Assembly: GCF_004114975.1 (NCBI RefSeq)
Contig: NZ_CP030051.1
Coordinates: 2,852,001-2,916,000 of the forward strand
Direction of reading: 5' to 3'
DNA length: 64,000 nucleotides
DNA from: Bradyrhizobium guangdongense
Lineage (GTDB): Bacteria; Pseudomonadota; Alphaproteobacteria; Rhizobiales; Xanthobacteraceae
Positions 1 to 64,000 of this stretch are shown one piece after another; within the stretch, counting starts at the first letter, position 1; every line of letters begins with the position of its first letter. The notes beneath the pieces were generated by a model, which saw nothing but the letters and a program-made list of their open reading frames with translations, was not told the DNA's origin and ran no database searches. Made by a program: the position numbers and the translations under genes.

Positions 1-507
1 GACCACGTGCTGACCGTCTTCCTCGAGCAGAAGACCGGCGCGAAATTCTCCTATCTGCCCTACAAGTCCGGCGGCGAGGCCGCGACCCAGCTGGTCGGCA
101 ACCACACCGAATCCAACGTCAACAATCCATCCGAGAATCTCGAAGTCTGGCGCGCCGGCCAGGTGCGTCCGCTCTGCGTGTTCGACAAGGAGCGCATCTC
201 CTACACGACCAAGGTGACGGACACGCAGTCCTGGGCCGACATCCCGACCTGCAAGGAGGAGGGCGTCGACGTCCAGTACCTGATGCTGCGGGCGATGTTC
301 CTGCCCGGCAAGGTCACGCCGGAGCAGCAGGCGTTCTATGTCGAGCTGTTCCACAAGGTGACACAGACCGCCGAATACAAGGACTATATGGAAAAGCAGG
401 CGTTGAAGCCGATCTTCCTCACCGGCAAGGACATGGTGCAATTTCTCGAGGAAGACGACGCTGTCAACAAGACGTTGATGACGGAAGCCGGATTCGTCGC
501 GAAGTAG
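1..507 (+). CDS. TctC/Bug-family substrate-binding protein, 3' part
   Basis: The reading frame is open from the first base and ends at a TAG, giving the last 168 residues of a longer protein; the start lies left of the window. The sequence has the style of Bug/TctC periplasmic solute-binding proteins (about 320 residues): a YLPYKSGGEA segment followed by ligand-domain text and a C-terminal helix pair ending GFVAK. In this family the protein binds a carboxylate in the periplasm and hands it to the TctA/TctB membrane pair, both encoded directly downstream. The ligand cannot be read from the sequence. Confidence 0.88.
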   Translation, partial: DHVLTVFLEQKTGAKFSYLPYKSGGEAATQLVGNHTESNVNNPSENLEVWRAGQVRPLCVFDKERISYTTKVTDTQSWADIPTCKEEGVDVQYLMLRAMFLPGKVTPEQQAFYVELFHKVTQTAEYKDYMEKQALKPIFLTGKDMVQFLEEDDAVNKTLMTEAGFVAK

Positions 508-520
508 GCTCTCTCGCCTC

Positions 521-655
521 CCCTCGCTTGCGGGGAGAGGTCGCATCGCATCAAAGAATGCGATGCGGGTGAGGGGGACTCTCCACGAGTCTGACTTTCA
601 CCGTCCCGTGGAGACTTCCCCTCACCCTAACTCTCTCTCCGCAAGCGGGAAGAGC
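521..655. repeat. Dispersed palindromic repeat element between tctC and tctB
   Basis: Nested inverted repeats fill this gap: GCATCGCA (543-550) with TGCGATGC (559-566), GGGTGAGGGG (567-576) with CCCCTCACCC (618-627), CTCCACG (581-587) with CGTGGAG (607-613), and CTTGCGG (527-533) with CCGCAAG (639-645). The layout resembles the extragenic palindromes scattered through Bradyrhizobium genomes. It could fold in the tctC-tctB transcript and lower expression of the membrane genes relative to the binding protein; that role is inferred. Confidence 0.7.
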
Positions 656-681
656 GGATCAGCCGCAGCAATTGTTAGCTC

Positions 682-1224
682 ATGTCCCAAACCGATATTG
701 AAATCGTCGTCGACGATCCGACCGCTCCTGAGGACGACTCCCCCGCCGTCGCGAGCACCAGCACGGTCGAAATCATCGCCTGCCTGCTGCTGCTCGTGCT
801 CGCCGCAATCCTCGGCTACGACAATTGGCGCACCGGCGCCTCCTGGGATTCAACCGGACCGGAGCCCGGTTATTTCCCGTTCTATCTCTCGCTCGTCCTG
901 GGCGGCGCCAGCTTCTACGGTCTGATCGCAGCTCTCCTCGGGCGTCGTGAAACGAGCGAGACCTTCGTCACGCGGGCGCAGGCGCGCCGCGTGATGGCGG
1001 TGTTCGTGCCGACGCTGCTGTTCTGTCTGGTGACGCAGTTCCTCGGCCTCTATGTCGCGAGCTTCTTCCTGATTGCGGGTTTCATGCGGGCGATCGGCAA
1101 GATCGCGCTGTGGAAGTCGTTGCTCACCGCTCTTGTGTTCACGGCGGCCATGTTCGTCACCTTCGACATCGCCTTCGACGTCATCATGCCGAAGGGACCG
1201 CTCGAAGCGGCCTTCGGGTACTAA
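682..1224 (+). CDS. tctB: TctB-family small membrane subunit
   Basis: A 180-residue protein with an acidic N-terminal tail (residues 1-25) and four hydrophobic stretches, the usual shape of the small TctB subunit of tripartite tricarboxylate transporters. The segment TGPEPGYFPFYLSLVLGG after the first membrane helix is typical of the family. TctB assists TctA in the inner membrane. It lies between a tctC-type gene and tctA, 11 bases ahead of tctA, so the three form one uptake system. The family assignment is firm; the substrate is unknown. Confidence 0.9.
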   Translation: MSQTDIEIVVDDPTAPEDDSPAVASTSTVEIIACLLLLVLAAILGYDNWRTGASWDSTGPEPGYFPFYLSLVLGGASFYGLIAALLGRRETSETFVTRAQARRVMAVFVPTLLFCLVTQFLGLYVASFFLIAGFMRAIGKIALWKSLLTALVFTAAMFVTFDIAFDVIMPKGPLEAAFGY

Positions 1225-1235
1225 GCGGGGCCGCG

Positions 1236-2753
1236 ATGGAAGCTTTCGGTCTCCTGCTGCACGGCTTCGCCGTCCTGCTGACGTGGAAGACGCTGGTGCT
1301 GATGATGGTCGGGCTGGTGCTCGGCATCTTCGTCGGCGTGCTGCCCGGGCTCGGCGGGCCCAATGGCGTTGCGATCCTGTTACCGCTCACCTTCACGATG
1401 GATCCCACCTCGGCCATCGTGATGCTGTCCTGCATCTATTGGGGTGCGCTGTTCGGCGGCGCCATTACCTCGATCCTGTTCAACATCCCCGGCGAAGCCT
1501 GGTCGGTCGCAACCACTTTCGACGGCTACCCAATGGCGCAGCAAGGCCGGGCGGCCGAGGCGCTGACCGCGGCGTTCACGTCCTCCTTTATCGGCTCGCT
1601 GGTCGCGGTGCTGCTCATCACCTTCCTCGCACCGATGATCTCGTCCTTTGCGCTCAAGTTCGGTCCGCCCGAGTTCTTCGCGGTGTACCTGCTCACTTTC
1701 TGCTCCTTCGTCGGTTTGGGGCGCGAAGCCAAGCACAAGACGGTCATCTCGATGTCGCTCGGTCTGCTGCTGGCCGGCATCGGCATGGACACGGTGTCGG
1801 GTCAGCTACGCATGACCTTCGGCTCCGCCGAGCTCCTGCGCGGGATCAACTTCCTGGTCGCCGTCATCGGCCTGTTCGGCATCAGCGAGATCCTGCTGAC
1901 GATGGAGGAGCGGTTGGCGCTGCGCGGCCACGCCGCCAGCATCTCGCTGCGCGTGGTCCTGAGCGTGTGGAAGGACCTGCCGAAATACTGGGTGACGCTG
2001 CTGCGCTCCTCCTTCATCGGCTGCTGGCTCGGCATCACCCCCGGCGGGGCGATCGCGGCGTCCTTCATGGGCTACAATCTCGCCAAGCGCTTTGCCAAGG
2101 ATTCGGAGAGCTTCGGCAAGGGCCGGATCGAAGGCGTGTTCGCGCCTGAGACGGCGGCGCATGCCTCCGGCACCTCGGCGCTGCTGCCGATGCTGGCGCT
2201 CGGCATTCCGGGCTCCGGCACCGCGGCGATCCTGCTCGGCGGGTTGATGGTATGGGGGCTCAACCCCGGCCCGCTGCTGTTCGTCGAGCACAAGGACTTC
2301 GTCTGGGGCCTGATCGCCTCGATGTATCTCGGCAATGTCGTCGGTCTCGTGCTGGTGCTGACGACGGTGCCGATCTTCGCCTCGATCCTCCGCGTGCCGT
2401 TCGCGGCGGTGGCGCCGATGATTGTGGTGTCCTGCGCGATCGGCGCTTATGCCATCCAGAACGCGATGTTCGACATCTGGCTGATGCTAGGCTTCGGTGT
2501 CGTCGGCTACGTCTTCAAGAAAATCGGCATTCCCCTGGCGCCGTTCACCCTTGCGCTCGTGCTCGGCAACCGCGCCGAGGACGCCTTTCGCCTGTCGATG
2601 ATCGGCGCCAGTGGTGACCTCAAGGTGTTCTGGTCGAACGGCTTGGTCGGTTCGATCACGACGTTGGCGATCGTGCTGCTGTTCTGGCCTGTCATCGACG
2701 GGGTGCTGGGGCGCCTCGGCTGGACGCAGAGGACCAGAACGACCCCGCGTTAG
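1236..2753 (+). CDS. tctA: TctA-family large permease subunit
   Basis: A 505-residue integral membrane protein. The ATG at 1236 gives the N-terminus MEAFGLLLHGFAVLL and follows tctB by 11 bases; longer frames upstream overlap tctB and lack family sequence. TctA hallmarks are present: GVLPGLGGPNGVAILLP near residue 30, the GGAITSILFNIPGEAWS block, and LALGIPGSGTAAILLGG in the second half, which repeats the first half's PGLG/PG pattern. It is the sodium- or proton-coupled translocation subunit. Length and motifs match the family. Confidence 0.95.
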   Translation: MEAFGLLLHGFAVLLTWKTLVLMMVGLVLGIFVGVLPGLGGPNGVAILLPLTFTMDPTSAIVMLSCIYWGALFGGAITSILFNIPGEAWSVATTFDGYPMAQQGRAAEALTAAFTSSFIGSLVAVLLITFLAPMISSFALKFGPPEFFAVYLLTFCSFVGLGREAKHKTVISMSLGLLLAGIGMDTVSGQLRMTFGSAELLRGINFLVAVIGLFGISEILLTMEERLALRGHAASISLRVVLSVWKDLPKYWVTLLRSSFIGCWLGITPGGAIAASFMGYNLAKRFAKDSESFGKGRIEGVFAPETAAHASGTSALLPMLALGIPGSGTAAILLGGLMVWGLNPGPLLFVEHKDFVWGLIASMYLGNVVGLVLVLTTVPIFASILRVPFAAVAPMIVVSCAIGAYAIQNAMFDIWLMLGFGVVGYVFKKIGIPLAPFTLALVLGNRAEDAFRLSMIGASGDLKVFWSNGLVGSITTLAIVLLFWPVIDGVLGRLGWTQRTRTTPR

Positions 2754-2811
2754 GAAGGCTCCGTGGGCACGCAATACTGAAATCAACCCAAAGCGTTCAT
2801 TATGAGGCGAG

Positions 2812-2829
2812 GCCCGGTTCGCGCCGGGC
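2812..2829. terminator. Possible bidirectional terminator hairpin
   Basis: GCCCGG (2812-2817) pairs with CCGGGC (2824-2829) around a six-base loop, between the convergent ends of tctA and the CoA-transferase gene. There is no clear T-run on either side, so termination is only suggested by position. Confidence 0.4.
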
Positions 2830-2854
2830 TATCGTTAGCGACATAGTGCGGTGC

Positions 2855-4048
2855 TCACACCACCTTGGCGTCCCGGAGCGTTGCGATCTCGTCGGTACTG
2901 AAGCCGAACTCTTTCAGCACCTCGTCGGTCTGCTCGCCGAATTCCGGCGGGGGTGCCACCATCCTGCTCGGCGTGCGCGACAACGTCACGGGCTGGCCGA
3001 CCAGGCGGATTTGCCGGCCCTCGTCGTTGGGCACGTCCTGCGCGATGCCGAGATGCTTGACCTGCGCATCGTCGAACATCTGGTCGATGGCATAGATCGG
3101 CCCGCAGGGCACCCCGGCCTCATTGAGCTCGCGGACCCAGGTCTCGGTTGGTTTCGTCACCGTGCGCTTCTCGATCTCGGCGTTGAGGGCGTCGCGGTTC
3201 TTCGAGCGCGCCGGTGCCGTGGCATAGTCAGGATTGGTGACGAGTTCGGGGGCGCCGACGGCCTGCGCGCAGCGCTCCCAGATCCGTCCGCCCGTCGTGG
3301 CGATGTTGATATAGCCGTCCGAAGTCTTGAACACGCCGGTCGGGATGCTGGTCGGGTGGTTGTTGCCGGCCTGCTTGGCGACTTCCTTTTCCATCAGCCA
3401 GCGCGCGGCCTGGAAGTCGAGCATGAAGATCTGGGCCTGCAGCAGCGAGGTCTGCACCCACTGGCCCTTGCCGGAGACCTCGCGCTCGAGCAGCGCGGTG
3501 AGGATGCCCATGGCGCAGAACAGGCCCGCGGTGAGGTCGGCGACGGGGATGCCGACCCGCATCGGACCTTGACCCGGCGCGCCGGTGATCGACATCAGGC
3601 CGCCCATTCCTTGCGCAATCTGATCGAAACCCGGCCGCTTGTGATAGGGGCCGTCCTGGCCGAAGCCGGAAATGCTGCCATAGACGATGCGCGGGTTGAT
3701 CGCGGAGAGGCTCGCATAGTCGATGCCGAGCTTCTTCTTCACGTCAGGGCGGAAATTCTCGACGACGACGTCGGCCTTGGCGGCGAGGCGCTTGAACACG
3801 GCGAGCCCGCGCTCGTCCTTCAGGTTCAGCGTCATGGCCCGCTTGTTGCGGTGCAAGTTCTGGAAGTCGGAACCCTGCCGCGGGCCGCCTGGCTGCTCAC
3901 CGCCGGAATCCTCGGTCAGGGCGTCGACCTTGATCACGGTCGCCCCCCAATCCGCGAGCTGCCGCACGCAAGTGGGCCCGGAGCGGACGCGGGTCAGATC
4001 GAGCACGGTGAAGCGCGACAGGGCTTCCGAGGCATGCGGAAAGGGCAT
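2855..4048 (-). CDS. CaiB/BaiF family III CoA-transferase
   Basis: A 397-residue protein of the usual family length. It begins with the family's LTRVRSGPTCVRQLADWGA region, followed by NLHRNKRAMTLNL, VVVENFRPDV and GSISGFGQDGPY, all characteristic of formyl-CoA transferase-like enzymes. The Asp in VADLTAGLF fits the catalytic aspartate that forms the enzyme-acyl anhydride. Such enzymes move CoA between organic acids in the cytosol. Its position tail-to-tail with a carboxylate transporter suggests it could activate the imported acid, but the genes are on opposite strands and the substrate is unknown. Confidence 0.92.
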   Translation of the reverse strand: MPFPHASEALSRFTVLDLTRVRSGPTCVRQLADWGATVIKVDALTEDSGGEQPGGPRQGSDFQNLHRNKRAMTLNLKDERGLAVFKRLAAKADVVVENFRPDVKKKLGIDYASLSAINPRIVYGSISGFGQDGPYHKRPGFDQIAQGMGGLMSITGAPGQGPMRVGIPVADLTAGLFCAMGILTALLEREVSGKGQWVQTSLLQAQIFMLDFQAARWLMEKEVAKQAGNNHPTSIPTGVFKTSDGYINIATTGGRIWERCAQAVGAPELVTNPDYATAPARSKNRDALNAEIEKRTVTKPTETWVRELNEAGVPCGPIYAIDQMFDDAQVKHLGIAQDVPNDEGRQIRLVGQPVTLSRTPSRMVAPPPEFGEQTDEVLKEFGFSTDEIATLRDAKVV

Positions 4049-4176
4049 CTTGGCTGGCTCCGGGAACAGATTGCGGGCCTACCATAGTGCCGAAAGATCG
4101 GGCGACAAGACCGGCCCGGCGCCGATACCGCCTGTCAAAATGCGATGCCTCGGTCGGCCTTTGCCCCGTGCAGAGG

Positions 4177-4479
4177 TCATCGCGACAGTCGCTTGAGCTC
4201 CGCGCGCGCCTTCTCGGCCAGCGGGTCGTCGCCATGGCGGGCGATGAACAGCTCGAACGCTTCCGCCGTCCCCTTCTGGCGAGCGAGCTCGTATTCCTCG
4301 GCGACGGCTGCCGAGGGGGCGCGAGCTGGGGGAACCGAGGGCGCGCGCCGCGCCTTGCCGCCGTCGTCCGCGTTGGCTTTTCCGACCATGAGAGGCAGTC
4401 CTCCGGGGGGCAGGCGATCCGGCGCTGAAAGCGCCATCAGGGCGCCGGCGAAGCCTACACAGATCGGGTGAAGTTTCAT
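4177..4479 (-). CDS. Small exported hypothetical protein
   Basis: A 100-residue protein starting MKLHPICVGFAGALMALSA, a plausible signal peptide with cleavage after ALSA. The mature part has a Pro/Ala-rich linker and a charged C-terminal helix (EYELARQKGTAEAFELFIAR) that may resemble a short TPR-like helical pair. An AAGGAA ribosome-binding sequence lies just upstream of the ATG. No function is recognised. It stands alone between the CoA-transferase and the protease. Confidence 0.65.
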   Translation of the reverse strand: MKLHPICVGFAGALMALSAPDRLPPGGLPLMVGKANADDGGKARRAPSVPPARAPSAAVAEEYELARQKGTAEAFELFIARHGDDPLAEKARAELKRLSR

Positions 4480-4677
4480 GACGTTCCTTGCAAATCACGA
4501 GGGTCCGCCGGAACCGGTTTCGTTCCGATCCGTATGACTACGGAATTTGATGCTTAACACAGTGTTGCGGAAGAGGTCGGGCCACTTCGCCCCATTTAAA
4601 CCAAACGTATATTTCTCAAGGTAGAATCAGTTGTCTATTCCCCGAATCGAACGGGGCTTGCTGTTTCGGAGTTTCCC

Positions 4678-7128
4678 TTGGCGACCGCAGTCAACGTTAG
4701 TGCGACCAACAACGCAGACATCGACGGACTGTTGGCGGGCGTCAAATGGTCCGGCACGATCAGCTATAGCTTCCCCACTTCGTCCGCCACTTATGCCTAT
4801 CCTTATTCCGGCGGCGACAGTGAACCGACCACGTCGGGCTTTTCGTCTGCGCCGACCCAGATGCAGTCCGCGATCAACTACGCCATTGCGTTGATCAAGA
4901 GCTACACCAACGCCAGCATCAGCTATAACGGCACTGGCTCCTCCGACATCATGATCGCGCAGTCGCCGGCTGCCAATCCGACCTCCTACGCCTATTACCC
5001 CGGCAACTATGCGGCCGGCGGCGACGTCTGGTTTGGCACGCAATACGACTACACGCAGGCGCAGCTCGGAAACTACTATTTCACGACCGCGCTGCATGAG
5101 CTCGGTCATGCCTTCGGCCTCAAGCACAGCCAGGAAACCGGCGGCGTCGCCAATGTCGCGGTGCCGACCGCCCATGACGACAGCGAATACACCGTCATGA
5201 GCTACCGCAGCTATGTCGGCGGTCCGCTCACCGGCTACACCAACGAGCAATACGGATATCCAGAGACCTATATGGCCAACGATATCCTCGCGCTCCAGAC
5301 GCTGTACGGCGCGAACTTCACGACCCAGAGCAGCAATACGGTCTACACCTGGAGCCCGACCACGGGGCAGGAGTTCATCAACGGCGTCGGGCAACTGGCG
5401 GATGGCGGTGGCGTCGGCGGTTCCGCCAACCGCATTTACGAGACCGTCTGGGATGGCGGCGGTGTCGATACCTACGACCTGTCGAACTACACCACCAACC
5501 TGACCATCAATCTCAATGCCGGCGCCTCGTCGGTGTTCTCCACGACGCAGCTGGCCTATCTCGGCAACGGCCACTACGCGTCCGGGAACGTCTACAATGC
5601 CTATCTCTACAATGGCGACACGCGCTCGCTGATCGACAATGCGACCGGTGGTTCGGGCAACGACACCATCATCGGCAACGCCATTGCCAACGTTCTGAAG
5701 GGCGGCGGCGGCAACGACACGATCACCGGCGGCGGCGGCAACGATACCATCGATGGCGGTGCCGGCACCGATACGGCGGTGTATTCGGGCAACCAGGCCA
5801 ACTACAGCATCTCGTACAATTCAACGACGCATGCGTTCACGATCATCGACCAGCGCTCGGGGTCTCCAGACGGCACCGATACCGTCACGAATGTCGAGTA
5901 TTTCCAGTTTGCCGACGGGACCGTTGCGAGCGATGCGTTTCTCGCGCCAGCCGTCGTGATCGAGCACGCGGGCTCTACGAGTCTTGGGCAAATCAACAGT
6001 CACTACTTTCTTGATCCGGCCGCGGGCGGAATAGGGCCCGAGGTGATGCTCAACGGCGCACCGCTCGCCGCGGGGCAGTTTTCCGGCTGGTCCCCGGTGG
6101 GAGCCGAGAAGCTTTCGAGCGGTTACGGGCTCGCCATGGAGTCGAGCTCCGGCCAGTTCATCATCTGGACGCTGGACGACAGCGGCAACTACGTGACGAA
6201 TGCAGCGCCAATCTCCGGCACGAGCGCTGCGCTCGAGAATTACGAGACGAGCTTCCATCAGGATCTGAACGGTGACGGGACTATCGGAATCCCGGCAAGT
6301 GCCCTGCCAAGCACGACGATCGAAGCGCACGGCGCGACGAGTCTGGTGCAGGTGGGAAGCAATTACTTCCTCAATCCGACCGCGGGCGGCTCGGGGCCGG
6401 AGGTGATGCTGAACGGCGCACCGTTGGCCTCGGGCCAGTTTTCCGGCTGGTCCCCGGTAGGAGCCGAGAAGCTCTCAAGCGGCTACGAACTCGCCATGGA
6501 GTCGAGCTCCGGCCAGTTCATCATCTGGACGCTGGATAACAGCGGCAATTACGTGACGAATGCAGCGCCAGTCGCCGGCACCAGCACGACGCTCGAGAAT
6601 TACGAGCCGAGCTTCCAGCAGGATCTGAATGGCGACGGAGTGATCGGAGTTCCGTCCGGCACGAGCGTCACGACCATCGAAGCCTTTGGCGCGACGAGTC
6701 TAGTGCAAATTGGAAGCAATTACTTCCTCAATCCGACCGCGGGCGGCTCGGGGCCCGAGGTGATGCTTCAAGGCGCGCCGCTTGCCGCGGGACAGTTTAC
6801 GGGTTGGTCCCCGATGGCTGCGGAAAAGACCTCAAACGGGTTTATCTTTGCGATGCATTCGAGCGGATCCGATCAGTTCATTATCTGGACGCTGGACAAC
6901 AACGCAAACTATGTGACCAACACCGCGCCGATGTCGGGCTCGAGCACCGCGTTGAAGAGCTATGAAGCGAGCTTCCAGCAGGATCTGAACGGCGACGGGG
7001 TGATCTCGCCGGCGTCCGCTGCTCCCGCGGCCCCTGCGGACAATGTGGCGCACGACACTTCTACCCACGACACCGCAGATCTCATACATGCGATTCTCAG
7101 CCAGCACCCGGGCTTTTTGCTGTCGTGA
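4678..7128 (+). CDS. Serralysin-like M10 metalloprotease with RTX and triplicated C-terminal repeats
   Basis: An 816-residue protein beginning at TTG 4678, with GGAG at 4668-4671 as ribosome-binding site. There is no classical signal peptide, as expected for type I secretion. Residues 140-150 are HELGHAFGLKH, the metzincin zinc motif HExxHxxGxxH, and the Met-turn Met is at about 174 (VMSYRSY). Residues about 324-365 are glycine-rich RTX nonapeptides (GGGGNDTITG type) that bind calcium. After these come three repeats of about 120 residues starting near 428, 548 and 667, each with GPEVML, SGQFIIWTLD and a terminal DLNGDG calcium-type loop. No ABC/MFP secretion genes are adjacent. The protease assignment is firm; its target is unknown. 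Confidence 0.93.
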   Translation: MATAVNVSATNNADIDGLLAGVKWSGTISYSFPTSSATYAYPYSGGDSEPTTSGFSSAPTQMQSAINYAIALIKSYTNASISYNGTGSSDIMIAQSPAANPTSYAYYPGNYAAGGDVWFGTQYDYTQAQLGNYYFTTALHELGHAFGLKHSQETGGVANVAVPTAHDDSEYTVMSYRSYVGGPLTGYTNEQYGYPETYMANDILALQTLYGANFTTQSSNTVYTWSPTTGQEFINGVGQLADGGGVGGSANRIYETVWDGGGVDTYDLSNYTTNLTINLNAGASSVFSTTQLAYLGNGHYASGNVYNAYLYNGDTRSLIDNATGGSGNDTIIGNAIANVLKGGGGNDTITGGGGNDTIDGGAGTDTAVYSGNQANYSISYNSTTHAFTIIDQRSGSPDGTDTVTNVEYFQFADGTVASDAFLAPAVVIEHAGSTSLGQINSHYFLDPAAGGIGPEVMLNGAPLAAGQFSGWSPVGAEKLSSGYGLAMESSSGQFIIWTLDDSGNYVTNAAPISGTSAALENYETSFHQDLNGDGTIGIPASALPSTTIEAHGATSLVQVGSNYFLNPTAGGSGPEVMLNGAPLASGQFSGWSPVGAEKLSSGYELAMESSSGQFIIWTLDNSGNYVTNAAPVAGTSTTLENYEPSFQQDLNGDGVIGVPSGTSVTTIEAFGATSLVQIGSNYFLNPTAGGSGPEVMLQGAPLAAGQFTGWSPMAAEKTSNGFIFAMHSSGSDQFIIWTLDNNANYVTNTAPMSGSSTALKSYEASFQQDLNGDGVISPASAAPAAPADNVAHDTSTHDTADLIHAILSQHPGFLLS
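5959..7014 (+). repeat. Three tandem repeats inside the protease gene (about 360 bp unit)
   Basis: Units begin near 5959, 6319 and 6676. Units 1 and 2 are almost identical in DNA over long stretches (for example around 6080-6180 and 6440-6540), while unit 3 has diverged more. This suggests a recent duplication or gene conversion between the first two. Each encodes one repeat domain ending in DLNGDG. Confidence 0.85.
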
Positions 7129-7166
7129 CAGCCATCGACGTAAACTGCGTCGCCCGGTAATCGCCG

Positions 7167-8363
7167 TCAGTTCTTGGCCAGCGTGCCGGACCGGGATAGT
7201 GCTTCGAACAGGAATTCAGCGATCCGCTGATTTGCCAACTCGTTCGTGTGCGCAAAATCAAGGTAGACTGGTTCGGTGACGTCGTTGAGAAGGTTCGTTG
7301 CGTCAAACGCGACGACACCGGCGGACGTCAGGGATCCGGTCAACGATTTGAATTCGTCGTGAGCGGCGCGTAGAGCTGGCTCAGTACCTTCCATTGTGAG
7401 AAAGTGGTTCTGAACCAAGGGAAGCTCAAAGTCGCGGAGCGGTCGCGTAAACAGGTCGGGCTGCAGGACGTGGACGAAGGCTGCGCCCTTCGAACGGACA
7501 TAAGCGTTGGTTTCGAGAATGCCGTGAAGCAGCTTCTCCTCCGATTCGACGGCCAGTGATTTGATCTGATCCGGGTGCTTCAGGTGCTCTGGAAGATAGT
7601 TCGTCGATTTCGCATACAGCCAATTGAAGAAACGACTGTACCTCGCGAGCCGTTCGATTGCAGGTCTGTTGCGAGCGATGAAGTTGTCGAGGTGTTTACG
7701 GTTCTCGCCGACGATCCACCCGTCGAAATTCGCATAGAAGACGCCCTGCATCGCATCGCCCGTACCATCGTAGAACAGCACGATGTCTTGAGGGGCGATC
7801 GTCAAGGTCTTTAGGCGCTCCAGCTGTTGGGCGACGTTGACGCCGGATGCACCAAAATTGAGGACTTGAATCTTCGCGATTCCGTGGGACTTGAGAATAG
7901 CCTGGAGCCGGCTTGCTATTGTGAAGTCGTCGGGCACTTCGGCGTTGTAAATGGTCGAACTCCCGATCAGGAGAATTCGGCGTTCGGCTGTGCTGGGAGA
8001 GCCGACAGTTCGGCGGATGCCCTCGCTGACGTTGAACCAACGGCCGCTGTAGTCCCCGGGATATATGATCCTGGTTCCTTTCGGGTTGATCCAATTCTGA
8101 TGTGCGCGTGATTCCTGGATGAAATCCTGCGAGAAAAATGGGGAATTCTTGTATGCGGGAGGACGCGAGCTTCGGTAGTCCCACACGCTTGGTGGAACGT
8201 ACGGAAACAAGAGCCGCGCCACGCCTTCGACACTTAATCCCAAGAACGCAAAGACGACGAGCCATGCCCCAAGCAGCCGCACGCCGGAAGACAGAGCGCG
8301 TTTCACGGCGCCGGGGTTCTTGATCTCGCCGCCCTTGCTTGCTTCAGTCGAGGTCAAATGCAT
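7167..8363 (-). CDS. Membrane-anchored SGNH-hydrolase-like protein
   Basis: A 398-residue protein with one N-terminal membrane helix (about residues 28-46) and a periplasmic domain. The block LLIGSSTIYN (GSST at 134-137) matches the nucleophile block of SGNH/GDSL hydrolases, and DFAHTN near 369-374 gives the C-terminal Asp and His. Such proteins often work with MBOAT acyltransferases to add or remove acyl groups on polysaccharides. Its start overlaps the end of the carbamoyltransferase gene by 20 bases, so it is the last gene of that operon. The catalytic role is inferred from motifs only. Confidence 0.75.
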   Translation of the reverse strand: MHLTSTEASKGGEIKNPGAVKRALSSGVRLLGAWLVVFAFLGLSVEGVARLLFPYVPPSVWDYRSSRPPAYKNSPFFSQDFIQESRAHQNWINPKGTRIIYPGDYSGRWFNVSEGIRRTVGSPSTAERRILLIGSSTIYNAEVPDDFTIASRLQAILKSHGIAKIQVLNFGASGVNVAQQLERLKTLTIAPQDIVLFYDGTGDAMQGVFYANFDGWIVGENRKHLDNFIARNRPAIERLARYSRFFNWLYAKSTNYLPEHLKHPDQIKSLAVESEEKLLHGILETNAYVRSKGAAFVHVLQPDLFTRPLRDFELPLVQNHFLTMEGTEPALRAAHDEFKSLTGSLTSAGVVAFDATNLLNDVTEPVYLDFAHTNELANQRIAEFLFEALSRSGTLAKN

Positions 8364-10182
8364 GCTCGTAGTTCAATTTGAGGGCGGGATCCTGATCTTC
8401 CTTCTTCAAATAAGCGTTGCCGACCACCAGCACTTCAATTTCTGAGCCCATGAAGCATCTAAACGCATCGGTGGGAGTGCAGACGATCGGTTCACCTCGA
8501 ACGTTGAAGCTCGTATTCACCAGCAGCGGGCAACCTGTAAGAGCTTTGAACCGGGAGATCAGCGCGTGGTACGGCGCGTTCGTTTCACGGTGGACGGTCT
8601 GGATACGTGCGGAGTAATCGACGTGCGTCACGGCCGGAATGTCCGATCTGGGAACATTGAGCTTGTCGATGCCGAACAATGAAGCTTCGTCCGGTGTCAT
8701 TTGCCGTCGGCGCGAACCGACGACGTCGGCGACCAGAAGCATATACGGCGAGTCGCAATCGAGCTCGAACCAATTGGCCACGTCTTCCCTGAGCACCGAG
8801 GGAGCAAAAGGGCGGAAGCTCTCGCGATATTTCACCTTGAGATTGAGCAGTTTCTGCATGGTGGGAGATCGCGGGTCGCCAAGTATCGATCTCGCGCCAA
8901 GGGCACGGGGCCCAAACTCCATGCGGCCCTGCATCCACCCCACCGCTTTGCCTTCGGCCAGGGCCTGAGCCGTGGCGTCGATGATCTCGTCGTTGGTGAG
9001 GGAAGTGAAGCGGGCTTGGGCACCCTGCAATTGTTGCTCGATTTCGGCTTGGCTGAACTCGGGCCCAAGATAAGCGCCCTTCATACCGTCCTGACCGTTG
9101 GGCAGCATGCGACGCGGCTGCCGCATGCTCAGATGATATGCGGCCAGAGCGGTTCCGACCGCACCTCCGGCATCCCCAGCCGCGGGCTGGATCCAGATGT
9201 CTTCAAAAATTCCTTCCTTGAGGAGCTTGCCGTTGGCGACGCAATTGAGCGCAACGCCTCCAGCGAGACAGAGATTCTTGGCGCCGGTCTCCGTCCGAAT
9301 GGACCGTGCGATCTTGAGCACGATGTCTTCGGTGACTGATTGGATCGAGGCGGCCATGTCCATGTGAAACTGGGTCAGCAGCTGTTCGGCCGTTCTTGCC
9401 GGGTGACCGAACTGATCGGCAAAGCGCTCGTTGGTCATCGTGAGCCCGGTGCAGTAGTCGAAGTACTGCTGATCGAGCCAGAAGCTGCCATCCGGCTTAA
9501 CGTCGACAATGCGATCGAGGATCTGTTGCGCGTATTTTGGAACGCCGTAGGGTGCAAGGCCCATGACCTTGTACTCGCCGGAGTTGACCTTGAAGCCGAG
9601 ATAATAAGTAAAGGCCGAATAAAGCAGGCCGAGCGAATGCGGAAAGTGCAGCTCCTTCTGGATAGCGAGATCGTTCCCGCTTCCGATCGCCAGCGAGGAC
9701 GTCGTCCACTCGCCGACGCCGTCCATCGTGAGGACTGCGGCGTCGACGAAGGGAGAGGGAAAGAAGGCGGACGCGGCGTGAGCAAAATGATGCTCGGAAA
9801 AGAGCAGCTTTTTCGGGTCGATATCGACCTCGGCGATTTTTCCAAACTCGCGAAGAAGAAGGTCCTTCTGAAAAAGCTTCTCACGGAGCCACAACGGCAT
9901 GGCTTTTCGAAAAGACGAAAAGCCTTTCGGTGCAAACGACAGGTAGGTCTCGAGCAGTCGCTCGAATTTCAAGAACGGCTTGTCGTAGAAGGAGATTGCG
10001 TCGAGCTCACCCAGCGAGCAGCCGGCGTGTCGCAGGCAGTAGTTGATCGCGTTCGAAGGAAAAGAAGGGTCGTGCTTTCGTCGTGTGAAGCGCTCCTCCT
10101 GGGCCGCTGCGACAATATGGCCGTCTTCGATCAGTGCCGCGGCGCTGTCGTGATAGTAAGCAGATATGCCCAGAATCCGCAT
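8344..10182 (-). CDS. NodU/CmcH-family O-carbamoyltransferase
   Basis: A 612-residue enzyme starting MRILGISAYYHDSAAAL; longer in-frame starts would run through the DUF5989-like gene. The N-terminal Kae1-like domain has SEHHFAHAASAFF (metal-binding histidines) and GEYKVMGLAPYG. NLCLAGGVALNCVANG, GRMEFGPRALGARS and PLLVNTSFNVRGEPIV are diagnostic of the family. The enzyme uses carbamoyl phosphate and ATP through carbamoyl-adenylate to carbamoylate a hydroxyl. NodU does this on Nod factor; here the neighbours are acyltransferase and SxtJ-like genes, so a glycan or lipid-linked sugar is the likelier acceptor. No nod gene or nod box is nearby. Confidence 0.92.
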   Translation of the reverse strand: MRILGISAYYHDSAAALIEDGHIVAAAQEERFTRRKHDPSFPSNAINYCLRHAGCSLGELDAISFYDKPFLKFERLLETYLSFAPKGFSSFRKAMPLWLREKLFQKDLLLREFGKIAEVDIDPKKLLFSEHHFAHAASAFFPSPFVDAAVLTMDGVGEWTTSSLAIGSGNDLAIQKELHFPHSLGLLYSAFTYYLGFKVNSGEYKVMGLAPYGVPKYAQQILDRIVDVKPDGSFWLDQQYFDYCTGLTMTNERFADQFGHPARTAEQLLTQFHMDMAASIQSVTEDIVLKIARSIRTETGAKNLCLAGGVALNCVANGKLLKEGIFEDIWIQPAAGDAGGAVGTALAAYHLSMRQPRRMLPNGQDGMKGAYLGPEFSQAEIEQQLQGAQARFTSLTNDEIIDATAQALAEGKAVGWMQGRMEFGPRALGARSILGDPRSPTMQKLLNLKVKYRESFRPFAPSVLREDVANWFELDCDSPYMLLVADVVGSRRRQMTPDEASLFGIDKLNVPRSDIPAVTHVDYSARIQTVHRETNAPYHALISRFKALTGCPLLVNTSFNVRGEPIVCTPTDAFRCFMGSEIEVLVVGNAYLKKEDQDPALKLNYEHAFDLD

Positions 10183-10193
10183 CGGGGAGGCGG

Positions 10194-10343
10194 CTAAAAC
10201 AAGGCATAAATGAACGGCGCGACGGCGCTCGTCTGACTGAGCACGATCAACCCGCCCAGCAGCGCCATCATCACCAGAACGGGGAGTAGCCAAAACTTCT
10301 TGCGCACGCGCAAGAATGCCCAAAACTCAGCGAGAAACGACAA
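10194..10343 (-). CDS. DUF5989-like 49-aa membrane protein
   Basis: A short frame starting at TTG (10343-10341) with AGGAG seven bases upstream. It encodes (M)SFLAEFWAFLRVRKKFWL, then a hydrophobic segment PVLVMMALLGGLIVL, and ends SAVAPFIYALF. This matches the pattern of DUF5989 proteins that accompany SxtJ-type proteins and carbamoyltransferases. It has one membrane helix with a positively charged, tryptophan-bearing front. It starts 9 bases after the SxtJ-like stop and ends 11 bases before the carbamoyltransferase start, which argues for translation as part of the operon. The role is unknown; it may anchor the carbamoyltransferase to the membrane. Confidence 0.82.
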   Translation of the reverse strand: MSFLAEFWAFLRVRKKFWLLPVLVMMALLGGLIVLSQTSAVAPFIYALF

Positions 10344-10352
10344 GATGATCTC

Positions 10353-10784
10353 CTAGAACTGATGATGCATGCTCGCGGCGTCCGGCCCAGGAGGTTGGCG
10401 CGCTATCCAGTAGGAGGACTTGCCTGGGTCCTTCTTGACGTGAAGGAAGTCCTTGCCGAACGCGCGAGCCAGAAAACCGATCGGTGCGATGACGAGAAAG
10501 AACAGGATACCGAGCGCGATAGGCGCGACGATCAGCGACAGCAGATGGCCGAACTTCATCCACAGCCTGTTGAGCGGGCTGAGCCAGGCGGCATTCCGCA
10601 CGCCGGCGACACCAAACACCACCGCAAGCAGAGCAACGACCATCCAGGTCATCTTGCCTTGATAGGCCAGATGCCCGGCCCAGGCGGCAAAGACGACGGT
10701 GAACACAAGCCCGAAGGATCGGTTTGATGGAGTTCCGACCGAAAGACTGCGCGCGCCGAATTCGTGGTGATTGCCGTTCGTCAT
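10353..10784 (-). CDS. SxtJ-family small membrane protein
   Basis: A 143-residue protein taken from the ATG at 10784; a TTG at 10862, four bases after the MBOAT stop, would add 26 residues. It has a soluble N-terminus, paired hydrophobic segments (about 25-65), the stretch LNRLWMKFGHLLS typical of SxtJ proteins, a further membrane segment, and a basic tail with SSYWIARQ. SxtJ proteins regularly neighbour O-carbamoyltransferases (first named in saxitoxin clusters), but their function is not established. The order MBOAT, SxtJ, DUF5989, carbamoyltransferase fits that association. Confidence 0.82.
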   Translation of the reverse strand: MTNGNHHEFGARSLSVGTPSNRSFGLVFTVVFAAWAGHLAYQGKMTWMVVALLAVVFGVAGVRNAAWLSPLNRLWMKFGHLLSLIVAPIALGILFFLVIAPIGFLARAFGKDFLHVKKDPGKSSYWIARQPPGPDAASMHHQF

Positions 10785-10866
10785 TTGCCCAGCATGTCGG
10801 AATTTAATGCGGGCTCTAGATACAGGCGTTTTATCTTGGTGGCAAATGGAAAGCGAATTCAATCAC

Positions 10867-12252
10867 TTAGAAGTCGAAATAGATGAATTTGGCAGAGCTG
10901 CCCTGGCTGAGCGCGATGGCCAGCGTGGCAAGCACCAACAGCAGAGCCCACACCACGGATATCGGTGCGGACTTGAGGGCTAGCCGAATTCTCGCATGGC
11001 TATCAAAGGGATGGGCGGCAAGGAACACGACGATCAGGGCGATGGGGTAAGCATGGTCCGACAGGAAGGCCCAAGCGTCTGACGAGGTTCCCATGAAGGG
11101 TCCCGCAAGGATATCTTTGGCCACTCCAAGGGTGGGTGAGCGAAAGTAGATCCAAGCGAGCGTCACGAAGTTGAACGTGGCGATGATGCCGAGCCAACGA
11201 GGCAATTTGAAATCGGGCCAATAGCGATTGCGCAAATGGTTTGCCGCAAGCCCGCAGCCGTGCAGGCCTCCCCATATGACAAAGGTCCAGTTGGCACCGT
11301 GCCAGAGGCCACCCAAGAGCATGGTGATCATGAGGTTGATGATCTGGCGGGCAAATCCGAGCCGGTTGCCGCCCAGCGGGATATAGAGATAGTCGCGCAG
11401 CCAGAACGACAAGGTGATGTGCCACCGGCGCCAAAACTCGACAATCGAGCCCGAACTGTAAGGCGATCTGAAGTTCTGCGGCAGGCGAATGCGAAGGAGA
11501 TAAGCGAGGCCGATCGCCATGTCGGTATAGCCGCTGAAATCGCAGTAGATCTGAATCGAGAAGCCGTAGATCGCAAGCAGATAGTCATAGCTGCCGTGGG
11601 GGCCCTGCGCGTAGACCGCGTCGACGTAAGGAGCGATCGCGTCAGCAAAGATCAGCTTTTTGCAGAGACCCAGAACGAACAGGGCCATCCCCAGAGTGAA
11701 GCGAGCACCTAACGCTCGCGTCATCTTCGAGAGTTGAGGCAGAAACTCGTTCGGTCGAAGAATCGGCCCGGCGATCAAATGGGGAAAGAACAATACGTAG
11801 CCGAGGATCTCCGTGAATCTGCGGACGGGAGGGAAGCGGCCTCGGTAAGTGTCGACCACGTAAGCCGTGAGAGTGAACGTGACGAACGACACCCCGAGAG
11901 GAAGCGCAAAGCGAAACCTGTCGTCAGATCCATGCGCGGATGCCCCGAGCACATCGTAGACGAGAAAGTGCGTGTATTTAAATGCGATCAGCGGAGCGAA
12001 AAGCAGAATCAAAGTACCAACGAGGCGCCGCTTTCGAATTTCCGGCGCCTTCGCTCGCGCAATGAACAGCACGCCGCCCCATGCGATTGCGCTGAGCAGG
12101 TAAGGCAGCCAGATATACTCGATCTTCCACCAGCCGTAGAAGATCGTGCTCCCGACGATCAAAAGGTAGAGACGATAGCGTGGCGGCGTCGCAAGATGAG
12201 CGCCGAAATACAAGGCGAAGAAGGCGCCGAAGACCGGATCGGAGAAAAGCAT
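10867..12252 (-). CDS. MBOAT-family O-acyltransferase (AlgI-like)
   Basis: A 461-residue polytopic membrane protein. It begins MLFSDPVFGAFFALYFG, and contains FWRRWHITLSFWLRDYLYIP and GGLWHGANWTFVIWGGLHG; the His in LWHGA is the family's catalytic histidine. AlgI/PatA-like enzymes pass acyl groups from a cytoplasmic donor across the membrane to extracellular polysaccharide, usually with an SGNH partner. It ends 4 bases before the longest SxtJ-like frame and begins 12 bases after the upstream SGNH gene, so one operon is likely. A second, divergent MBOAT gene lies at 36-38 kb. Confidence 0.93.
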   Translation of the reverse strand: MLFSDPVFGAFFALYFGAHLATPPRYRLYLLIVGSTIFYGWWKIEYIWLPYLLSAIAWGGVLFIARAKAPEIRKRRLVGTLILLFAPLIAFKYTHFLVYDVLGASAHGSDDRFRFALPLGVSFVTFTLTAYVVDTYRGRFPPVRRFTEILGYVLFFPHLIAGPILRPNEFLPQLSKMTRALGARFTLGMALFVLGLCKKLIFADAIAPYVDAVYAQGPHGSYDYLLAIYGFSIQIYCDFSGYTDMAIGLAYLLRIRLPQNFRSPYSSGSIVEFWRRWHITLSFWLRDYLYIPLGGNRLGFARQIINLMITMLLGGLWHGANWTFVIWGGLHGCGLAANHLRNRYWPDFKLPRWLGIIATFNFVTLAWIYFRSPTLGVAKDILAGPFMGTSSDAWAFLSDHAYPIALIVVFLAAHPFDSHARIRLALKSAPISVVWALLLVLATLAIALSQGSSAKFIYFDF

Positions 12253-12264
12253 CTCGTTTCGCGA

Positions 12265-13224
12265 TTATGGATCGAGAACGGGAAGAATGGCGTCGGCCAT
12301 CAATTTGTGACCCAATGCATTGGGATGCGGATCGCCGGGCATCGCCCAAATCTGTTCGGGCGACAGATTGCTCAGCGCCGGAAGAAGATCGACGTACTTG
12401 TAGCCATCGGCCTGCGCGATGGCGCGCATTTTATCGTGGATGAAGCCGAACGGATAGTTCTTGAGATTATGAACGTCGGGCATCATTGCGAAATAAAGGT
12501 GGATGTTGTTCTTCTTTGCATAGTCGGCGAGCTCGCGAAGCTGACGCTGCATTTCGATGAAGCCCGGCTGATCGTCGCGATAGACTTTCTGATAGTGCTC
12601 GATCAGCGACGTTTCGCCGGACCTGTGCAAGACGCGATTTGCTGCGATCCAGATCGTCACGGCAAGCTCGCTGTTCCTCAAGAACCAGTTTCCCGCACTG
12701 GGGTCGAGCTGCTCGGCATCGCGAAGAAAGTAGTGTACGACGATATCCGTCGGCTTCAGTCCTTCGAGCTCCGAGAAGAACCGCTGAACGTATCGTTCAG
12801 CATTGTAATTGCCGACACCGCCATTGAGGACGTCAACGCTCTCGCCCTTCTCACGCAGGGCAGTCTGGATGCGAGAAGTGACCGTCTCGTTCTCCGGTAC
12901 GCCCCAGCCGAGGGTGATGGAGCCGCCCAGGAAAAGGATACGGCGCTGGACCTCATTGCGCGGCAATACGGGCCCGCCGCGCAACTTCCAGTCGTTCGTC
13001 CGGATTTCCACGGATTGGAGTATCGCGGAACCGTTCTTGATGTGGTCATGTCCCAGCTCAGGCTGGGGGCTAGGAGTCTTCAGCTCTCGGGCGTAGCGCC
13101 ACATTTCGATATCGTAGTTCTTCATAGAGCTGTTCTTGAGGCGCAGGATGCCTTCGGCTGCGACTACGGAAACCAGCAACGAAAGGCCGAATGCGATTGC
13201 CGAGAAGACGAATTGCTTGCGCAT
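12265..13224 (-). CDS. Membrane-anchored SGNH/GDSL hydrolase-like protein
   Basis: A 319-residue protein starting MRKQFVFSAIAFGLSLLVSV, a single N-terminal anchor or uncleaved signal. The longer frame upstream lacks family sequence. Block I is ILFLGGSITLGWG (nucleophile Ser about 102), the middle carries GGVGNYN, and the C-terminus has GDPHPNALGHKL with the Asp and His of the triad (about 298 and 300). It is a good candidate periplasmic acyl-transfer or esterase partner of the MBOAT enzyme encoded next. It is the first gene of the minus-strand module, reading away from the flippase gene. Confidence 0.82.
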   Translation of the reverse strand: MRKQFVFSAIAFGLSLLVSVVAAEGILRLKNSSMKNYDIEMWRYARELKTPSPQPELGHDHIKNGSAILQSVEIRTNDWKLRGGPVLPRNEVQRRILFLGGSITLGWGVPENETVTSRIQTALREKGESVDVLNGGVGNYNAERYVQRFFSELEGLKPTDIVVHYFLRDAEQLDPSAGNWFLRNSELAVTIWIAANRVLHRSGETSLIEHYQKVYRDDQPGFIEMQRQLRELADYAKKNNIHLYFAMMPDVHNLKNYPFGFIHDKMRAIAQADGYKYVDLLPALSNLSPEQIWAMPGDPHPNALGHKLMADAILPVLDP

Positions 13225-13447
13225 GCTGTAGAACCGTTCGGAAATTCGTGATTTTGCCGATCGCCGGCGAGCCAATTTTTGCCCGCTAAGGCCCGGTAGG
13301 CCCGCCGATGGATTTGGGTGTCGTTTCCCAAGTTGTCTATCCGTCTTGAGGGGCGCTTTCAATCCACAATCCCGTCGCGCTCCCCGGTACTTCCCGCTAT
13401 AGAGCCAGCTTAGATCTGTCAGTCCGACGAGGATCGGTTTTGCAACC
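13225..13447. promoter_or_regulatory. Divergent intergenic region between SGNH and flippase genes
   Basis: This 223-base gap must hold the promoter of the six-gene decoration operon and probably that of the flippase. I see no confident -35/-10 pair or operator palindrome in it. Confidence 0.3.
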
Positions 13448-15061
13448 GTGCCACTGCCATGCGGCTCGCTCGTCTGCCATGAAGGGTGCGTTTTGACCGG
13501 TACGCAGATTGATCCGCGAGGGAAGACCGACGGCCCCCGACGCGAGGGGGGGCGTTTCTACCGGCTTGTTCACGGCTGGTCCGCGAACCTTGTACAGATG
13601 CTGCTTGCTCTGACGCAGCAGCTTCTCCTGATCCCGACCTTCCTTCATTTCTGGAGCAGTGACACGCTTGCGGCCTGGCTCGCGCTCTATGCGGCCGGCA
13701 GCCTCGTCGTTGTCGCCGACGCCGGTTTGCAGCTTCGCGCCATCAACCGCTTTCTCGCCTTCAAGGCCTGCGCCGATTGCGAGGGACGCACGGCGAATTT
13801 CTGCGCGCGCATGATGCGGCTCTATCTGGGGATCGTCGTAGGACTCGGCGTATTGCTGATTGCGGGTACCGAGCTGTTTCCGCCCGCGGCAGTCCTCGGA
13901 TTTCACAAGACGCAGAGCTTCGATGTCGCGATGATCGTCATCACCGTCGGCACGCTGCTCGCTCTGCCCGCCAATCTCGTTTCGGGGCTCTATCGCGTGC
14001 GCGGCAAATACAGCCGCGCCGTCTGGTCGCAGAACGTCGCGCTGCTGGTTGGACAGATCGGGCAGTTCATTGCGGTCGCATGGTTCGGCAGCCTGCTTGC
14101 GGTCGCCATCACCTACGTCGCGACGCAGATCCTGTTCGCGCTGTTCCTGGTCGTCTACGATGCGCCGCGCCAGCTGCCATTCCTGAAGCGCGGCCGAGCG
14201 GTCGCGTCATCGTCCTGGCGCTGGAAGGCCGGACAATTCCGCCTCGCGCTTCCGTTCGCCGTTGCCAACTTGACGGAGATTGCGCTCGCCAACGCGCCGA
14301 TGCTGCTGGTCAGCGCGATGGTTGCCGATCGCGTGGCGGTCGCGCAATGGGGCCTGATCCGCGTCATCTCGAGCTTCCTACGGGGCATCTGTATCCAGAT
14401 GACGTTGCCGATCGGCGCCGAGCTCGGCCATGATTTTGCGATTGGAGACAAGGTGCGACTGCGTGGCCTCTATGCCTACGGATCGCTGTTCATCACTGCC
14501 ATGGCCAGCCTGATCGTCGGCGGGTTGTTGCCGTTCTGGTCGGATTTCTTCGCGTTGTGGACGCATGGCAGCATTCCGAACGATGCCGCGCTCACCGTCA
14601 CGCTGCTGATGGGCTCGGCCGTCGTCGCGCCGTCGCTGATGGCTCTTGGCTTTGCCAATCATAGCAATCGGGGCGATCTGCTGGTGCGGACCAAGGGAGC
14701 GCAGCTGGTCGTTTTCCTGATCCTGTCGGCCGTGCTGATTCCCCGGCTTGGTCCTCTCGGCGCCGCAATCGCGATCGTCGCAAGCGATCTGTTGACCCAG
14801 ATCGGAATCCTGACGCTCGTGATCGTGCGGCAGACGCTGGCCCATCCGGTTCGCCACATGCTGGTCCTGATCACGATCATGGCCGTGATCATGCTCGGCG
14901 GATGGGGCCTTGGATTGGCGATCCGGGGCATTGTGCCGGGCGCGGGGCTGCTGCGCTTCCTGACGGAATGCGCGATCTGGCTCGTGGTCGTTGCCATCGC
15001 AGCAAGCCCGCTTCTGATGGAGCGGGTGCGTGGGCGAGTGCTGGCGGCGGTGCCGAACTAG
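13448..15061 (+). CDS. Polysaccharide flippase-like membrane protein
   Basis: A 537-residue protein with about 12-14 hydrophobic segments and sparse charge, the look of the MOP/PST flippase superfamily (Wzx-like). The first helix begins near residue 45 (ANLVQMLLALTQQLLLIPTF); the Arg-rich N-terminal 40 residues are cytosolic, and the start is uncertain because several in-frame GTG/TTG codons follow the first ATG. It would move lipid-linked repeat units across the inner membrane. Its stop lies two bases from the stop of the convergent glycosyltransferase gene. A second flippase is at 30.1 kb. Confidence 0.82.
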   Translation: MPLPCGSLVCHEGCVLTGTQIDPRGKTDGPRREGGRFYRLVHGWSANLVQMLLALTQQLLLIPTFLHFWSSDTLAAWLALYAAGSLVVVADAGLQLRAINRFLAFKACADCEGRTANFCARMMRLYLGIVVGLGVLLIAGTELFPPAAVLGFHKTQSFDVAMIVITVGTLLALPANLVSGLYRVRGKYSRAVWSQNVALLVGQIGQFIAVAWFGSLLAVAITYVATQILFALFLVVYDAPRQLPFLKRGRAVASSSWRWKAGQFRLALPFAVANLTEIALANAPMLLVSAMVADRVAVAQWGLIRVISSFLRGICIQMTLPIGAELGHDFAIGDKVRLRGLYAYGSLFITAMASLIVGGLLPFWSDFFALWTHGSIPNDAALTVTLLMGSAVVAPSLMALGFANHSNRGDLLVRTKGAQLVVFLILSAVLIPRLGPLGAAIAIVASDLLTQIGILTLVIVRQTLAHPVRHMLVLITIMAVIMLGGWGLGLAIRGIVPGAGLLRFLTECAIWLVVVAIAASPLLMERVRGRVLAAVPN

Positions 15062-15063
15062 CG

Positions 15064-16275
15064 TCAGTAGATTTGGGGGTAGCGGCGGTATCGCAGCCGC
15101 ATCAGGTGCCGGGCGAGCTGGCGATGCCCCTCGTCGATCCGCTCGGCGAAATGGGCGAGCCGTTGCTTGCCGGCCGCGGCGAGGCGGGTGCGCTCCTCGG
15201 CCGAGCCAACCTTGGTGATGGCCTCTGCGAGCGATGCGGGATCATCGTAGTCGAACAGAACGGCGGCGTCGCCGGCCTGCGCCTTGAAGGCTTCGGGATA
15301 GATCACCGGCGTGCCGACCGCCCAGGCCTCCAGCGGCGGCAGATTGGTCGGGCCGAAATAGGTGGCCATGACAAGCGCCTTGGCGCCGCGATAGAGCGCG
15401 CCGAGTTCCGCCGAGGGAACGAATCCGAGCATACGCACGGAATCGCCCAGCTCATATTGTGCGACCAGCGCCTCGAACGCAGTGCGCGCGCCGGGGTCCG
15501 AGCCGCACAGCACCAGCGTGTGCCGCTCTCCCTGGTCCCTGAGCAGGCGCATCGCAAGCAGGATGGTCGCGTGGTTCTTGTGCGACCAGAATTGCGCCGG
15601 ATAGAACAGATAGCCGGGCTCGAGGTCGTGCTTGCTGAGGATCGCGGCATCCGCGGCCTCTTCACTCGTGCCCGGTCGCGACACGTAGACGGACGGCGAG
15701 AACGGAATGCAGACGGCGTGATCGCGCTCCATGGCGTAGCGCCGGCACAGCATGTCGATCAGCTCATCGGCGTTGGTGATGACCACGGCGGCCTTGGTGG
15801 CGGCACTGCGCCACACGATGTCGCGGCGCTCGAACTGGGCGAACTCGCGAACCTCGTCGAACTCAGGACTGTCGCGGAAGCAGCCGTCGAAAATCGTAAT
15901 GATGAACGGCAGCTTGTAGAGCACCAGGTTCCAGTTCGACGTGGTGGTGAAGTAGACGATGTCGACGCCGGCGCGGCTCAGCTTCTTCTCGAATGGCGCA
16001 CACGCGCGCAGGGCGAATTGCAGCAGGTCGAACGGTCCCAGGTACCTGAGGAACAGGAACAGACGGTCGAGCCAGCCGAGCTTCAGATATTCGCTGCTGA
16101 TGCCGAGATCGGCGAGGATCGCGACGTTGTCCGGCAGTGTCGTGAATACGGTAACCTCGAGACCCGCGGTCTTGGCCCAGTCGCGCATCCAGATGATGTC
16201 GGTGAGCGACTGCTGGAAACCGCCGCCGACGTCGAGGGGAAGTTCGAGGAAAATGCCGACGTGATAGCGTTTCAC
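15064..16275 (-). CDS. Glycosyltransferase, GT4 type
   Basis: A 403-residue protein with a GT-B layout. The C-terminal half has LFYPAQFWSHKNHATILLAM, LGFVPSAELGALYRGA and NLPPLEAWAVGTPVIYPE, the nucleotide-binding Glu-containing block of GT4 enzymes. It should transfer a sugar from a nucleotide donor to the growing lipid-linked glycan at the inner face of the membrane. The start is GTG at 16275, overlapping the stop of the methyltransferase gene (GTGA). It is the last gene of a cupin-aminotransferase-methyltransferase-glycosyltransferase operon. Confidence 0.9.
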   Translation of the reverse strand: MKRYHVGIFLELPLDVGGGFQQSLTDIIWMRDWAKTAGLEVTVFTTLPDNVAILADLGISSEYLKLGWLDRLFLFLRYLGPFDLLQFALRACAPFEKKLSRAGVDIVYFTTTSNWNLVLYKLPFIITIFDGCFRDSPEFDEVREFAQFERRDIVWRSAATKAAVVITNADELIDMLCRRYAMERDHAVCIPFSPSVYVSRPGTSEEAADAAILSKHDLEPGYLFYPAQFWSHKNHATILLAMRLLRDQGERHTLVLCGSDPGARTAFEALVAQYELGDSVRMLGFVPSAELGALYRGAKALVMATYFGPTNLPPLEAWAVGTPVIYPEAFKAQAGDAAVLFDYDDPASLAEAITKVGSAEERTRLAAAGKQRLAHFAERIDEGHRQLARHLMRLRYRRYPQIY

Positions 16276-17039
16276 GGCTGCGCGGCCTTTCTCGCGATCG
16301 AATAGGCGGCCCAGTCCTTCGTGTTGGGCGCGGCTCCAGACAACCAGGCATAACTGCCTGCCGGCTCGAACCCGCTGGTCCTGAGCGAGGCCTCGACCTC
16401 GAACGGAAACCAGTAGCGCATGCGGTGGGTCTCATCGACGCGCCGGATCGTCGAGCGCTCGGTGTCTTCGCAGAACAGGGTGTAGTTCACGCGTACCGTT
16501 GCCTTCTGCTCGTCGTGCTCCGATTGCGCGATCCGCGTCAGGCGCAGCGGGGGCTGCTCGATGACCTTCACGCGCGTCTCGACGCCTTGAGCCAGCACGG
16601 CGCCGCCATACCAATAATCGAAGAAGAATACGCCGCCGGGCTTCAACGCTGCGTGGGCGGTCCGGAACAGCGCCTCGAGCCGGTCGCGATCGTTCTGATA
16701 GCTGGCGACGTGAAACAGTGACACGACTGCGTCAAAGCCGGTTTCTGCGCCGGCCTCGCAGGCGTCTCCCTGCCGGAAGGGGATCTCGAGCCCGGCCTGC
16801 GCCGCGCGTGCGTTCGCGCTGGCGATCATGTCGGCGCTGAGATCGACGCCGGCGACGTCCCAGCCGCGACGCGCGAACTCGATCGCATGCACGCCCGTGC
16901 CGCAGCCGAGATCCAGCAGCTTGCCCGCGGCGATACCGTGGTCGCGCAGCCGGGCTTCGACAAAATCGACCTCCCCGGCGTAATCCTTGTCCCGGTATAG
17001 GAGGTCGTACCACGGCGCGTAGTCGGCAAACACGCTCAC
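16272..17039 (-). CDS. Class I SAM-dependent methyltransferase
   Basis: A 255-residue protein. Motif I is LLDLGCGTGVHAIEFARRG near residue 42, followed by VAGVDLSADMI and the later DAVVSLFHVASYQ block, typical of small-molecule Rossmann methyltransferases. The GTG start overlaps the stop of the aminotransferase gene and its own stop overlaps the glycosyltransferase start, each by four bases, implying translational coupling. Its likely job is methylating an amino or hydroxyl group of the sugar made by the adjacent aminotransferase. Confidence 0.88.
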   Translation of the reverse strand: MSVFADYAPWYDLLYRDKDYAGEVDFVEARLRDHGIAAGKLLDLGCGTGVHAIEFARRGWDVAGVDLSADMIASANARAAQAGLEIPFRQGDACEAGAETGFDAVVSLFHVASYQNDRDRLEALFRTAHAALKPGGVFFFDYWYGGAVLAQGVETRVKVIEQPPLRLTRIAQSEHDEQKATVRVNYTLFCEDTERSTIRRVDETHRMRYWFPFEVEASLRTSGFEPAGSYAWLSGAAPNTKDWAAYSIARKAAQP

Positions 17040-18157
17040 GCCAGAATCTCCTTCAGAGCCTGGGCGGAGCGCGCGATCTCATCCTCGGTCAGTGCGAGGC
17101 CGCTCGGCAGATAAAAGCCGCGGCGAGCGATGCGCTCCGCGATCGGGTGTCGCTCATTCAGCATGAACCCCATGCGCCGGAGCACGGGCTGCTCGTGCAT
17201 GCACCAGAAAAACGGTCGCGTGCCGATGCCCTTCTCGGCAAGGCGCCGCATGGCCTCCTTGGCATCGAAGGGAACGTCGTCGTTCAGCACGATTCCGTAG
17301 ACCCAATAGATGTTGTCGGCATAGTTGGTGCGGGGAACGGGGCGGCGGATGCCCTCGACGTTCTCGAGGTGGCTGTCGTAGAGCCGGCCGATGCGGCGCT
17401 TGATCTCGACAGTTCGCGGCAGGCGCTCGACCTGGGCGACGCCGAGAGCAGCCTGGAGGTTGGTCATACGCGCATTCCAGCCGAGCTCTTCGTGGATGAA
17501 GCGTTGCTGCGGCTGGAAACAGAGATTGCGAAGGCTGGCGAGACGATCGGCGAGAGCGTCGTCGTCGGTGAGGATCATGCCCCCTTCACCGGTCGTGACA
17601 TGCTTGTTGGGATAGAAGCTGAAGGTCGAGACATCGCCAAAGCTGCCGCAGGGCGCACCGCGATAAGTCTGGCCGTGCATTTCGGCGGCGTCTTCGATGA
17701 TCTTGAAGCCGCGGTTGCGGGCAAGCTCGATGATCGGGGCAAGATCGACAGGCAGGCCGTAGATGTGAACCAGCATGATCGCGCGCGTGCGCGATGTGAC
17801 CGCAGCCTCGACGCCTTCGATCGTCATGTTCCAGGTTGCGGGATCGCAATCCACGGCGACTGGAACGAGGCCCGCGCGTACAATGGCGGCCGCGCAGCTG
17901 ATGATGGTGAAGGTCGGGATGATGACTTCGTCACCGGGCTCAAGCCCCAGCGCGTGAACCGCGAGGTCGAGCGCGACAGAGCCATTGGTCACCGAAATGC
18001 CGTGCCGCCGTCCGGCGGCGCTCGCCATCGATTCCTCGAAGCGCTTGATGAACGGACCTTCCGACGAGATCCATCCGGTACGGATGCACTCAGCGAGGTA
18101 CTCGGCCTCGTTGCCATCGAGGAGCGGCGTATTGACGGGAACGAAGGCGGAAGTCAC
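17036..18157 (-). CDS. DegT/DnrJ/EryC1/StrS sugar aminotransferase
   Basis: A 373-residue PLP enzyme. It opens VPVNTPLLDGNEAEYL and has ISVTNGSVALDLAVHALG, DEVIIPTFTIISC and IIEDAAEMHGQTYRG. TFSFYPNKHVTTGEGG carries the PLP lysine. It resembles perosamine synthetase-like members (GDP-4-keto-6-deoxymannose 4-transaminase). With gmd present at 53 kb, GDP-perosamine, or an N-modified form made with the neighbouring methyltransferase, is possible; that substrate is an inference. The GTG start overlaps the cupin stop. Confidence 0.88.
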   Translation of the reverse strand: MTSAFVPVNTPLLDGNEAEYLAECIRTGWISSEGPFIKRFEESMASAAGRRHGISVTNGSVALDLAVHALGLEPGDEVIIPTFTIISCAAAIVRAGLVPVAVDCDPATWNMTIEGVEAAVTSRTRAIMLVHIYGLPVDLAPIIELARNRGFKIIEDAAEMHGQTYRGAPCGSFGDVSTFSFYPNKHVTTGEGGMILTDDDALADRLASLRNLCFQPQQRFIHEELGWNARMTNLQAALGVAQVERLPRTVEIKRRIGRLYDSHLENVEGIRRPVPRTNYADNIYWVYGIVLNDDVPFDAKEAMRRLAEKGIGTRPFFWCMHEQPVLRRMGFMLNERHPIAERIARRGFYLPSGLALTEDEIARSAQALKEILA

Positions 18158-18600
18158 AGCGCAGGACCCTTGACCCGTATCTCGGATGCGGGCACCTCGC
18201 GAAAGCGCGTCTTGTCGTTCTCGCCGGCATACGGGCCTTGTTTGATCTCGAACATCTCGACCGGCTCGATGACGTGGAAGCCGTGCGCACCGCTGCAGAG
18301 CAGGATGATATCGCCGGCGCCGAGCATGCGGCTCTCCAAATACTCCTCCGCTTCGGTATAGAAGTCGACCTGCAGCTTGCCCTTCTGGATGAGGAGGACT
18401 TCCTGCGTGAAATGCACCTCTCGCGTCACCTTGTTATGGCGATGCGGCGCAATGCTCTTGCCTTCCGGATGGCTCATGAAGGCGAGTTGTTGCGACAGCT
18501 CGGGCGAGGAGAAGAAGGTGATGCCAGGTTCGCGGAACGAGGCGCGAACGATGATCGCGTAGAGCTGCTCGCCGAATCTGACATGTTCGACGTGTTCCAT
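18154..18600 (-). CDS. Cupin-fold protein of sugar operon
   Basis: A 148-residue protein starting at ATG 18600, with GAGG about six bases upstream. It has a single cupin core: APHRHNKVTREVHFTQEVLL carries the metal-type histidines and glutamate, and GDIILLCSGAHGFHVIEP is the second motif. Such cupins in sugar clusters act as isomerases, epimerases or sensors. It is the first gene of the four-gene overlapping operon. Its exact reaction is unknown. Confidence 0.78.
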   Translation of the reverse strand: MEHVEHVRFGEQLYAIIVRASFREPGITFFSSPELSQQLAFMSHPEGKSIAPHRHNKVTREVHFTQEVLLIQKGKLQVDFYTEAEEYLESRMLGAGDIILLCSGAHGFHVIEPVEMFEIKQGPYAGENDKTRFREVPASEIRVKGPAL

Positions 18601-18723
18601 CCGAGGCCTCAAGAAAAAACGCTGAAATCATAGCAACATAGCGCTGCTTTGAGCGGCACTTTGGCTATTTTGACCGGTATCGTCAAGGGCGGAACGGTCC
18701 CCCGCGCAGCCGCTCCCTGAGTT

Positions 18724-19902
18724 TCAACCCATGAAGCGGAGAATGTCTTCGATGCGCCGCCTGAACGTGTGGGTCGAAAGCGTCCGCGCCTGTCCCGCGG
18801 CGGCAATCGCGCGACGCTCGTCTTCGTTCCTGAGGTAGCGATCGATCGTCGCGAGGCAGTCGTCGACCGAGCGCCAGACCGCAACCTCGCGGCCTTCCTC
18901 GAACAGGGTGTGAAGGTTGTCCTTGAAATCGGTCAGGAGAAATGTGCCGGCGCCAGTTGCTTCGAACAGTCGCGCATTGCCAGCCTCACGTCCGGCCATG
19001 TCGATATGCGAGTTGAGTGTGATGCGTGACGAGCGGAGCGCCTGATACATTTCCACGCCCCACGCCTCGCCTTGATAGCAGCGGTGCAGGGGCGAGGAGG
19101 CTGGAAGTGTGTGCAGGCCGCTTCCAAATAGCTTCAAGTCGTATGTCCGCGCGACCGCCTCGAGCTGCGCCACCCGCTGCTGGTGATCAGCGGACACAAT
19201 GCCGACGAACGAAATGTCGATATTGCGCTCAGGTGCCGGCGGAAGAGCGTTGAGGATCTCAGGCTCGAACGCCAGATGAACCACGTCGGCTCTGACTCCC
19301 AACTTGCGGAAGGACTGAACGACCTGGAACAGCTGCGAGATCATCAGATCATAGGCCGACCAGTCCTCGCCGCGCGAGGGCACGATGCCGACCTGCCCGA
19401 CGAGGGTCGGCCGCCCGATGCCCTTGATTTGCCGGGCGAGGCGTGCGTCGACGTGAAAGACGTCCTGGTTCAGGACGAGGTCCGGCTTGAATTCCTCGAT
19501 CTGAGCCAGCAGAATCCTTTCCGCCTGCGCATCCAGCCGCGGGCTCAGGCCCATCTTGCGTGCCAGCGGCCTGAGGATCGGCTTGAATGGTGCGATCACC
19601 CGCTGAAGTGCGCCGGGAATTGTTTGCCGTTGCGCCAGCGTGCCTGGCTCCGGCGGTGGGTCAAAAGCGAGCCCGTGTTCGCGCGCCCACGCGGCCTGCA
19701 TCCAGGGATTGTTCACGTGAATGTCGGCGGCGGCGTGGCCCGCCGCAGCAAAGTTGCGTGAGTAGAAGTCGGCGACCCCGAACAGGCTGGCATTGCGCGC
19801 CCTCATCTGCGCTGCGTACGGCGCCGCGGCGAGATCGGGGGTGCGGCGATACAGCCAGGTCAGAAAGCGCGGATAGTCGGCATTGAGGATGAGGACGCGC
19901 AT
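18724..19902 (-). CDS. CgeB-like glycosyltransferase
   Basis: A 392-residue protein from the ATG at 19902 (MRVLILNADYPRFL); an in-frame GTG at 19923 would overlap the upstream gene by 17 bases. The C-terminal region GNARLFEATGAGTFLLTDFK followed by LHTLFEEGREVAVWRS is the signature of the CgeB/Glyco_trans_1_2 type, and ends with the usual DDCLATIDRYLRNEDERRAIA helix. It follows the polymerase-like gene by four bases, suggesting one operon. Confidence 0.87.
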   Translation of the reverse strand: MRVLILNADYPRFLTWLYRRTPDLAAAPYAAQMRARNASLFGVADFYSRNFAAAGHAAADIHVNNPWMQAAWAREHGLAFDPPPEPGTLAQRQTIPGALQRVIAPFKPILRPLARKMGLSPRLDAQAERILLAQIEEFKPDLVLNQDVFHVDARLARQIKGIGRPTLVGQVGIVPSRGEDWSAYDLMISQLFQVVQSFRKLGVRADVVHLAFEPEILNALPPAPERNIDISFVGIVSADHQQRVAQLEAVARTYDLKLFGSGLHTLPASSPLHRCYQGEAWGVEMYQALRSSRITLNSHIDMAGREAGNARLFEATGAGTFLLTDFKDNLHTLFEEGREVAVWRSVDDCLATIDRYLRNEDERRAIAAAGQARTLSTHTFRRRIEDILRFMG

Positions 19903-19906
19903 GCGG

Positions 19907-21235
19907 CTAGCCTGCTTGGTCACTTATGTCGCGCGGCATCACATACCACAACAGAAACAGCAGCACGGATCCATGGGTCAGCATCACCGTCGTGAACGGC
20001 ACGTTCAGCAGCGTCTGCGGCAACAGCGCCCCGGATACCAGAACAATGCGCTGGGATATACCGGCGGACATGCCGTTGGCGATGGCGATGACGATGCCGC
20101 ACACGAATGCAGAGATCGGAGCAAGCAGCGGGCCAACCGACGCAACGCCTTCGGTGGCAAAAAGCGAGGCGTTCATGTAGCCACCGATGCCGAACCAATT
20201 GTAGATGACGACCGCTATCGGCTCCTGATATGCGCAAGTCATGATCGGCTTCAAATAGCCGATCTGACAGAAGTGGGTCAGCTCGTGAGCGAAAAAGAAT
20301 TCGTTGTAGTAGTCCATCGCAAGCGAAGGGATGGCTGCCATCCGGAGGTTCACCAGTTGAAAGACCGGCATGGCGAACCGTTCCGGCAATAGACCGTAGT
20401 GGTAAAGCCCCACCAAAATCAGGCCCGCTGCTGTCGGGAGCAACAATGACAGGATGGCTGTGAGCCGCAAGCTCACGAACCGCGTTACCACAAGCATAAG
20501 GAGGAGCCACGCAGGAGCAAAGAAGGCCTGCTTGCTCAGCGTGACCGGATAGAACAGCGTCAGCAAGACGAGAACGGCGCAAGCCCGCCAGAGGTTTCCA
20601 CGCACCGCGTAGCATGCGAATGCGAAGGGCAAGAGTGCCGTCGTCGTGGTTCCGACCAGGTAGTTCACCAATGTCGGTGCGGTCAGCGCCTCGCGATATG
20701 TGTAAATGGAGTCGAGCGAGACCAGCCTGAAATTGTAGTATGCCCCGATCGCCGCGGCGGCGGCCCCGACCACCACGATGCAGCCCAGTAGCCGTTCGAA
20801 AGCCTGCGGAGACAGTGTCAGCAGTCGCGGCAAGGTCGGCCGATGGAGGGCGGGCAGCAGGAACACCACCATTGAGATGGCGGCCGAGAAGCCGCTGAGG
20901 CGGTGGTTGTAGGTGAACTCTGAGAAATTGTTGAGCCAGAGATAGCCGGCAATCATGACGAAGAGGTAATAGCCGGCAAAATAGCCGAAGCTGAAATGGG
21001 CGCGAGCGAACAAAACGGCCAGAACAGCGAATGCCGCAACCGTGACGACGGCTGCGGGCAGCATCTCGCTGCTGAAGATGACGTGGTATGCAGGATAGAG
21101 GCGCGCGACGCAGATAAGCGAAATGCTGGCCAGGGCCAGATGGCACAGGATGAGCAGCGCAACGCTTTGATCGCTGCGACGCCAGCTGGTCACGCCTGCG
21201 GCCTGATGTTGTTCAGTATAGACGAGAAGCCCCAT
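19907..21235 (-). CDS. Polymerase-like polytopic membrane protein (paralog 1)
   Basis: A 442-residue protein with about 10-12 hydrophobic segments and a larger loop near residues 295-345 containing MDYYNEFFFAHELTHFCQIG and PIMTCAYQEP. The shape is that of Wzy-type O-antigen polymerases, but no diagnostic motif is seen. The protein at 22060-23400 aligns with it along its whole length (shared YHxGLL, FQLVN/FGLVN, LRMAAIPSLAM, NASLFATEG and LWYVMPRD), so the two are paralogs. A repeat-unit polymerase is the best guess. Confidence 0.72.
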   Translation of the reverse strand: MGLLVYTEQHQAAGVTSWRRSDQSVALLILCHLALASISLICVARLYPAYHVIFSSEMLPAAVVTVAAFAVLAVLFARAHFSFGYFAGYYLFVMIAGYLWLNNFSEFTYNHRLSGFSAAISMVVFLLPALHRPTLPRLLTLSPQAFERLLGCIVVVGAAAAAIGAYYNFRLVSLDSIYTYREALTAPTLVNYLVGTTTTALLPFAFACYAVRGNLWRACAVLVLLTLFYPVTLSKQAFFAPAWLLLMLVVTRFVSLRLTAILSLLLPTAAGLILVGLYHYGLLPERFAMPVFQLVNLRMAAIPSLAMDYYNEFFFAHELTHFCQIGYLKPIMTCAYQEPIAVVIYNWFGIGGYMNASLFATEGVASVGPLLAPISAFVCGIVIAIANGMSAGISQRIVLVSGALLPQTLLNVPFTTVMLTHGSVLLFLLWYVMPRDISDQAG

Positions 21236-21424
21236 TGAGCGGTACAGATATCTTATTCAGGTCAGAGGCACAACGTCGTGCAGAGTTGGTTGTCAATTCT
21301 CGAACGTCGGGCCCGAGCCGGCGAGGGGCCTGCGGAGCCCGCCTCATTTAGCCGCATCTTGGGCGTCTAATATGAAATCTCTTCCAAAGGAAGCTGTTCG
21401 GTCAAACTGGGCAATGTCGTAGCA

Positions 21425-21619
21425 ATGGCCGAGCAGATTGATCCCGTTGTTGAATCGGAGGCCAGGCGCGTTGCATCCGAAATGGGGATGCCGGTGCTGA
21501 CGGATGCCGAGTGGGATGTCTTCTTCGGTCGTCGTGTCGGGGTGCTGTCGCTTCAGGCATCGAACAAGATGATGGCTGCTTACGCTGCGGCGCAGGCGAT
21601 CGCGCAGAGGGAGAATTGA
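21425..21619 (+). CDS. Small hypothetical protein, 64 aa
   Basis: A charged, mostly helical 64-residue protein (MAEQIDPVVESEARRVASEM, then an Ala-rich C-terminus). Its stop codon shares one base with the next start (TGATG), which supports it being real. No family is recognised. It lies on the strand opposite the two polymerase-like paralogs that flank it. Confidence 0.6.
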   Translation: MAEQIDPVVESEARRVASEMGMPVLTDAEWDVFFGRRVGVLSLQASNKMMAAYAAAQAIAQREN

Positions 21620-22032
21620 TGCGCGTCTTGCTGGCCGTTGTTGCGCTTTTGGCAGCTTATGTTCCTGTCGCTCTCATTCTGGACACGCGCCCGCATCCGG
21701 AGGACGCGATTCTGTCCGGACCCTTTATTCGGTATGCAAACTCGAACGCGTTCATGAGTTATCCCGTGCTTCCTGGCGCAATCGCGGACGACGAGGATCA
21801 TCGCGGACAATCGACCTTGGCGCTGTACGAGGACGGCACGCTGCTCGGACCGGCGCATAGCGCGAACTTGGATGTGCTGGTTAATGGCCGAGGGCGCTAT
21901 TCGTACTGGCGTCACGGCACGAACATGCTGCTCTTCTCGACCAGCGACAACAGCGACCCCAACACGAACGGTCGGACATACCGGGTTTCTGATCCCAGAG
22001 GGCGCGACCCATATCAGGCGCAGCGTCGATAA
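21619..22032 (+). CDS. Small exported or anchored hypothetical protein, 137 aa
   Basis: The ATG at 21619 overlaps the upstream stop (TGATG). The protein starts MRVLLAVVALLAAYVPVALI, a signal anchor, then a soluble domain with many Asp, Asn and Tyr residues (RYSYWRHGTNMLLFSTSDN) that looks like a small periplasmic beta-rich fold. The longer frame starting at 21511 covers the upstream gene and was not used. Function unknown; its position between two polymerase-like genes suggests a part in export or polymerisation. Confidence 0.68.
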   Translation: MRVLLAVVALLAAYVPVALILDTRPHPEDAILSGPFIRYANSNAFMSYPVLPGAIADDEDHRGQSTLALYEDGTLLGPAHSANLDVLVNGRGRYSYWRHGTNMLLFSTSDNSDPNTNGRTYRVSDPRGRDPYQAQRR

Positions 22033-22059
22033 GCGGGTTCAGTTTCCGAGCGCCGGCGT

Positions 22060-23400
22060 TCATCGCCCGAGATGTTGATCCTCAGGCTCGAGCTTGAACA
22101 TGTCTCGCGGCATCAAATACCAAAGGAGAAAAGTGAGGGCGGCTCCCTGAGAAAGGAGCGTCGTCGTGAACGGAATGTTCAAAAAAGCCTGGCCGAGGAC
22201 GCCGCCAGAAAGCAGGACGAATCTGTTGGGCAATCCGGTCGACATGCGATTGGCGATCGCGATAATGAGGCCGCATACGAAGGCCGCCAGCGGCGCGAAT
22301 ACCGGGCCTAACGAAGCGATGCCCTCCGTTGCGAACAGGGATGCGTTGAAAGAACCGCCGGCGTCATAATATTTGGACATGACGACTGCCAGCGGCTCGT
22401 TATAGGGGCAGCCGAGCAGCGGGCCCAGCAGACGAATCTGACAGAAGTAGGTGAGTTGGTGCGTCGCAAAGAAGTGATTGTAGTATTCCATCGCCAATGA
22501 TGGAATTGCGATCATTCGAAAGTTGACCAGACCGAAATACCCCGGCGCCACGCTCGAGGTCAGCAGTCCGCTGGTGTGAAGAGACAAGAGCGCCACGCCG
22601 AGGGACACAGGGACCAGGATCGACAGGACGACCGTCGCTCGCGAGCCGAACATTCCTGAGGCGATTGTCAGGCCGATGATCCATGCTGGCGCAAACAGCG
22701 ACATCTTGGAAAGCGTGATCGGATAGAAGAGCAGCATCAGCAAAATGACGAATCCTGCGCGCCAGAACTGGCTGCGCAAGGCGAAGCAGGCATACGCGAA
22801 CGGCAGCAAGGCGCTCGAAACTATTCCGATCGCGTAGTTGAGAGCGGTCGGGAACGCCAATTCTCCCCGAAACTGATAGATGTCATCCAACCCGACGAGC
22901 TTGAAATTGTATCTTGCGCCGGCCGCGATCGTTGCGATCGCAACGAGCACGATCGCAATGAGGAGCCGATCGACGGACCGAATCGACAGGGCGTAAATCT
23001 GCGACACAGGCGAGAGGATGAGCAGGGCAGGCAGCAGGAATGCCACGGCCGAAACGGCTGCGGATATTCCGCTCAAGAGGTGGTTGTATTGAAGTGGCGC
23101 GAAAGCATTGAGCCAGAGAAAACCCAGCATCATGATATAAAGATAGAAGCCGACCAGATAACCGGGGCTGAAGCGTGCAACGGCAAACAGCCAGGAGAGG
23201 CTGGCGAACGACAGCGTGGTGAGAACTGCCGAAAGCAGCCATCCGGAATAAAACGCGATATGGAATTCGGGATAGCGGGTGGCGACGTAAAAAAGGGATG
23301 CGCAGCAGATCGCGCTACAGGCACACACGAGCGCGGCGAGCTGCCGATTTCCGGGCTCGTAATGGACGGCGTACTTCATCGCAGGCTTGCGGCTCCCCAT
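22060..23400 (-). CDS. Polymerase-like polytopic membrane protein (paralog 2)
   Basis: A 446-residue relative of the protein at 19907-21235, with the same order of hydrophobic segments and the same loop (MEYYNHFFATHQLTYFCQIR, then GCPYNEP and NASLFATEGIASLGPV). It ends LTFLLWYLMPRDMFKLEPED. Start uncertain: ATG at 23400 or ATG at 23379. Two copies in one locus suggest either two different repeat linkages or a duplication under divergence. Wzy-like function is inferred from topology only. Confidence 0.72.
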   Translation of the reverse strand: MGSRKPAMKYAVHYEPGNRQLAALVCACSAICCASLFYVATRYPEFHIAFYSGWLLSAVLTTLSFASLSWLFAVARFSPGYLVGFYLYIMMLGFLWLNAFAPLQYNHLLSGISAAVSAVAFLLPALLILSPVSQIYALSIRSVDRLLIAIVLVAIATIAAGARYNFKLVGLDDIYQFRGELAFPTALNYAIGIVSSALLPFAYACFALRSQFWRAGFVILLMLLFYPITLSKMSLFAPAWIIGLTIASGMFGSRATVVLSILVPVSLGVALLSLHTSGLLTSSVAPGYFGLVNFRMIAIPSLAMEYYNHFFATHQLTYFCQIRLLGPLLGCPYNEPLAVVMSKYYDAGGSFNASLFATEGIASLGPVFAPLAAFVCGLIIAIANRMSTGLPNRFVLLSGGVLGQAFLNIPFTTTLLSQGAALTFLLWYLMPRDMFKLEPEDQHLGR

Positions 23401-23581
23401 CCTCGCTAACGCAATTTATGCTTGTCTTCAATCTCTTTGTGAGGGCGCGGAATTCTTCGTTTTGCGCGGGAATCTACAGCAATCTCCTGATTTACAGAGA
23501 TTTCATATAGTGTAGAAGTAGCCGCCATCTTGATACTCTCGGGGATGTATATGCAAGCGACTCGGATGTTGAGGAACTTCT

Positions 23582-24643
23582 GTGGTTAGGTTTGGCCTGC
23601 TCGGGTGCGGGCGTATCGCCAAGCGTCACTCCGAGCTCCTGGGCGGCGGTATTGTCGAAGGCGCTCGCCTGGTCGCGGCGTGCGATTCCGATCGTGCGCG
23701 GGCGGATGCGATCGCCACGAAATTCAAGGTTTCCGCGTATGCCGATCTCAATGAGATGCTCGCGCGCGACGACATTGACGCCGTCGCGGTACTGACGCCG
23801 AGCGGGATGCATCCGCAGCATGCGATTGCCTGCGCGCGCGCAGGCAAGCATGTGGTGGTCGAAAAGCCCATGGCGCTGCGGCTGCAGGACGCCGACGACA
23901 TGATCCGCGCCTGCGATGAAGCCGGCGTAAAGCTCTTCGTCGTCAAGCAGAACCGCTTCAACGTGCCGATCGTCAAGGCGCGTGAGGCGCTCGAGGCCGG
24001 CCGGTTTGGAAAGCTCGTGCTCGGCACGGTCCGCGTGCGCTGGTGCCGGGACCAGGCATACTACGATCAGGACGCCTGGCGCGGCACCTGGGCCCAGGAC
24101 GGGGGTGTGCTGACCAATCAAGCCAGTCATCACATCGACATGCTGGAGTGGTTTTTCGGCGACGTCGTCAGCGTTCATGCGCGTAGCATCACGGCGCTGG
24201 TCAAGATCGAGACGGAAGACACGGCGGTTGCAACGCTCAAGTTCCGCAACGGAGCGCTGGGAATCATCGAGGCAACGACGGCGGCTCGTCCGGCGGATCT
24301 CGAAGGCTCGCTCTCTATTCTCGGCGAGAAAGGTATGGTCGAGGTCGGCGGTTTCGCCATGAATCATATTCGCCACTGGCGCTTCGTCGATGAGCTGCCG
24401 TCCGATAAGGAAGTGATCGAGAAGTTTTCGGTCAACCCGCCGAACGTCTACGGCTTCGGCCACCAAGCCTATTATCAGCACGTCGTCGAATGTCTTGCTG
24501 ACCGCGGTGCGGCCCTGGTCGACGGGCTGCAGGGCCGCAAGAGCCTGGAGCTGATATCAGCCCTCTACGAATCCATCGAGACCGGGCAGGAGGTGCCGCT
24601 TCGCTTCGTGCCCCGCCACAGCCGCTTGGGCATTATCTCGTGA
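23582..24643 (+). CDS. wlbA: WlbA/WbpB-like UDP-sugar 3-dehydrogenase (Gfo/Idh/MocA)
   Basis: A 353-residue NAD-dependent oxidoreductase starting at GTG 23582 with GAGGAA just upstream. The Rossmann motif is FGLLGCGRIAKRH; the catalytic block VVEKPMAL and the family text KQNRFNVPIVKAREALEAG, then RGTWAQDGGVLTNQASHHID, match WlbA/WbpB enzymes closely. These oxidise C3 of UDP-GlcNAc-uronic acid. It starts the wlbA-wlbB-wlbC operon, with its stop overlapping the next GTG start. The upstream UDP-GlcNAc 6-dehydrogenase (WbpA) is not in this window. Confidence 0.88.
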   Translation: MVRFGLLGCGRIAKRHSELLGGGIVEGARLVAACDSDRARADAIATKFKVSAYADLNEMLARDDIDAVAVLTPSGMHPQHAIACARAGKHVVVEKPMALRLQDADDMIRACDEAGVKLFVVKQNRFNVPIVKAREALEAGRFGKLVLGTVRVRWCRDQAYYDQDAWRGTWAQDGGVLTNQASHHIDMLEWFFGDVVSVHARSITALVKIETEDTAVATLKFRNGALGIIEATTAARPADLEGSLSILGEKGMVEVGGFAMNHIRHWRFVDELPSDKEVIEKFSVNPPNVYGFGHQAYYQHVVECLADRGAALVDGLQGRKSLELISALYESIETGQEVPLRFVPRHSRLGIIS

Positions 24644-25107
24644 GCGGCCCGGAGCGCCACCAGATCGGAATACGCGACGTCAGGTTCGGCTCTGGCGTCA
24701 AGATAGTCGAGCCCTGCAATCTCTACGGTTGTACGATTGGCGATGGCTGCTTCATCGGGCCGTTTACCGAGATCCAGAAGGATGTGGTCGTCGGCGCTCG
24801 TACGCGCGTGCAGTCGCACAGTTTCGTCTGCGAGCTTGTCAGCATCGGTGAGGATTGCTTCATCGGCCACGGCGTGATGTTCATCAACGACAGCTTTGCA
24901 AGCGGCGGTCCGGCGCGCGGTCGCAAGGAATTGTGGCGCGAGACCAAGATCGGCAGCCGGGTGTCGATCGGCTCGAATGCCACGATCATGCCGGTCACGA
25001 TCGTCGACGACGTCGTAATCGGCGCGGGCTCGGTGGTGACCAAAGACATCAGCGCGGCCGGAACCTATGCCGGCAATCCGGCGCGACTATTGACCTTGCG
25101 GAAGTGA
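24640..25107 (+). CDS. wlbB: WlbB/WbpD-like N-acetyltransferase (left-handed beta helix)
   Basis: A 155-residue hexapeptide-repeat protein. The isoleucine-rich repeats (NLYGCTIGDGCFIGPFTEIQ, then GARTRVQSHSFVCELVSIGE) build a left-handed beta helix, and GHGVMFINDSFASGG plus AGTYAGNPARLL match the WlbB/WbpD acetyl-CoA:3-amino-UDP-sugar acetyltransferase. It acetylates the 3-amino group made by the aminotransferase encoded next. The GTG start overlaps the wlbA stop by four bases. Confidence 0.88.
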   Translation: MSGPERHQIGIRDVRFGSGVKIVEPCNLYGCTIGDGCFIGPFTEIQKDVVVGARTRVQSHSFVCELVSIGEDCFIGHGVMFINDSFASGGPARGRKELWRETKIGSRVSIGSNATIMPVTIVDDVVIGAGSVVTKDISAAGTYAGNPARLLTLRK

Positions 25108-25110
25108 CGA

Positions 25111-26211
25111 ATGGCGGTACCCTTCGCTGATCTCCAGCTTCAGTACCAGAACATCAAGAGCGAGATCGACGCGGCGATTGCGGCCGTCATCCGCGACAAC
25201 GCCTTTATCCGCGGCCCGTTCGTCGATGCGTTCGAACGCGACTTCGCCAAGGCAGCATCGGTCGAGCATTGCGTCTCCTGCGCCAACGGGACCGATGCGC
25301 TGTATCTGGCGATGGCCGCGCTCAAGGTGAAGCCGGGCGACGAGGTCATCACGACAGCGCATTCCTGGATTTCGACCTCTGCGATGATCACCCATGCCGG
25401 CGCCACGGTGAGGTTTTGCGATACCGATGGTGTGACGTTCACGATCGATCCCGCGGCGATTGAGGCCGCGATCACGCCGCGTACCGTCGGCATCATTCCG
25501 GTGCACCTTTATGGTCAGCCCGCCGAGATGGACGCGATCATGGCGATCGCGAGCAAGCACGGTTTGTGGGTGATCGAGGATTGTGCCCAGGCGCATCTTG
25601 CCCGCTACAAGGGACGGATGGTCGGAACGTTCGGCGCGGCGGCAACCTATTCGTTTTATCCAGGCAAGAATCTCGGTGCGATGGGCGACGCCGGCGCCGT
25701 GGTCACCAATGACGCGGCGCTTGCCGAGCACATGACCAAGCTGGCGCGCCACGGCGGTCTCGTGAAGCATCGGCACGAGATCGAAGGCGTCAACAGCCGG
25801 CTCGATGGCATGCAGGCTGCCATCCTCTCCGCAAAGCTTTCGCATCTGGCTGCCTGGACCGAGGCCCGAAAGCGCGCCGCCGCGATCTATGATGCCGGCC
25901 TCAATCAGATCGAGGGTGTGAGCGTACCGCAGGTCGCGCCCGGACGTGATCACGTCTATCACCTCTACACCATCCGGCATCCGCGGCGCGATGCGCTGGC
26001 GGCTCATCTCAACGCCAATGGGGTGCAGACCGCCATCAACTATCCGACCGCGCTGCCGCTGCTTCAGGCCTACGCGCGATTCGGTCACACGGCGGCGCAA
26101 TTTCCGCACGCCTACCGGGACCAGACCAGTATCCTGTCGCTGCCGATGTTTGCCGAAATCACGCCGGCACAGCAGGAGAGCGTGATCCGGCTTGTGCGCG
26201 AATTTGCATAG
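25111..26211 (+). CDS. wlbC: WlbC/WbpE-like DegT aminotransferase
   Basis: A 366-residue PLP enzyme opening MAVPFADLQLQYQNIKSEID. CANGTDALYLAMAAL, VIEDCAQAHLARYKG and YSFYPGKNLGAMGDAGA are the WbpE/WlbC signature; the Lys of PGKNL binds PLP. It transaminates the 3-keto sugar from WlbA using glutamate. The ATG lies three bases after wlbB. Together the three enzymes lead to UDP-GlcNAc(3NAc)A; the C2 epimerase (WlbD/WbpI) is not adjacent. Confidence 0.9.
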   Translation: MAVPFADLQLQYQNIKSEIDAAIAAVIRDNAFIRGPFVDAFERDFAKAASVEHCVSCANGTDALYLAMAALKVKPGDEVITTAHSWISTSAMITHAGATVRFCDTDGVTFTIDPAAIEAAITPRTVGIIPVHLYGQPAEMDAIMAIASKHGLWVIEDCAQAHLARYKGRMVGTFGAAATYSFYPGKNLGAMGDAGAVVTNDAALAEHMTKLARHGGLVKHRHEIEGVNSRLDGMQAAILSAKLSHLAAWTEARKRAAAIYDAGLNQIEGVSVPQVAPGRDHVYHLYTIRHPRRDALAAHLNANGVQTAINYPTALPLLQAYARFGHTAAQFPHAYRDQTSILSLPMFAEITPAQQESVIRLVREFA

Positions 26212-26218
26212 CTTCGGC

Positions 26219-26256
26219 CGCGGGCCCGTCGCCCGCGAGATTTGTTGATTTTTCTC
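26219..26256 (+). terminator. Probable rho-independent terminator after wlbC
   Basis: CGCGGGC (26219-26225) pairs with GCCCGCG (26231-26237) over a five-base loop, followed by a T-rich run (TTTGTTGATTTTTCTC). It sits just after the wlbC stop and separates that operon from legB. Confidence 0.6.
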
Positions 26257-26421
26257 AAAGGCTTGTGCGCTACGCGCGGTTGTGTTTCGCGGCGACGGTT
26301 CCCAGGCGCTTGTCGGCTTGCGCCGCATTCAAAACTGGCCTCCAGCGGCCGGAATGTTTAGAAGCGGCCGTGTTAGGTCGGCCGGCGGGTCGGGTGGCCT
26401 CGCCAAAGGGGAACAGGAACT

Positions 26422-27420
26422 TTGCCAAAAGTACTTTTGACGGGTGCGGGCGGATTCATCGGATCGCACCTCGCGGAAGAGCTGGTCCGGCGCAATATCG
26501 CGGTGCGCCCGTTCGTGCACTATAATAGCATGGGTTCGCACGGCTGGCTCGATTCTTCGCCGCCCGACATCCGCAGGGAGTTCGACGTCTTCGCCGGCAA
26601 TGTGTGCGACCCCAACGGCGTGCGCACTGCGATGAAGGGATGCGACGCCGTGCTGCATCTCGCTGCGCTGATCGCGATTCCCTATTCGTACCACTCACCC
26701 GACACCTATGTCGAAGCCAACATCCGCGGCACGCTCAACGTGCTGCAGGCAGCGCGCGATCTCGGCGTCGAAAAAGTGATCCATACGTCGACCAGCGAGG
26801 TCTACGGGACGGCTCAGTTCGTTCCGATTACCGAGGAGCATCCGCTGCAGGGGCAGTCACCTTACTCCGCGACCAAGATCGGTGCCGACCAGCTTGCGCT
26901 GTCGTTCGAGCGCTCATTCGGTACGCCGGTGACTGTGGTGCGGCCCTTCAACACTTATGGTCCGCGGCAATCGGCCCGCGCCGTGATCCCGACCATCATC
27001 ACCCAGATCGCCGCAGGCGCGCGCAGGATCAAGCTCGGCAGCATCCATCCGACCCGCGACTTCAACTTCGTCGCAGACACGGTCGGTGGCTTCCTGGCTG
27101 CACTCGATTCCAAGGCGGGTATCGGCGAGGTCATCAATATCGGCAGCGCGTTCGAGATCTCGATCGGCGACACCGCGCGGTTGATCGCCGAGCTGATGGG
27201 AGCTGAGATCGAAATTGAGCATGACGACGTTCGCGTGCGCCCCGAGCGCAGCGAGGTCGAGCGGCTCTGGGCCTCCAACGCCAAGGCGCAGAAACTGCTC
27301 GGCTGGTCGCCGCGTTTCGGCGGCGTCGACGGGCTTCGCAGTGGCCTCGAACAGACTATTGCCTGGTTCACCAAGCAGGAGAACCTGGCCCGCTATCGCG
27401 TCAATACCTACACGTTGTGA
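26422..27420 (+). CDS. legB: LegB-like NDP-N-acetylglucosamine 4,6-dehydratase
   Basis: A 332-residue extended SDR starting at TTG 26422. It has VLLTGAGGFIGSHLAEEL, HLAALIAIPYSYHSPDTYVE, HTSTSEVYGTAQFVPITEEH, then YSATK (active-site Tyr/Lys) and RPFNTYGPRQSARAVIPTII. The IAIPYSYHSP and GTAQFVPI segments match the LegB family that starts legionaminic acid synthesis from GDP-GlcNAc. Its stop overlaps the legC start (GTGA). The rest of the pathway lies at 39-45 kb. Confidence 0.88.
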   Translation: MPKVLLTGAGGFIGSHLAEELVRRNIAVRPFVHYNSMGSHGWLDSSPPDIRREFDVFAGNVCDPNGVRTAMKGCDAVLHLAALIAIPYSYHSPDTYVEANIRGTLNVLQAARDLGVEKVIHTSTSEVYGTAQFVPITEEHPLQGQSPYSATKIGADQLALSFERSFGTPVTVVRPFNTYGPRQSARAVIPTIITQIAAGARRIKLGSIHPTRDFNFVADTVGGFLAALDSKAGIGEVINIGSAFEISIGDTARLIAELMGAEIEIEHDDVRVRPERSEVERLWASNAKAQKLLGWSPRFGGVDGLRSGLEQTIAWFTKQENLARYRVNTYTL

Positions 27421-28646
27421 GCACCCCGAGCATGTCCTCCGCGCAAGCGAGCCCGAACCGTCCCGCCGTGCTTGACGTCAAGCCGGTGCTCGACGCCGTC
27501 GATGCCGCGCTCGGCTCGGTCCAACGTCCGGTCGAACTGCATGAGCCGCGGTTCGGTGATCGCGAGCGCGAGCTGGTGCTCGATTGCATTGATACCAATT
27601 GGGTATCGTCGGCCGGCAAATACGTCACCCGTTTCGAGGAAATGGTGGCGGAGGCGACCGGCTCGCGCCAGGCGGTTGCGATCGTCAACGGCACCGCGGC
27701 ACTGCATGCGGCGTTGGTGCTCGAGGGCGTCGAGCCTGGCGACGAGGTGCTGCTACCCTCGATCACCTTCGTCGCCACCGCCAACGCCGTAAGCCATGCC
27801 GGCGCCGTGCCTCACTTCGTCGACTCGACCTGGGATACGCTCGGGCTCGATCCGCGTGCGCTCGAGGCCCATCTCGATGCTGTCGCGGTGCAGAAGAACG
27901 GCAGCTGGGTGAATAGGCATACCGGCCGCCGGCTTCGGGCCATCGTTCCCGTGCACATTTTCGGACATCCTGTCGACATGGCCGCGCTCGGCGCGGTTGC
28001 CGCCCGCTACGGCCTCGTGATTGTGGAGGATGCAACCGAGTCGCTCGGCTCGACCTTGAACGGCAAGGGCTGCGGTACGTTCGGCCATTCCGCCGTGCTC
28101 AGCTTCAATGGCAACAAGATCGTCACCACGGGTGGCGGCGGCATGATCGTGACCGACGACGAGGCCCATGCCCGCCACGCCCGACATTTCACCTCGACGG
28201 CCAAGAAGGCGCATGCTTGGGCGTTCGAGCACGACGAGATCGCCTACAATTACCGCCTGCCCAACATCAATGCGGCACTTGGCTGTGCGCAGATGGAGCG
28301 GCTGGCCGGAATGGTTGCGGCCAAGCGCGTCCTTGCCAAGCGGTATCTTGATGCCTTTGATGGTCTCCCCTGGGCGCGCATCTATCGCGAGCCGAGAGGG
28401 TCAGAGAGCAATTATTGGCTCAATACGCTGGTGCTCGACCGCGAATACGCCTCCGAGCGCGACCGCTTGCTCGAGGCGCTGCACGGCCACGGCATTCGTG
28501 CGCGCCCGCTGTGGACGCCGATGCACCTGTTGCCGATGTACCGCGATTGTCCGCGCGCAGCGCTTCCCGTCGCCGAGGACATGAACGGGCGCTGCATCAA
28601 CCTGCCGAGCAGTCCGTTCCTGGCTGAAAGCACGAACGATCGCTGA
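27417..28646 (+). CDS. legC: LegC-like aminotransferase of nonulosonate pathway
   Basis: A 409-residue PLP aminotransferase. HEPRFGDRERELVLDCIDTN, the NGTAALHAALVLEGVEPGDE block and NRHTGRRLRAIVPVHIFGHP are nearly identical in pattern to LegC. SFNGNKIVTTGGGG carries the PLP lysine, and TSTAKKAHAWAFEHDEIAYN completes the match. It aminates the 4-keto-6-deoxy sugar produced by LegB. The start is either GTG 27417, overlapping legB, or ATG 27432. The stop overlaps the next start as TGATG. Confidence 0.92.
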   Translation: MSTPSMSSAQASPNRPAVLDVKPVLDAVDAALGSVQRPVELHEPRFGDRERELVLDCIDTNWVSSAGKYVTRFEEMVAEATGSRQAVAIVNGTAALHAALVLEGVEPGDEVLLPSITFVATANAVSHAGAVPHFVDSTWDTLGLDPRALEAHLDAVAVQKNGSWVNRHTGRRLRAIVPVHIFGHPVDMAALGAVAARYGLVIVEDATESLGSTLNGKGCGTFGHSAVLSFNGNKIVTTGGGGMIVTDDEAHARHARHFTSTAKKAHAWAFEHDEIAYNYRLPNINAALGCAQMERLAGMVAAKRVLAKRYLDAFDGLPWARIYREPRGSESNYWLNTLVLDREYASERDRLLEALHGHGIRARPLWTPMHLLPMYRDCPRAALPVAEDMNGRCINLPSSPFLAESTNDR

Positions 28647-30034
28647 TGGCCCGGATCGTTTTCTTCACGATTCACAGCACGACGGCCTGGTGGAAGTTCT
28701 TGGCCTCGCGCATGGAGTTTGCCGACGCGGTCGTGCTCAGCGATCTGCGCGATGATGGCGACTATTCGCTGGTCGATGATTTCTATCGCTTCCTCGACAA
28801 GGGCGATGCAGCCGCCGCGGCGCTCGACCGGTTCGGCCAGGATGGTTGCGCCGACATCATCCTGCGCTGTCGTGTGCTCCGCAGCATCGATCGCGATATG
28901 GCGCTTAGAATGATCGGCGGCATGACGCAGGCGATCGAGCAGGCTTTTGACCGATTGGCCCCCGAGCTGGTGTTGACCTTCACCATCGACCGCTACGTCA
29001 TGGATGTGATGGAGCGCATCGCCCGGCGGCGCGGTATCGATTTCCTGGAGATGACGACGTCGATCATCCCGGATCAGGTGATGTTGATGCGGCGCGGAAA
29101 GCCGGTCCGGCTGCGCGAGCCTTCCGCCGAGGACATCGACGCGGCGGTCAGTCAGCTCTGCCGGGAAGACTTTGCGCCGGCCTATGTCCGCGACGCCAAG
29201 CGGTTTTCGCTGGCCAGGTTCTGGCGGATCTTCGGATATTACGCGCTGCGCGGCGCCTTCTTCAACGTCTGGCGTTTTCTCAAGCGCGATCGCTACAACT
29301 GCCACTATCTCGACGCGCTCAAGCGGCTGAAGCACAAGGTGCGCATGCGCGACGTCGCCGTACTCGGCCTGCTCGATCACGGTTGGGACAAGCGGCTCGC
29401 CGAAGTGGCGCGTGAGCGACGGGTATTCCTCGGGCTGCAGCTATTCCCCGAGGCTTCGATGGACTATTGGCTCGAATCGCAAGGCATGCTCGCGCATGAC
29501 GACGTGTTGGTGCGTTATTGCGAGCTGCTCGGTCGTGCCGGCTACCGCGTCTTCGTCAAGGATCATCCGCTGCAGTTCGGGTTCCGCCAGCGCGAGCTGT
29601 TCGAACGGCTGGCGAAGCTGTCGTCCGTGGTGCTGGTGCCCTACGACGTGCCGGCAAATCTCCTGATCGGAAAGTGCGCAGTGTCGGTGACGTTCACCGG
29701 CACCATCGGCTTCCAGGCGGCGCTGGCCGGGTTGTGCTCGGTAACAACCGAGCCGTATTACGCGACCGAGCAGCATTTTCTGCACATCCGCGATACCGAC
29801 GAGGTCGATGATATCGTCGAGCGGCTGGCGCGGTGGCGATCCCCCGACGATCTCGACTCCACCCGTCGCGCGATCATGCGGCATCTGGCCTCGATCAGTG
29901 TCGAGGGCGACTATTTCGGCTGGCGCAAGTTCGATCCCGAGAACGAAGCCCAGCGTGCCGCGGTCGAGTCGCTGTTGCGTTCGCTGAACGCGTACCTGCC
30001 GAAATTCTTGAAATCTTGCAGAACGGCCGCGTGA
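28646..30034 (+). CDS. Capsule-synthesis type glycosyltransferase-like protein
   Basis: A 462-residue soluble protein translationally coupled to legC (TGATG). The C-terminal half looks like a GT-B transferase of the KpsS/Capsule_synth type: YRVFVKDHPLQFG, then VSVTFTGTIGFQAALAGLCS and a C-terminal helix EGDYFGWRKF. KpsS-like enzymes transfer Kdo, and relatives may use other ulosonic acids, so this is a candidate transferase for the legionaminic-type sugar. That link rests on position and weak motif likeness. Confidence 0.6.
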   Translation: MARIVFFTIHSTTAWWKFLASRMEFADAVVLSDLRDDGDYSLVDDFYRFLDKGDAAAAALDRFGQDGCADIILRCRVLRSIDRDMALRMIGGMTQAIEQAFDRLAPELVLTFTIDRYVMDVMERIARRRGIDFLEMTTSIIPDQVMLMRRGKPVRLREPSAEDIDAAVSQLCREDFAPAYVRDAKRFSLARFWRIFGYYALRGAFFNVWRFLKRDRYNCHYLDALKRLKHKVRMRDVAVLGLLDHGWDKRLAEVARERRVFLGLQLFPEASMDYWLESQGMLAHDDVLVRYCELLGRAGYRVFVKDHPLQFGFRQRELFERLAKLSSVVLVPYDVPANLLIGKCAVSVTFTGTIGFQAALAGLCSVTTEPYYATEQHFLHIRDTDEVDDIVERLARWRSPDDLDSTRRAIMRHLASISVEGDYFGWRKFDPENEAQRAAVESLLRSLNAYLPKFLKSCRTAA

Positions 30035-30088
30035 CTGGTCTCGCAAAGGCTGCCACGCAAGGTCGTTGGTCCGCAGTGATGGAGCGGC

Positions 30089-31417
30089 ATGATGCGATCT
30101 CGTCTGGTTGATCTGCTGAAGCGCCCCGCGGTCGCCGCCCTGGTCGCAACTCTCTTTCTGAGGGTGCTGACGCTGGCAAGCCGCTTCTTGCTGTCGCTGC
30201 TGCTGGCGCGGATGCTATCGCCGTCGGACATGGGGGAATACGGCCTGCTGACGGCTGCGCTGGCCTTCGCGCTGCTCGCGGTCGGGCTCGAGTTCTATTC
30301 CTATACATACCGTGAGATGGTGCCGGCGAGCCCGGAGCGGCGAACCCGGATCATTGCCGACCAGGCCGCGCTCGGCGGGATGGCGCTATTTGCCGTCGGC
30401 TTGGTCGTTGCCGGCGTGGTCGCGGCCGGAGCTTTTCCGGGCCGGCTGGCACCGTGGTTCCTGATCATTCTCGTCACCGAGCATGTCTCGCTCGAGGCAA
30501 CGCGAATTCTGATCATCACCTCGCGGCCGATTCGGGCCTATGTCGGGGTGTTCCTGCGCGGCGGCGTCTGGGTCTATGTCATCGCGGCGATCATGTTCGC
30601 TGCGCCCTCGACGCGTACGCTGGAAGCGGTTCTGGTCTCGTGGGCACTCGGCGGCATGGCGGCGATCGGCTTTTCAGCCATTGCGCTGTCCGATCTGCCC
30701 TGGCGCGGACTGCACGGATATCGCCCCGACTGGCAGCGAATTCGCGATGGCTTGCAGACGGCTCGTCCCTTCATGCTGACGGCGGGTAGTGCGCTGGTGA
30801 TTTCCTACGTCGACCGCTTCGTGATCGATCAATTCGTCGGACGTGATGCGCTCGGCATTTATACGTTCTACTCGACGATCTTGATCGGGTTGTGGTCGCT
30901 TGGCGCATCGCTCTCGCACCAGTTTTTGCCCAAGGTGATTGATGGATATGCCAAGGGCGGTCTGGCCTATCGCGCGGCGTTGCGCCCGTTCTTCTGGACG
31001 ATGCTGGCGCTGGCATTGGGTACGACCCTGCTTTGCGGCCTCGCCATCGGACCGATGCTGGCGATGCTTGGACTGTCGGCCTATGCCTCGGGGATTTCGG
31101 TTTTTTATGCGATGCTTCCCGGCATTTTCCTGCGCATGATGTCCGACGTGCCTTCATACGCGATCTACGCCGCGCGATCGGACAGGTCCCTTCTGCTTTG
31201 CAATCTCGGATCAGCGCTGATCTCGACGGTGCTCAATATCACGCTGGTTCCACGGCTCGGTATCCTGGGCGCGGCGCTGGCCAGCGGCTTTGCGAGCGCC
31301 GCATTGCTTGCCTCGCTGGCGGTCCTCGCTCGCCGCAAATTGCGTGAAAACGGCAGGGAACACGGCGTGGCCGCGTCGGCCGGCCATCCCACCGATCCCG
31401 ACTTGCTTCATCCCTGA
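30089..31417 (+). CDS. Wzx-like flippase
   Basis: A 442-residue protein with about 12 membrane segments and the classic PST flippase start (RVLTLASRFLLSLLLARMLS, then PSDMGEYGLLTAALAFALLA). GGAG (30081-30084) precedes the ATG at 30089; a second ATG follows at 30092. The C-terminal pattern NLGSALISTVLNITLVPRLG with GILGAALASGFA is typical of the superfamily. It should flip the undecaprenyl-linked repeat unit. It lies between the KpsS-like transferase and a polymerase-like gene. Confidence 0.87.
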   Translation: MMRSRLVDLLKRPAVAALVATLFLRVLTLASRFLLSLLLARMLSPSDMGEYGLLTAALAFALLAVGLEFYSYTYREMVPASPERRTRIIADQAALGGMALFAVGLVVAGVVAAGAFPGRLAPWFLIILVTEHVSLEATRILIITSRPIRAYVGVFLRGGVWVYVIAAIMFAAPSTRTLEAVLVSWALGGMAAIGFSAIALSDLPWRGLHGYRPDWQRIRDGLQTARPFMLTAGSALVISYVDRFVIDQFVGRDALGIYTFYSTILIGLWSLGASLSHQFLPKVIDGYAKGGLAYRAALRPFFWTMLALALGTTLLCGLAIGPMLAMLGLSAYASGISVFYAMLPGIFLRMMSDVPSYAIYAARSDRSLLLCNLGSALISTVLNITLVPRLGILGAALASGFASAALLASLAVLARRKLRENGREHGVAASAGHPTDPDLLHP

Positions 31418-31495
31418 TATCTGCAATTGCGGGTCGCGGGTGGTGTTGCTACACAGCGGCCGGTCCCCTTCTGCTTCTTCCTTTAGCTGGACAAT

Positions 31496-33109
31496 ATGCA
31501 ACGATCTGTTTGGCTGGCATGCAAACTGTCGTCGCCCGCGGTTCTCATCGTCCTGATCTGGGGCGTATTACTCGCGCTGGTCGCCGTTGGACCCATCGAT
31601 TATCCCGGACAGCCATCCACGGCCGTACTGGTCATCGTCGGCATTGGGCTTGCATCCTTTCTGCTGGCGTACCGAGGCGGCGGGTTCCTGTTCGATGTCG
31701 GCTTCGCGCGCCGCCCGGAAATGCCGGCGCTCTCGGCAGCCATGCTCAATCGCGTCGTTGCCGGGACCTCGCTGGTCGGAATCGCTGGAATCGCTCTGAT
31801 GGCGCTGGATCGCACCGTTTTGAGCGGAGTGAATAACGCCAGCTATTCCGAGCTTTTGCGCTGCGCCCCGGGGCTGATCAGCTTCATCGAGATCAAACGG
31901 ACGCCGATCCTATACCTCGGCTACGTCACGTTCTCGTTTGGCTTCGTCTCTCTGATCCTGTTCCTGTTGAAGGGCGAGGTCATCAAGGGCTGGGCAGCGG
32001 CGCTTGCGCAATTGTCTGTCATTTCTCCGGTGGGTTACGCGGTGCTCTATTCGGGGCGCTTCCCGATCCTACTTGCCATGCTTTTGATGCTGTCCACAAT
32101 GCTGATCCGTGTCAGCCAGGGCCACCGGCTTTTGCCGGCCGGGCACCACCTGCTTCTCAAGGTGATGATCGCGCTCGGACTGTTTGTCCTCTACTCGAGC
32201 TGGGTCTGGTCAAGCCGACAGAATTTTTGCATCCAGCTCACGCCCCTGATCAGCGAACTGGAGGGGAAGCAGCGCCAGGCCAACCCGTTGGTAGCCACCC
32301 AAACCCCAGAGCCTCCAACGCAACAGGCGCCGAGCAGCCCAGCGGCCCCGCCAACTGCTCGGGCTCCGGCCCAGCCTCCGACGGGGCCACAGGCGGCGCC
32401 TGCTACAACGCCTCCGGCGCCTGTCGAGGGAATTTCCGGGACCGACCTCAGTAAGAAGATGGCTGATGCAGCGGCTGTCCCGTCCGCGGCATCATCGCAA
32501 ACGAACACTGCCGCCAGCGTACTTGCGATCATGCTGGAAGCCTGGAACGTGAAGCCGCGCGGCTATGTCGCCTCCGCGCTCGACGCCGGCTACCTGTCGC
32601 CCCAGGCGGCGCTGATCGGACTAAGCAGCTTTTTCTATCTGACTCATGGCGTGCGCACGATCGATATTGGCTGGCAGGCACGCGACCGGTTTTCCCCGCA
32701 GCGTGGCATCTATGAGGTCGGAGTGTTGTCACCGATCTTGCGGGTGTTCTTTCCGCAGGTCCAGCAGGTCAGCATCATGGAGGCGGAGCTGAAATCGACG
32801 GGAATTTACGGCTTCTTCCCGACGGCATGGCTTGCCGCCTTCATCGATTTCGGAATGATCGGTGCGATCGTCTACATTCTGCTCTGGGGGGCCGTCGCGG
32901 GTTGGAGCGCGACCGGTGCAAGGCGGTCGGACCTGTTGACGCCGCAGCTCTTGCTGATCTTTGTGATCTCCAGCATCCTTCTCAGCCCGGTTCAAGGGCC
33001 ACTGGGCATTGCCAATGCGGCGTTGGTGCTCGGCTCCCTGCTCATCGTCGGGCTAATCGTCGACGGCTGGCCCAGATTTGCGAAACGGGCGGACCCGGTC
33101 GCAGCCTGA
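31496..33109 (+). CDS. Polymerase-like membrane protein with Pro/Ala-rich loop
   Basis: A 537-residue protein with about 6 membrane segments before residue 240 and 3-4 after residue 420. Between them, residues about 263-310 form a low-complexity Pro/Ala/Thr/Gln loop, followed by a soluble stretch. The C-terminal part (STGIYGFFPTAWLAAFIDFG, then SSILLSPVQGP) recalls O-antigen polymerases and ligases. The loop is probably periplasmic. Assigned by topology and position next to a flippase; no catalytic residue can be named. Confidence 0.65.
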   Translation: MQRSVWLACKLSSPAVLIVLIWGVLLALVAVGPIDYPGQPSTAVLVIVGIGLASFLLAYRGGGFLFDVGFARRPEMPALSAAMLNRVVAGTSLVGIAGIALMALDRTVLSGVNNASYSELLRCAPGLISFIEIKRTPILYLGYVTFSFGFVSLILFLLKGEVIKGWAAALAQLSVISPVGYAVLYSGRFPILLAMLLMLSTMLIRVSQGHRLLPAGHHLLLKVMIALGLFVLYSSWVWSSRQNFCIQLTPLISELEGKQRQANPLVATQTPEPPTQQAPSSPAAPPTARAPAQPPTGPQAAPATTPPAPVEGISGTDLSKKMADAAAVPSAASSQTNTAASVLAIMLEAWNVKPRGYVASALDAGYLSPQAALIGLSSFFYLTHGVRTIDIGWQARDRFSPQRGIYEVGVLSPILRVFFPQVQQVSIMEAELKSTGIYGFFPTAWLAAFIDFGMIGAIVYILLWGAVAGWSATGARRSDLLTPQLLLIFVISSILLSPVQGPLGIANAALVLGSLLIVGLIVDGWPRFAKRADPVAA

Positions 33110-33140
33110 AACCGGCTTCGTCCGCGCGACGGTCGCGCTG

Positions 33141-34106
33141 CTATGCCTTCGGCGGCGACAGGCCCTTGAACCATTCGACGGTCTGTTCGATGCCTTCGCC
33201 GAAATTGTTCGGCAGTGGCCCACAGACCGCCTCGGTCGCGCTGAGATCGAACTGATATTGGGTCATGATGTTCTTCAGCCGCCGCGAAGTGAGGGGGAAC
33301 TGCTTCAGGCCGAGCGCAATTGCCGCATCGCCGGTGTGAGCCAACGCCCGTGCGACAAACACCGGCATTCTGGGAATGCGACGCGCGTGAAGGGCGCGCT
33401 GAAATGCATCGCCCCAGGCGACGAGGTCGAGCGGTTCATAGTCGGCAAGATAGAATGTCCTGCGATGCACCTGTTCCGGCGGGGCTTGCAGCAATTGTCG
33501 GTACTGATAGCTGATATTTCCGACGTAGCTGAACGATTTGAGCAGAGGCGCGCTTCCGACGTGGAAGTAATACCCACGCTGGATCATGCGCAAAAAGCGT
33601 TGGTAGTGCGCGCTCATTCCCGGTCCCCACACCGTAGTCGGGCGGACCAGACACCACTGGCTTCCGCCGCCATCCTGCTCGCGAACGATCTGTTCGGTCA
33701 GAACCTTGCTGCGGCCGTAGGAGGAGTCCGGATTGTAGTCGGTGTCGCCGCTGGGCCGATAATCGACGCGGCAGACGAGCTGAGATGAGGTCCAAATGGT
33801 CCGCTTGATCGACGGGGTGTGCCGAACGGCCTCGATGACATTTCGGACGCCTTCTACGTTAGCAGGGTAATCCGAAACGTCTGCGCTCTCGTCGATGTCG
33901 ATACGGGCCGCGAGATGAACGAGCGCATCGGGGGTTGCGGCCTGAACCGCTTCCTGCACTCGCTTGGCATCGAGGATGTCACACAGGATGTTCGTCGCCG
34001 GCCCTGGACGCTTGTCCAGACCCAGAACTTCGTGGTTCTCCGCGCTCAACCGCTGCGCGAGCGCCTTCCCGATAAAGCCGGAACTGCCGGTCACGAACAC
34101 TTTCAT
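33141..34106 (-). CDS. NAD-dependent epimerase/dehydratase (extended SDR)
   Basis: A 321-residue protein. VFVTGSSGFIGKALAQRL gives the NAD-binding GxxGxxG; the active-site set is the Ser of IWTSSQLV with YGRSK. VRPTTVWGPG is the usual substrate-domain motif. It belongs to the UDP-sugar epimerase/dehydratase/reductase group, but the substrate cannot be told. It is on the strand opposite its polymerase and FkbM neighbours. Confidence 0.85.
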   Translation of the reverse strand: MKVFVTGSSGFIGKALAQRLSAENHEVLGLDKRPGPATNILCDILDAKRVQEAVQAATPDALVHLAARIDIDESADVSDYPANVEGVRNVIEAVRHTPSIKRTIWTSSQLVCRVDYRPSGDTDYNPDSSYGRSKVLTEQIVREQDGGGSQWCLVRPTTVWGPGMSAHYQRFLRMIQRGYYFHVGSAPLLKSFSYVGNISYQYRQLLQAPPEQVHRRTFYLADYEPLDLVAWGDAFQRALHARRIPRMPVFVARALAHTGDAAIALGLKQFPLTSRRLKNIMTQYQFDLSATEAVCGPLPNNFGEGIEQTVEWFKGLSPPKA

Positions 34107-34271
34107 GCGAATTCGGCTGATTTCGAGGAAAAAGCGGTTGCTTGACCACTCCGCCGCGCTGATCTACCAAATCGACCCATTGATTGCAAACTACAGAAAA
34201 ACCCTCGCAGCAGCGGATTCTTGCGATCAATCTCTTTCCATCAACGCTCAGGCTCACCCGGCGCTCGCTCT

Positions 34272-35072
34272 ATGAAGGCTTCCATTTCTGCCGTGTTCCA
34301 GGCGGTCAACCTCCTGCTGGAGCCGATCGGCCTGCGCCTGTTGCGCACAGATGCGCCGGTGCGCAACTTCGCCTTGTTCTTCAAGCATCTCAAGTCGCTC
34401 GACTTCCATGTGAAGACGGTGATCGATGTGGGCATCGCGCTTGGCACGTCTCCGATCTACGATGCTTTTCCGCGCGCCCGCTATTTCCTGGTCGAACCGG
34501 TCGCCGAATGCCGCCCGGTTCTTGAGCAACTCAAGCAGCGTCTCAATGCCGAATACTTCCTGGTCGCAGCCGGCGCCGAGAACGGCGACGTCACCATCTA
34601 TGTGCACGACGACATCTCCGGGTCGAGCATCTTTACCCAAGTCGAAGGCAAGGCACTGGACGGTGAGCCGCGGGTGACCCCAATGCGTCGTCTGGATTCA
34701 CTGCTGCCGGAGAAGCTGGAGCATCCGGTCTTTCTGAAGATCGATACTCAGGGCGCCGAACTCGAAGTGCTCAAGGGCCTTGGCTCGCGCATTGCGGAGA
34801 TCGATCTTCTGATCCTGGAGACCACGATGATGCCGATGCGCCACGGAATACCGGTATTTGCCGATATCGTGCGGTTCTGTGACGAAGCGGGTTTTGCCGT
34901 TTATGACGTGCTCGAGGGGCACATGCGCTCGCTCGACGGCGCGCTGGCGCAGATCGATCTTGCCTTTGTACGCAAGGACAGCCCACTACGCAGCCAACCG
35001 GCCTACTTCAACGCCGATCAGCTCGCGAGCTATTTGAAACGGCCGAGCAGGCTGCGCAGCCTCAACGGCTGA
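34272..35072 (+). CDS. FkbM-family methyltransferase
   Basis: A 266-residue protein from the ATG at 34272 (MKASISAVFQAVNLLLEPIG). The SAM motif is VKTVIDVGIALGTSPIYDAF, then YFLVEPV; the FkbM hallmark is FLKIDTQGAELEVLKGLG. FkbM enzymes O-methylate sugars and related hydroxyls. The first motif reads DVGIALG where many relatives have DVGANxG. Its place in the locus suggests methylation of a glycan residue. Confidence 0.87.
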   Translation: MKASISAVFQAVNLLLEPIGLRLLRTDAPVRNFALFFKHLKSLDFHVKTVIDVGIALGTSPIYDAFPRARYFLVEPVAECRPVLEQLKQRLNAEYFLVAAGAENGDVTIYVHDDISGSSIFTQVEGKALDGEPRVTPMRRLDSLLPEKLEHPVFLKIDTQGAELEVLKGLGSRIAEIDLLILETTMMPMRHGIPVFADIVRFCDEAGFAVYDVLEGHMRSLDGALAQIDLAFVRKDSPLRSQPAYFNADQLASYLKRPSRLRSLNG

Positions 35073-35112
35073 TCGTCCCTGACCTCGCCGGCGGCGCCGG
35101 TCACATCTCAAA

Positions 35113-36201
35113 TCATGATTTGGAGTGGTCGAAGCACGCTTGGCGAGCTTCCTTGGCGAGAATGGGGGAGCCGTTCTGATTGACGTGGTCGGTGTTCTGG
35201 AACATCGATGGATCGTCGAACCGATCCCAGAAACTGACGTACGGGATGTGATTTTCCCGAGCGACTTCCTTGTAGAACTCACGGACCTCATTGAATGTGC
35301 GGATGACGTCCGCTCGAACGCGATAGTGTCGGTCCACCGGATAGTTCACCAGGCAAACCCGGGCGCCGCTGGAAACGAGGAATTTGATCAAATTCCGGTA
35401 GATGCCCGCCTCATCGCGCGTCCTGAAATCGGTCACCGGCGTGTGGGCAGAGATTTCGTAATCCATGAAGGCATTGAATTTCGCGAGCGTTTCGCTGTCG
35501 GGTTCGGGAGCCGGCGGCTCGATCGAAGTTGGGCTAGGGCTTGCGGCGGGAGGCGTCGGCGGCGTCGAGATGTTGGTCGTGGCCTCCGCGAGCGGTCCAG
35601 GCGTCCCCCCGGCTTGCGGCTTGGCCATGAGTTGGTCGTTTCGCGTCGCCGGTGATGGTGTTTCTTGCAGCTTGTTTGCCGTGCCCCAAAGCTGATCGTA
35701 GGCGGTGGTCTCCTTCTTCACGAGCTGGCCTTTCGCTAGAAACGCACTCCAATAGCCGAGCATGAATCCACGATGTTGTGGATCGAATATCCTCAAGCGA
35801 GGTTCGGAATAGTTCTCGGGAACGTAGTCGCCCCGAGCCTGGAGCCGATATTCTGCGAACAGGTGAGGATCGGCTTGAATGATTACGTCACCTGGCTTGA
35901 TCTTTCCGAAATAGTACCGAACGCGCTGATCCATCTTCCGGATCGTCGTCGCACCAATCCCGAGATTGACAAAATCAGCCGTGTTGTAATCGGGCACGGC
36001 TGCAACGTGGGAGTCGCCAAAGGCTGCATTTGGCTGAGTGGAGTTTCTCAGCCTGGCCGAGATCCATTCGAAGTTGTCGTGCGGCATCACTTCGGTGCGG
36101 ATCAGCCATTCGGATGCCGCCGCACACCCGATAGTGACGGTGCCAAGGATCGCGAAGAAAATCTTGAGCCAGCGTTTAAAACTGGAAGTAGATGAATTCA
36201 C
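35113..36201 (-). CDS. SGNH/AlgJ-like acyltransferase partner with Pro-rich insert
   Basis: A 362-residue protein from GTG 36201, overlapping the MBOAT gene end by 26 bases; the ATG at 36255 would extend it further into that gene. One membrane helix (about 10-28) is followed by NAAFGDSHVAAV (GDSH at 62-65) and a C-terminal TDHVNQNG block with Asp338 and His339, the SGNH triad. Residues about 181-236 are a Pro/Ala/Thr/Ser-rich insert. By analogy with AlgJ/AlgX and PatB it should transfer acetyl groups exported by the MBOAT partner. Confidence 0.78.
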   Translation of the reverse strand: MNSSTSSFKRWLKIFFAILGTVTIGCAAASEWLIRTEVMPHDNFEWISARLRNSTQPNAAFGDSHVAAVPDYNTADFVNLGIGATTIRKMDQRVRYYFGKIKPGDVIIQADPHLFAEYRLQARGDYVPENYSEPRLRIFDPQHRGFMLGYWSAFLAKGQLVKKETTAYDQLWGTANKLQETPSPATRNDQLMAKPQAGGTPGPLAEATTNISTPPTPPAASPSPTSIEPPAPEPDSETLAKFNAFMDYEISAHTPVTDFRTRDEAGIYRNLIKFLVSSGARVCLVNYPVDRHYRVRADVIRTFNEVREFYKEVARENHIPYVSFWDRFDDPSMFQNTDHVNQNGSPILAKEARQACFDHSKS

Positions 36202-37726
36202 TTGGAACCCCAGAATAGATGGCGGCCAGCACGGCGATGCCGACGCCAGCTGCAACGACCGCCGACAGCGCTGTTGGACGGAATGCGATCAGCGGAGGGC
36301 GAAATTGAAGGTCTCCCGCAAACCCCGAATTCCGATCGAATTCAGCGAGGAGTTGCTGCGAGTTGGGTAACAAGAAGACGAACGCCGTCACAAGAACCAT
36401 CCAGAGAACGGCCCTGGAGCTCCCGAATGTGACCAGATCGCCGGTGTGCATGTGAAACGTGGACATGACTTGCGTGCTGAGCGAACCCAACAGCGCCTGA
36501 TATTTCTCGGGCAGCAATATGCCGTTAAATCCCAGCATGGCACGAAGCATTAACTTGGCGCCGAGCCAGGACTCCGAGCGGAAGAACACCCAGGACAGCA
36601 TGACTGCCGGGAAAACCAGCAGCGAGAAAAGCCGGGAGGCGATCACCAGAGGCACTCTCTGATCCCCGAGCTGGCGTTTCAGGAACTGAAATGCGTGATT
36701 GATGATCAGATACGCTCCATGCAGGCCGCCCCAGATCACGAACATCCAGCTTGCGCCGTGCCAAAGGCCGCCAAGGAGCATGACGATCATGAGGTTGGCG
36801 TATCGCCGCAGCACGCCGTGCCGATTGCCTCCGAGCGGAACGTACAGATAATCGCGCAGGAAACGGGATAGCGTGATGTGCCAACGCCGCCAGAAATCGA
36901 TGATGCTGGTGGCCTTGTACGGAGAATCGAAGTTCACCGGCAAACGCACTCCGAAGAGGCGTGACAGTCCGATCGCAATGTCACTGTATCCGGAAAAATC
37001 GAAGTAGATCTGAAACGTGAATGCGAGCAGGGCGCCCCACGCATCGAGAAAGCTGATCGGCTGCAGTTGGGCCGCAAGGTGAAACGCCGGCGTAGAATAG
37101 GAGGCCATGGTGTCGGCAATGATCACCTTTTTGAACAGGCCGCACAGGATGAGAGCGATTCCTCCAACGACGTGGTTTGCCGAAATGGCTGCCAATCGCG
37201 CATCGGTGAACTGGGACATGACCTCCTTGTGATGGATGATCGGACCCGCGATCAGATGCGGAAAGTAGGAGACGAAGAGCGCGTATTTGGGAAAGCCCAG
37301 GTCGTCCGAGCGGTCGCGAAAGACATCGACCAAAAAAGCAATCTGGATGAACGTAATGAAGGAAATACCGAGGGGGAGAGTAATCGCTACCGGCTGGAAA
37401 TCACTTCCAAGGACTGAACTCCAGGTTTGAAGGATGAAGTTCAGATATTTGAAGTAGGCAAGCGAGGCGAGGTTTACGACAATGCCGAAGGCGAGGAGGG
37501 CTCTCGACTTGCTGCGCGCGATCTGGATGGCGATGAAGTAGTTGAAGAGGATCGATGAAACGAGGAGGAAGATGTATCTCGGCTCCCATGCACCGTAAAA
37601 GGCTGCCGAGCATAGGAATAGCCAGACAAATATCCACTCGACGTTGCCGTACCTGCGGCAGATGAAAAATCCGGTGAGAACGATTGGCAGGAAGATCAGC
37701 AGGAAGGACAGCGAGTTGAACAGCAC
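36176..37726 (-). CDS. MBOAT-family O-acyltransferase (AlgI-like), second copy
   Basis: A 516-residue polytopic protein starting GTG at 37726 with AGG four bases upstream. IIDFWRRWHITLSRFLRDYL and GGLWHGASWMFVIWGGLHGA are the MBOAT blocks, with the catalytic His in LWHGA. It overlaps the SGNH gene, forming a two-gene O-acylation module separate from the one at 7-13 kb. Sequence differences from the 10.9-12.3 kb copy show they are old paralogs rather than a recent duplication. Confidence 0.93.
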   Translation of the reverse strand: MLFNSLSFLLIFLPIVLTGFFICRRYGNVEWIFVWLFLCSAAFYGAWEPRYIFLLVSSILFNYFIAIQIARSKSRALLAFGIVVNLASLAYFKYLNFILQTWSSVLGSDFQPVAITLPLGISFITFIQIAFLVDVFRDRSDDLGFPKYALFVSYFPHLIAGPIIHHKEVMSQFTDARLAAISANHVVGGIALILCGLFKKVIIADTMASYSTPAFHLAAQLQPISFLDAWGALLAFTFQIYFDFSGYSDIAIGLSRLFGVRLPVNFDSPYKATSIIDFWRRWHITLSRFLRDYLYVPLGGNRHGVLRRYANLMIVMLLGGLWHGASWMFVIWGGLHGAYLIINHAFQFLKRQLGDQRVPLVIASRLFSLLVFPAVMLSWVFFRSESWLGAKLMLRAMLGFNGILLPEKYQALLGSLSTQVMSTFHMHTGDLVTFGSSRAVLWMVLVTAFVFLLPNSQQLLAEFDRNSGFAGDLQFRPPLIAFRPTALSAVVAAGVGIAVLAAIYSGVPSEFIYFQF

Positions 37727-37818
37727 TTGCCTGTTTTCCGATTTATCTGGCGCAGCGAGGCGCTGCGGTTGATAGTGATGCTATCGAATATGTCGGCGAA
37801 GTGCGCGCAACGGCCGCC

Positions 37819-38973
37819 TCAGAGTTCCGCCAGCAGGACGAACAGGCAGCGGCGCTCGCCCTTGTTGACCATGCCGCCGCGGTGCATGCCGTTGCCGTCG
37901 AACAGCACGCAATTGCCGTAGTTTGACGTCGCGGCGAAGTGGCCCTCGCGCAGCCGCGCCACCTCGGGCGAATTGTCGGGCAGGTCGCCGCCGAAGTCGG
38001 CCTTCTTGCGCAGGAACGCCGGCAGCGCCATGAACTTCTTGCGTGCGTCGGGCTGTCGGCCGGAGAAGCCGGAGAAGTCGTTGGTACGTCGGACCATGCC
38101 CTCGAACCAGCCGATCTTTGCGTTCTGGCTGCCGCGGATGTAGCAGAACGGACCGCCGTCCGGACCGATGTCATGGATGTAGATTGCGCATTTCAGCATG
38201 CCATAGGTAGCATCGATGTGCAGGTAGCTGCCCCAGGGATCGGCAAGTTGCGTATCCGGGAATACGCGCCTCCAGAATGCGAGGTCCTGGTCGTTGATCT
38301 GCGCGTTGACGTGCTTCACGCCGGCCGGCCGGCCGAGATAGGCGCTCGCCGCTTCCATGATGCCATAGCGCCTGAAGATGGACTCGACGGTGGCGAATGC
38401 CTGCGGATCGGCCGAGCGCGTGCACCAATAGACGTTGTCGTCGAACTTGCGCTTCTCCGGCGGAATGTTGGCGCGACGCTCGTCGAGCTTGGCGAAGCCC
38501 GGATTGGTCACGCTGCGGATCTGCTCGATCTCGTCGGGCGCAAGTGTCAGGCAGACGATGCCGTCGGATTTGATCCTGTTGAGCAGCGCCGGATTCGCGG
38601 GTTTTGCGGGACGACGTGAGCCGGTCAGAGTGCCGATCGCGCGACTCGCACGGATGCGCGCATACATCAAGATGTAGCGCAGTGCCGTCTTTGCGTTGAG
38701 CCCGCTGAAGCCGGCTTCTTTGGTCAGCAGCGGCATGTTGTCGTAATCGACGATGCGGCGGATTGTGACGAAGGCGAACGTGCGCAGGAATACGTTCAGC
38801 GCGTTAATGCGCTCACGGAATGTCGGCTTCGGCAGCATGCCGCCATAGGCCGGATGGGCCTCGTAATCGATCGCGGGAAGCGTCGTGCCGCGATAGGGCG
38901 GAATCGGAAGCTCACCAATTTCGACGGCGCGGGCCACCGGCGTCACGTCGGAAAGTGAATCGATCGTCGTCAT
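37819..38973 (-). CDS. PhyH-like Fe(II)/2-oxoglutarate dioxygenase (paralog A)
   Basis: A 384-residue protein from the ATG at 38973, with GGGAG eight bases upstream. The iron-binding triad fits H252-x-D254 in SYLHIDATYGMLK and H364 in GMHRGGMV, with Arg365 or a later Arg for 2-oxoglutarate. The fold and spacing (GGPFCYIRGSQNAK between) resemble phytanoyl-CoA dioxygenase-like enzymes. It is clearly related to the protein at 54885-55970 along its whole length. Hydroxylation of a sugar or lipid part is possible; no substrate is known. Confidence 0.75.
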   Translation of the reverse strand: MTTIDSLSDVTPVARAVEIGELPIPPYRGTTLPAIDYEAHPAYGGMLPKPTFRERINALNVFLRTFAFVTIRRIVDYDNMPLLTKEAGFSGLNAKTALRYILMYARIRASRAIGTLTGSRRPAKPANPALLNRIKSDGIVCLTLAPDEIEQIRSVTNPGFAKLDERRANIPPEKRKFDDNVYWCTRSADPQAFATVESIFRRYGIMEAASAYLGRPAGVKHVNAQINDQDLAFWRRVFPDTQLADPWGSYLHIDATYGMLKCAIYIHDIGPDGGPFCYIRGSQNAKIGWFEGMVRRTNDFSGFSGRQPDARKKFMALPAFLRKKADFGGDLPDNSPEVARLREGHFAATSNYGNCVLFDGNGMHRGGMVNKGERRCLFVLLAEL

Positions 38974-39063
38974 GTCGCGTTCTCCCGGAACGAGCGCGGT
39001 TCGTCTCAAGCTCGCCCCGATCTATACAGCGTGAGGCGCTGCACAGGCAATAATCGCCGGCAG

Positions 39064-40257
39064 TTATCCGGTCGTTCCGGGCGACTCCGGTGTTGCCGCT
39101 AAATCATGGAAATGCTTCGGAAAAGCGCGCTTGATGTCGATCGTTCGAAGGGTTCCAGCGATCCGCTCCGACGCCCCCCCGCGGCCGTAGGGCGGAACTA
39201 CGCCCGGATCAGGCTGGAACCGGCCCTCGAAGATGCGCGTCAGGCTGGCAAGAATGGCTGCCGAATCGGCGGGACAATCGATGATTGAGGCGGCGCGCAA
39301 TCGCCCCTTCTGGCGATCACCGATGTTTATCGTGGGCGCGCCGACCGCCGGCGCCTCCAGGATGCCGCTGGAGGAGTTGCCGACCACGGCGTCGGCGAGC
39401 CGCAATGCCGCCCAATAGCGCTCGCTGCCAAGCGAGGTGAAGAGATGGGCGCGATCGCCGCGCGTCGCGACAAACGCCCTGATCGCGTCGTCGATGGCGC
39501 GATAGCCCGGATCGGCATTCACGCCGGTGAAGATGAAGCTGCGGTCCTCGACCTCGGCGAGCGCGCCGAAGAGCGCTGCGATGTTGGCGGCGTCAGCCTC
39601 GGGCTGTGCCGTCGTCGGATGCAGGGTCACCAGCAGGAAGCGCTCAGGGCCGGCGATGCCGAGCTTTGCGAACAACTCGGCGCGGCTCAAGGGCGGCGCG
39701 GTATCCGCCAGGTCAAGGCCGGGCGCGCCCACGTTGAAGACGAGAAAGGGCTGCTCCCCCATCTGGATCACGCGCTGACGATAGGGCTCGGCCGCGACGA
39801 AGTGCAGGCAAGCCATCTTGGTGATGGCGTGGCGGATCGCGTCATCGAAGGCGCCCGCGGTGATCTCGCCGCCATGGATATGCGCGATCGGGATGTTCAA
39901 GAGCGTCGCTGCAACCGCTGCCGCTAGCACCTCGTAGCGATCGCCGAGCACGACGACGATGTCAGGCGCGAGCTTAGGCAGCACCTCGGCAAAGCCGGTG
40001 ACGCCGAGGCCGGTGCCGCGCGCGATCGTCTCGGCGCGATCGTCATCGAGTGCGAAGTTGATCTTTGCGGCGATCGGAAAGCCGTCGGCCTCGATCGCTC
40101 GCCAGGTCTCGCCGAAGCGCGGCACCAGATGCATGCCGCAGGCGATCACGCTCAGCGCAACGTCGTCGGCCGCCTTCAGCCGCGTCAGGATGCCGCGCAG
40201 CAGACCGTAGTCGGCGCGCGAACCCGTGACAACGGCGATGTGGCGGCGTGCGCTCAT
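39064..40257 (-). CDS. legG: LegG/NeuC-like UDP/GDP-sugar 2-epimerase (hydrolysing)
   Basis: A 397-residue GT-B fold enzyme. VVTGSRADYGLLRGIL, VLGDRYEVLAAAVAA, HIHGGEITAGAFDDAIRHAI and VGNSSSGILEAPAVGAPTIN are the NeuC/LegG signature. It hydrolyses the NDP bond and epimerises C2, giving 2,4-diacetamido-2,4,6-trideoxymannose for the synthase LegI. Its start overlaps the legF stop by four bases (ATGA), so the two are co-translated. Confidence 0.92.
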   Translation of the reverse strand: MSARRHIAVVTGSRADYGLLRGILTRLKAADDVALSVIACGMHLVPRFGETWRAIEADGFPIAAKINFALDDDRAETIARGTGLGVTGFAEVLPKLAPDIVVVLGDRYEVLAAAVAATLLNIPIAHIHGGEITAGAFDDAIRHAITKMACLHFVAAEPYRQRVIQMGEQPFLVFNVGAPGLDLADTAPPLSRAELFAKLGIAGPERFLLVTLHPTTAQPEADAANIAALFGALAEVEDRSFIFTGVNADPGYRAIDDAIRAFVATRGDRAHLFTSLGSERYWAALRLADAVVGNSSSGILEAPAVGAPTINIGDRQKGRLRAASIIDCPADSAAILASLTRIFEGRFQPDPGVVPPYGRGGASERIAGTLRTIDIKRAFPKHFHDLAATPESPGTTG

Positions 40258-41000
40258 GATTGTCGCCGCCAGGGCGAAGCGTCGAGCATGCCGTGCTCGA
40301 CGACGTAGGCCGCGTAGGCGAGATCGGCCGCGCTCTCGATTTCGATCGAATGCATGCGGTCCATCATGATGCCGTAGCTCGCGGACGGATCGGCGTAGAT
40401 CTTGCGATGTTTGCGCATCGCGTCCCAGCCGACAAGGTAGAGCGCGCCGTTCATGGTGACTTCGACGGCCTGATCCTGCCGTCGCTGCGCCGTCGTGGTC
40501 AGCATCTTCTCGACAATGCCTCCAATCGAGCCGTCAGGGCCGAGCGTCCCGACGAAGATTGAGGAGACCTCGGTCTCGCGCATGCCGACCACGAGGCTCG
40601 CCTTGCGCGCGGCAAAGAGTTCGATGGCCTCATCGAAATGCTTTGGCGTCGCGAAGGGCGAGGAGGGTTCCAGCAGCATGATGGCCTCGTAGCGCCGCTT
40701 CTCATGCGTCTCGATCCAGTCCATGGCGTGCAGCACCACGTCGTTGGAGGAGGCCGTGTCGGTCGCGAGTTCGGCCGGCCGCTCGAACAGCATTTCGGCA
40801 CCATACCGCGTCGCTTCGGCGCGGATCTCGGCGCTGTCGCTGGAGACGATCAGGCGCGAGCAGTAGCGGGACTGCTTTGCGGCGATCGCCTTGTAGCCGG
40901 TCAGGCTGAGGCCGCCGATTTCGCGAAGATTCTTGCCGGGAAGGCCCTTCGATCCGCCGCGGCCGACCAGCAGGAACAGTATTTCGGGCGAGTTTGTCAT
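40254..41000 (-). CDS. legF: LegF/NeuA-like CMP-nonulosonate synthetase
   Basis: A 248-residue cytidylyltransferase from the ATG at 41000; an in-frame ATG at 41030 adds ten residues. FLLVGRGGSKGLPGKNLREI is the CMP-sialic acid synthetase motif, followed by RLIVSSDSAEI and ERPAELATD. It activates the finished nonulosonate as CMP-sugar for transfer. It is divergent from legI across a 183-base gap that probably holds both promoters. Confidence 0.9.
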   Translation of the reverse strand: MTNSPEILFLLVGRGGSKGLPGKNLREIGGLSLTGYKAIAAKQSRYCSRLIVSSDSAEIRAEATRYGAEMLFERPAELATDTASSNDVVLHAMDWIETHEKRRYEAIMLLEPSSPFATPKHFDEAIELFAARKASLVVGMRETEVSSIFVGTLGPDGSIGGIVEKMLTTTAQRRQDQAVEVTMNGALYLVGWDAMRKHRKIYADPSASYGIMMDRMHSIEIESAADLAYAAYVVEHGMLDASPWRRQS

Positions 41001-41183
41001 GGGCAACAGGCAATCCTGCGTCAGGGTCATTGCGAACAGGCGCGATTCGTCACTCTGCGGACTTTTGCGAGGCCCGTGGGGAACGCCGCGAACCGCTGGC
41101 CTGCGTTGCTTTTACCAGCGTGCTCGACTAAGACAACCGCTTGATTGGCGGGCGATTTCGCTTCGCCCTGGCGACAAAATCCC

Positions 41184-42266
41184 ATGCATCGCAAAACCCT
41201 GATCATTGCTGAGGCTGGCGTCAACCACAATGGCGATCGCGCGCGCGCGCTGGCGCTTGTGGAGGCGGCCGCGCGGGCAGGGGCCGACGCCGTCAAGTTT
41301 CAGTCGTTCCGTGCCGACAAGCTCGCGACCGCCGGGGCGGCGAAGGCAAGCTACCAGCAAGCGACCACGGGAACGGCACAATCACAGCTCGAGATGCTGC
41401 GCGCGCTCGAGCTCAGCCCTGATGACGAGGAACAGATCGCAGCGGCCTGCGTGGCGTCCAAAATTACCTACATGTCGACGCCGTTCGATGCCGACAGCGC
41501 CACGCATCTGGTCCGCCGTGTCGGTGTCTCCACGCTGAAGGTCGGCTCGGGCGACCTGACCAATGCGCCGCTCTTGCTGCATCTGGCGCGGTTCGGCCTG
41601 CCGATCATCCTGTCGACCGGGATGGGGACACTCGCCGAAGTGGAGCTGGCGCTTGGCGTCATCGCTTTCGGTTATCTCCGCGAGGCGACGGCGTGGCCGA
41701 CGCCCGCCGATTTCGCGAATTTGTTGCTCGACCGCGCGACCTGGACGGAGCTGCGTGCAAAAGTCACGCTGCTGCATTGTACGACCGAATATCCGGCCGA
41801 TCCACAATCGATCAATCTGCGAGCGATGGCGACGCTGCGCGATGCGTTTGGCCTGCCAGTCGGCTTCTCCGACCACAGCCGTGGTATCCACATCGCCTCG
41901 GCCGCGGTGGCTCTCGGTGCCACCGTGGTCGAAAAGCATCTGACGCTCGATCGCAATCTGCCGGGGCCTGACCACCGCGCCTCGATCGAGCCGGATGAGA
42001 TGGCTGCGATGATCGCTGCGATCCGCGATGTCGAAGCCGCGCTGGGCGACGGTCGCAAGGTGCCGGCGCCCGAGGAGATTCCAAATCGCGTGGTGGCCCG
42101 CCGCAGTCTCGTCGTGCTTCAGCCGGTCCGCGCCGGGGAGCGCTTTACGGAAGACAATCTCGGCGTCAAGCGCCCGGGCGGCGGCATTCCGCCGATCGAA
42201 TATTGGAGCTATCTCGGCAAGGTCGCCCTGCGCGATTACGCGGCCAACGAGGCGCTGGAGCCATGA
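41184..42266 (+). CDS. legI: LegI/NeuB-like nonulosonate synthase
   Basis: A 360-residue enzyme starting MHRKTLIIAEAGVNHNGD. ADAVKFQSFRADKL, STPFDADS, LKVGSGDLTN and GFSDHSRGIHIASAAVALGA match NeuB; the C-terminal part from about residue 290 (RRSLVVLQPVRAGE) is the antifreeze-like SAF domain. It condenses the 6-deoxy-diacetamido mannose with phosphoenolpyruvate. It starts a plus-strand operon with the NeuD-like, ptmE-like and ptmA-like genes. Confidence 0.92.
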   Translation: MHRKTLIIAEAGVNHNGDRARALALVEAAARAGADAVKFQSFRADKLATAGAAKASYQQATTGTAQSQLEMLRALELSPDDEEQIAAACVASKITYMSTPFDADSATHLVRRVGVSTLKVGSGDLTNAPLLLHLARFGLPIILSTGMGTLAEVELALGVIAFGYLREATAWPTPADFANLLLDRATWTELRAKVTLLHCTTEYPADPQSINLRAMATLRDAFGLPVGFSDHSRGIHIASAAVALGATVVEKHLTLDRNLPGPDHRASIEPDEMAAMIAAIRDVEAALGDGRKVPAPEEIPNRVVARRSLVVLQPVRAGERFTEDNLGVKRPGGGIPPIEYWSYLGKVALRDYAANEALEP

Positions 42267-42889
42267 GCCTGATCGTGCTCTGTGCCGGCGGTCACGCCCG
42301 CGTCATCATCGAAGCCCTGCTGAGCCGTGGCATCCATCCCGCAGCAGCCGCCGATCGCGATGCCACCCGGCTTGGGGAGGTCATAGGCGGCGTCAAGATC
42401 ACCGGATCGGACGACGACGTCTTGAAGATGGCCGCTGATACGGTCGAGCTTGCCAATGGTCTCGGCAATCGTGCCTCGCGTACCGATTCGGGGTTGTCGG
42501 GCCGACGCCTCCTGTTCGATCGGTTTGCAGCGCGGGGTTACAAGTTTCCTGTGATCGCACATGCGTCCGCCGTCATCGCCTCCGATGCACAACTCGGCGA
42601 CGGCGCGCAGGTGATGGCCGGCGCCGTGATTCAGCCCGCGGCGCGCCTTGGGCGCAACACCCTGATCAATACGCGCGCGGTGGTCGAGCATGATTGCATG
42701 GTCGGCGATCACGCACATGTCGCTCCGGGGGCGGTGCTGTGCGGCGGCGTGTCCATCGGGGAGAGCGTCCATATCGGCGCCGGCGCGGTGGTGTTGGTCG
42801 GCGTCAAAGTGGGGGCCGGAGCCGTCGTTGCTGCGGGCGCGGTGGTTACAAGGGATGTCGCGGCCGGCGGATTCTCCGGCAACGAATAG
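42263..42889 (+). CDS. NeuD/PglD-like hexapeptide acetyltransferase
   Basis: A 208-residue protein whose ATG overlaps the legI stop (ATGA). The N-terminal LIVLCAGGHARVIIEALLSR is the NeuD/PglD sugar-binding motif; the rest is a left-handed beta helix with VVEHDCMVGDHAHVAPGAVL. In this operon it is the best candidate for N-acetylating the 4-amino sugar made by LegC, the step called LegH elsewhere, although LegH of Campylobacter is of a different protein type. That reassignment is inferred. Confidence 0.85.
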   Translation: MSLIVLCAGGHARVIIEALLSRGIHPAAAADRDATRLGEVIGGVKITGSDDDVLKMAADTVELANGLGNRASRTDSGLSGRRLLFDRFAARGYKFPVIAHASAVIASDAQLGDGAQVMAGAVIQPAARLGRNTLINTRAVVEHDCMVGDHAHVAPGAVLCGGVSIGESVHIGAGAVVLVGVKVGAGAVVAAGAVVTRDVAAGGFSGNE

Positions 42890-42901
42890 GATGAGTTTGT
42901 C

Positions 42902-43942
42902 ATGAAGGGTGCATTCGCCGTCAGTGAAGACACGCCGTTGATAGAGACGCTTCGGCGCATCGATCAGGGCAATCTGCAACTCGCCATCGTCGAGCGCGAT
43001 GGCAGGATCGTCGGCACCGTCACCGACGGCGACGTGCGGCGGGCGCTGCTCGGCGGTGTCGGCCTCGACGCCTCGGTCAGCCTCGTGATGAACCGCATGC
43101 CGATCACGGCACCGGTCGGTATCTCGAATCCGGCCGCGCTCAATCTGATGCGCAAGCATTCGATCCATCAGCTTCCGCTCGTCGATACCGAGGGGCGGGT
43201 GGTCGAGGTCAAGCTGATCGACGACCTCGCACTCGTGCAGCAATCCGATCACTGGGTCGTGCTGATGGCCGGCGGGCTCGGCTCGCGGCTGAAGCCGCTT
43301 ACAGACGACATTCCCAAGCCGTTGATCCGCGTCGGAGACAAGCCGATCCTGGAGACCGTGCTCGGCGGTTTCGTGAAGGCCGGCTTCGGCAAGTTCTTCA
43401 TCTCGGTCAATTACAAGGCCGACATGATACGCGACTATTTCGGCGATGGTTCTGCGTGGGGTGTGGAGATTGACTATCTCCAGGAGAGCGAGCGGCTCGG
43501 CACCGCCGGGGCCCTGTCGCTGCTGCCGGAGCGGCCGACGCAGCCCTTCTTCGTCATGAATGGCGATCTGCTGACGACGGTGAACTTCGAGCAGATGCTG
43601 AAATATCATCGCGAGCATAAGGCGTTCTCGACCGTCTGCGTGCGGGAGCATTCGGTGACCGTGCCATTCGGCGTGATCGATTTCGACGACCATCGCCTGC
43701 TTCGCATTCGCGAGAAGCCGACGCAGAAATTCTTCGTCAACGCGGGGGTCTATCTGCTCGATCCCGGGGTGCTCGATCATCTCGACACCAACGAGGCCAT
43801 CGATATGCCGACGCTGATCGAGCGCACCATCGCCAAAGACAAGCCGTCGGTTGTGTTCCCGCTGCGGGAGTACTGGATCGACGTCGGCCGCCTCGACGAT
43901 CTGCAGCGTGCCTCCGACGAGTTCCAGAGGATATTCGGATGA
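42902..43942 (+). CDS. ptmE: PtmE-like nucleotidyltransferase with CBS pair
   Basis: A 346-residue protein. Residues 1-115 are two CBS motifs (NLQLAIVERDGRIVGTVTDG and the SIHQLPLVDTEGRVVEV stretch). From about 118 comes a sugar nucleotidyltransferase domain, VLMAGGLGSRLKPLTDDIPK. This layout matches PtmE of Campylobacter, which makes GDP-glucosamine for the legionaminic acid pathway. Its neighbours are legI upstream and the SDR downstream, which supports a GDP-linked rather than UDP-linked route. Its stop overlaps the SDR start. Confidence 0.85.
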   Translation: MKGAFAVSEDTPLIETLRRIDQGNLQLAIVERDGRIVGTVTDGDVRRALLGGVGLDASVSLVMNRMPITAPVGISNPAALNLMRKHSIHQLPLVDTEGRVVEVKLIDDLALVQQSDHWVVLMAGGLGSRLKPLTDDIPKPLIRVGDKPILETVLGGFVKAGFGKFFISVNYKADMIRDYFGDGSAWGVEIDYLQESERLGTAGALSLLPERPTQPFFVMNGDLLTTVNFEQMLKYHREHKAFSTVCVREHSVTVPFGVIDFDDHRLLRIREKPTQKFFVNAGVYLLDPGVLDHLDTNEAIDMPTLIERTIAKDKPSVVFPLREYWIDVGRLDDLQRASDEFQRIFG

Positions 43943-44751
43943 GCACTGAACGCTCGCTCCGCGAAATGATGTCGCTCGACGGCCGCGTCGCCATTGTCAC
44001 CGGCGGCGCCGGCCATATTGGCCGCGCCATTGCTGCAGGTCTTGCCGAGCTCGGTGCCGCCATCGCCCTGGTCGATATCGCCGCGTCCGCGGGTACCGAG
44101 GCAGCGGCGAAGCTGGCCGCCGATCACTCCGTCGAGGCGGCGATGTTCGACTGCGATTTCGAGCAGGGGGAGGCGGTAAAGGATCTGCCACGGCGGGTGC
44201 GCGAGGCCTTCGGTGGTATCGACATCATCGTCAATTGCGCAGCCTTCGTGGGCACCAGCGGACTGGAAGGCTGGGCGGTGCCGTTCGAGCAGCAGTCGGA
44301 CGCGACCTGGCGGCGCGCGATCGAGGTCAACCTCACCGCGCCGTTCGTGCTGATCCAGGCCGCAGCCGAGGACCTCGCGAGGTCGGGCCATGGTAGTGTG
44401 ATCAATATTTCCTCGATCTACGGCCTCGCCGGGCCCGACTGGCGGCTCTACGAGGGAACCGCCCTCGGGAACCCAGCCGCCTATGCCGCCAGTAAGGGCG
44501 GGCTAATCCAGATGACGCGCTGGCTGGCCACCACGATGGCGCCAAAGGTTCGGGTCAATGCGGTCGCGCCGGGGGGCGTCTTCAGGGCTACGCCGGAGCG
44601 GTTTTTGAGCCGCTATGTGGCCCGGACGCCGCTTGCGCGTATGGCGCGTGAGGACGATATGAAGGGCGCAGTGGCGTATCTGGCGAGCGACCTTGCAGCC
44701 TATGTGACGGGCCAGTGCATTGCGGTCGACGGGGGATGGACGGCGTGGTAA
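43939..44751 (+). CDS. ptmA: PtmA-like short-chain dehydrogenase
   Basis: A 270-residue classical SDR: VAIVTGGAGHIGRAIAAGLA at the N-terminus, NISSIYGLAGPDW, and YAASKGGLIQMTRWLA with the Tyr/Lys pair, then VNAVAPGGVF. Gene order after a PtmE-like gene and the segment GPDWRLYEGT suggest PtmA, a dehydrogenase of the Campylobacter legionaminic cluster. Its exact step there is not settled. The start overlaps the ptmE stop by four bases. Confidence 0.8.
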   Translation: MSTERSLREMMSLDGRVAIVTGGAGHIGRAIAAGLAELGAAIALVDIAASAGTEAAAKLAADHSVEAAMFDCDFEQGEAVKDLPRRVREAFGGIDIIVNCAAFVGTSGLEGWAVPFEQQSDATWRRAIEVNLTAPFVLIQAAAEDLARSGHGSVINISSIYGLAGPDWRLYEGTALGNPAAYAASKGGLIQMTRWLATTMAPKVRVNAVAPGGVFRATPERFLSRYVARTPLARMAREDDMKGAVAYLASDLAAYVTGQCIAVDGGWTAW

Positions 44752-44788
44752 GCCAACGGCAAATCATGCAATTGCAGGAATCTCAGAA

Positions 44789-45970
44789 ATGTTGAGCTGT
44801 AGCAAGTGCTTATTGCCCGAAACGGCGGAGGCCACCTCGTTCGACGAATCCGGTTCGTGTAGCGTCTGCGCCCAGATCGAGGTCCGCGACACCCAGATCA
44901 ATTGGGAGGAGCGCCACGCCCAGATGATGGAACTGGTCGCACAATACCGCGACAAGGGGCTGTATGACTGCATCGTGCCCTATTCGGGAGGCAAGGATAG
45001 CGTCTTTCAGCTGTGGTACGTCGTCAAGAAGCTCGGCCTGAAGCCGTTGGTGGTGCGCTTCGACCACTGGTTCTACCGTCCGCTGGTCGAGGAGAACAAC
45101 ACCAGCGTGTTCAAGCAGCTCGGCGTCGACGTCTTGAACTTCACGCCGAACTGGCACGTGGTGCGCGAACTCATGCTGGAATCGCTGAAGCGCCGCGGCG
45201 ACTTCTGCTGGCACTGCCACACCGGCATCTACGCCCACACCATGCAGATCGCGATCCGCTACGAGACGCCGTTGTTGTTTTGGGGCGAGAGTCTTGCGGA
45301 ATACCAGTCGTTCTACTCCTACGACGAGATGGAAGAGGTCGACGAGAAGCGCTTCAACCGGGCCATGAATCTCGGCATCACCGCCGACGACATGTACGAG
45401 TTCCTGGGCGGCCGCGTTGCCAAGCGCGACCTCTATCCGTTCGTCTATCCGCCGCGCAAGGAGCTGATGCGGATCAAGTGCCGTTCGATCTGCCTTGGCA
45501 GCTACATCAAGTGGGACACCAAGAAGCACGTCGAGATCATCAAGCGCGAGCTCGGCTGGAAGGGCCAGGAGGTCGAGGGCATTCCGCCTGAGTACGATTA
45601 CGAAAAGATCGAGTGCTTCTTCCAAGGGGTGCGCGACTATCTGAAGTACATCAAGCGCGGCATGGGCCGGACCAACCATCTCGCCAACATCGACATCCGC
45701 AACAAACGCATGACACGCGAGCAGGGCGAGGCACTGGTGCGCGAGTTCGACGGCAAGCGACCGCCGAGCCTCGATCTGTTCCTCGACTATCTTCAGCTCA
45801 CCGAGGAGCAGTTTCTGGGCATTGCGATCAAGCACGAGGTCAGTCCGTGGCAGTTCTCGCCGAACACGGTCGAGCCGGGTCGCCGTATGCCGGACATGGA
45901 CAAGTGGAACAACACGCAAGTGCCCTGGCCGAATCATCCCGGCGTCGAAATCGGCGGCGGCAAGGGATAG
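44789..45970 (+). CDS. PseA/WbpG-like N-acetyl sugar amidotransferase
   Basis: A 393-residue protein from the ATG at 44789. The zinc-type cysteines CSKC and CSVC lie at the N-terminus, and the PP-loop ATP-pyrophosphatase motif PYSGGKDSVFQLWYVVKKLG follows. FCWHCHTGIYAHTMQIAIRY and IKCRSICLGSYIKWDTKKH match PseA/WbpG. The enzyme uses ammonia from HisH/HisF partners to turn an acetamido group into an acetamidino group. Both partners are encoded immediately downstream. The acceptor sugar could be the legionaminic-type sugar or the WlbABC product. Confidence 0.92.
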   Translation: MLSCSKCLLPETAEATSFDESGSCSVCAQIEVRDTQINWEERHAQMMELVAQYRDKGLYDCIVPYSGGKDSVFQLWYVVKKLGLKPLVVRFDHWFYRPLVEENNTSVFKQLGVDVLNFTPNWHVVRELMLESLKRRGDFCWHCHTGIYAHTMQIAIRYETPLLFWGESLAEYQSFYSYDEMEEVDEKRFNRAMNLGITADDMYEFLGGRVAKRDLYPFVYPPRKELMRIKCRSICLGSYIKWDTKKHVEIIKRELGWKGQEVEGIPPEYDYEKIECFFQGVRDYLKYIKRGMGRTNHLANIDIRNKRMTREQGEALVREFDGKRPPSLDLFLDYLQLTEEQFLGIAIKHEVSPWQFSPNTVEPGRRMPDMDKWNNTQVPWPNHPGVEIGGGKG

Positions 45971-46021
45971 GCTGACGAGGGTCCATAGGCGGCGCGAATG
46001 TCGCCCCCGGGGGAGCAGGCG

Positions 46022-46660
46022 ATGTCGGGCGTAGCGATCGTCGATTACGGCATCAATAACGTGCGCTCGGTGAAGAATGCCGTCGAATATTGCGGCTTCG
46101 ATCCGGTGGTGACCCATGACGCCGACGCGATTGCGGATGCTTCCCACGTCATCCTGCCCGGCGTCGGCGCGTTCGGCGATGCCATGATCAACATTCGCGC
46201 TCGCGGCATCGATGAGATCCTCGAGCGCCAGGTCCGCGAGAAGGGCAAGCCGTTCCTTGCGGTGTGCCTCGGGATGCAGCTGCTCGCCAACACCTCCGAG
46301 GAGCACGCCGATGACGGTGTTGCACATCGTGGGCTCGGCTGGTTCGACGCCGACGTTCAGCGCTTGATGCCGAACGATCCTGCCTTGAAGATCCCGCATA
46401 TGGGATGGAACATGGTGGCGAAGGAGCGCAACCATCCGATCCTCGCCAATATCCGCGAGAGTAATCTGGCGTTTTATTTCGTACATTCCTTCGCCATGCG
46501 CTGCAGGGATGCCGGCGACGTGGTCGGCTTCGCCCAGTACGGCCAACCGGTGACCGCGATCATCGCGCGCGACAATATCGCCGCCACGCAGTTCCATCCC
46601 GAGAAGAGCCAGGACACCGGGATCGAGCTGATGAGTAATTTCCTGCGCTGGAATCCCTGA
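46022..46660 (+). CDS. HisH-like glutaminase of sugar amidotransferase
   Basis: A 212-residue class I glutamine amidotransferase: VAIVDYGINNVRSVKNA, the catalytic Cys in FLAVCLGMQLLANTS, and the His/Glu pair in TQFHPEKSQDTG. ALKIPHMGWN is the HisH/WbpH-type loop. Location between a PseA/WbpG-like gene and a HisF-like gene, far from any his gene, marks it as the ammonia supplier of the sugar amidotransferase (the hisH2 or wbpH role). Confidence 0.9.
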   Translation: MSGVAIVDYGINNVRSVKNAVEYCGFDPVVTHDADAIADASHVILPGVGAFGDAMINIRARGIDEILERQVREKGKPFLAVCLGMQLLANTSEEHADDGVAHRGLGWFDADVQRLMPNDPALKIPHMGWNMVAKERNHPILANIRESNLAFYFVHSFAMRCRDAGDVVGFAQYGQPVTAIIARDNIAATQFHPEKSQDTGIELMSNFLRWNP

Positions 46661-46670
46661 AGCCCTCGCG

Positions 46671-47447
46671 ATGCTGAAGAAGCGCCTTATCCCCAAATTC
46701 CTGCTGCGCGATGGCAGGCTCGTCAAATATACCCGCTTCTTCGAGAACGAGCGCGTCGCCGGCAATCCGGTGACGACCGCGAAGGTTTATAACGACTACG
46801 GTGTCGACGAGCTGATCGTCCTCGACATCGTGCCGAGCGCGGCCTCGCGCGGCCGCGTGGTCGACATCATCGAGCGGATGTCGGAAGAGATTTTCATGCC
46901 GTTCACGGTCGGCGGCGGGGTCAAGACGCTGGACGACGTCAACATGCTGCTCCGCGCCGGTGCCGATAAGGTGTCGGTGAATTCGGAGGCCGTGCGCCGC
47001 CCGGAGTTTCTGCGCGAGGCGGCGCGCACCTTCGGCGACCAGTGCATGACGGTGTCGATCGACTACAAGAGGATCAGCCCCAACCATGCCAGCGTATTCA
47101 TCGACGGAGGCCGCGAGCATGTCGCGCTCGACCCGATCGAATGGGCGCAGCGGTGCGAGGACCTGCACTGCGGGGAGGTGCTGCTCGGCTCGATCGATCG
47201 CGACGGCACTATGAGCGGCTACGATCTCGAACTGATCCACAGGGCGGCAAGCGTCTTGAGCGTACCGCTGATCGTCTCCGGTGGCTGCGGTTCGCTCCAG
47301 CATGCGATCGACGCACTCGAAGCCGGAGCGTCGGCGGTGGCGATCTCCTCGATGTTCCTGTTTACCGACCACAGCCCGATCAAGCTTCGTAGCCATCTGT
47401 TCTCGCGTGGTCTCGACGTGCGCGCCAGCTTCTCGAGCAGGAATTAA
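46671..47447 (+). CDS. HisF-like channel subunit of sugar amidotransferase
   Basis: A 258-residue TIM-barrel protein opening LKKRLIPKFLLRDGRLVKYT. FTVGGGVKTLDDVNMLLRAG, ADKVSVNSEAV and GEVLLGSIDRDGTMSGYDLE keep the HisF phosphate and barrel features. True HisF opens with a KRIIPCLDV motif; here it reads KRLIPKFLL, so the catalytic Asp of that loop is absent, in line with a role in ammonia tunnelling only. It follows hisH-like by ten bases. Confidence 0.9.
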   Translation: MLKKRLIPKFLLRDGRLVKYTRFFENERVAGNPVTTAKVYNDYGVDELIVLDIVPSAASRGRVVDIIERMSEEIFMPFTVGGGVKTLDDVNMLLRAGADKVSVNSEAVRRPEFLREAARTFGDQCMTVSIDYKRISPNHASVFIDGGREHVALDPIEWAQRCEDLHCGEVLLGSIDRDGTMSGYDLELIHRAASVLSVPLIVSGGCGSLQHAIDALEAGASAVAISSMFLFTDHSPIKLRSHLFSRGLDVRASFSSRN

Positions 47448-47451
47448 TACC

Positions 47452-48117
47452 GTGCAGCTTTCGCTCGCCCGCAACGATCTCGCCGTCTATGTGCGCAGGC
47501 AATTCGAGAACCTGTTTCCCGATGGCGCCAATCTCGGCGATCTCCCGAAACTCGTCGACCTTGCGCTCGGCCGGGTCGATCATTGCTTCTCGCGCGTAAG
47601 GCTGAAAGGCTTTTTTGCAAACGGCGAAGCGCGGTTCTCGCACTGGCATTCCGACCAATATGCGATCTTCCTTTACTACCTCGCCAATTCGGCGTTTCGC
47701 GAGCGGCCCGGCCATCCCATCGCCGACAAGGCCTATGCGCTCAACAAGGCGCTGCACGCGCTGGACGCGTTCTACGAGGTCGAGCTGCCGGACGTGTTCG
47801 CGGTCCAACATCCTGTCGGGACCGTGCTTGGGCGCGCCGTCTATTCGGATTATTTCATTTGCTACCACAATTGCACGGTGGGCGCGAACCTCGACAATGA
47901 CTATCCGTCGTTCGGGCGTGGCATCGTGATGTATGGCGGCAGCCGCGTGATCGGCAAGACTGCAGTAGGCGACAACTCTTTCATGTCGACGGGAGCGATC
48001 CTGATCGACGGCGGCACGCTCGCCGCCGACAGCATCTTGCATGGCGTCTATCCGAAGGCGGGGCGCTCGCCGACGTCGCGGAACGTGGTGCGCGATATTT
48101 TTGGGATGACGACCTGA
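47452..48117 (+). CDS. Hexapeptide-repeat O-acyltransferase (serine acetyltransferase-like)
   Basis: A 221-residue protein from GTG 47452, four bases after the HisF-like stop, with AGGA upstream. The first half is helical; the second has VGTVLGRAVYSDYFICYHNC, YPSFGRGIVMYGGSRVIGKT and VGDNSFMSTGAILIDG, a left-handed helix with the His-Asn catalytic region of CysE-like acetyltransferases. In this operon it probably acetylates the amidinated sugar or an intermediate. The stop abuts the convergent aminotransferase stop inside TGATCA. Confidence 0.78.
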   Translation: MQLSLARNDLAVYVRRQFENLFPDGANLGDLPKLVDLALGRVDHCFSRVRLKGFFANGEARFSHWHSDQYAIFLYYLANSAFRERPGHPIADKAYALNKALHALDAFYEVELPDVFAVQHPVGTVLGRAVYSDYFICYHNCTVGANLDNDYPSFGRGIVMYGGSRVIGKTAVGDNSFMSTGAILIDGGTLAADSILHGVYPKAGRSPTSRNVVRDIFGMTT

Positions 48118-49431
48118 TCAGGTCAACCGCTTGAACCCGGAGTGAGCCACGGGCCCGCGCAGCAACTGCCTGACGGCCTTCTGATCGACGGCGGTGCGGA
48201 GCTCCCGGAACACCTCGGCCGTCGCATCCAGGTAACGATCGACATGGGCGTCGGTATGCGACCACATCGCGTAGAACGAGCCCGTCGCGAGGATGCCGCG
48301 GTCCAGCATCATCTGCGTGAACAGCGTGCGCACCTCCTGCGCGTCCGGCAAGTCGAAGGCGAAATGGCCGAGCGGCGAGATGCCGGAAACGTGCAGGGGC
48401 AGGCCCGCGGCCTGTGACGCCTCGGTCCAGCCCTTCTGGATGCGCATGCCGATCCGCATCAGGTGCCGCGCGACGTTCTGCTCGCGATGCTTGCGCAAGG
48501 TGGCAAGTGCCGCGACCGGGCCGACGCGCTCAGTCCAGGCCGTCGAACTGACGAAGGTTTCCTGCGCCGCGTCCATCACGGAGGCACGGCCGACGATCGC
48601 GGCCATCGGAAAACCGTTGGCGATAGCCTTGGCGAACACCGCCATGTCGGGATCGACGCCATAGGCCAGATGAGCACCGCCGGAATTGATGCGGAAGCCC
48701 GACGTCACCTCGTCGAAGATCAACGCGGCGCCGCAGCGGTCGGCGAGCGCGCGGATACCCTTGATGAAGGCCGGTTCGGGCTCACTGGAGCGCACCGGCT
48801 CCATCACGATGGCGGCGAGCCGTTCGCCATGGGCGGCGACGATGGCCTCGATCTCATCGAGCTTATTGAAGTGGAATGGATGCATCAGGCCGGCGAGTCC
48901 ACGCGGCACGCCCTTGGTATCGAGGCCGGGCAGCAGATGACCGTCGAGTGCGGTGGTCTCGCCGAGATTGGCGCTGAGGTACCAGTCGTGCCAGCCGTGA
49001 TAACCGCAGAACGCCACCATGTCGCGGCCGGTCGCGGCGCGCGCGATGCGAACCGCAATCGCCATAGCCTCGCCACCGGCGCGACCGAAACGCACCATGT
49101 CCGCCCAAGGATGCAGCTCGACCAGGAGCTCTGCCAGCTCGATATCCTCAGCGCAGTTCAAGGTCGACATCGACCCCATGTCGATCGCACTCTTTACTGC
49201 GGCATCGACGTCGGGGTCGGCAAAGCCCAGGATGGTGGCGCCTATGCCGCAATAGCTCATGTCAAGGTAAGTCTTGCCGTCGAGATCGACGACTTCGGCG
49301 CCCTTGGCCGATTTGAAGTAAGTCGGCCACTGTTCCGGCAGGAACATTTCCGGCCGCTTTGAAAGCAGCTGCGTTCCACCGGGCATGACCTTGCGCGCGC
49401 GTCGGTAAAGCGTTTGGCCGGTGCTCGACAT
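48118..49431 (-). CDS. Class III aminotransferase, glutamate-1-semialdehyde aminomutase type
   Basis: A 437-residue PLP enzyme from the ATG at 49431, with AGGAG seven bases upstream. YRRARKVMPGGTQLLSKRPE is a HemL-like start; ALIFDEVTSGFRI has the PLP Asp, and DMAVFAKAIANGFPMAAIVG has the Lys. It differs from housekeeping HemL and belongs to the surface-polysaccharide branch often found in such loci, where the product is unknown. It is convergent with the amidotransferase operon. Confidence 0.88.
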   Translation of the reverse strand: MSSTGQTLYRRARKVMPGGTQLLSKRPEMFLPEQWPTYFKSAKGAEVVDLDGKTYLDMSYCGIGATILGFADPDVDAAVKSAIDMGSMSTLNCAEDIELAELLVELHPWADMVRFGRAGGEAMAIAVRIARAATGRDMVAFCGYHGWHDWYLSANLGETTALDGHLLPGLDTKGVPRGLAGLMHPFHFNKLDEIEAIVAAHGERLAAIVMEPVRSSEPEPAFIKGIRALADRCGAALIFDEVTSGFRINSGGAHLAYGVDPDMAVFAKAIANGFPMAAIVGRASVMDAAQETFVSSTAWTERVGPVAALATLRKHREQNVARHLMRIGMRIQKGWTEASQAAGLPLHVSGISPLGHFAFDLPDAQEVRTLFTQMMLDRGILATGSFYAMWSHTDAHVDRYLDATAEVFRELRTAVDQKAVRQLLRGPVAHSGFKRLT

Positions 49432-49804
49432 TGGGTTCTCCTGGGCGGAAAGCCTTCGGTGGATACCGCAAGCCCCCGACCCAGGCAAGGCACCGGGAGC
49501 AGGTTCTGCATGCCCGAATGGGCGCCCGATACCGCAAGATAGGTCGACTGGTTATGGATGCAGGAATAGGGAGGCGTTGTGGACCCAGTTGCCGCTTGCA
49601 GTCTCGGATGTCGTTAGTCTCGCGCGCTCCCCGCCGTCACGTTCGCGCTCCCCGTACGTGGTGGGGTGGCAGGGGTCCGGTGCCCCGACGATTTGAGCCG
49701 CGTCACATCCAGTATGCATGCGCCGGCGATTGTGAAGCATTTCATACGCCATCCGATCTTTGGTGGCTTATGCAGATGCGAGCACATCGTTCGGTTGTAT
49801 ATTT
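49432..49804. other. Long intergenic region, class III aminotransferase to beta-helix gene
   Basis: This 373-base stretch separates divergent genes, so both promoters should lie in it. It is GC-rich near the middle (around 49630-49700, several CCCCG and GGGG runs) and AT-richer close to 49790. I see no open gene, RNA gene or clear operator in it. Confidence 0.4.
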
Positions 49805-50773
49805 ATGGAGAGCTTCGTGAAAGTATCTCTAGCTGTCGTCGCGCTTGTCCTGTCATTTCTTTTTTCAACCATCCCGTCATACGCGCAGGCATCTCGGACC
49901 TGGGTTTCGGGCGTCGGTGATGACGCAAATCCCTGCAGTCGCACTGCGCCGTGCAAAACCTTTGCAGGCGCGATCTCCAAGACGGCTGCGGGAGGGGAGA
50001 TCAGCGTTCTCGATCCAGGTGGATTCGGCGCCGTGACCATCACAAAGGCCATCAGCATCACCAATGACGGCGTTGGCGAAGCCGGAGTGCTGGTATCAGG
50101 CACGAATGGCATCGTCGTTGCTGCCGGAGCTAGCGATGTTGTTAACGTCCGGGGCGTTGTTATTGACGGTTTCGGCACGGGATTATCCGGCATCCGGATA
50201 ACCTCTGCAGGCTCCGTAAACGTTCAGAACTGTGTGATCAAGAACTTCAGCGGGGGCGGGACTGGAACGGGAATTAGCTTTGCCCCGAATGCGACGTCTC
50301 AGCTGTTCGTATCGGACTCGATCGTGTCCAATAATAGCGGAGGGATCCAGGTCGCCACGGCGTCCGCCGGTACGCATGGCATCTTCGCCGTGCTCAATCG
50401 GGTTCAGGTGGAGAATAACGCGACATTCGGGATCAAGGTGGACGGTACGGGCGGTACCGGAGCAATCAGTGCGACTGCGCGAGATAGCGTGTCGGCCGGC
50501 AATCTTACCAACGGCATATGGGCGACCGCACCATCTGGCGCATCTGCGATCCGCCTACTCGTTGATCGAAGTGCAGCCGTCAACAACGCGGGTGTCGGCA
50601 TTTTATCGGACGGTCCGTCTACGCAGGTCATTCTGAACAATTCGGCGGTGACGGGTAACATCACCGGCTTGAGTTTCACGAATGGCGGTACGATGCCGTC
50701 ACTCAAGAACAGTGCCGTTGCAGGCAATCGAGTGACCGACGGAACCTCGTCCGCAGCTGTCGCGCCGCAGTAG
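49805..50773 (+). CDS. Secreted right-handed beta-helix protein
   Basis: A 322-residue protein with a signal peptide (MESFVKVSLAVVALVLSFLF, cleavage near SYAQA). The mature part begins RTWVSGVGDDANPCSRTAPC, then runs as short repeated strands rich in Asn, Gly, Ser and Val, with many AxNN turn motifs (SNNSGGIQVA, VENNATFGIK, AVNNAGVGIL), typical of parallel beta helices. Two Cys near the N-terminus may bond. Some such proteins are polysaccharide lyases or adhesins; no catalytic site is visible. It is more Ser/Thr/Asn-rich than its neighbours. Confidence 0.8.
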   Translation: MESFVKVSLAVVALVLSFLFSTIPSYAQASRTWVSGVGDDANPCSRTAPCKTFAGAISKTAAGGEISVLDPGGFGAVTITKAISITNDGVGEAGVLVSGTNGIVVAAGASDVVNVRGVVIDGFGTGLSGIRITSAGSVNVQNCVIKNFSGGGTGTGISFAPNATSQLFVSDSIVSNNSGGIQVATASAGTHGIFAVLNRVQVENNATFGIKVDGTGGTGAISATARDSVSAGNLTNGIWATAPSGASAIRLLVDRSAAVNNAGVGILSDGPSTQVILNNSAVTGNITGLSFTNGGTMPSLKNSAVAGNRVTDGTSSAAVAPQ

Positions 50774-50833
50774 AACGTTTCTACAGCCGGCGCCTCGCAT
50801 CGGAACGGGGGGCCGGCAGCCCGCCGCCTATCG

Positions 50834-52045
50834 CTAATTGCGGCGCACTGCCTGGCTGACATCGACCACCACCTGACCGTAGTGAGCAAGGGCGACGTCC
50901 TCGCGATATTTCTCGGCGATGCCGGCCGCACGAATACCCTTCTCCATTGTGGCCTGCCGATCGCCGGCGGCCTCGCGAATGGCTCGCGCGAGCTCGGCGG
51001 GGTTTTCTGGAGAAACGACCCATCCGATCGCCTCTTCGCCAAGCACGAGCGCGCCTTCGGAATTGGCCTCCGAGGCGACCACGATCGGACGCCCGATCGC
51101 GAGGATGTTATAGAGGCGGCTGGGGATCGAGACACCGGCGACATGCTGACGATACGGAATAACCCAGAGATCGGCCGCCGACAGGAATTCCACGAGTTCG
51201 TCTTCGGGGACAGGTTTCATGATCGTGACATTCTCAAGAGGGGCCTTGGCATGGAGCTCGTTGAGCGTGGCCCAGCCCACGCCCCATCCCGAGAGCATGA
51301 AATGAATGTCCCGGCGGTCTCGTAACAGGCGCGCCGCTTCGAACACCGTGACGGGATCGTGTGTGAAACCGAGATTGCCGGAAAGACCAACGATAAACCT
51401 GGAGGAGTCCGGCGCGCGGAATCGGCTGGCCGGATCAATCTTGCGATAGCCGATCGGAATCAGCGCCCAGTTTGGAATATAGTGAAGCTGGTCCGCGACG
51501 ACACCGGGATATTTTTCGATCAGAGGCGGCACGTCGCGCCCGATCACGACGATCGCATCAAGGCGCCGGAACAGAAGCGTGTTGGCCAAGCGAATGAGGC
51601 GCACCGCCAGCGAAGTGGGGCGAACCATACCGGCGGCCTCCAGCGCTTCCGGATAGAGATCATATATCAGGAGCATAGTCTTTGCTCCACGCAATCTGGC
51701 GGCGAGAAGCACGGTGTAGGGCAGGGTGAACGGCGTCGTGACGCAGAAGACGATGTCGCCCGACCTTGCCCGCCGCAGGACCGAGAAGAACATTTGGGCA
51801 GCAAGCAAGCAGATCGCGAGAGCGCGCTGGACGATCGCGGACTTGCGCGGATTCCAGCTCTTGATTTCGACGACCTCGGGCTTGCCGGCTTTGCCGTCCG
51901 CGCGCGAGCCTTGTGTCGCTGAGATCACAACGATCTGCCGATCTCTTGCGAGGCTCTCGGCGATCTTGCCGACATAAACTGCCGTCGTGGTCGTATCGGG
52001 CGGATAGAACTGAGCCGCGATGATCAGCTTTGCGGGAGTGGCCAT
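50834..52045 (-). CDS. WbuB-like glycosyltransferase (GT4)
   Basis: A 403-residue enzyme from the ATG at 52045. It begins LIIAAQFYPPDTTTTAVYVG and has RFIVGLSGNLGFTHDPVTVF and VIPYRQHVAGVSIPSRLYNI, then GRPIVVASEANSEGALVL, the WbuB-type pattern. WbuB-like enzymes add N-acetyl-fucosamine or related deoxy sugars, and the gene lies directly downstream of gmd-fcl, so a fucose donor is plausible. The 19-base gap to fcl suggests one transcript. Confidence 0.88.
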   Translation of the reverse strand: MATPAKLIIAAQFYPPDTTTTAVYVGKIAESLARDRQIVVISATQGSRADGKAGKPEVVEIKSWNPRKSAIVQRALAICLLAAQMFFSVLRRARSGDIVFCVTTPFTLPYTVLLAARLRGAKTMLLIYDLYPEALEAAGMVRPTSLAVRLIRLANTLLFRRLDAIVVIGRDVPPLIEKYPGVVADQLHYIPNWALIPIGYRKIDPASRFRAPDSSRFIVGLSGNLGFTHDPVTVFEAARLLRDRRDIHFMLSGWGVGWATLNELHAKAPLENVTIMKPVPEDELVEFLSAADLWVIPYRQHVAGVSIPSRLYNILAIGRPIVVASEANSEGALVLGEEAIGWVVSPENPAELARAIREAAGDRQATMEKGIRAAGIAEKYREDVALAHYGQVVVDVSQAVRRN

Positions 52046-52064
52046 GTGCAAACGCTGTCCTCGG

Positions 52065-53033
52065 TCAGGCGTGCGGCTGAGGGCCGTTGGCCTGACCTTC
52101 CGCCAAATAGGCTCCATAAGCGCGGGCGATACCGTCCTTCAACGATGTCGTCGCCCGCCAGCCGAGCTTGTCGAGGCGGCCGATGTCGAGCAGCTTGCGC
52201 GGCGTGCCGTCGGGGCGCGAGGGGTCGAAGGAGATCTCGCCGCGATAGCCGACGATCTCGGCGACCACGCGCGCGAACTCCGCAATGGCGATGTCCTCGC
52301 CGGTGCCGATGTTGATCAGCTCGCTGCTGGAGTAGGTCTTCATCAGGTGGACGCAGGCATCGGCCATGTCGTCGACATAGAGGAACTCGCGCCGCGGCGT
52401 GCCGGTGCCCCAGACCGCGACGGTCCTGGCACCCGAAAGCTTCGCCTCATGAAAGCGCCGGATCAGCGCCGCGACCACATGGCTCAATTCAGGGTGATAA
52501 TTGTCGCCGGGACCGTAGAGATTGGTCGGCATCACGCTGATGAAGTCGCTGCCATATTGGCTGCGATAGGCCTCCGCCATCTTGATGCCGGCGATCTTGG
52601 CGATGGCATAAGGCTCGTTGGTCGGCTCCAGCGGACCTGTGAGCACGGCATCCTCGCGCAGCGGCTGCGGCGCCAGCTTCGGATAGATGCAGGACGAGCC
52701 GAGGAACATCAGCTTCTCGGCCCGGTTCAGATGCGCGGCGTGGATCACGTTGGCTGCGATCGCGATGTTGTCGTAGATGAACTCGGCGCGCAGCGTGTTG
52801 TTGGCGACGATGCCGCCGACCTTGGCGGCGGCGAGGAAGATCACCTGCGGCCGCATCTTCGCGAACCAGTCGAACACGGCCGCCTGGTTGCAGAGATCGA
52901 CCTCGTGCCGCTCGACGGTGACGAGATTTACGTTCTCCCGCGCCAGACGACGCACAATGGCGCTGCCGACCATGCCGCGATGGCCGGCGACGTAGACGCT
53001 CTTGCCCTTCAGCTCAAACGGTACGCTTGCCAT
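52065..53033 (-). CDS. fcl: GDP-L-fucose synthase
   Basis: A 322-residue SDR from the ATG at 53033. [58 protein letters not shown] and [20 protein letters not shown] are the Fcl signature, with the Tyr/Lys of YAIAK. It epimerises and reduces GDP-4-keto-6-deoxymannose to GDP-L-fucose. It overlaps the gmd stop by 20 bases. Confidence 0.95.
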
Positions 53034-54099
53034 TCGCAATGTCCCGTTTGGCCTCGGCAAGGTCGCCCGCCATCATCTCTTCGACGAGCTGCGCAAAGCT
53101 CCGCTTCGGTTTCCAGCCGAGCACCTTTTGCGCCTTGCTGGCGTCGCCGACGAGCAGATCGACCTCGGTCGGGCGGAAATAGGTCGGATCAATCCTCACC
53201 ACGATCTTGCCGCTCTTCGCATCGACGCCGGTCTCGTCCACGCCCTTGCCGCGCCATTCGATGCGGCGGCCGACCTGGGCAAAGGACAGTTCGACCAGCT
53301 CGCGGACCGAGCGCGTTTCGCCGGTGGCGAGCACGAAATCGTCGGGCTTGTCGGCCTGCAGGATCATGTGCATGCCCTCGACATAGTCCTTGGCATGGCC
53401 CCAGTCGCGCTTGGCCTCGAGATTGCCGAGATAGAGCGTCTGCTCCAGCCCAAGCTCGATCCGGGCCACACCGCGGGTGATCTTGCGGGTGACGAAGGTC
53501 TCGCCGCGGATCGGGCTCTCATGGTTGAACAGGATGCCGTTCGAGGCAAACATGCCGTAGGCTTCGCGGTAGTTCACCGTGATCCAGTAGCCATAGAGCT
53601 TGGCGACGCCATAAGGCGAGCGCGGATAGAACGGCGTGGTCTCCTTCTGCGGGATCTCCTGCACCAGGCCGTAGAGCTCGGAGGTCGAGGCCTGGTAGAA
53701 CCGCGTCTCCTTCTCCATGCCGAGGATGCGGATCGCCTCCAAAAGGCGCAGCACGCCGATGGCATCGGCGTTGGCGGTGTATTCCGGACTCTCGAAGCTG
53801 ACGGCGACGTGGCTCTGCGCGGCGAGATTGTAGATCTCGGTCGGGCGGATCTGCTGCACCAGGCGGATCAGGTTGGTCGAATCCGTCATGTCGCCGTAAT
53901 GCATCAGGAACGGCACGTTGCCGACATGCGGGTCCTGGTAGAGGTGATCGACGCGCGCGGTGTTGAACGAGGACGAGCGCCGCTTGATGCCGTGCACGAC
54001 ATAGCCGAGCGACAGCAAATGCTCGGCGAGATAAGCCCCGTCCTGCCCGGTCACACCGGTGATGAGAGCGACGCGCTGTTTGGAGTCTTGAGCAGTCAT
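53014..54099 (-). CDS. gmd: GDP-mannose 4,6-dehydratase
   Basis: A 361-residue enzyme: [73 protein letters not shown], then [15 protein letters not shown] with the Tyr/Lys pair, and [16 protein letters not shown]. All are diagnostic of Gmd. It makes GDP-4-keto-6-deoxymannose for Fcl (GDP-fucose) and possibly for the aminotransferase at 17-18 kb (perosamine type). Confidence 0.96.
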
Positions 54100-54291
54100 A
54101 GCTGTTTCTGGATCACCGGCTTGGGATTGACGGGGTTGCGTATCCTACTTTTCCGAGCGTGTCTTGTTTTCCAGCGCGGTCCGACGTCCGCGTAAATGTA
54201 TTCGTCCATTCAATGGGTTAGTGGGCGTTTATGTGGAACTCTGGAGGGCGCGAGCTTGGTTGCGCAACGAATCTGCCGGTTCCTGCAGGTC

Positions 54292-54807
54292 TCAGGCGAG
54301 CTTGAGCGCCTCGCGCACGAAGGTCGCGAGATTGCCTTCCCGAAATAGCAGGCCACGGATGCCGGCAGCGCGCGCCGCCTTCAGGTCGCGCTCCTGATCG
54401 CCGATCAGGAAGCTCCTGTCGGTCGCGACGGGAAAGCGCTTCATGAGGTCAGTGATCATGCCGGGCCCCGGCTTTCGCCGGTCGCTGTCGCGTCGATAGC
54501 TCTCGACGACGGCCTCGGGGTGATCGGGGCAATATTCGAACGCGTCGATATGGGCGCCGGCGGCGGCGAGCTCGTCGGCCATCCAGCGATGGAGGGCATG
54601 TACGTCGCTCTCCCCGTAGAATCCGCGGGCCACGCCGGACTGGTTGGTGACTACGAAGGCGAAATAGCCGGCCTCATTTACGAGCCTGACCGCCTCGCGC
54701 GCGCCGTCGATCCATTTGAACTTGCTGACCTCGAAGAGGTAGCCGGCGTCGTGATTGAGAACGCCGTCGCGGTCGAAGAAGACGGCCGGCCGGGTCGATG
54801 TCGTCAT
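54292..54807 (-). CDS. GmhB-like HAD phosphatase with altered zinc loop
   Basis: A 171-residue HAD-IIIA phosphatase from the ATG at 54807. AVFFDRDGVLNHDAGYL has the DxD nucleophile, FVVTNQSGVARGFYGE the second motif, and RKPGPGMITDLMKRFP the third. GmhB (heptose bisphosphate 7-phosphatase) holds zinc with a CxH...CxC loop; here the first pair is seen as CPDH, but the second pair reads SDR instead of CDC, so the zinc site looks lost. It is probably a heptose-phosphate or similar sugar phosphatase. Confidence 0.8.
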   Translation of the reverse strand: MTTSTRPAVFFDRDGVLNHDAGYLFEVSKFKWIDGAREAVRLVNEAGYFAFVVTNQSGVARGFYGESDVHALHRWMADELAAAGAHIDAFEYCPDHPEAVVESYRRDSDRRKPGPGMITDLMKRFPVATDRSFLIGDQERDLKAARAAGIRGLLFREGNLATFVREALKLA

Positions 54808-54884
54808 GGGGTGCCGCAACAAATGTTTGCGGCCATTGTTCACCGTCCCGCCGGCGGCTTGTCAAGATATCGGCGGCGTCGCAC

Positions 54885-55970
54885 CTACGTCGGTTCCGTC
54901 AGCATCATGGTGACAACCAGTCTGCGGCCGCTCCGTACCATGCCGCCGCGGTGGATTCCGAATGGGTCGAACAGGACCGCGTCGCCCTGGTCGCTGGTCA
55001 CGCGCCATTCGTTGTCGAGTATGGCGTCGGCATATTCGCTGCCGGCGGGCAGATCGACCCCGAACGCGGCTTTGCGCTGCAGGAATTTTGGAAGCGCGTT
55101 GAAGAGCCGGCGGTTCTGCGGCTTGGTCGACGACAGGCTGGCATAGTCGTTGGCGCGGCGGATGAGCCCGTCCCAGAAGTTGCGGCTCGCGCGATGGGTT
55201 CCGCGGACATAGGTGAACGGACCATTCTCGGGGCCGACCTCGCTCACATAGATGATGAACTTGAGGAGGTTGTAGGTCGCATCGACGTGACAATAGTCGC
55301 AGGGCGAGTCCACGACACCAACGTCTCGAAAATGATTGGCCCAGAAGGCGTCGCTCGGGTCGTTGATCTGAGGTACCACATGGGCAATCGCCACCGGACG
55401 ATCGAGATAGGCGCTCGCCGCGTCGATGACGCCAAGCTCGGACCCCAGTTGATTGAAATAAGCGTAGAGCTCGGGAAAGGCGTCCTTGTCCAGCCACAGC
55501 CGCGTCTCGTCGAAATGGCGTTGGTCTGGCGTCTTTTGTGCAAGTCTCGCTTCAAGCGTCCGGTAGTGCGGGGCGAGCAGGTCTCTGATACGGCCGAGCT
55601 GTTCTGGCGAGAGGTGAAAACCCGCTATGCCGTCGCGTTTCAGCGTCTTCAGCACGTTGGCACCGGCCGTCGTCCTCGGCTCCGTGGCGCGTCGCGTCAG
55701 CCGCCGCAGCTTCTGTGTCGCCACCAGCCGCAGATACGTCGGGGAGCGCCGGACCAGCTCGGCCACCTTGTGCGATTTGTCGCTGGGGCGCGGCAGATGC
55801 TCGTAGTCGGCCATCAGACGGGCCGTGATCATGGCAAAGCCCGATGCGAATTTTGCCAGTGCCGCGGCGCGTTCGCCGAGGCTTGGCTTCGGGAAAGCCG
55901 TGCCATACGCAGGGTGATTCGGATAATCGATGACTGGCAAATGATTGTACGAATATGGGTGCGATGTCAT
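54885..55970 (-). CDS. PhyH-like Fe(II)/2-oxoglutarate dioxygenase (paralog B)
   Basis: A 361-residue protein from the ATG at 55970. The triad fits H228-x-D230 in DYCHVDATYNLLK and H340 in GIHRGGMVRSGRR, with an Arg for 2-oxoglutarate nearby. It shares the layout of the 37819-38973 protein: the N-terminal PxIDYxxHPAYG start, AASAYLxRP, QINDxxxAFW, GPFTYVRGTHRAS and the HRGGMV end. Function unknown; a hydroxylase acting on glycan or lipid is a guess. Confidence 0.75.
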   Translation of the reverse strand: MTSHPYSYNHLPVIDYPNHPAYGTAFPKPSLGERAAALAKFASGFAMITARLMADYEHLPRPSDKSHKVAELVRRSPTYLRLVATQKLRRLTRRATEPRTTAGANVLKTLKRDGIAGFHLSPEQLGRIRDLLAPHYRTLEARLAQKTPDQRHFDETRLWLDKDAFPELYAYFNQLGSELGVIDAASAYLDRPVAIAHVVPQINDPSDAFWANHFRDVGVVDSPCDYCHVDATYNLLKFIIYVSEVGPENGPFTYVRGTHRASRNFWDGLIRRANDYASLSSTKPQNRRLFNALPKFLQRKAAFGVDLPAGSEYADAILDNEWRVTSDQGDAVLFDPFGIHRGGMVRSGRRLVVTMMLTEPT

Positions 55971-56072
55971 GGCGCCGCCTTTCCGATGCACCACTGGCTA
56001 GGATGGCAGGCGCCGTTCGTCATTGACGTCGATCAATGACGACCCTCGCGATCGGCAGGGTAGCCGGAACGA

Positions 56073-57305
56073 TCAAGCGGTCGACCGCTCGTCCGCAATC
56101 ACCTTGCCATCGTTCGGCAATATGCCTGGGCTGACCAACTCGACGGCGCCGCCGAGCTTGGTGACGGCGCGCAAACTGGCCGCGATCTCTTCGCGGAGCG
56201 CGTCGCCCGGGGCGGTCGTCTCGGCTTTCAGCGTCATCGCATCAGCCTCGCCCTGGCGCGTGACGACGAGGCGCAGTCGCCCGAGCGCGGGATGGCGCTT
56301 GCCGATCTCGGCGATCTGCTCGGGGCGGACGAACATGCCTTTGACCTTGGTGGTCTGGTCGGCGCGGCCCATCCAGCCCTTGATGCGCATGTTGGTGCGT
56401 CCGCATGGGCTCGTGCCGGGCAGGACGGCCGTGAGGTCGCCGAGCGCAAGCCGGATCCAGGGGTGGTGCGGATCGAGCGAGGTCACCACGATCTCGCCGA
56501 CATCGCCTGGCCTCACGGGATCGCCGGTGCCGGGCTTGACGATCTCCATGATCAGATCCTCATTCACGACCATGCCCTCACGCGCCTCGGACTCGAACGC
56601 GATCAGGCCGAGATCGGCAGTGCCGAAGGCTTGGTAGGCGTCGATGCCGCGCGCCTTGATCTCGGCCTGGAGCGAAGGCGGGAAGGCGGCCCCCGACACT
56701 AGCGCGCGCTTGATCGAGGAGACATCCCGTTTGGCGGTCGCCGCGGCATCGAGCAATATCTTCAGGAAGTCCGGTGTGCCGCTGTAGCCGACCGGGCGGT
56801 AGGCCTCGATCAACTCGAATTGCTGCTCGGTATTGCCGGGGCCAGCCGGGATCACGGCGCAGCCGAGCGCGCGCGCCGAGGCGTCGAAAATGAAGCCGCC
56901 GGGGGTCAGGTGGTAGCTGAAGGTATTGAGCACGATGTCATCTGGGCGAAAGCCGGCCGCGAACAGCGCACGCGCGCCCCGCCAGGGATCGTCCTGGCGT
57001 CCCTCCGGCTCGAAGATCGGCCCCGGCGAGGTGAACAGGCGGGCGAACGAGCCCGGGGATGCAGCCACGAAGCCGCCGAAGGGCTGGGAGGCCTTGTGCA
57101 GGGCCGGCAGTTCCGACTTGCGCAGCACCGGCAGACCCGCCAGCGTCGCTCTGGAGGTCACCGAGGCGGGATCGACGCCCTTCAGTCGCTCGGCGTAGGC
57201 AGGGGCGGCCATGGCGCTGCGGAGCACGCTTGGCAGGCGGGCGAACAGTTCGGCCTCGCGCGCCGCCGGCTCACGCGTCTCGAGGGTGTCGTAATGGGCG
57301 GTCAT
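56073..57305 (-). CDS. PaaK-like phenylacetate-CoA ligase family protein
   Basis: A 410-residue protein, close to PaaK length. SFSRLFTSPG-type sequence (read here as FARLFTSPGPIFEPEG), NTFSYHLTPGGFIFDASARA, GYSGTPDFLKILLDAA and AFGTADLGLIAFESEAREGM resemble adenylate-forming aryl-CoA ligases, and GRADQTTKVKGMFVRPEQ is the hinge region of the C-terminal lid. It may activate an aromatic acid taken up by the Liv-type transporter encoded nearby; the link is by position and not proven. Confidence 0.85.
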   Translation of the reverse strand: MTAHYDTLETREPAAREAELFARLPSVLRSAMAAPAYAERLKGVDPASVTSRATLAGLPVLRKSELPALHKASQPFGGFVAASPGSFARLFTSPGPIFEPEGRQDDPWRGARALFAAGFRPDDIVLNTFSYHLTPGGFIFDASARALGCAVIPAGPGNTEQQFELIEAYRPVGYSGTPDFLKILLDAAATAKRDVSSIKRALVSGAAFPPSLQAEIKARGIDAYQAFGTADLGLIAFESEAREGMVVNEDLIMEIVKPGTGDPVRPGDVGEIVVTSLDPHHPWIRLALGDLTAVLPGTSPCGRTNMRIKGWMGRADQTTKVKGMFVRPEQIAEIGKRHPALGRLRLVVTRQGEADAMTLKAETTAPGDALREEIAASLRAVTKLGGAVELVSPGILPNDGKVIADERSTA

Positions 57306-57391
57306 GGCAGGTCTTTCCGGGTTGGCATCCGTTGCGCGCCGCCGCCCGCATGGGTATCAGACGGCCATTGCGGTGGCTTGGAGAGCGCGGA

Positions 57392-58543
57392 GTGACGGAC
57401 GAGCGGATCAGTGAGGCTGAAGGAGCGGGCGATGTGATCGCGCGCCTGAAGCGCCGCATGGTCGAGGATGCGCTGCCGATGTGGTCGGCGGTCGGCTGGG
57501 ATCACGCAGCCGGCGGTTTCATCGACAGGCTGCACCGCGACGGTACGGCGGATACGGCCGCACCGCGGCGCGTGTTCGTGCAGGCGCGCCAGATCTATTG
57601 CTACGCCAAGGCGGCCCAGATGGGCTGGTACCCGCAAGGCCGCGCCATCGCCCTCAAGGGGCTCGAGCACCTCCTGGCGAAAGCCAAGGCGCCCGACGGC
57701 AAGCCCGGCTATGTGCACCGGCTGACGCCGGAGGGGACGGTGCTGGATTCGCGGCGCGATGCCTACGACCACGCCTTCATCCTGTTCGCCCTGGCGACGG
57801 TCTATGCGCTCGACCAGGATGCGCAGATCCGGGCCGAGATCGATGCGCTGCTTGCTTTCCTCGACGGCCATCTGCGCTCGCCGCATGGCGGCGTGCATGA
57901 AAGCCTGCCGGTGTCGTTGCCGCGCCGGCAGAACCCGCAGATGCATCTGTTCGAGGCGATGATCGCGTGTTTCGAGGCGACCCACGATCTGTCGTTCCAG
58001 AACAGAGCCGGCGAGTTCTTCGCGCTGTTCCTCGCCAATCTCTATGACAAGCGGAAGTGCATCCTGACGGAGTACTTTGAGGAGGACTGGTCGAAAATCG
58101 AGCCGGTCAGTGTCGAGCCCGGCCACCAGGCTGAATGGGTATGGCTGCTGAAGGGTTTTGAGCGCATCACGGGCTGTCCCACCGGACCGCGGCGCGCGGA
58201 GCTGCTGGCGACCGCGCTGCGCTATCGCGACGCGGCGACCGGCTGCCTTGCCGACGAGGGCGACGATACCGGTCACATCCGCCGTAGCACGCGCCGGCTG
58301 TGGCCGCAGACCGAGATGGCGAAGGCCTGGGTGGCGCAGGCCGAGTCCGGTGAGGCAGGCGCGGCGGACGAAGCGCGCGCGGCGCTGGTGCGGCTCGAAC
58401 GGCATTATCTCAGCCATCCCGTGCGGGGCGGCTGGTACGACCAATTCGACAGCGACGGCAAATCGCTGGTCGACACCATTCCTGCGTCGTCGTTCTATCA
58501 TGTTCTCTGCGCGGTCACGGAAGCGGAGCAGGTGCTGGGTTGA
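57392..58543 (+). CDS. AGE-family sugar epimerase/isomerase
   Basis: A 383-residue (alpha/alpha)6-barrel protein of the N-acylglucosamine 2-epimerase/mannose isomerase family. GTG 57392 is preferred because GGAG lies eight bases upstream; ATG 57350 is the alternative. Family marks are GGFIDRLHRDG, AYDHAFILFALATVYALDQD, NPQMHLFEAMIACFEATHD, VEPGHQAEWVWLLKGFERIT and LWPQTEMAKAW. It converts mannose to fructose or epimerises GlcNAc-type sugars, so it may feed mannose to gmd or ManNAc to other steps. Confidence 0.88.
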   Translation: MTDERISEAEGAGDVIARLKRRMVEDALPMWSAVGWDHAAGGFIDRLHRDGTADTAAPRRVFVQARQIYCYAKAAQMGWYPQGRAIALKGLEHLLAKAKAPDGKPGYVHRLTPEGTVLDSRRDAYDHAFILFALATVYALDQDAQIRAEIDALLAFLDGHLRSPHGGVHESLPVSLPRRQNPQMHLFEAMIACFEATHDLSFQNRAGEFFALFLANLYDKRKCILTEYFEEDWSKIEPVSVEPGHQAEWVWLLKGFERITGCPTGPRRAELLATALRYRDAATGCLADEGDDTGHIRRSTRRLWPQTEMAKAWVAQAESGEAGAADEARAALVRLERHYLSHPVRGGWYDQFDSDGKSLVDTIPASSFYHVLCAVTEAEQVLG

Positions 58544-58547
58544 ATTT

Positions 58548-59387
58548 TCAAAGCCACCGTTTGCGCCGCTTGAAGCTCTTGAGGTTCTTGAAGCTCTTGC
58601 GCTGGTCGCCGGCGCCGCCGAGGTAGAATTCCTTGACGTCCTCGTTGTCGCGCAATTCGTCGGCGGTGCCGTCGAGCACGACCTTGCCCTGCTCCATGAT
58701 GTAGCCGTGGCTTGCCACAGAGAGCGCGGCGCGCGCGTTCTGCTCGACCAGAAGGATGGTGACACCGAGATCGCGGTTGATCTTCTGGATGATCGAGAAC
58801 ACCTCTTTCACCAGCAGCGGCGACAGGCCCATCGAGGGCTCGTCCATCAAGATCATCTTCGGGCGCGCCATCAGCGCGCGGCCGATTGCGAGCATCTGCT
58901 GCTCGCCGCCGGAGAGATAGCCGGCAAGGCCCGTGCGCTCCTTCAGGCGCGGGAAATAGTTGAACACCATGTCGAGATCGGCATCGACCTCGCGGTCCCT
59001 GCGGGTGAAGGCGCCGAGCTTGAGGTTCTCCAGCGAGGTCATGTCGGCGACGATGCGCCGGCCTTCCATGACCTGGAAGATGCCGCGACGGACGATCTTG
59101 TCGGGATCGATGCCGGCGATCGGTTCGCCCTCGAACAGGATCTCGCCGCGCGTGACCTCGCCATCCTCGGTCTTGAGCAATCCCGAGATCGCCTTCAGCG
59201 TCGTAGACTTGCCGGCGCCGTTGGCGCCCAGCAGCGCCACGATCGCGCCCTTGGGCACGTCGAGGCTGAGACCGCGCAGCACCAGGATGACGTCGTCATA
59301 GACGACCTCGATGTTGCGCACGGCGAGGAGGGGCGGCGCGGGGACGACGGTGGGGGATGGGCGAACGGCTTCTGCAGTTTCGGTCAT
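58548..59387 (-). CDS. livF: LivF-type ABC transporter ATP-binding protein
   Basis: A 279-residue ATPase. Walker A is GANGAGKSTTLKAI, the signature is LSGGEQQMLAIGRALMARP, and Walker B is MILMDEPSMGLSPLLVKEVF. The length and the EVVYDDVILVLRGLSLDVP start match LivF. It powers branched-chain amino acid or amide/aromatic-acid type uptake with livK, livM and livH upstream. The partner LivG is not seen in this window and may lie beyond the right edge. Confidence 0.93.
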   Translation of the reverse strand: MTETAEAVRPSPTVVPAPPLLAVRNIEVVYDDVILVLRGLSLDVPKGAIVALLGANGAGKSTTLKAISGLLKTEDGEVTRGEILFEGEPIAGIDPDKIVRRGIFQVMEGRRIVADMTSLENLKLGAFTRRDREVDADLDMVFNYFPRLKERTGLAGYLSGGEQQMLAIGRALMARPKMILMDEPSMGLSPLLVKEVFSIIQKINRDLGVTILLVEQNARAALSVASHGYIMEQGKVVLDGTADELRDNEDVKEFYLGGAGDQRKSFKNLKSFKRRKRWL

Positions 59388-59407
59388 GCTTCGTTACTCC
59401 GCTGTCG

Positions 59408-59520
59408 TCGCCCGGCTTGACCGGGCGACCCAGTATTCCAGAGACGCCGGAGATTCATCGAGGAGCCGTGGCGTACTGGATCCCCCGCTCCAGTGCGCAC
59501 TGCGCACAAGGCGGGGGATG
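59408..59520. repeat. Dispersed palindromic repeats between livK and livF
   Basis: Two hairpins. TCGCCCGG (59408-59415) pairs with CCGGGCGA (59421-59428) over a five-base loop, and ATCCCCCGC (59480-59488) pairs with GCGGGGGAT (59511-59519), with a smaller AGTGCGCACT palindrome in the second loop. This layout is seen scattered in Bradyrhizobium genomes. It may form a transcript processing or attenuation structure between livK and livF. Confidence 0.7.
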
Positions 59521-59548
59521 ACAGTTGCGTGCGTGATTAGAGCCGGCC

Positions 59549-60832
59549 TCACCAGCCCAGCAGCTCCGGCTTGCGCGGCAGCTCGACGGTCTTGACCTTC
59601 TCGAGCTTGATCGTGCCCTTGGCCATGAGGTCGTTGACATCGCCGTCGGTCGGGCCCGAGATCTTAGTGCGGTAGAGGTCGACCTTCAGCGTGCCGCGAT
59701 GATCCTTGTCGGTCCAGGTCGAGGGATTGCAGACGCCTTCCATTCCGGCCGGCACCCAATCCTTTTTCTGGTAGAAGCCCTTGGCGACGTTCTCACCGGT
59801 GGCGCCGCCGTTCTTGGCAGCCCAGTCGATCGCCTCCTTCATGTAGAGGGCCGAGCAGACCGCGGCGACGTAATGCACGGGGCGATAGACCTTGCCGGTG
59901 GGATCGGACATCTTGGAGATCTCCATCACCGTCTTCATGCCCGGCGCGTCGCCGCCCCAGCTCACTGCCGTGCGCAGCGGGAAGATCACGCCGTTGGCGG
60001 CATCTCCGGCTGTCTTGGCGGCGTTCTCGTCCATGCCCCAGACGTTGCCGAGGAACTGGATCTCGACGCCGGCGGTCTTGCAGGCCTTCATCACCGAGAT
60101 GTTGGAGGCCGCGGTGTTGCCGAGATAGGCGTAGTTGGCGCCCGAGGATTTCAGGCTCAGGCACTGCGCGCTGTAGTCGCCCGGCGCGAGCGCGAACACC
60201 AGCGGCGGCAGCACCTCGAAGCCGAGCTCCTGAGCCATGGCTTCACCCGCGGCCTTTGGCGCGTTCGGATACGGGTGGTTGGCCCCCATATGGACGAACT
60301 TGGGCTTGCCGGGCTTGCCTTTGGTCTTCCAATCCTCGGCCGCCCACATCAGCATCGCCCGCAGCGAATCCGAATAGCTTGGCCCGTAGAAGAAATTGTA
60401 AGGCGCGGGTTTGGCCTTGCCGCTCGTGCCTTCGGGATCGGTCAGGGCTGCGGCGTAGGAGCCGGACATATCGGGAATCTTGTCCTGTGCGAGGAAACCG
60501 GTCAGCGCTTCGGTATCTGCGGTGCCCCAGCCCATGATGGCCGCGACCTTGCTGTCGGGAGCAGACCATTTCTTGTAGAGCGCGATCGCCTTCGGCACCT
60601 GATAGCCGTAGTCGTTGGTGTCGACATTGAGCTGCTTGCCGCCGACGCCGCCGTTCTTGTTGACCCAGGCGAAGGTGTCGGCGACGGCCTGGCCGTACGG
60701 CGTGCCGACATCGGAAGTGCCGCCGGAATAATCGGCGAGATGGCCGATCGCGATCTGCGCCTGCGCGCTGGCCGAGAACGCGGCGACGGCGATCGCAAGC
60801 GATGCGGTGCTCAAAAGGGACGTCATCTTCAT
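59549..60832 (-). CDS. livK: LivK-type periplasmic substrate-binding protein
   Basis: A 427-residue exported protein with signal MKMTSLLSTASLAIAVAAFS, cleavage near ASAQAQ, then IAIGHLADYSGGTSDVGTPY, the usual Peripla_BP_6 opening. GANYAYLGNTAASNISVMKA and VHYVAAVCSALYMKEAIDWA continue the fold. It binds the transported ligand in the periplasm. At 427 residues it is longer than amino-acid LivJ/LivK proteins, like relatives that take aromatic acids. Ligand unknown. Confidence 0.9.
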   Translation of the reverse strand: MKMTSLLSTASLAIAVAAFSASAQAQIAIGHLADYSGGTSDVGTPYGQAVADTFAWVNKNGGVGGKQLNVDTNDYGYQVPKAIALYKKWSAPDSKVAAIMGWGTADTEALTGFLAQDKIPDMSGSYAAALTDPEGTSGKAKPAPYNFFYGPSYSDSLRAMLMWAAEDWKTKGKPGKPKFVHMGANHPYPNAPKAAGEAMAQELGFEVLPPLVFALAPGDYSAQCLSLKSSGANYAYLGNTAASNISVMKACKTAGVEIQFLGNVWGMDENAAKTAGDAANGVIFPLRTAVSWGGDAPGMKTVMEISKMSDPTGKVYRPVHYVAAVCSALYMKEAIDWAAKNGGATGENVAKGFYQKKDWVPAGMEGVCNPSTWTDKDHRGTLKVDLYRTKISGPTDGDVNDLMAKGTIKLEKVKTVELPRKPELLGW

Positions 60833-60875
60833 GGGTCGGTTCCTCCGGTTTATTGTTTAAGTGAGATTGCCGCGC

Positions 60876-61949
60876 TCAGTGCGAGAACGGGTAGAGTTTC
60901 CAGTATGCCTTGATCTGCCGCCAGCGATGCGCCAGCCCGTCGGGCTCGAACATCAGGAAGACGATGATGATCACCCCGATCGCGATCTCGCGTAGGAAGG
61001 TGATGTTGTTGTTGAGCGACAGCGCCTTGTCGATTGCGCCGCCCTTCAGATACAGGCTGAGCAATTCCATCGATTCCGGCATCAGAACGACGAAGGCGGT
61101 CCCCATCAGCGTACCCATGATCGAGCCGGTGCCGCCGATGATGATCATCGCGAGGAACAGGATCGAGCGCTCGATACCAAAACCTTCCTGGGAGACCACG
61201 AGCTGGTAATGCGCATAGAGCGCGCCGGCGATGCCGGCGAAGAAGGCGGCGAGCCCGAACGACAGCGTGCGGTATTTGGTGAGATTGATGCCCATGATCT
61301 CCGCGGAAAGGTAATGGTCGCGGATCGCTACCAGCGCGCGGCCGTCGCGGGTGCGCATCAAATTCGTGACGAGGATGTAGCTCGCCAGCACATAAGCCAG
61401 CACGACGTAGAAATATTGCCGGTCGCCGCGCAGCGCGTAGCCGAAGATCGAAAACGGCTCGGCGCTCGCCGGGACCGAGCCGCCTGAGAACCATTCGGCG
61501 CGGGAGAAGAAGTCGAGCAGGATGTATTGCGCAGCCAGCGTCGCGATGACGAGATAGAGCCCCTTCAGCCGCGCCGCCGGAATGCCGAAGATCAGTCCGA
61601 CCAGCGCGGTGACGATCCCTGCGAGCGGAATCGCGAAGAACACCGGGATCGGCGCGTTGTTGGAGATGTAGGCCGAGGAGAAGGCGCCGAGCAGGAAGAA
61701 GGCGGCGTGCCCGATCGAGATCTGGCCGGTGAAGCCGACCAGGATGTTGAGTCCCAGCGCCGCGATCGAGAAGATGCCGATCTGGATCAGGATGCTGAGC
61801 CAGTAGCCGCTGAAGACCTGCGGCGCCAGGCACAGCAGCGCAACGCCCGCAATCGCGAAGTTGCGGCTGGTGGTGGTCGGGAAGATCGTGGTGTCCGCGG
61901 CGTAGGAGGTGCGGAAATCACCAGCGGGAATGAGGGCAGGGCCGGCCAT
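60876..61949 (-). CDS. livM: LivM-type ABC permease
   Basis: A 357-residue permease with about ten hydrophobic segments. SIAALGLNILVGFTGQISIG followed by HAAFFLLGAFSSAY is the LivM signature, and IRDHYLSAEIMGINLTKYRT with AFFAGIAGALYAHYQ is the cytosolic coupling loop. It forms the translocation path with LivH. Its start follows livH by three bases. Confidence 0.93.
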   Translation of the reverse strand: MAGPALIPAGDFRTSYAADTTIFPTTTSRNFAIAGVALLCLAPQVFSGYWLSILIQIGIFSIAALGLNILVGFTGQISIGHAAFFLLGAFSSAYISNNAPIPVFFAIPLAGIVTALVGLIFGIPAARLKGLYLVIATLAAQYILLDFFSRAEWFSGGSVPASAEPFSIFGYALRGDRQYFYVVLAYVLASYILVTNLMRTRDGRALVAIRDHYLSAEIMGINLTKYRTLSFGLAAFFAGIAGALYAHYQLVVSQEGFGIERSILFLAMIIIGGTGSIMGTLMGTAFVVLMPESMELLSLYLKGGAIDKALSLNNNITFLREIAIGVIIIVFLMFEPDGLAHRWRQIKAYWKLYPFSH

Positions 61950-61952
61950 GGT

Positions 61953-62846
61953 TCAGATCCGCTCGATGTCGTGGGTGCCGAACAGGCCATAGGGCTTGAT
62001 CATCAGCACGATGATGAGGACGTAGAACGGTGCGATCTCGTAAAGATTGCCCCAATGCAGGTATTCGCTGTCGACATATTGCGCGATGTTCTCGAGCAGG
62101 CCGATGATGATGCCGCCCAGTACAGCGCCGCCGACGGAATCGAGGCCGCCGAGGATCGCCGCCGGAAACACTTTGATGCCGTAGGCTGCGAGTCCCGATG
62201 ATACGCCGTTCACCACGGCAACCACCACGCCTGCAACCGCCGAAACCGTCGCCGAGATTGCCCAGGCCATTGCAAACACGCTTTTCACGGAAATGCCGAG
62301 CGATTGCGCGACCTGCTGGTTGAACGCCGTGGCGCGCATCGCAAGTCCATACTTGGATGCGCGGAAGAACCAGGCCATGCCGATCATCATCGCGACCGAG
62401 ACCACGAGGCTCATCACGTAGACGGTTTGGATCTGGAGGCCGAACAGACTGACCGACTGGCTCTCGAACACGCGCGGAAACGGTTGCGGGTTGACGCCGA
62501 ACATCCATTTCAGCGTCGCCTGCAACACGGTGGAAAGGCCGATCGTCACCATGATCACGGAGATGATAGGTTCGCCGATCATCGGCCGCAGGATCAGGAC
62601 CTGGACCGCGATGCCGAACACGAACATGAACACCAGCGTCATCGGCATGCCGATCCAGAACGGCACCTGATATTTCGCCAGCAGCGCCCAACACACCCAG
62701 GCGCCGACCAGCAGCAGTTCACCTTGCGCGAAATTGACAACCTGGGTGGCCTTGTAGATCAGCACAAACGACATCGCGACCACGCCATAGAGCGTGCCAA
62801 CCACGAGACCGTTCACCAGAAGCTGGATGAGGAAGGCAGTGTTCAT
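61953..62846 (-). CDS. livH: LivH-type ABC permease
   Basis: A 297-residue permease with about eight hydrophobic segments. FLIQLLVNGLVVGTLYGVVA, then SFVLIYKATQVVNFAQGELL, is the LivH signature; RATAFNQQVAQSLGISVKSV is the coupling helix and FPAAILGGLDSVGGAVLGG closes the family pattern. It partners LivM in the inner membrane. A 28-bp hairpin lies just upstream, between the acyl-CoA synthetase gene and livH. Confidence 0.93.
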   Translation of the reverse strand: MNTAFLIQLLVNGLVVGTLYGVVAMSFVLIYKATQVVNFAQGELLLVGAWVCWALLAKYQVPFWIGMPMTLVFMFVFGIAVQVLILRPMIGEPIISVIMVTIGLSTVLQATLKWMFGVNPQPFPRVFESQSVSLFGLQIQTVYVMSLVVSVAMMIGMAWFFRASKYGLAMRATAFNQQVAQSLGISVKSVFAMAWAISATVSAVAGVVVAVVNGVSSGLAAYGIKVFPAAILGGLDSVGGAVLGGIIIGLLENIAQYVDSEYLHWGNLYEIAPFYVLIIVLMIKPYGLFGTHDIERI

Positions 62847-62873
62847 GTATGGTCTCCTGATGCACCCACATCG

Positions 62874-62949
62874 TCATTGCGAGCGCAGCGAAGCAATCCA
62901 GCATCTTTCCGCGGAGACGGTCTGGATTGCTTCGCTGCGCTCGCAATGA
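62874..62949. repeat. Perfect 28-bp inverted repeat between ligase and livH genes
   Basis: The arm 62874-62901 is the exact reverse complement of 62922-62949, around a 20-base loop. It matches the pattern of an extragenic palindrome common in alphaproteobacteria (CATTGCGAGCGCAGCGAAGC core). In the minus-strand transcript it would form a very stable hairpin just before livH. Confidence 0.88.
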
Positions 62950-63024
62950 GGGAGTGCGCATGAGATAGCGCGGCCGCAGGCGGGGAGAGGCGAAGGGCAG
63001 CGTCGTTCGCGACGGGCACCTGTA

Positions 63025-64000
63025 TCACTCCGCAGCCTCCGCTATGGGGCCGTGTCCGCCGAGGTCCACCACGCGCAGCGTCGTGCGCACGCGTTGCGTG
63101 GTGCCGTCCTGAAAGCGGATCACGGTGTCGACGGGGATGTCGCTGTCGCCGCGATAGATCGCGTCGATGATGCCTTCATATTTCTCGTTGATGACGCCGC
63201 GGCGCACTTTCCTTGTGCGGGTGAGCTCGCCGTCGTCGGCGTCCAGCTCCTTGTAGAGCAGCAGGAAGCGCGAGATGCGCTGCGCCGGCGGCAGCGTGGC
63301 GTTGACGGTCTCGACCTCTTTCCGAAGAAGCGCATAGACCTCGGGCCGAGACGACAAATCGCTGTAGGTCGTGAAGGAGAGCCGGTTCTTCTCGGCCCAT
63401 TTCGAGATGATGGAGTAACGGATGCAGATCATCGCGGCGAGCGCATCGCGGCCCGCCCCGAGCACCACGGCCTCGGCGATATAGGGCGAGAACTTCAGCT
63501 TGTTCTCGATGAATTGCGGCGAGAAGCGTTCACCGCGCGAGGTCTCGGCGAGATCCTTGATGCGGTCGATGACGACGAGTTGCTTGTTGGCATTGAAGTA
63601 GCCCGCATCGCCCGACAGCATCCAGCCGTCCCTGATGTCAGCGACGCTGGCTTCCGGGTTCTTGTAGTAACCGAGGAACATGTTGGGGTGTCGCACCACG
63701 ATCTCGCCGACGCCGTGGACATCAGGATTGTCGATGCGGATCTCGACATTGTCGGCCATCGGAACGCCTGTGGTGTCTGGATCGACCTTGCCCTCGGGAT
63801 GCAGCGTATAGGCGCCTAGCAGTTCCGTCTGGCCGTAAAGCGTGCGCAGCGGGACGCCCATGGCCTGGAAGAACTTGAACGTATCGGGCCCGAGTGCCGC
63901 GCCTCCGGTCGCCGCCGAGCGTAGCCGCGTGAAGCCGAGGCGGTCGCGCAGGGCACGGAACAGGATGGCATCGGCAAAGCCCGAGCGCTTGCCCTGTTCC
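63025..64000 (-). CDS. Long-chain acyl-CoA synthetase-like protein, C-terminal part
   Basis: The frame is open to the right edge of the window, so the 5' part is missing; about 325 residues are visible. FKFFQAMGVPLRTLYGQTEL is the adenylation motif of FAA1/FadD-like synthetases, followed by DGWMLSGDAGYFNANKQLVV, DRIKDLAETSRGERFSPQFI and a C-terminal lid ending GGHGPIAEAAE. It forms acyl-AMP and then acyl-CoA. Together with the downstream livH-livM-livK-livF genes this is an arrangement common in Bradyrhizobium for import and activation of a carboxylic acid; the acid is unknown. Confidence 0.9.
   Translation of the reverse strand, partial: EQGKRSGFADAILFRALRDRLGFTRLRSAATGGAALGPDTFKFFQAMGVPLRTLYGQTELLGAYTLHPEGKVDPDTTGVPMADNVEIRIDNPDVHGVGEIVVRHPNMFLGYYKNPEASVADIRDGWMLSGDAGYFNANKQLVVIDRIKDLAETSRGERFSPQFIENKLKFSPYIAEAVVLGAGRDALAAMICIRYSIISKWAEKNRLSFTTYSDLSSRPEVYALLRKEVETVNATLPPAQRISRFLLLYKELDADDGELTRTRKVRRGVINEKYEGIIDAIYRGDSDIPVDTVIRFQDGTTQRVRTTLRVVDLGGHGPIAEAAE

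Follow-up and report, generated by a model that had tools for sequence, protein, structure and literature searches.

Genes of the locus and the two predicted oxygenases

Within the window, the whole stretch of 64,000 nucleotides analysed here, lies a polysaccharide locus that includes two predicted Fe(II)/2-oxoglutarate (Fe/2OG) oxygenases, PhyH_A and PhyH_B. Its genes are the following.

26422-27420 (+), LegB 4,6-dehydratase, over its NCBIfam cut-off
27417-28646 (+), LegC aminotransferase, over its NCBIfam cut-off
28646..30034 (+), candidate nonulosonate glycosyltransferase, no Pfam match, KpsC match not significant (E 0.41)
30089-31417 (+), Wzx-like flippase, match below cut-off
31496-33109 (+), Wzy-like polymerase, NCBIfam match below cut-off, no Pfam match
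34221..35072 (+), FkbM methyltransferase (PF05050), 2.7 kb from PhyH_A
35113..36255 (-), SGNH/GDSL-like MBOAT partner, GDSL match below cut-off
36176..37726 (-), MBOAT O-acyltransferase (PF03062), directly downstream of PhyH_A
37819..38973 (-), PhyH_A, PhyH-superfamily Fe/2OG oxygenase of putative activity; HID 252-254, H364, R374
39064..40257 (-), hydrolysing 2-epimerase of the NeuC/LegG type, scoring above the NeuC_NnaA cut-off
40254..41030 (-), CMP-nonulosonate cytidylyltransferase resembling LegF/NeuA/PseF, with a score under the PseF cut-off
41145..42266 (+), NeuB/LegI nonulosonate synthase, scoring above the NeuB_NnaB cut-off
42203..42889 (+), hexapeptide acyltransferase (PglD_N), which we take to be NeuD/LegH-like
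42902..43942 (+), sugar-1-phosphate nucleotidyltransferase, presumably PtmE-like
43939..44751 (+), short-chain dehydrogenase, presumably PtmA-like
44720..45970 (+), WbuX N-acetyl sugar amidotransferase, 404 bits against a cut-off of 203
45998-46660 (+), HisH-like glutamine amidotransferase
46671-47447 (+), HisF-like partner
47281..48117 (+), serine-acetyltransferase-like protein (CysE/EpsC), below cut-offs
48118..49488 (-), class III aminotransferase, glutamate-1-semialdehyde-aminomutase-like, a conserved module member
50834-52117 (-), glycosyltransferase, in the variable part beside PhyH_B
52065-53060 (-), GDP-fucose synthase, same variable part
53014-54099 (-), Gmd, same variable part
54292-54843 (-), HAD phosphatase, same variable part
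54885..55970 (-), PhyH_B, second family member, of separate descent and putative activity; HVD 228-230, H340, R350

The start of the gene at 47281..48117 is uncertain, because the listed open reading frame overlaps that of HisF. An assignment of 28646..30034 as a CMP-sugar transferase was set aside, since it rests on motif reading and the non-significant KpsC match. LegB, LegC, NeuC and NeuB all score over curated cut-offs, with the cytidylyltransferase below that of PseF, which marks the locus as legionaminic-type. The legionaminic acid pathway with acetamidino modification is known from Campylobacter and Legionella (in part, PMC4481668). The window resembles it in containing LegB, LegC, NeuC, NeuB and WbuX with HisH and HisF partners, and differs in adding a predicted Fe/2OG oxygenase and an FkbM protein.

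Both oxygenase genes reported in the preliminary description are present at the coordinates it gives, and both lie on the minus strand, a detail that it did not give. Its residue numbering is correct when counted from the conserved ATG starts (H252, D254 and H364 in PhyH_A; H228, D230 and H340 in PhyH_B), and the common layout that it noted is borne out by 38% identity over 367 aligned columns (BLASTP E 3e-89). Both proteins possess an HxD...H metal triad and, 10 residues further on, an arginine that presumably binds 2OG. Among 191 family proteins of at least 300 aa (PhyH_A and PhyH_B counted, 11 shorter ones excluded), the first histidine is kept in 182, the aspartate in 186, the distal histidine in 186 and the arginine in 189, while 15 deviate somewhere in the metal/2OG set; C-terminal residues of this set are altered in two A-type records (P0109 and P0111) and one B-type record (P0129). 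The metal set was found intact in all eight sampled non-A copies located in or beside sugar genes, as well as in the Legionella feeleii copy. Purifying selection acts on both genes, with dN/dS values of 0.06-0.19 for PhyH_A (19 orthologs against the window copy) and 0.09-0.26 for PhyH_B (4 copies against the window copy).

Relation to known oxygenase families

The Pfam PhyH match is confined to the C-terminal part of both proteins and scores near the cut-off of 22 bits, with 21.5 bits for PhyH_A and 24.4 bits for PhyH_B in the protein scan, and 22.3 and 23.8 bits, respectively, in a six-frame search. Among 32 chosen family members, 19 match PF05721 at E<=0.01. Three profiles (A1, A2 and A3) were built from 32, 26 and 18 sequences hand-picked from about 190 homologs, and the PhyH side of the comparison comprised 28 of 30 PF05721 loci. 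Profile A1 matched the PhyH-domain segments with 97.5% probability and an E of 6e-12 in one comparison, and A3 with an E of 8.8e-11; column-shuffled controls (n=20) gave at most 0.6% probability and a best E of 0.028. The alignment spans residues 139-393, and the hhalign alignment contains a gap that displaces the HxD columns. These profiles, from which the double-stranded beta-helix fold is predicted, indicate that PhyH_A and PhyH_B are distant relatives of PhyH Fe/2-oxoglutarate oxygenases. They resemble the superfamily (PF05721; phytanoyl-CoA 2-hydroxylase and bacterial relatives) in the HxD...H triad followed 10 residues later by an arginine. In contrast to it, they have no full-length Pfam match, an N-terminal extension of their own of about 130 aa, with the signature LPxIDYxxHPAYG in PhyH_A, and a sugar-locus setting. 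The preliminary description considers Fe/2OG oxygenases rare in LPS or capsule loci; there are published cases of both, a phytanoyl-CoA dioxygenase gene within a capsule cluster (a section of PMC6445077) and the LPS enzyme KdoO.

Two further oxygenase types invite comparison. KdoO, presented in a portion of PMC8533242 as the Fe/2OG Kdo 3-hydroxylase of LPS, is similar by analogy, as the surface-glycan sugar that it hydroxylates is a 3-deoxy-ulosonic acid, but it belongs to PF11004. Membership of PhyH_A or PhyH_B in the KdoO family was rejected, as Pfam scans of both return PhyH alone at E<=0.001; a genome search with PF11004 gave 0 matches, and 0 in the control genomes too, and is therefore uninformative. 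The best match among solved structures is entry 4xc9 (E 3.4e-5 with a profile, 0.2-0.4 with single sequences), which, with its companion entries, we take to be HygX, a sugar-antibiotic oxygenase. Enzymes of the HygX/AviO1 type share with PhyH_A and PhyH_B this top match and act on sugars, whereas the match is short and local and they belong to antibiotic gene clusters.

Genomic linkage of PhyH_A and PhyH_B

PhyH_A travels with sialic-acid-like sugar genes in several bacterial groups. Of the 23 A-type loci read, 22 have it inside a legionaminic-type module (LegB/C, NeuA/B/C/D, WbuX-HisH-HisF), and the last is a 3.8-kb contig that is too short for the module to be judged. WbuX and NeuB homologs lie within 13 kb in four of the five far relatives (26-35% identity to PhyH_A or PhyH_B), and it is mainly nonulosonate/WbuX genes that these far relatives have in common with the window. 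At least 20 of 265 Bradyrhizobium genomes carry PhyH_A, all 20 of them among the 23 top-scoring WbuX genomes, and no PhyH_A match at E<=1e-15 was found among the candidates scored in the other 242. As at most 4-7 first-look candidates were scored per genome, such absences are not absolute; the window-type WbuX set is defined by rank (394.6 against 393.9 bits), with no gap in score, and gene order was examined in the genomes with PhyH_A and in three exceptions. Outside Bradyrhizobium, WbuX occurs in all seven tested genomes with relatives, whereas a phylum sample, with the window's genome counted, has it in 29 of 249. In Legionella feeleii, WbuX is present in the genome, with none seen within 10 kb of PhyH.

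FkbM is the second regular companion, located within 3 kb of PhyH_A in 21 of the 23 A-type loci (no more than 200 bp away in 17, 1-3 kb away in 4) and absent from the other two. The three loci of the same type that do not have an intact PhyH_A (G120, G151 and G097) have no intact FkbM either. Since the two genes are mostly adjacent, a single deletion could remove both. In three far relatives, FkbM follows directly downstream on the same strand, with gaps of 69, 42 and 12 bp; no FkbM match was found near PhyH in L. feeleii or in L060, another of the compared loci. In the window, the MBOAT/SGNH genes are situated between PhyH_A and FkbM.

PhyH_B is an optional extra: at least 5 of 265 Bradyrhizobium genomes carry it, each of the five together with PhyH_A. 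The preliminary description regarded the two genes as diverged copies, a view that the phylogeny contradicts: they form two old, separate lineages, and a tree holding them together is rejected (AU test p 0.0006; 0.039 with three extra rows), with 9 of 47 rows dropped (7 long or badly placed, 2 near-duplicates of A or B) and a weak root split. Recent tandem duplication was accordingly discarded and, PhyH_B stemming from a separate old clade, so was local duplication. The expectation that homologs reside in glycan loci holds for PhyH_A, which has polysaccharide genes beside it in 23 of 23 A-type loci, and fails for the Rhodopseudomonas relatives of PhyH_B, which lie away from the window's sugar genes. 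In nine distinct Rhodopseudomonas-type loci with partly scanned neighbours, these genes were not found around PhyH_B-like genes, except for an MBOAT match (41%) about 7 kb off in one locus (L073) and weak ABC-transporter matches. The six loci compared with each other have relatives of a HAMP protein (6/6), an AppA-like protein (6/6, Pfam match below cut-off) and a RuBisCO-like protein (5/6), and a metal ligand has been lost in seven of the nine relatives read. For Rhodopseudomonas-type genomes, the idea that every family member is a glycan-locus enzyme was not upheld.

Proposed function and alternatives

The explanation that we favour, and hold to be probable if only just, is that PhyH_A hydroxylates a nonulosonate-containing repeat unit and that O-methylation usually follows. 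This reading builds on the observed gene content, linkage, conserved metal site, purifying selection and lack of an intact FkbM where PhyH_A is not intact. PhyH_A would act in the cytosol as an Fe(II)- and 2-oxoglutarate-dependent hydroxylase and represent a PhyH subfamily of its own. Its substrate would be a legionaminic-acid-type (5,7-diamino) nonulosonate, either as the nucleotide sugar or already built into the lipid-linked repeat unit, and the step would come ahead of export by Wzx. The same pathway would also use the amidotransferase WbuX-HisH-HisF. Candidate carbons for the attack are C3, C9 and the N-acyl or acetimidoyl methyl. The nearby FkbM would usually O-methylate the new hydroxyl; in two loci, MBOAT/SGNH may O-acylate it in place of methylation. 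PhyH_B may perform equal chemistry at a second, optional site. Of the earlier proposal of an Fe/2OG pair performing related hydroxylations, two predicted Fe/2OG-type oxygenases in one polysaccharide locus are retained; the duplicated pair is not, and PhyH_B is optional.

Hydroxylation of another residue of the repeat unit by PhyH_A (and PhyH_B), such as a 6-deoxyhexose or an aminosugar, would fit the GDP-fucose enzymes, Gfo/Idh oxidoreductase, DegT aminotransferases and hexapeptide acyltransferase of the locus, and PhyH_B adjoins Gmd/Fcl in the window and in three other Bradyrhizobium loci. We nevertheless regard it as rather unlikely, given that it is chiefly the nonulosonate/WbuX part that the far relatives share with the window, and that the same Gmd/Fcl/HAD segment can occur without PhyH_B, as in G076. 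Action on a lipid or an acyl compound (the carrier lipid, an acyl-CoA or an N-acyl donor), as for phytanoyl-CoA hydroxylase, is suggested by PhyH being the nearest Pfam family, by a MaoC-like protein adjoining PhyH in L060 and by a PaaK-like ligase adjoining PhyH_B. This ligase and the AGE epimerase were dismissed as PhyH_B partners, as both are part of the conserved locus border and present without PhyH_B; of the 15 flanking stretches that were read, 9 contain PaaK, and PhyH_B is seen in none of them. Moreover, the top solved-structure match, over a short stretch, is to a presumed sugar-antibiotic oxygenase. A glycan target is better supported than a lipid carrier, and the lipid or acyl alternative appears improbable.

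Least probable, in our judgement very much so, is that the enzyme carries out some other Fe/2OG reaction on a sugar in place of hydroxylation, such as epimerisation, desaturation or the formation of a ring or an orthoester. Part of PMC8234114 groups HygX with Fe/2OG oxygenases that are linked to the making of orthoesters in sugar antibiotics, but the 4xc9 match is local, covering 31 profile positions, and a free hydroxyl better suits the FkbM neighbour.

Going beyond the hydroxylation reading that we prefer, PhyH_A may found a family of Fe/2OG nonulosonic-acid hydroxylases, with legionaminic acids that are hydroxylated (at C3, C9 or the N-acyl/acetimidoyl methyl) and mostly O-methylated as new monosaccharides bearing an exchangeable methyl or acyl cap; we consider this conceivable yet doubtful. 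PhyH_A would then be a bacterial counterpart in kind of the Kdo 3-hydroxylase and of the animal CMP-Neu5Ac hydroxylase.

No paper joining legionaminic acid with phytanoyl-CoA dioxygenase was found in open-licence PMC, and the proposal predicts that a sialic-acid-like sugar is hydroxylated and O-methylated through an enzyme class that this literature does not tie to nonulosonates. Surface glycans are studied in the legume symbioses of Bradyrhizobium, and the natural loci in which the PhyH_A-FkbM pair is not intact (G120, G151 and G097) make a direct glycan comparison possible. Predictions of nonulosonates from gene content would need to add an oxidation step.

Sequence family and metal site

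Our analysis delineates a sequence family, conserved in its metal site and under selection, to which two PhyH-like candidate Fe/2-oxoglutarate (2OG) oxygenases of the window belong:

37819-38973, minus strand, PhyH_A, 384 aa
54885-55970, minus strand, PhyH_B, 361 aa

Aligned over 367 columns, the two proteins share 38% identity (E 3e-89). They were the only matches at E<=0.01 when the host genome (two contigs, 8.44 Mb) was searched with PhyH_A; two more PF05721 matches are found elsewhere in this genome. The closest named homologs come from Bradyrhizobium. In both, the Pfam PhyH match covers the C-terminal part only, with 21.5 (PhyH_A) and 24.4 bits (PhyH_B) in a protein scan and 22.3 and 23.8 bits in a six-frame search (cut-off 22), and 19 of 32 chosen diverse family members matched at E<=0.01. 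Comparison of a profile of these 32 members with one of 28 PhyH-domain segments from other genomes gave, over residues 139-393, a probability of 97.5% (E 6e-12, one comparison). With PhyH_B heading a profile of 18 members, the result was 97.0% (E 8.8e-11), and 20 column-shuffled controls per profile reached at most 0.6% (32-member) and 1.8% (18-member). The family carries about 130 extra N-terminal residues with the motif LPxIDYxxHPAYG. The best solved-structure match, 4xc9 (which we take to be HygX), had an E-value of 3.4e-5 with the profile and is only 31 positions long.

The preliminary description had numbered the metal ligands correctly (H252, D254 and H364 in PhyH_A; H228, D230 and H340 in PhyH_B). 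In the profile-profile alignment, the distal histidine and the arginine at the 2OG position (R374, R350) are in register, and a gap shifts HxD. Among 191 family proteins of at least 300 aa, the four positions are kept in 182 (H), 186 (D), 186 (H) and 189 (R). Fifteen proteins deviate, eleven of them within the Rhodopseudomonas-like rows P0148-P0166 of the residue table, the others being P0109, P0111, P0129 and P0167. P0109 and P0111 (PhyH_A-like) and P0129 (PhyH_B-like), altered in C-terminal metal or 2OG residues, are 84-93% identical to the window proteins over much of their length, and may be broken genes or sequence errors. The dN/dS values relative to the window copy are 0.06-0.19 for 19 PhyH_A copies and 0.09-0.26 for four PhyH_B copies.

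Nonulosonate and FkbM genes around PhyH_A

LegB, LegC, NeuC, NeuB and WbuX of the window score over curated NCBIfam cut-offs, as do Gmd and GDP-fucose synthase, and HisH-like and HisF-like partners lie downstream of WbuX. Given this gene content, the locus should produce a legionaminic-type nonulosonate, probably carrying an acetamidino group, as well as GDP-fucose (cf. PMC4481668). A right-handed beta-helix protein (49760-50773) is also encoded within the locus, with a 46% relative near PhyH_B in locus L015. At the opposite end of the window, a carbamoyltransferase (8344-10323) and a second MBOAT and GDSL pair (10867-13362) suggest additional decorations. Beside the locus, one protein (4678-7128) combines an M10 peptidase, RTX-type calcium-binding repeats and tryptophan-rich C-terminal repeats.

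Family matches were found in 20 of 265 Bradyrhizobium genomes, 31 of 391 genomes of an overlapping family-level sample, and 2 of 398 and 2 of 385 genomes of phylum and class samples, the window's own genome being included in each. PhyH_A-like copies were read in 23 genomes, namely these 20 Bradyrhizobium genomes, two others of the same family (G324, G298) and B. tropiciagri (L041). The nonulosonate module surrounds PhyH_A in 22 of them. In the 23rd (G046), the contig that has PhyH_A is 3.8 kb long and otherwise bears only Wzy, SDR and FkbM, and a second contig carries WbuX, HisH, HisF and PhyH_B. WbuX is present in 48 of the 265 Bradyrhizobium genomes, and the 23 top scores include all 20 PhyH_A genomes. 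In the other three, synteny shows the same module without intact PhyH_A: G120 retains a 43-aa PhyH relic and lacks FkbM, G151 retains FkbM fragments and lacks PhyH, and G097 has neither, with MBOAT/SGNH (an O-acyltransferase and its partner) in place. The locus is also present in a contig deposited as 'Frankia sp. RB7' (JAUEPE010000031.1, L047), whose PhyH_A is 92% identical to that of the window; the organism name looks wrong.

The linkage to nonulosonate and amidotransferase genes extends to several groups. PhyH homologs have WbuX and NeuB homologs no more than 13 kb away in a Burkholderiales MAG (L055, 35% identity), G911 (L060, 33%), G1014 (L061, 26%) and G443 (L031, 30%), WbuX being over the cut-off in all four. 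A fifth relative, in Legionella feeleii (L056, 32%), has WbuX somewhere in the genome, with none seen within 10 kb of PhyH. Outside Bradyrhizobium, all seven tested genomes that have a relative also have WbuX, versus 29 of 249 in a phylum sample (own genome counted). In L060, a MaoC-like protein (8097-9488) between a candidate glycosyltransferase and PhyH could hint at a 3-hydroxyacyl substituent.

The methyltransferase FkbM is associated with PhyH_A: 21 of 23 loci have a complete or almost complete copy, which lies within 200 bp of PhyH_A in 17 loci and 1-3 kb from it in the other four, including the window. In L055, L061 and L031, FkbM also follows PhyH immediately, on the same strand; no FkbM match was seen near PhyH in L060 and L056. 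FkbM is absent from G165 and B. tropiciagri, where MBOAT and SGNH adjoin PhyH_A, and none of the three same-type loci lacking an intact PhyH_A has an intact FkbM. The asymmetry, from small numbers with kinship ignored, fits a PhyH_A product that would serve as FkbM substrate. However, adjacent genes can disappear together, and MBOAT/SGNH both co-occur with FkbM (window, G076, G055) and stand without PhyH (G097).

Descent of PhyH_B and loss of metal ligands

PhyH_B was found in 5 of 265 Bradyrhizobium genomes, every one among the 20 with PhyH_A. In the window and three other genomes it lies in the same locus, adjoining Gmd/Fcl and a glycosyltransferase; the B. ivorense copy is on a different contig, by a DegT aminotransferase and an epimerase. 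On that side of the locus, 15 more stretches were read, none with PhyH_B and nine with PaaK; in G076, HAD adjoins PaaK with no PhyH_B between. PhyH_A and PhyH_B form separate, fully supported clades, and their union in one clade was rejected (p-AU 0.0006), leaving the idea of a duplication unsupported.

Relatives of PhyH_B occur at nine distinct loci in Rhodopseudomonas-type genomes, around which the window's sugar genes were not found, except for an MBOAT match 7 kb off in L073. Seven of these proteins (L030, L035, L037, L038, L039, L064, L073) look like pseudoenzymes retained for another role, because a metal ligand is lost: five have H to K, two have D to A, and one of the latter pair also has the distal H replaced by Y. 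L036 and L065 have an intact metal set, as do L056 and all eight other non-A copies that were sampled within or next to sugar genes.

Proposed reaction

PhyH_A would hydroxylate a nonulosonate by Fe/2OG chemistry in the cytosol, ahead of export, and the new hydroxyl may then be O-methylated. The natural targets are presumably C3 and C9, both deoxy carbons, or the N-acyl or acetimidoyl methyl. The nearest case that works in a similar way is KdoO, which, according to PMC8533242, uses Fe, 2OG and oxygen to oxidise the 3-deoxy position of Kdo. Of the two hydroxylation steps on a glycan or lipid carrier envisaged earlier, those on a glycan are plausible, with best support for PhyH_A, and a lipid target is unsupported.

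In the open-licence PMC literature, no paper was found combining legionaminic acid with phytanoyl-CoA dioxygenase, or nonulosonic acid with hydroxylase and 2-oxoglutarate. In Burkholderia seminalis, the wcb capsule cluster reportedly includes a gene for a phytanoyl-CoA dioxygenase (PMC6445077), so this gene type is not new to capsule loci; it resembles PhyH_A and PhyH_B by gene description. A Xanthomonas biofilm screen recovered the PhyH-like gene bdp11, which is outside the seven mutants with changed LPS listed there (PMC3130047). Proteins of the PhyH_A and PhyH_B type are a real, conserved and under-described family of putative tailoring enzymes.
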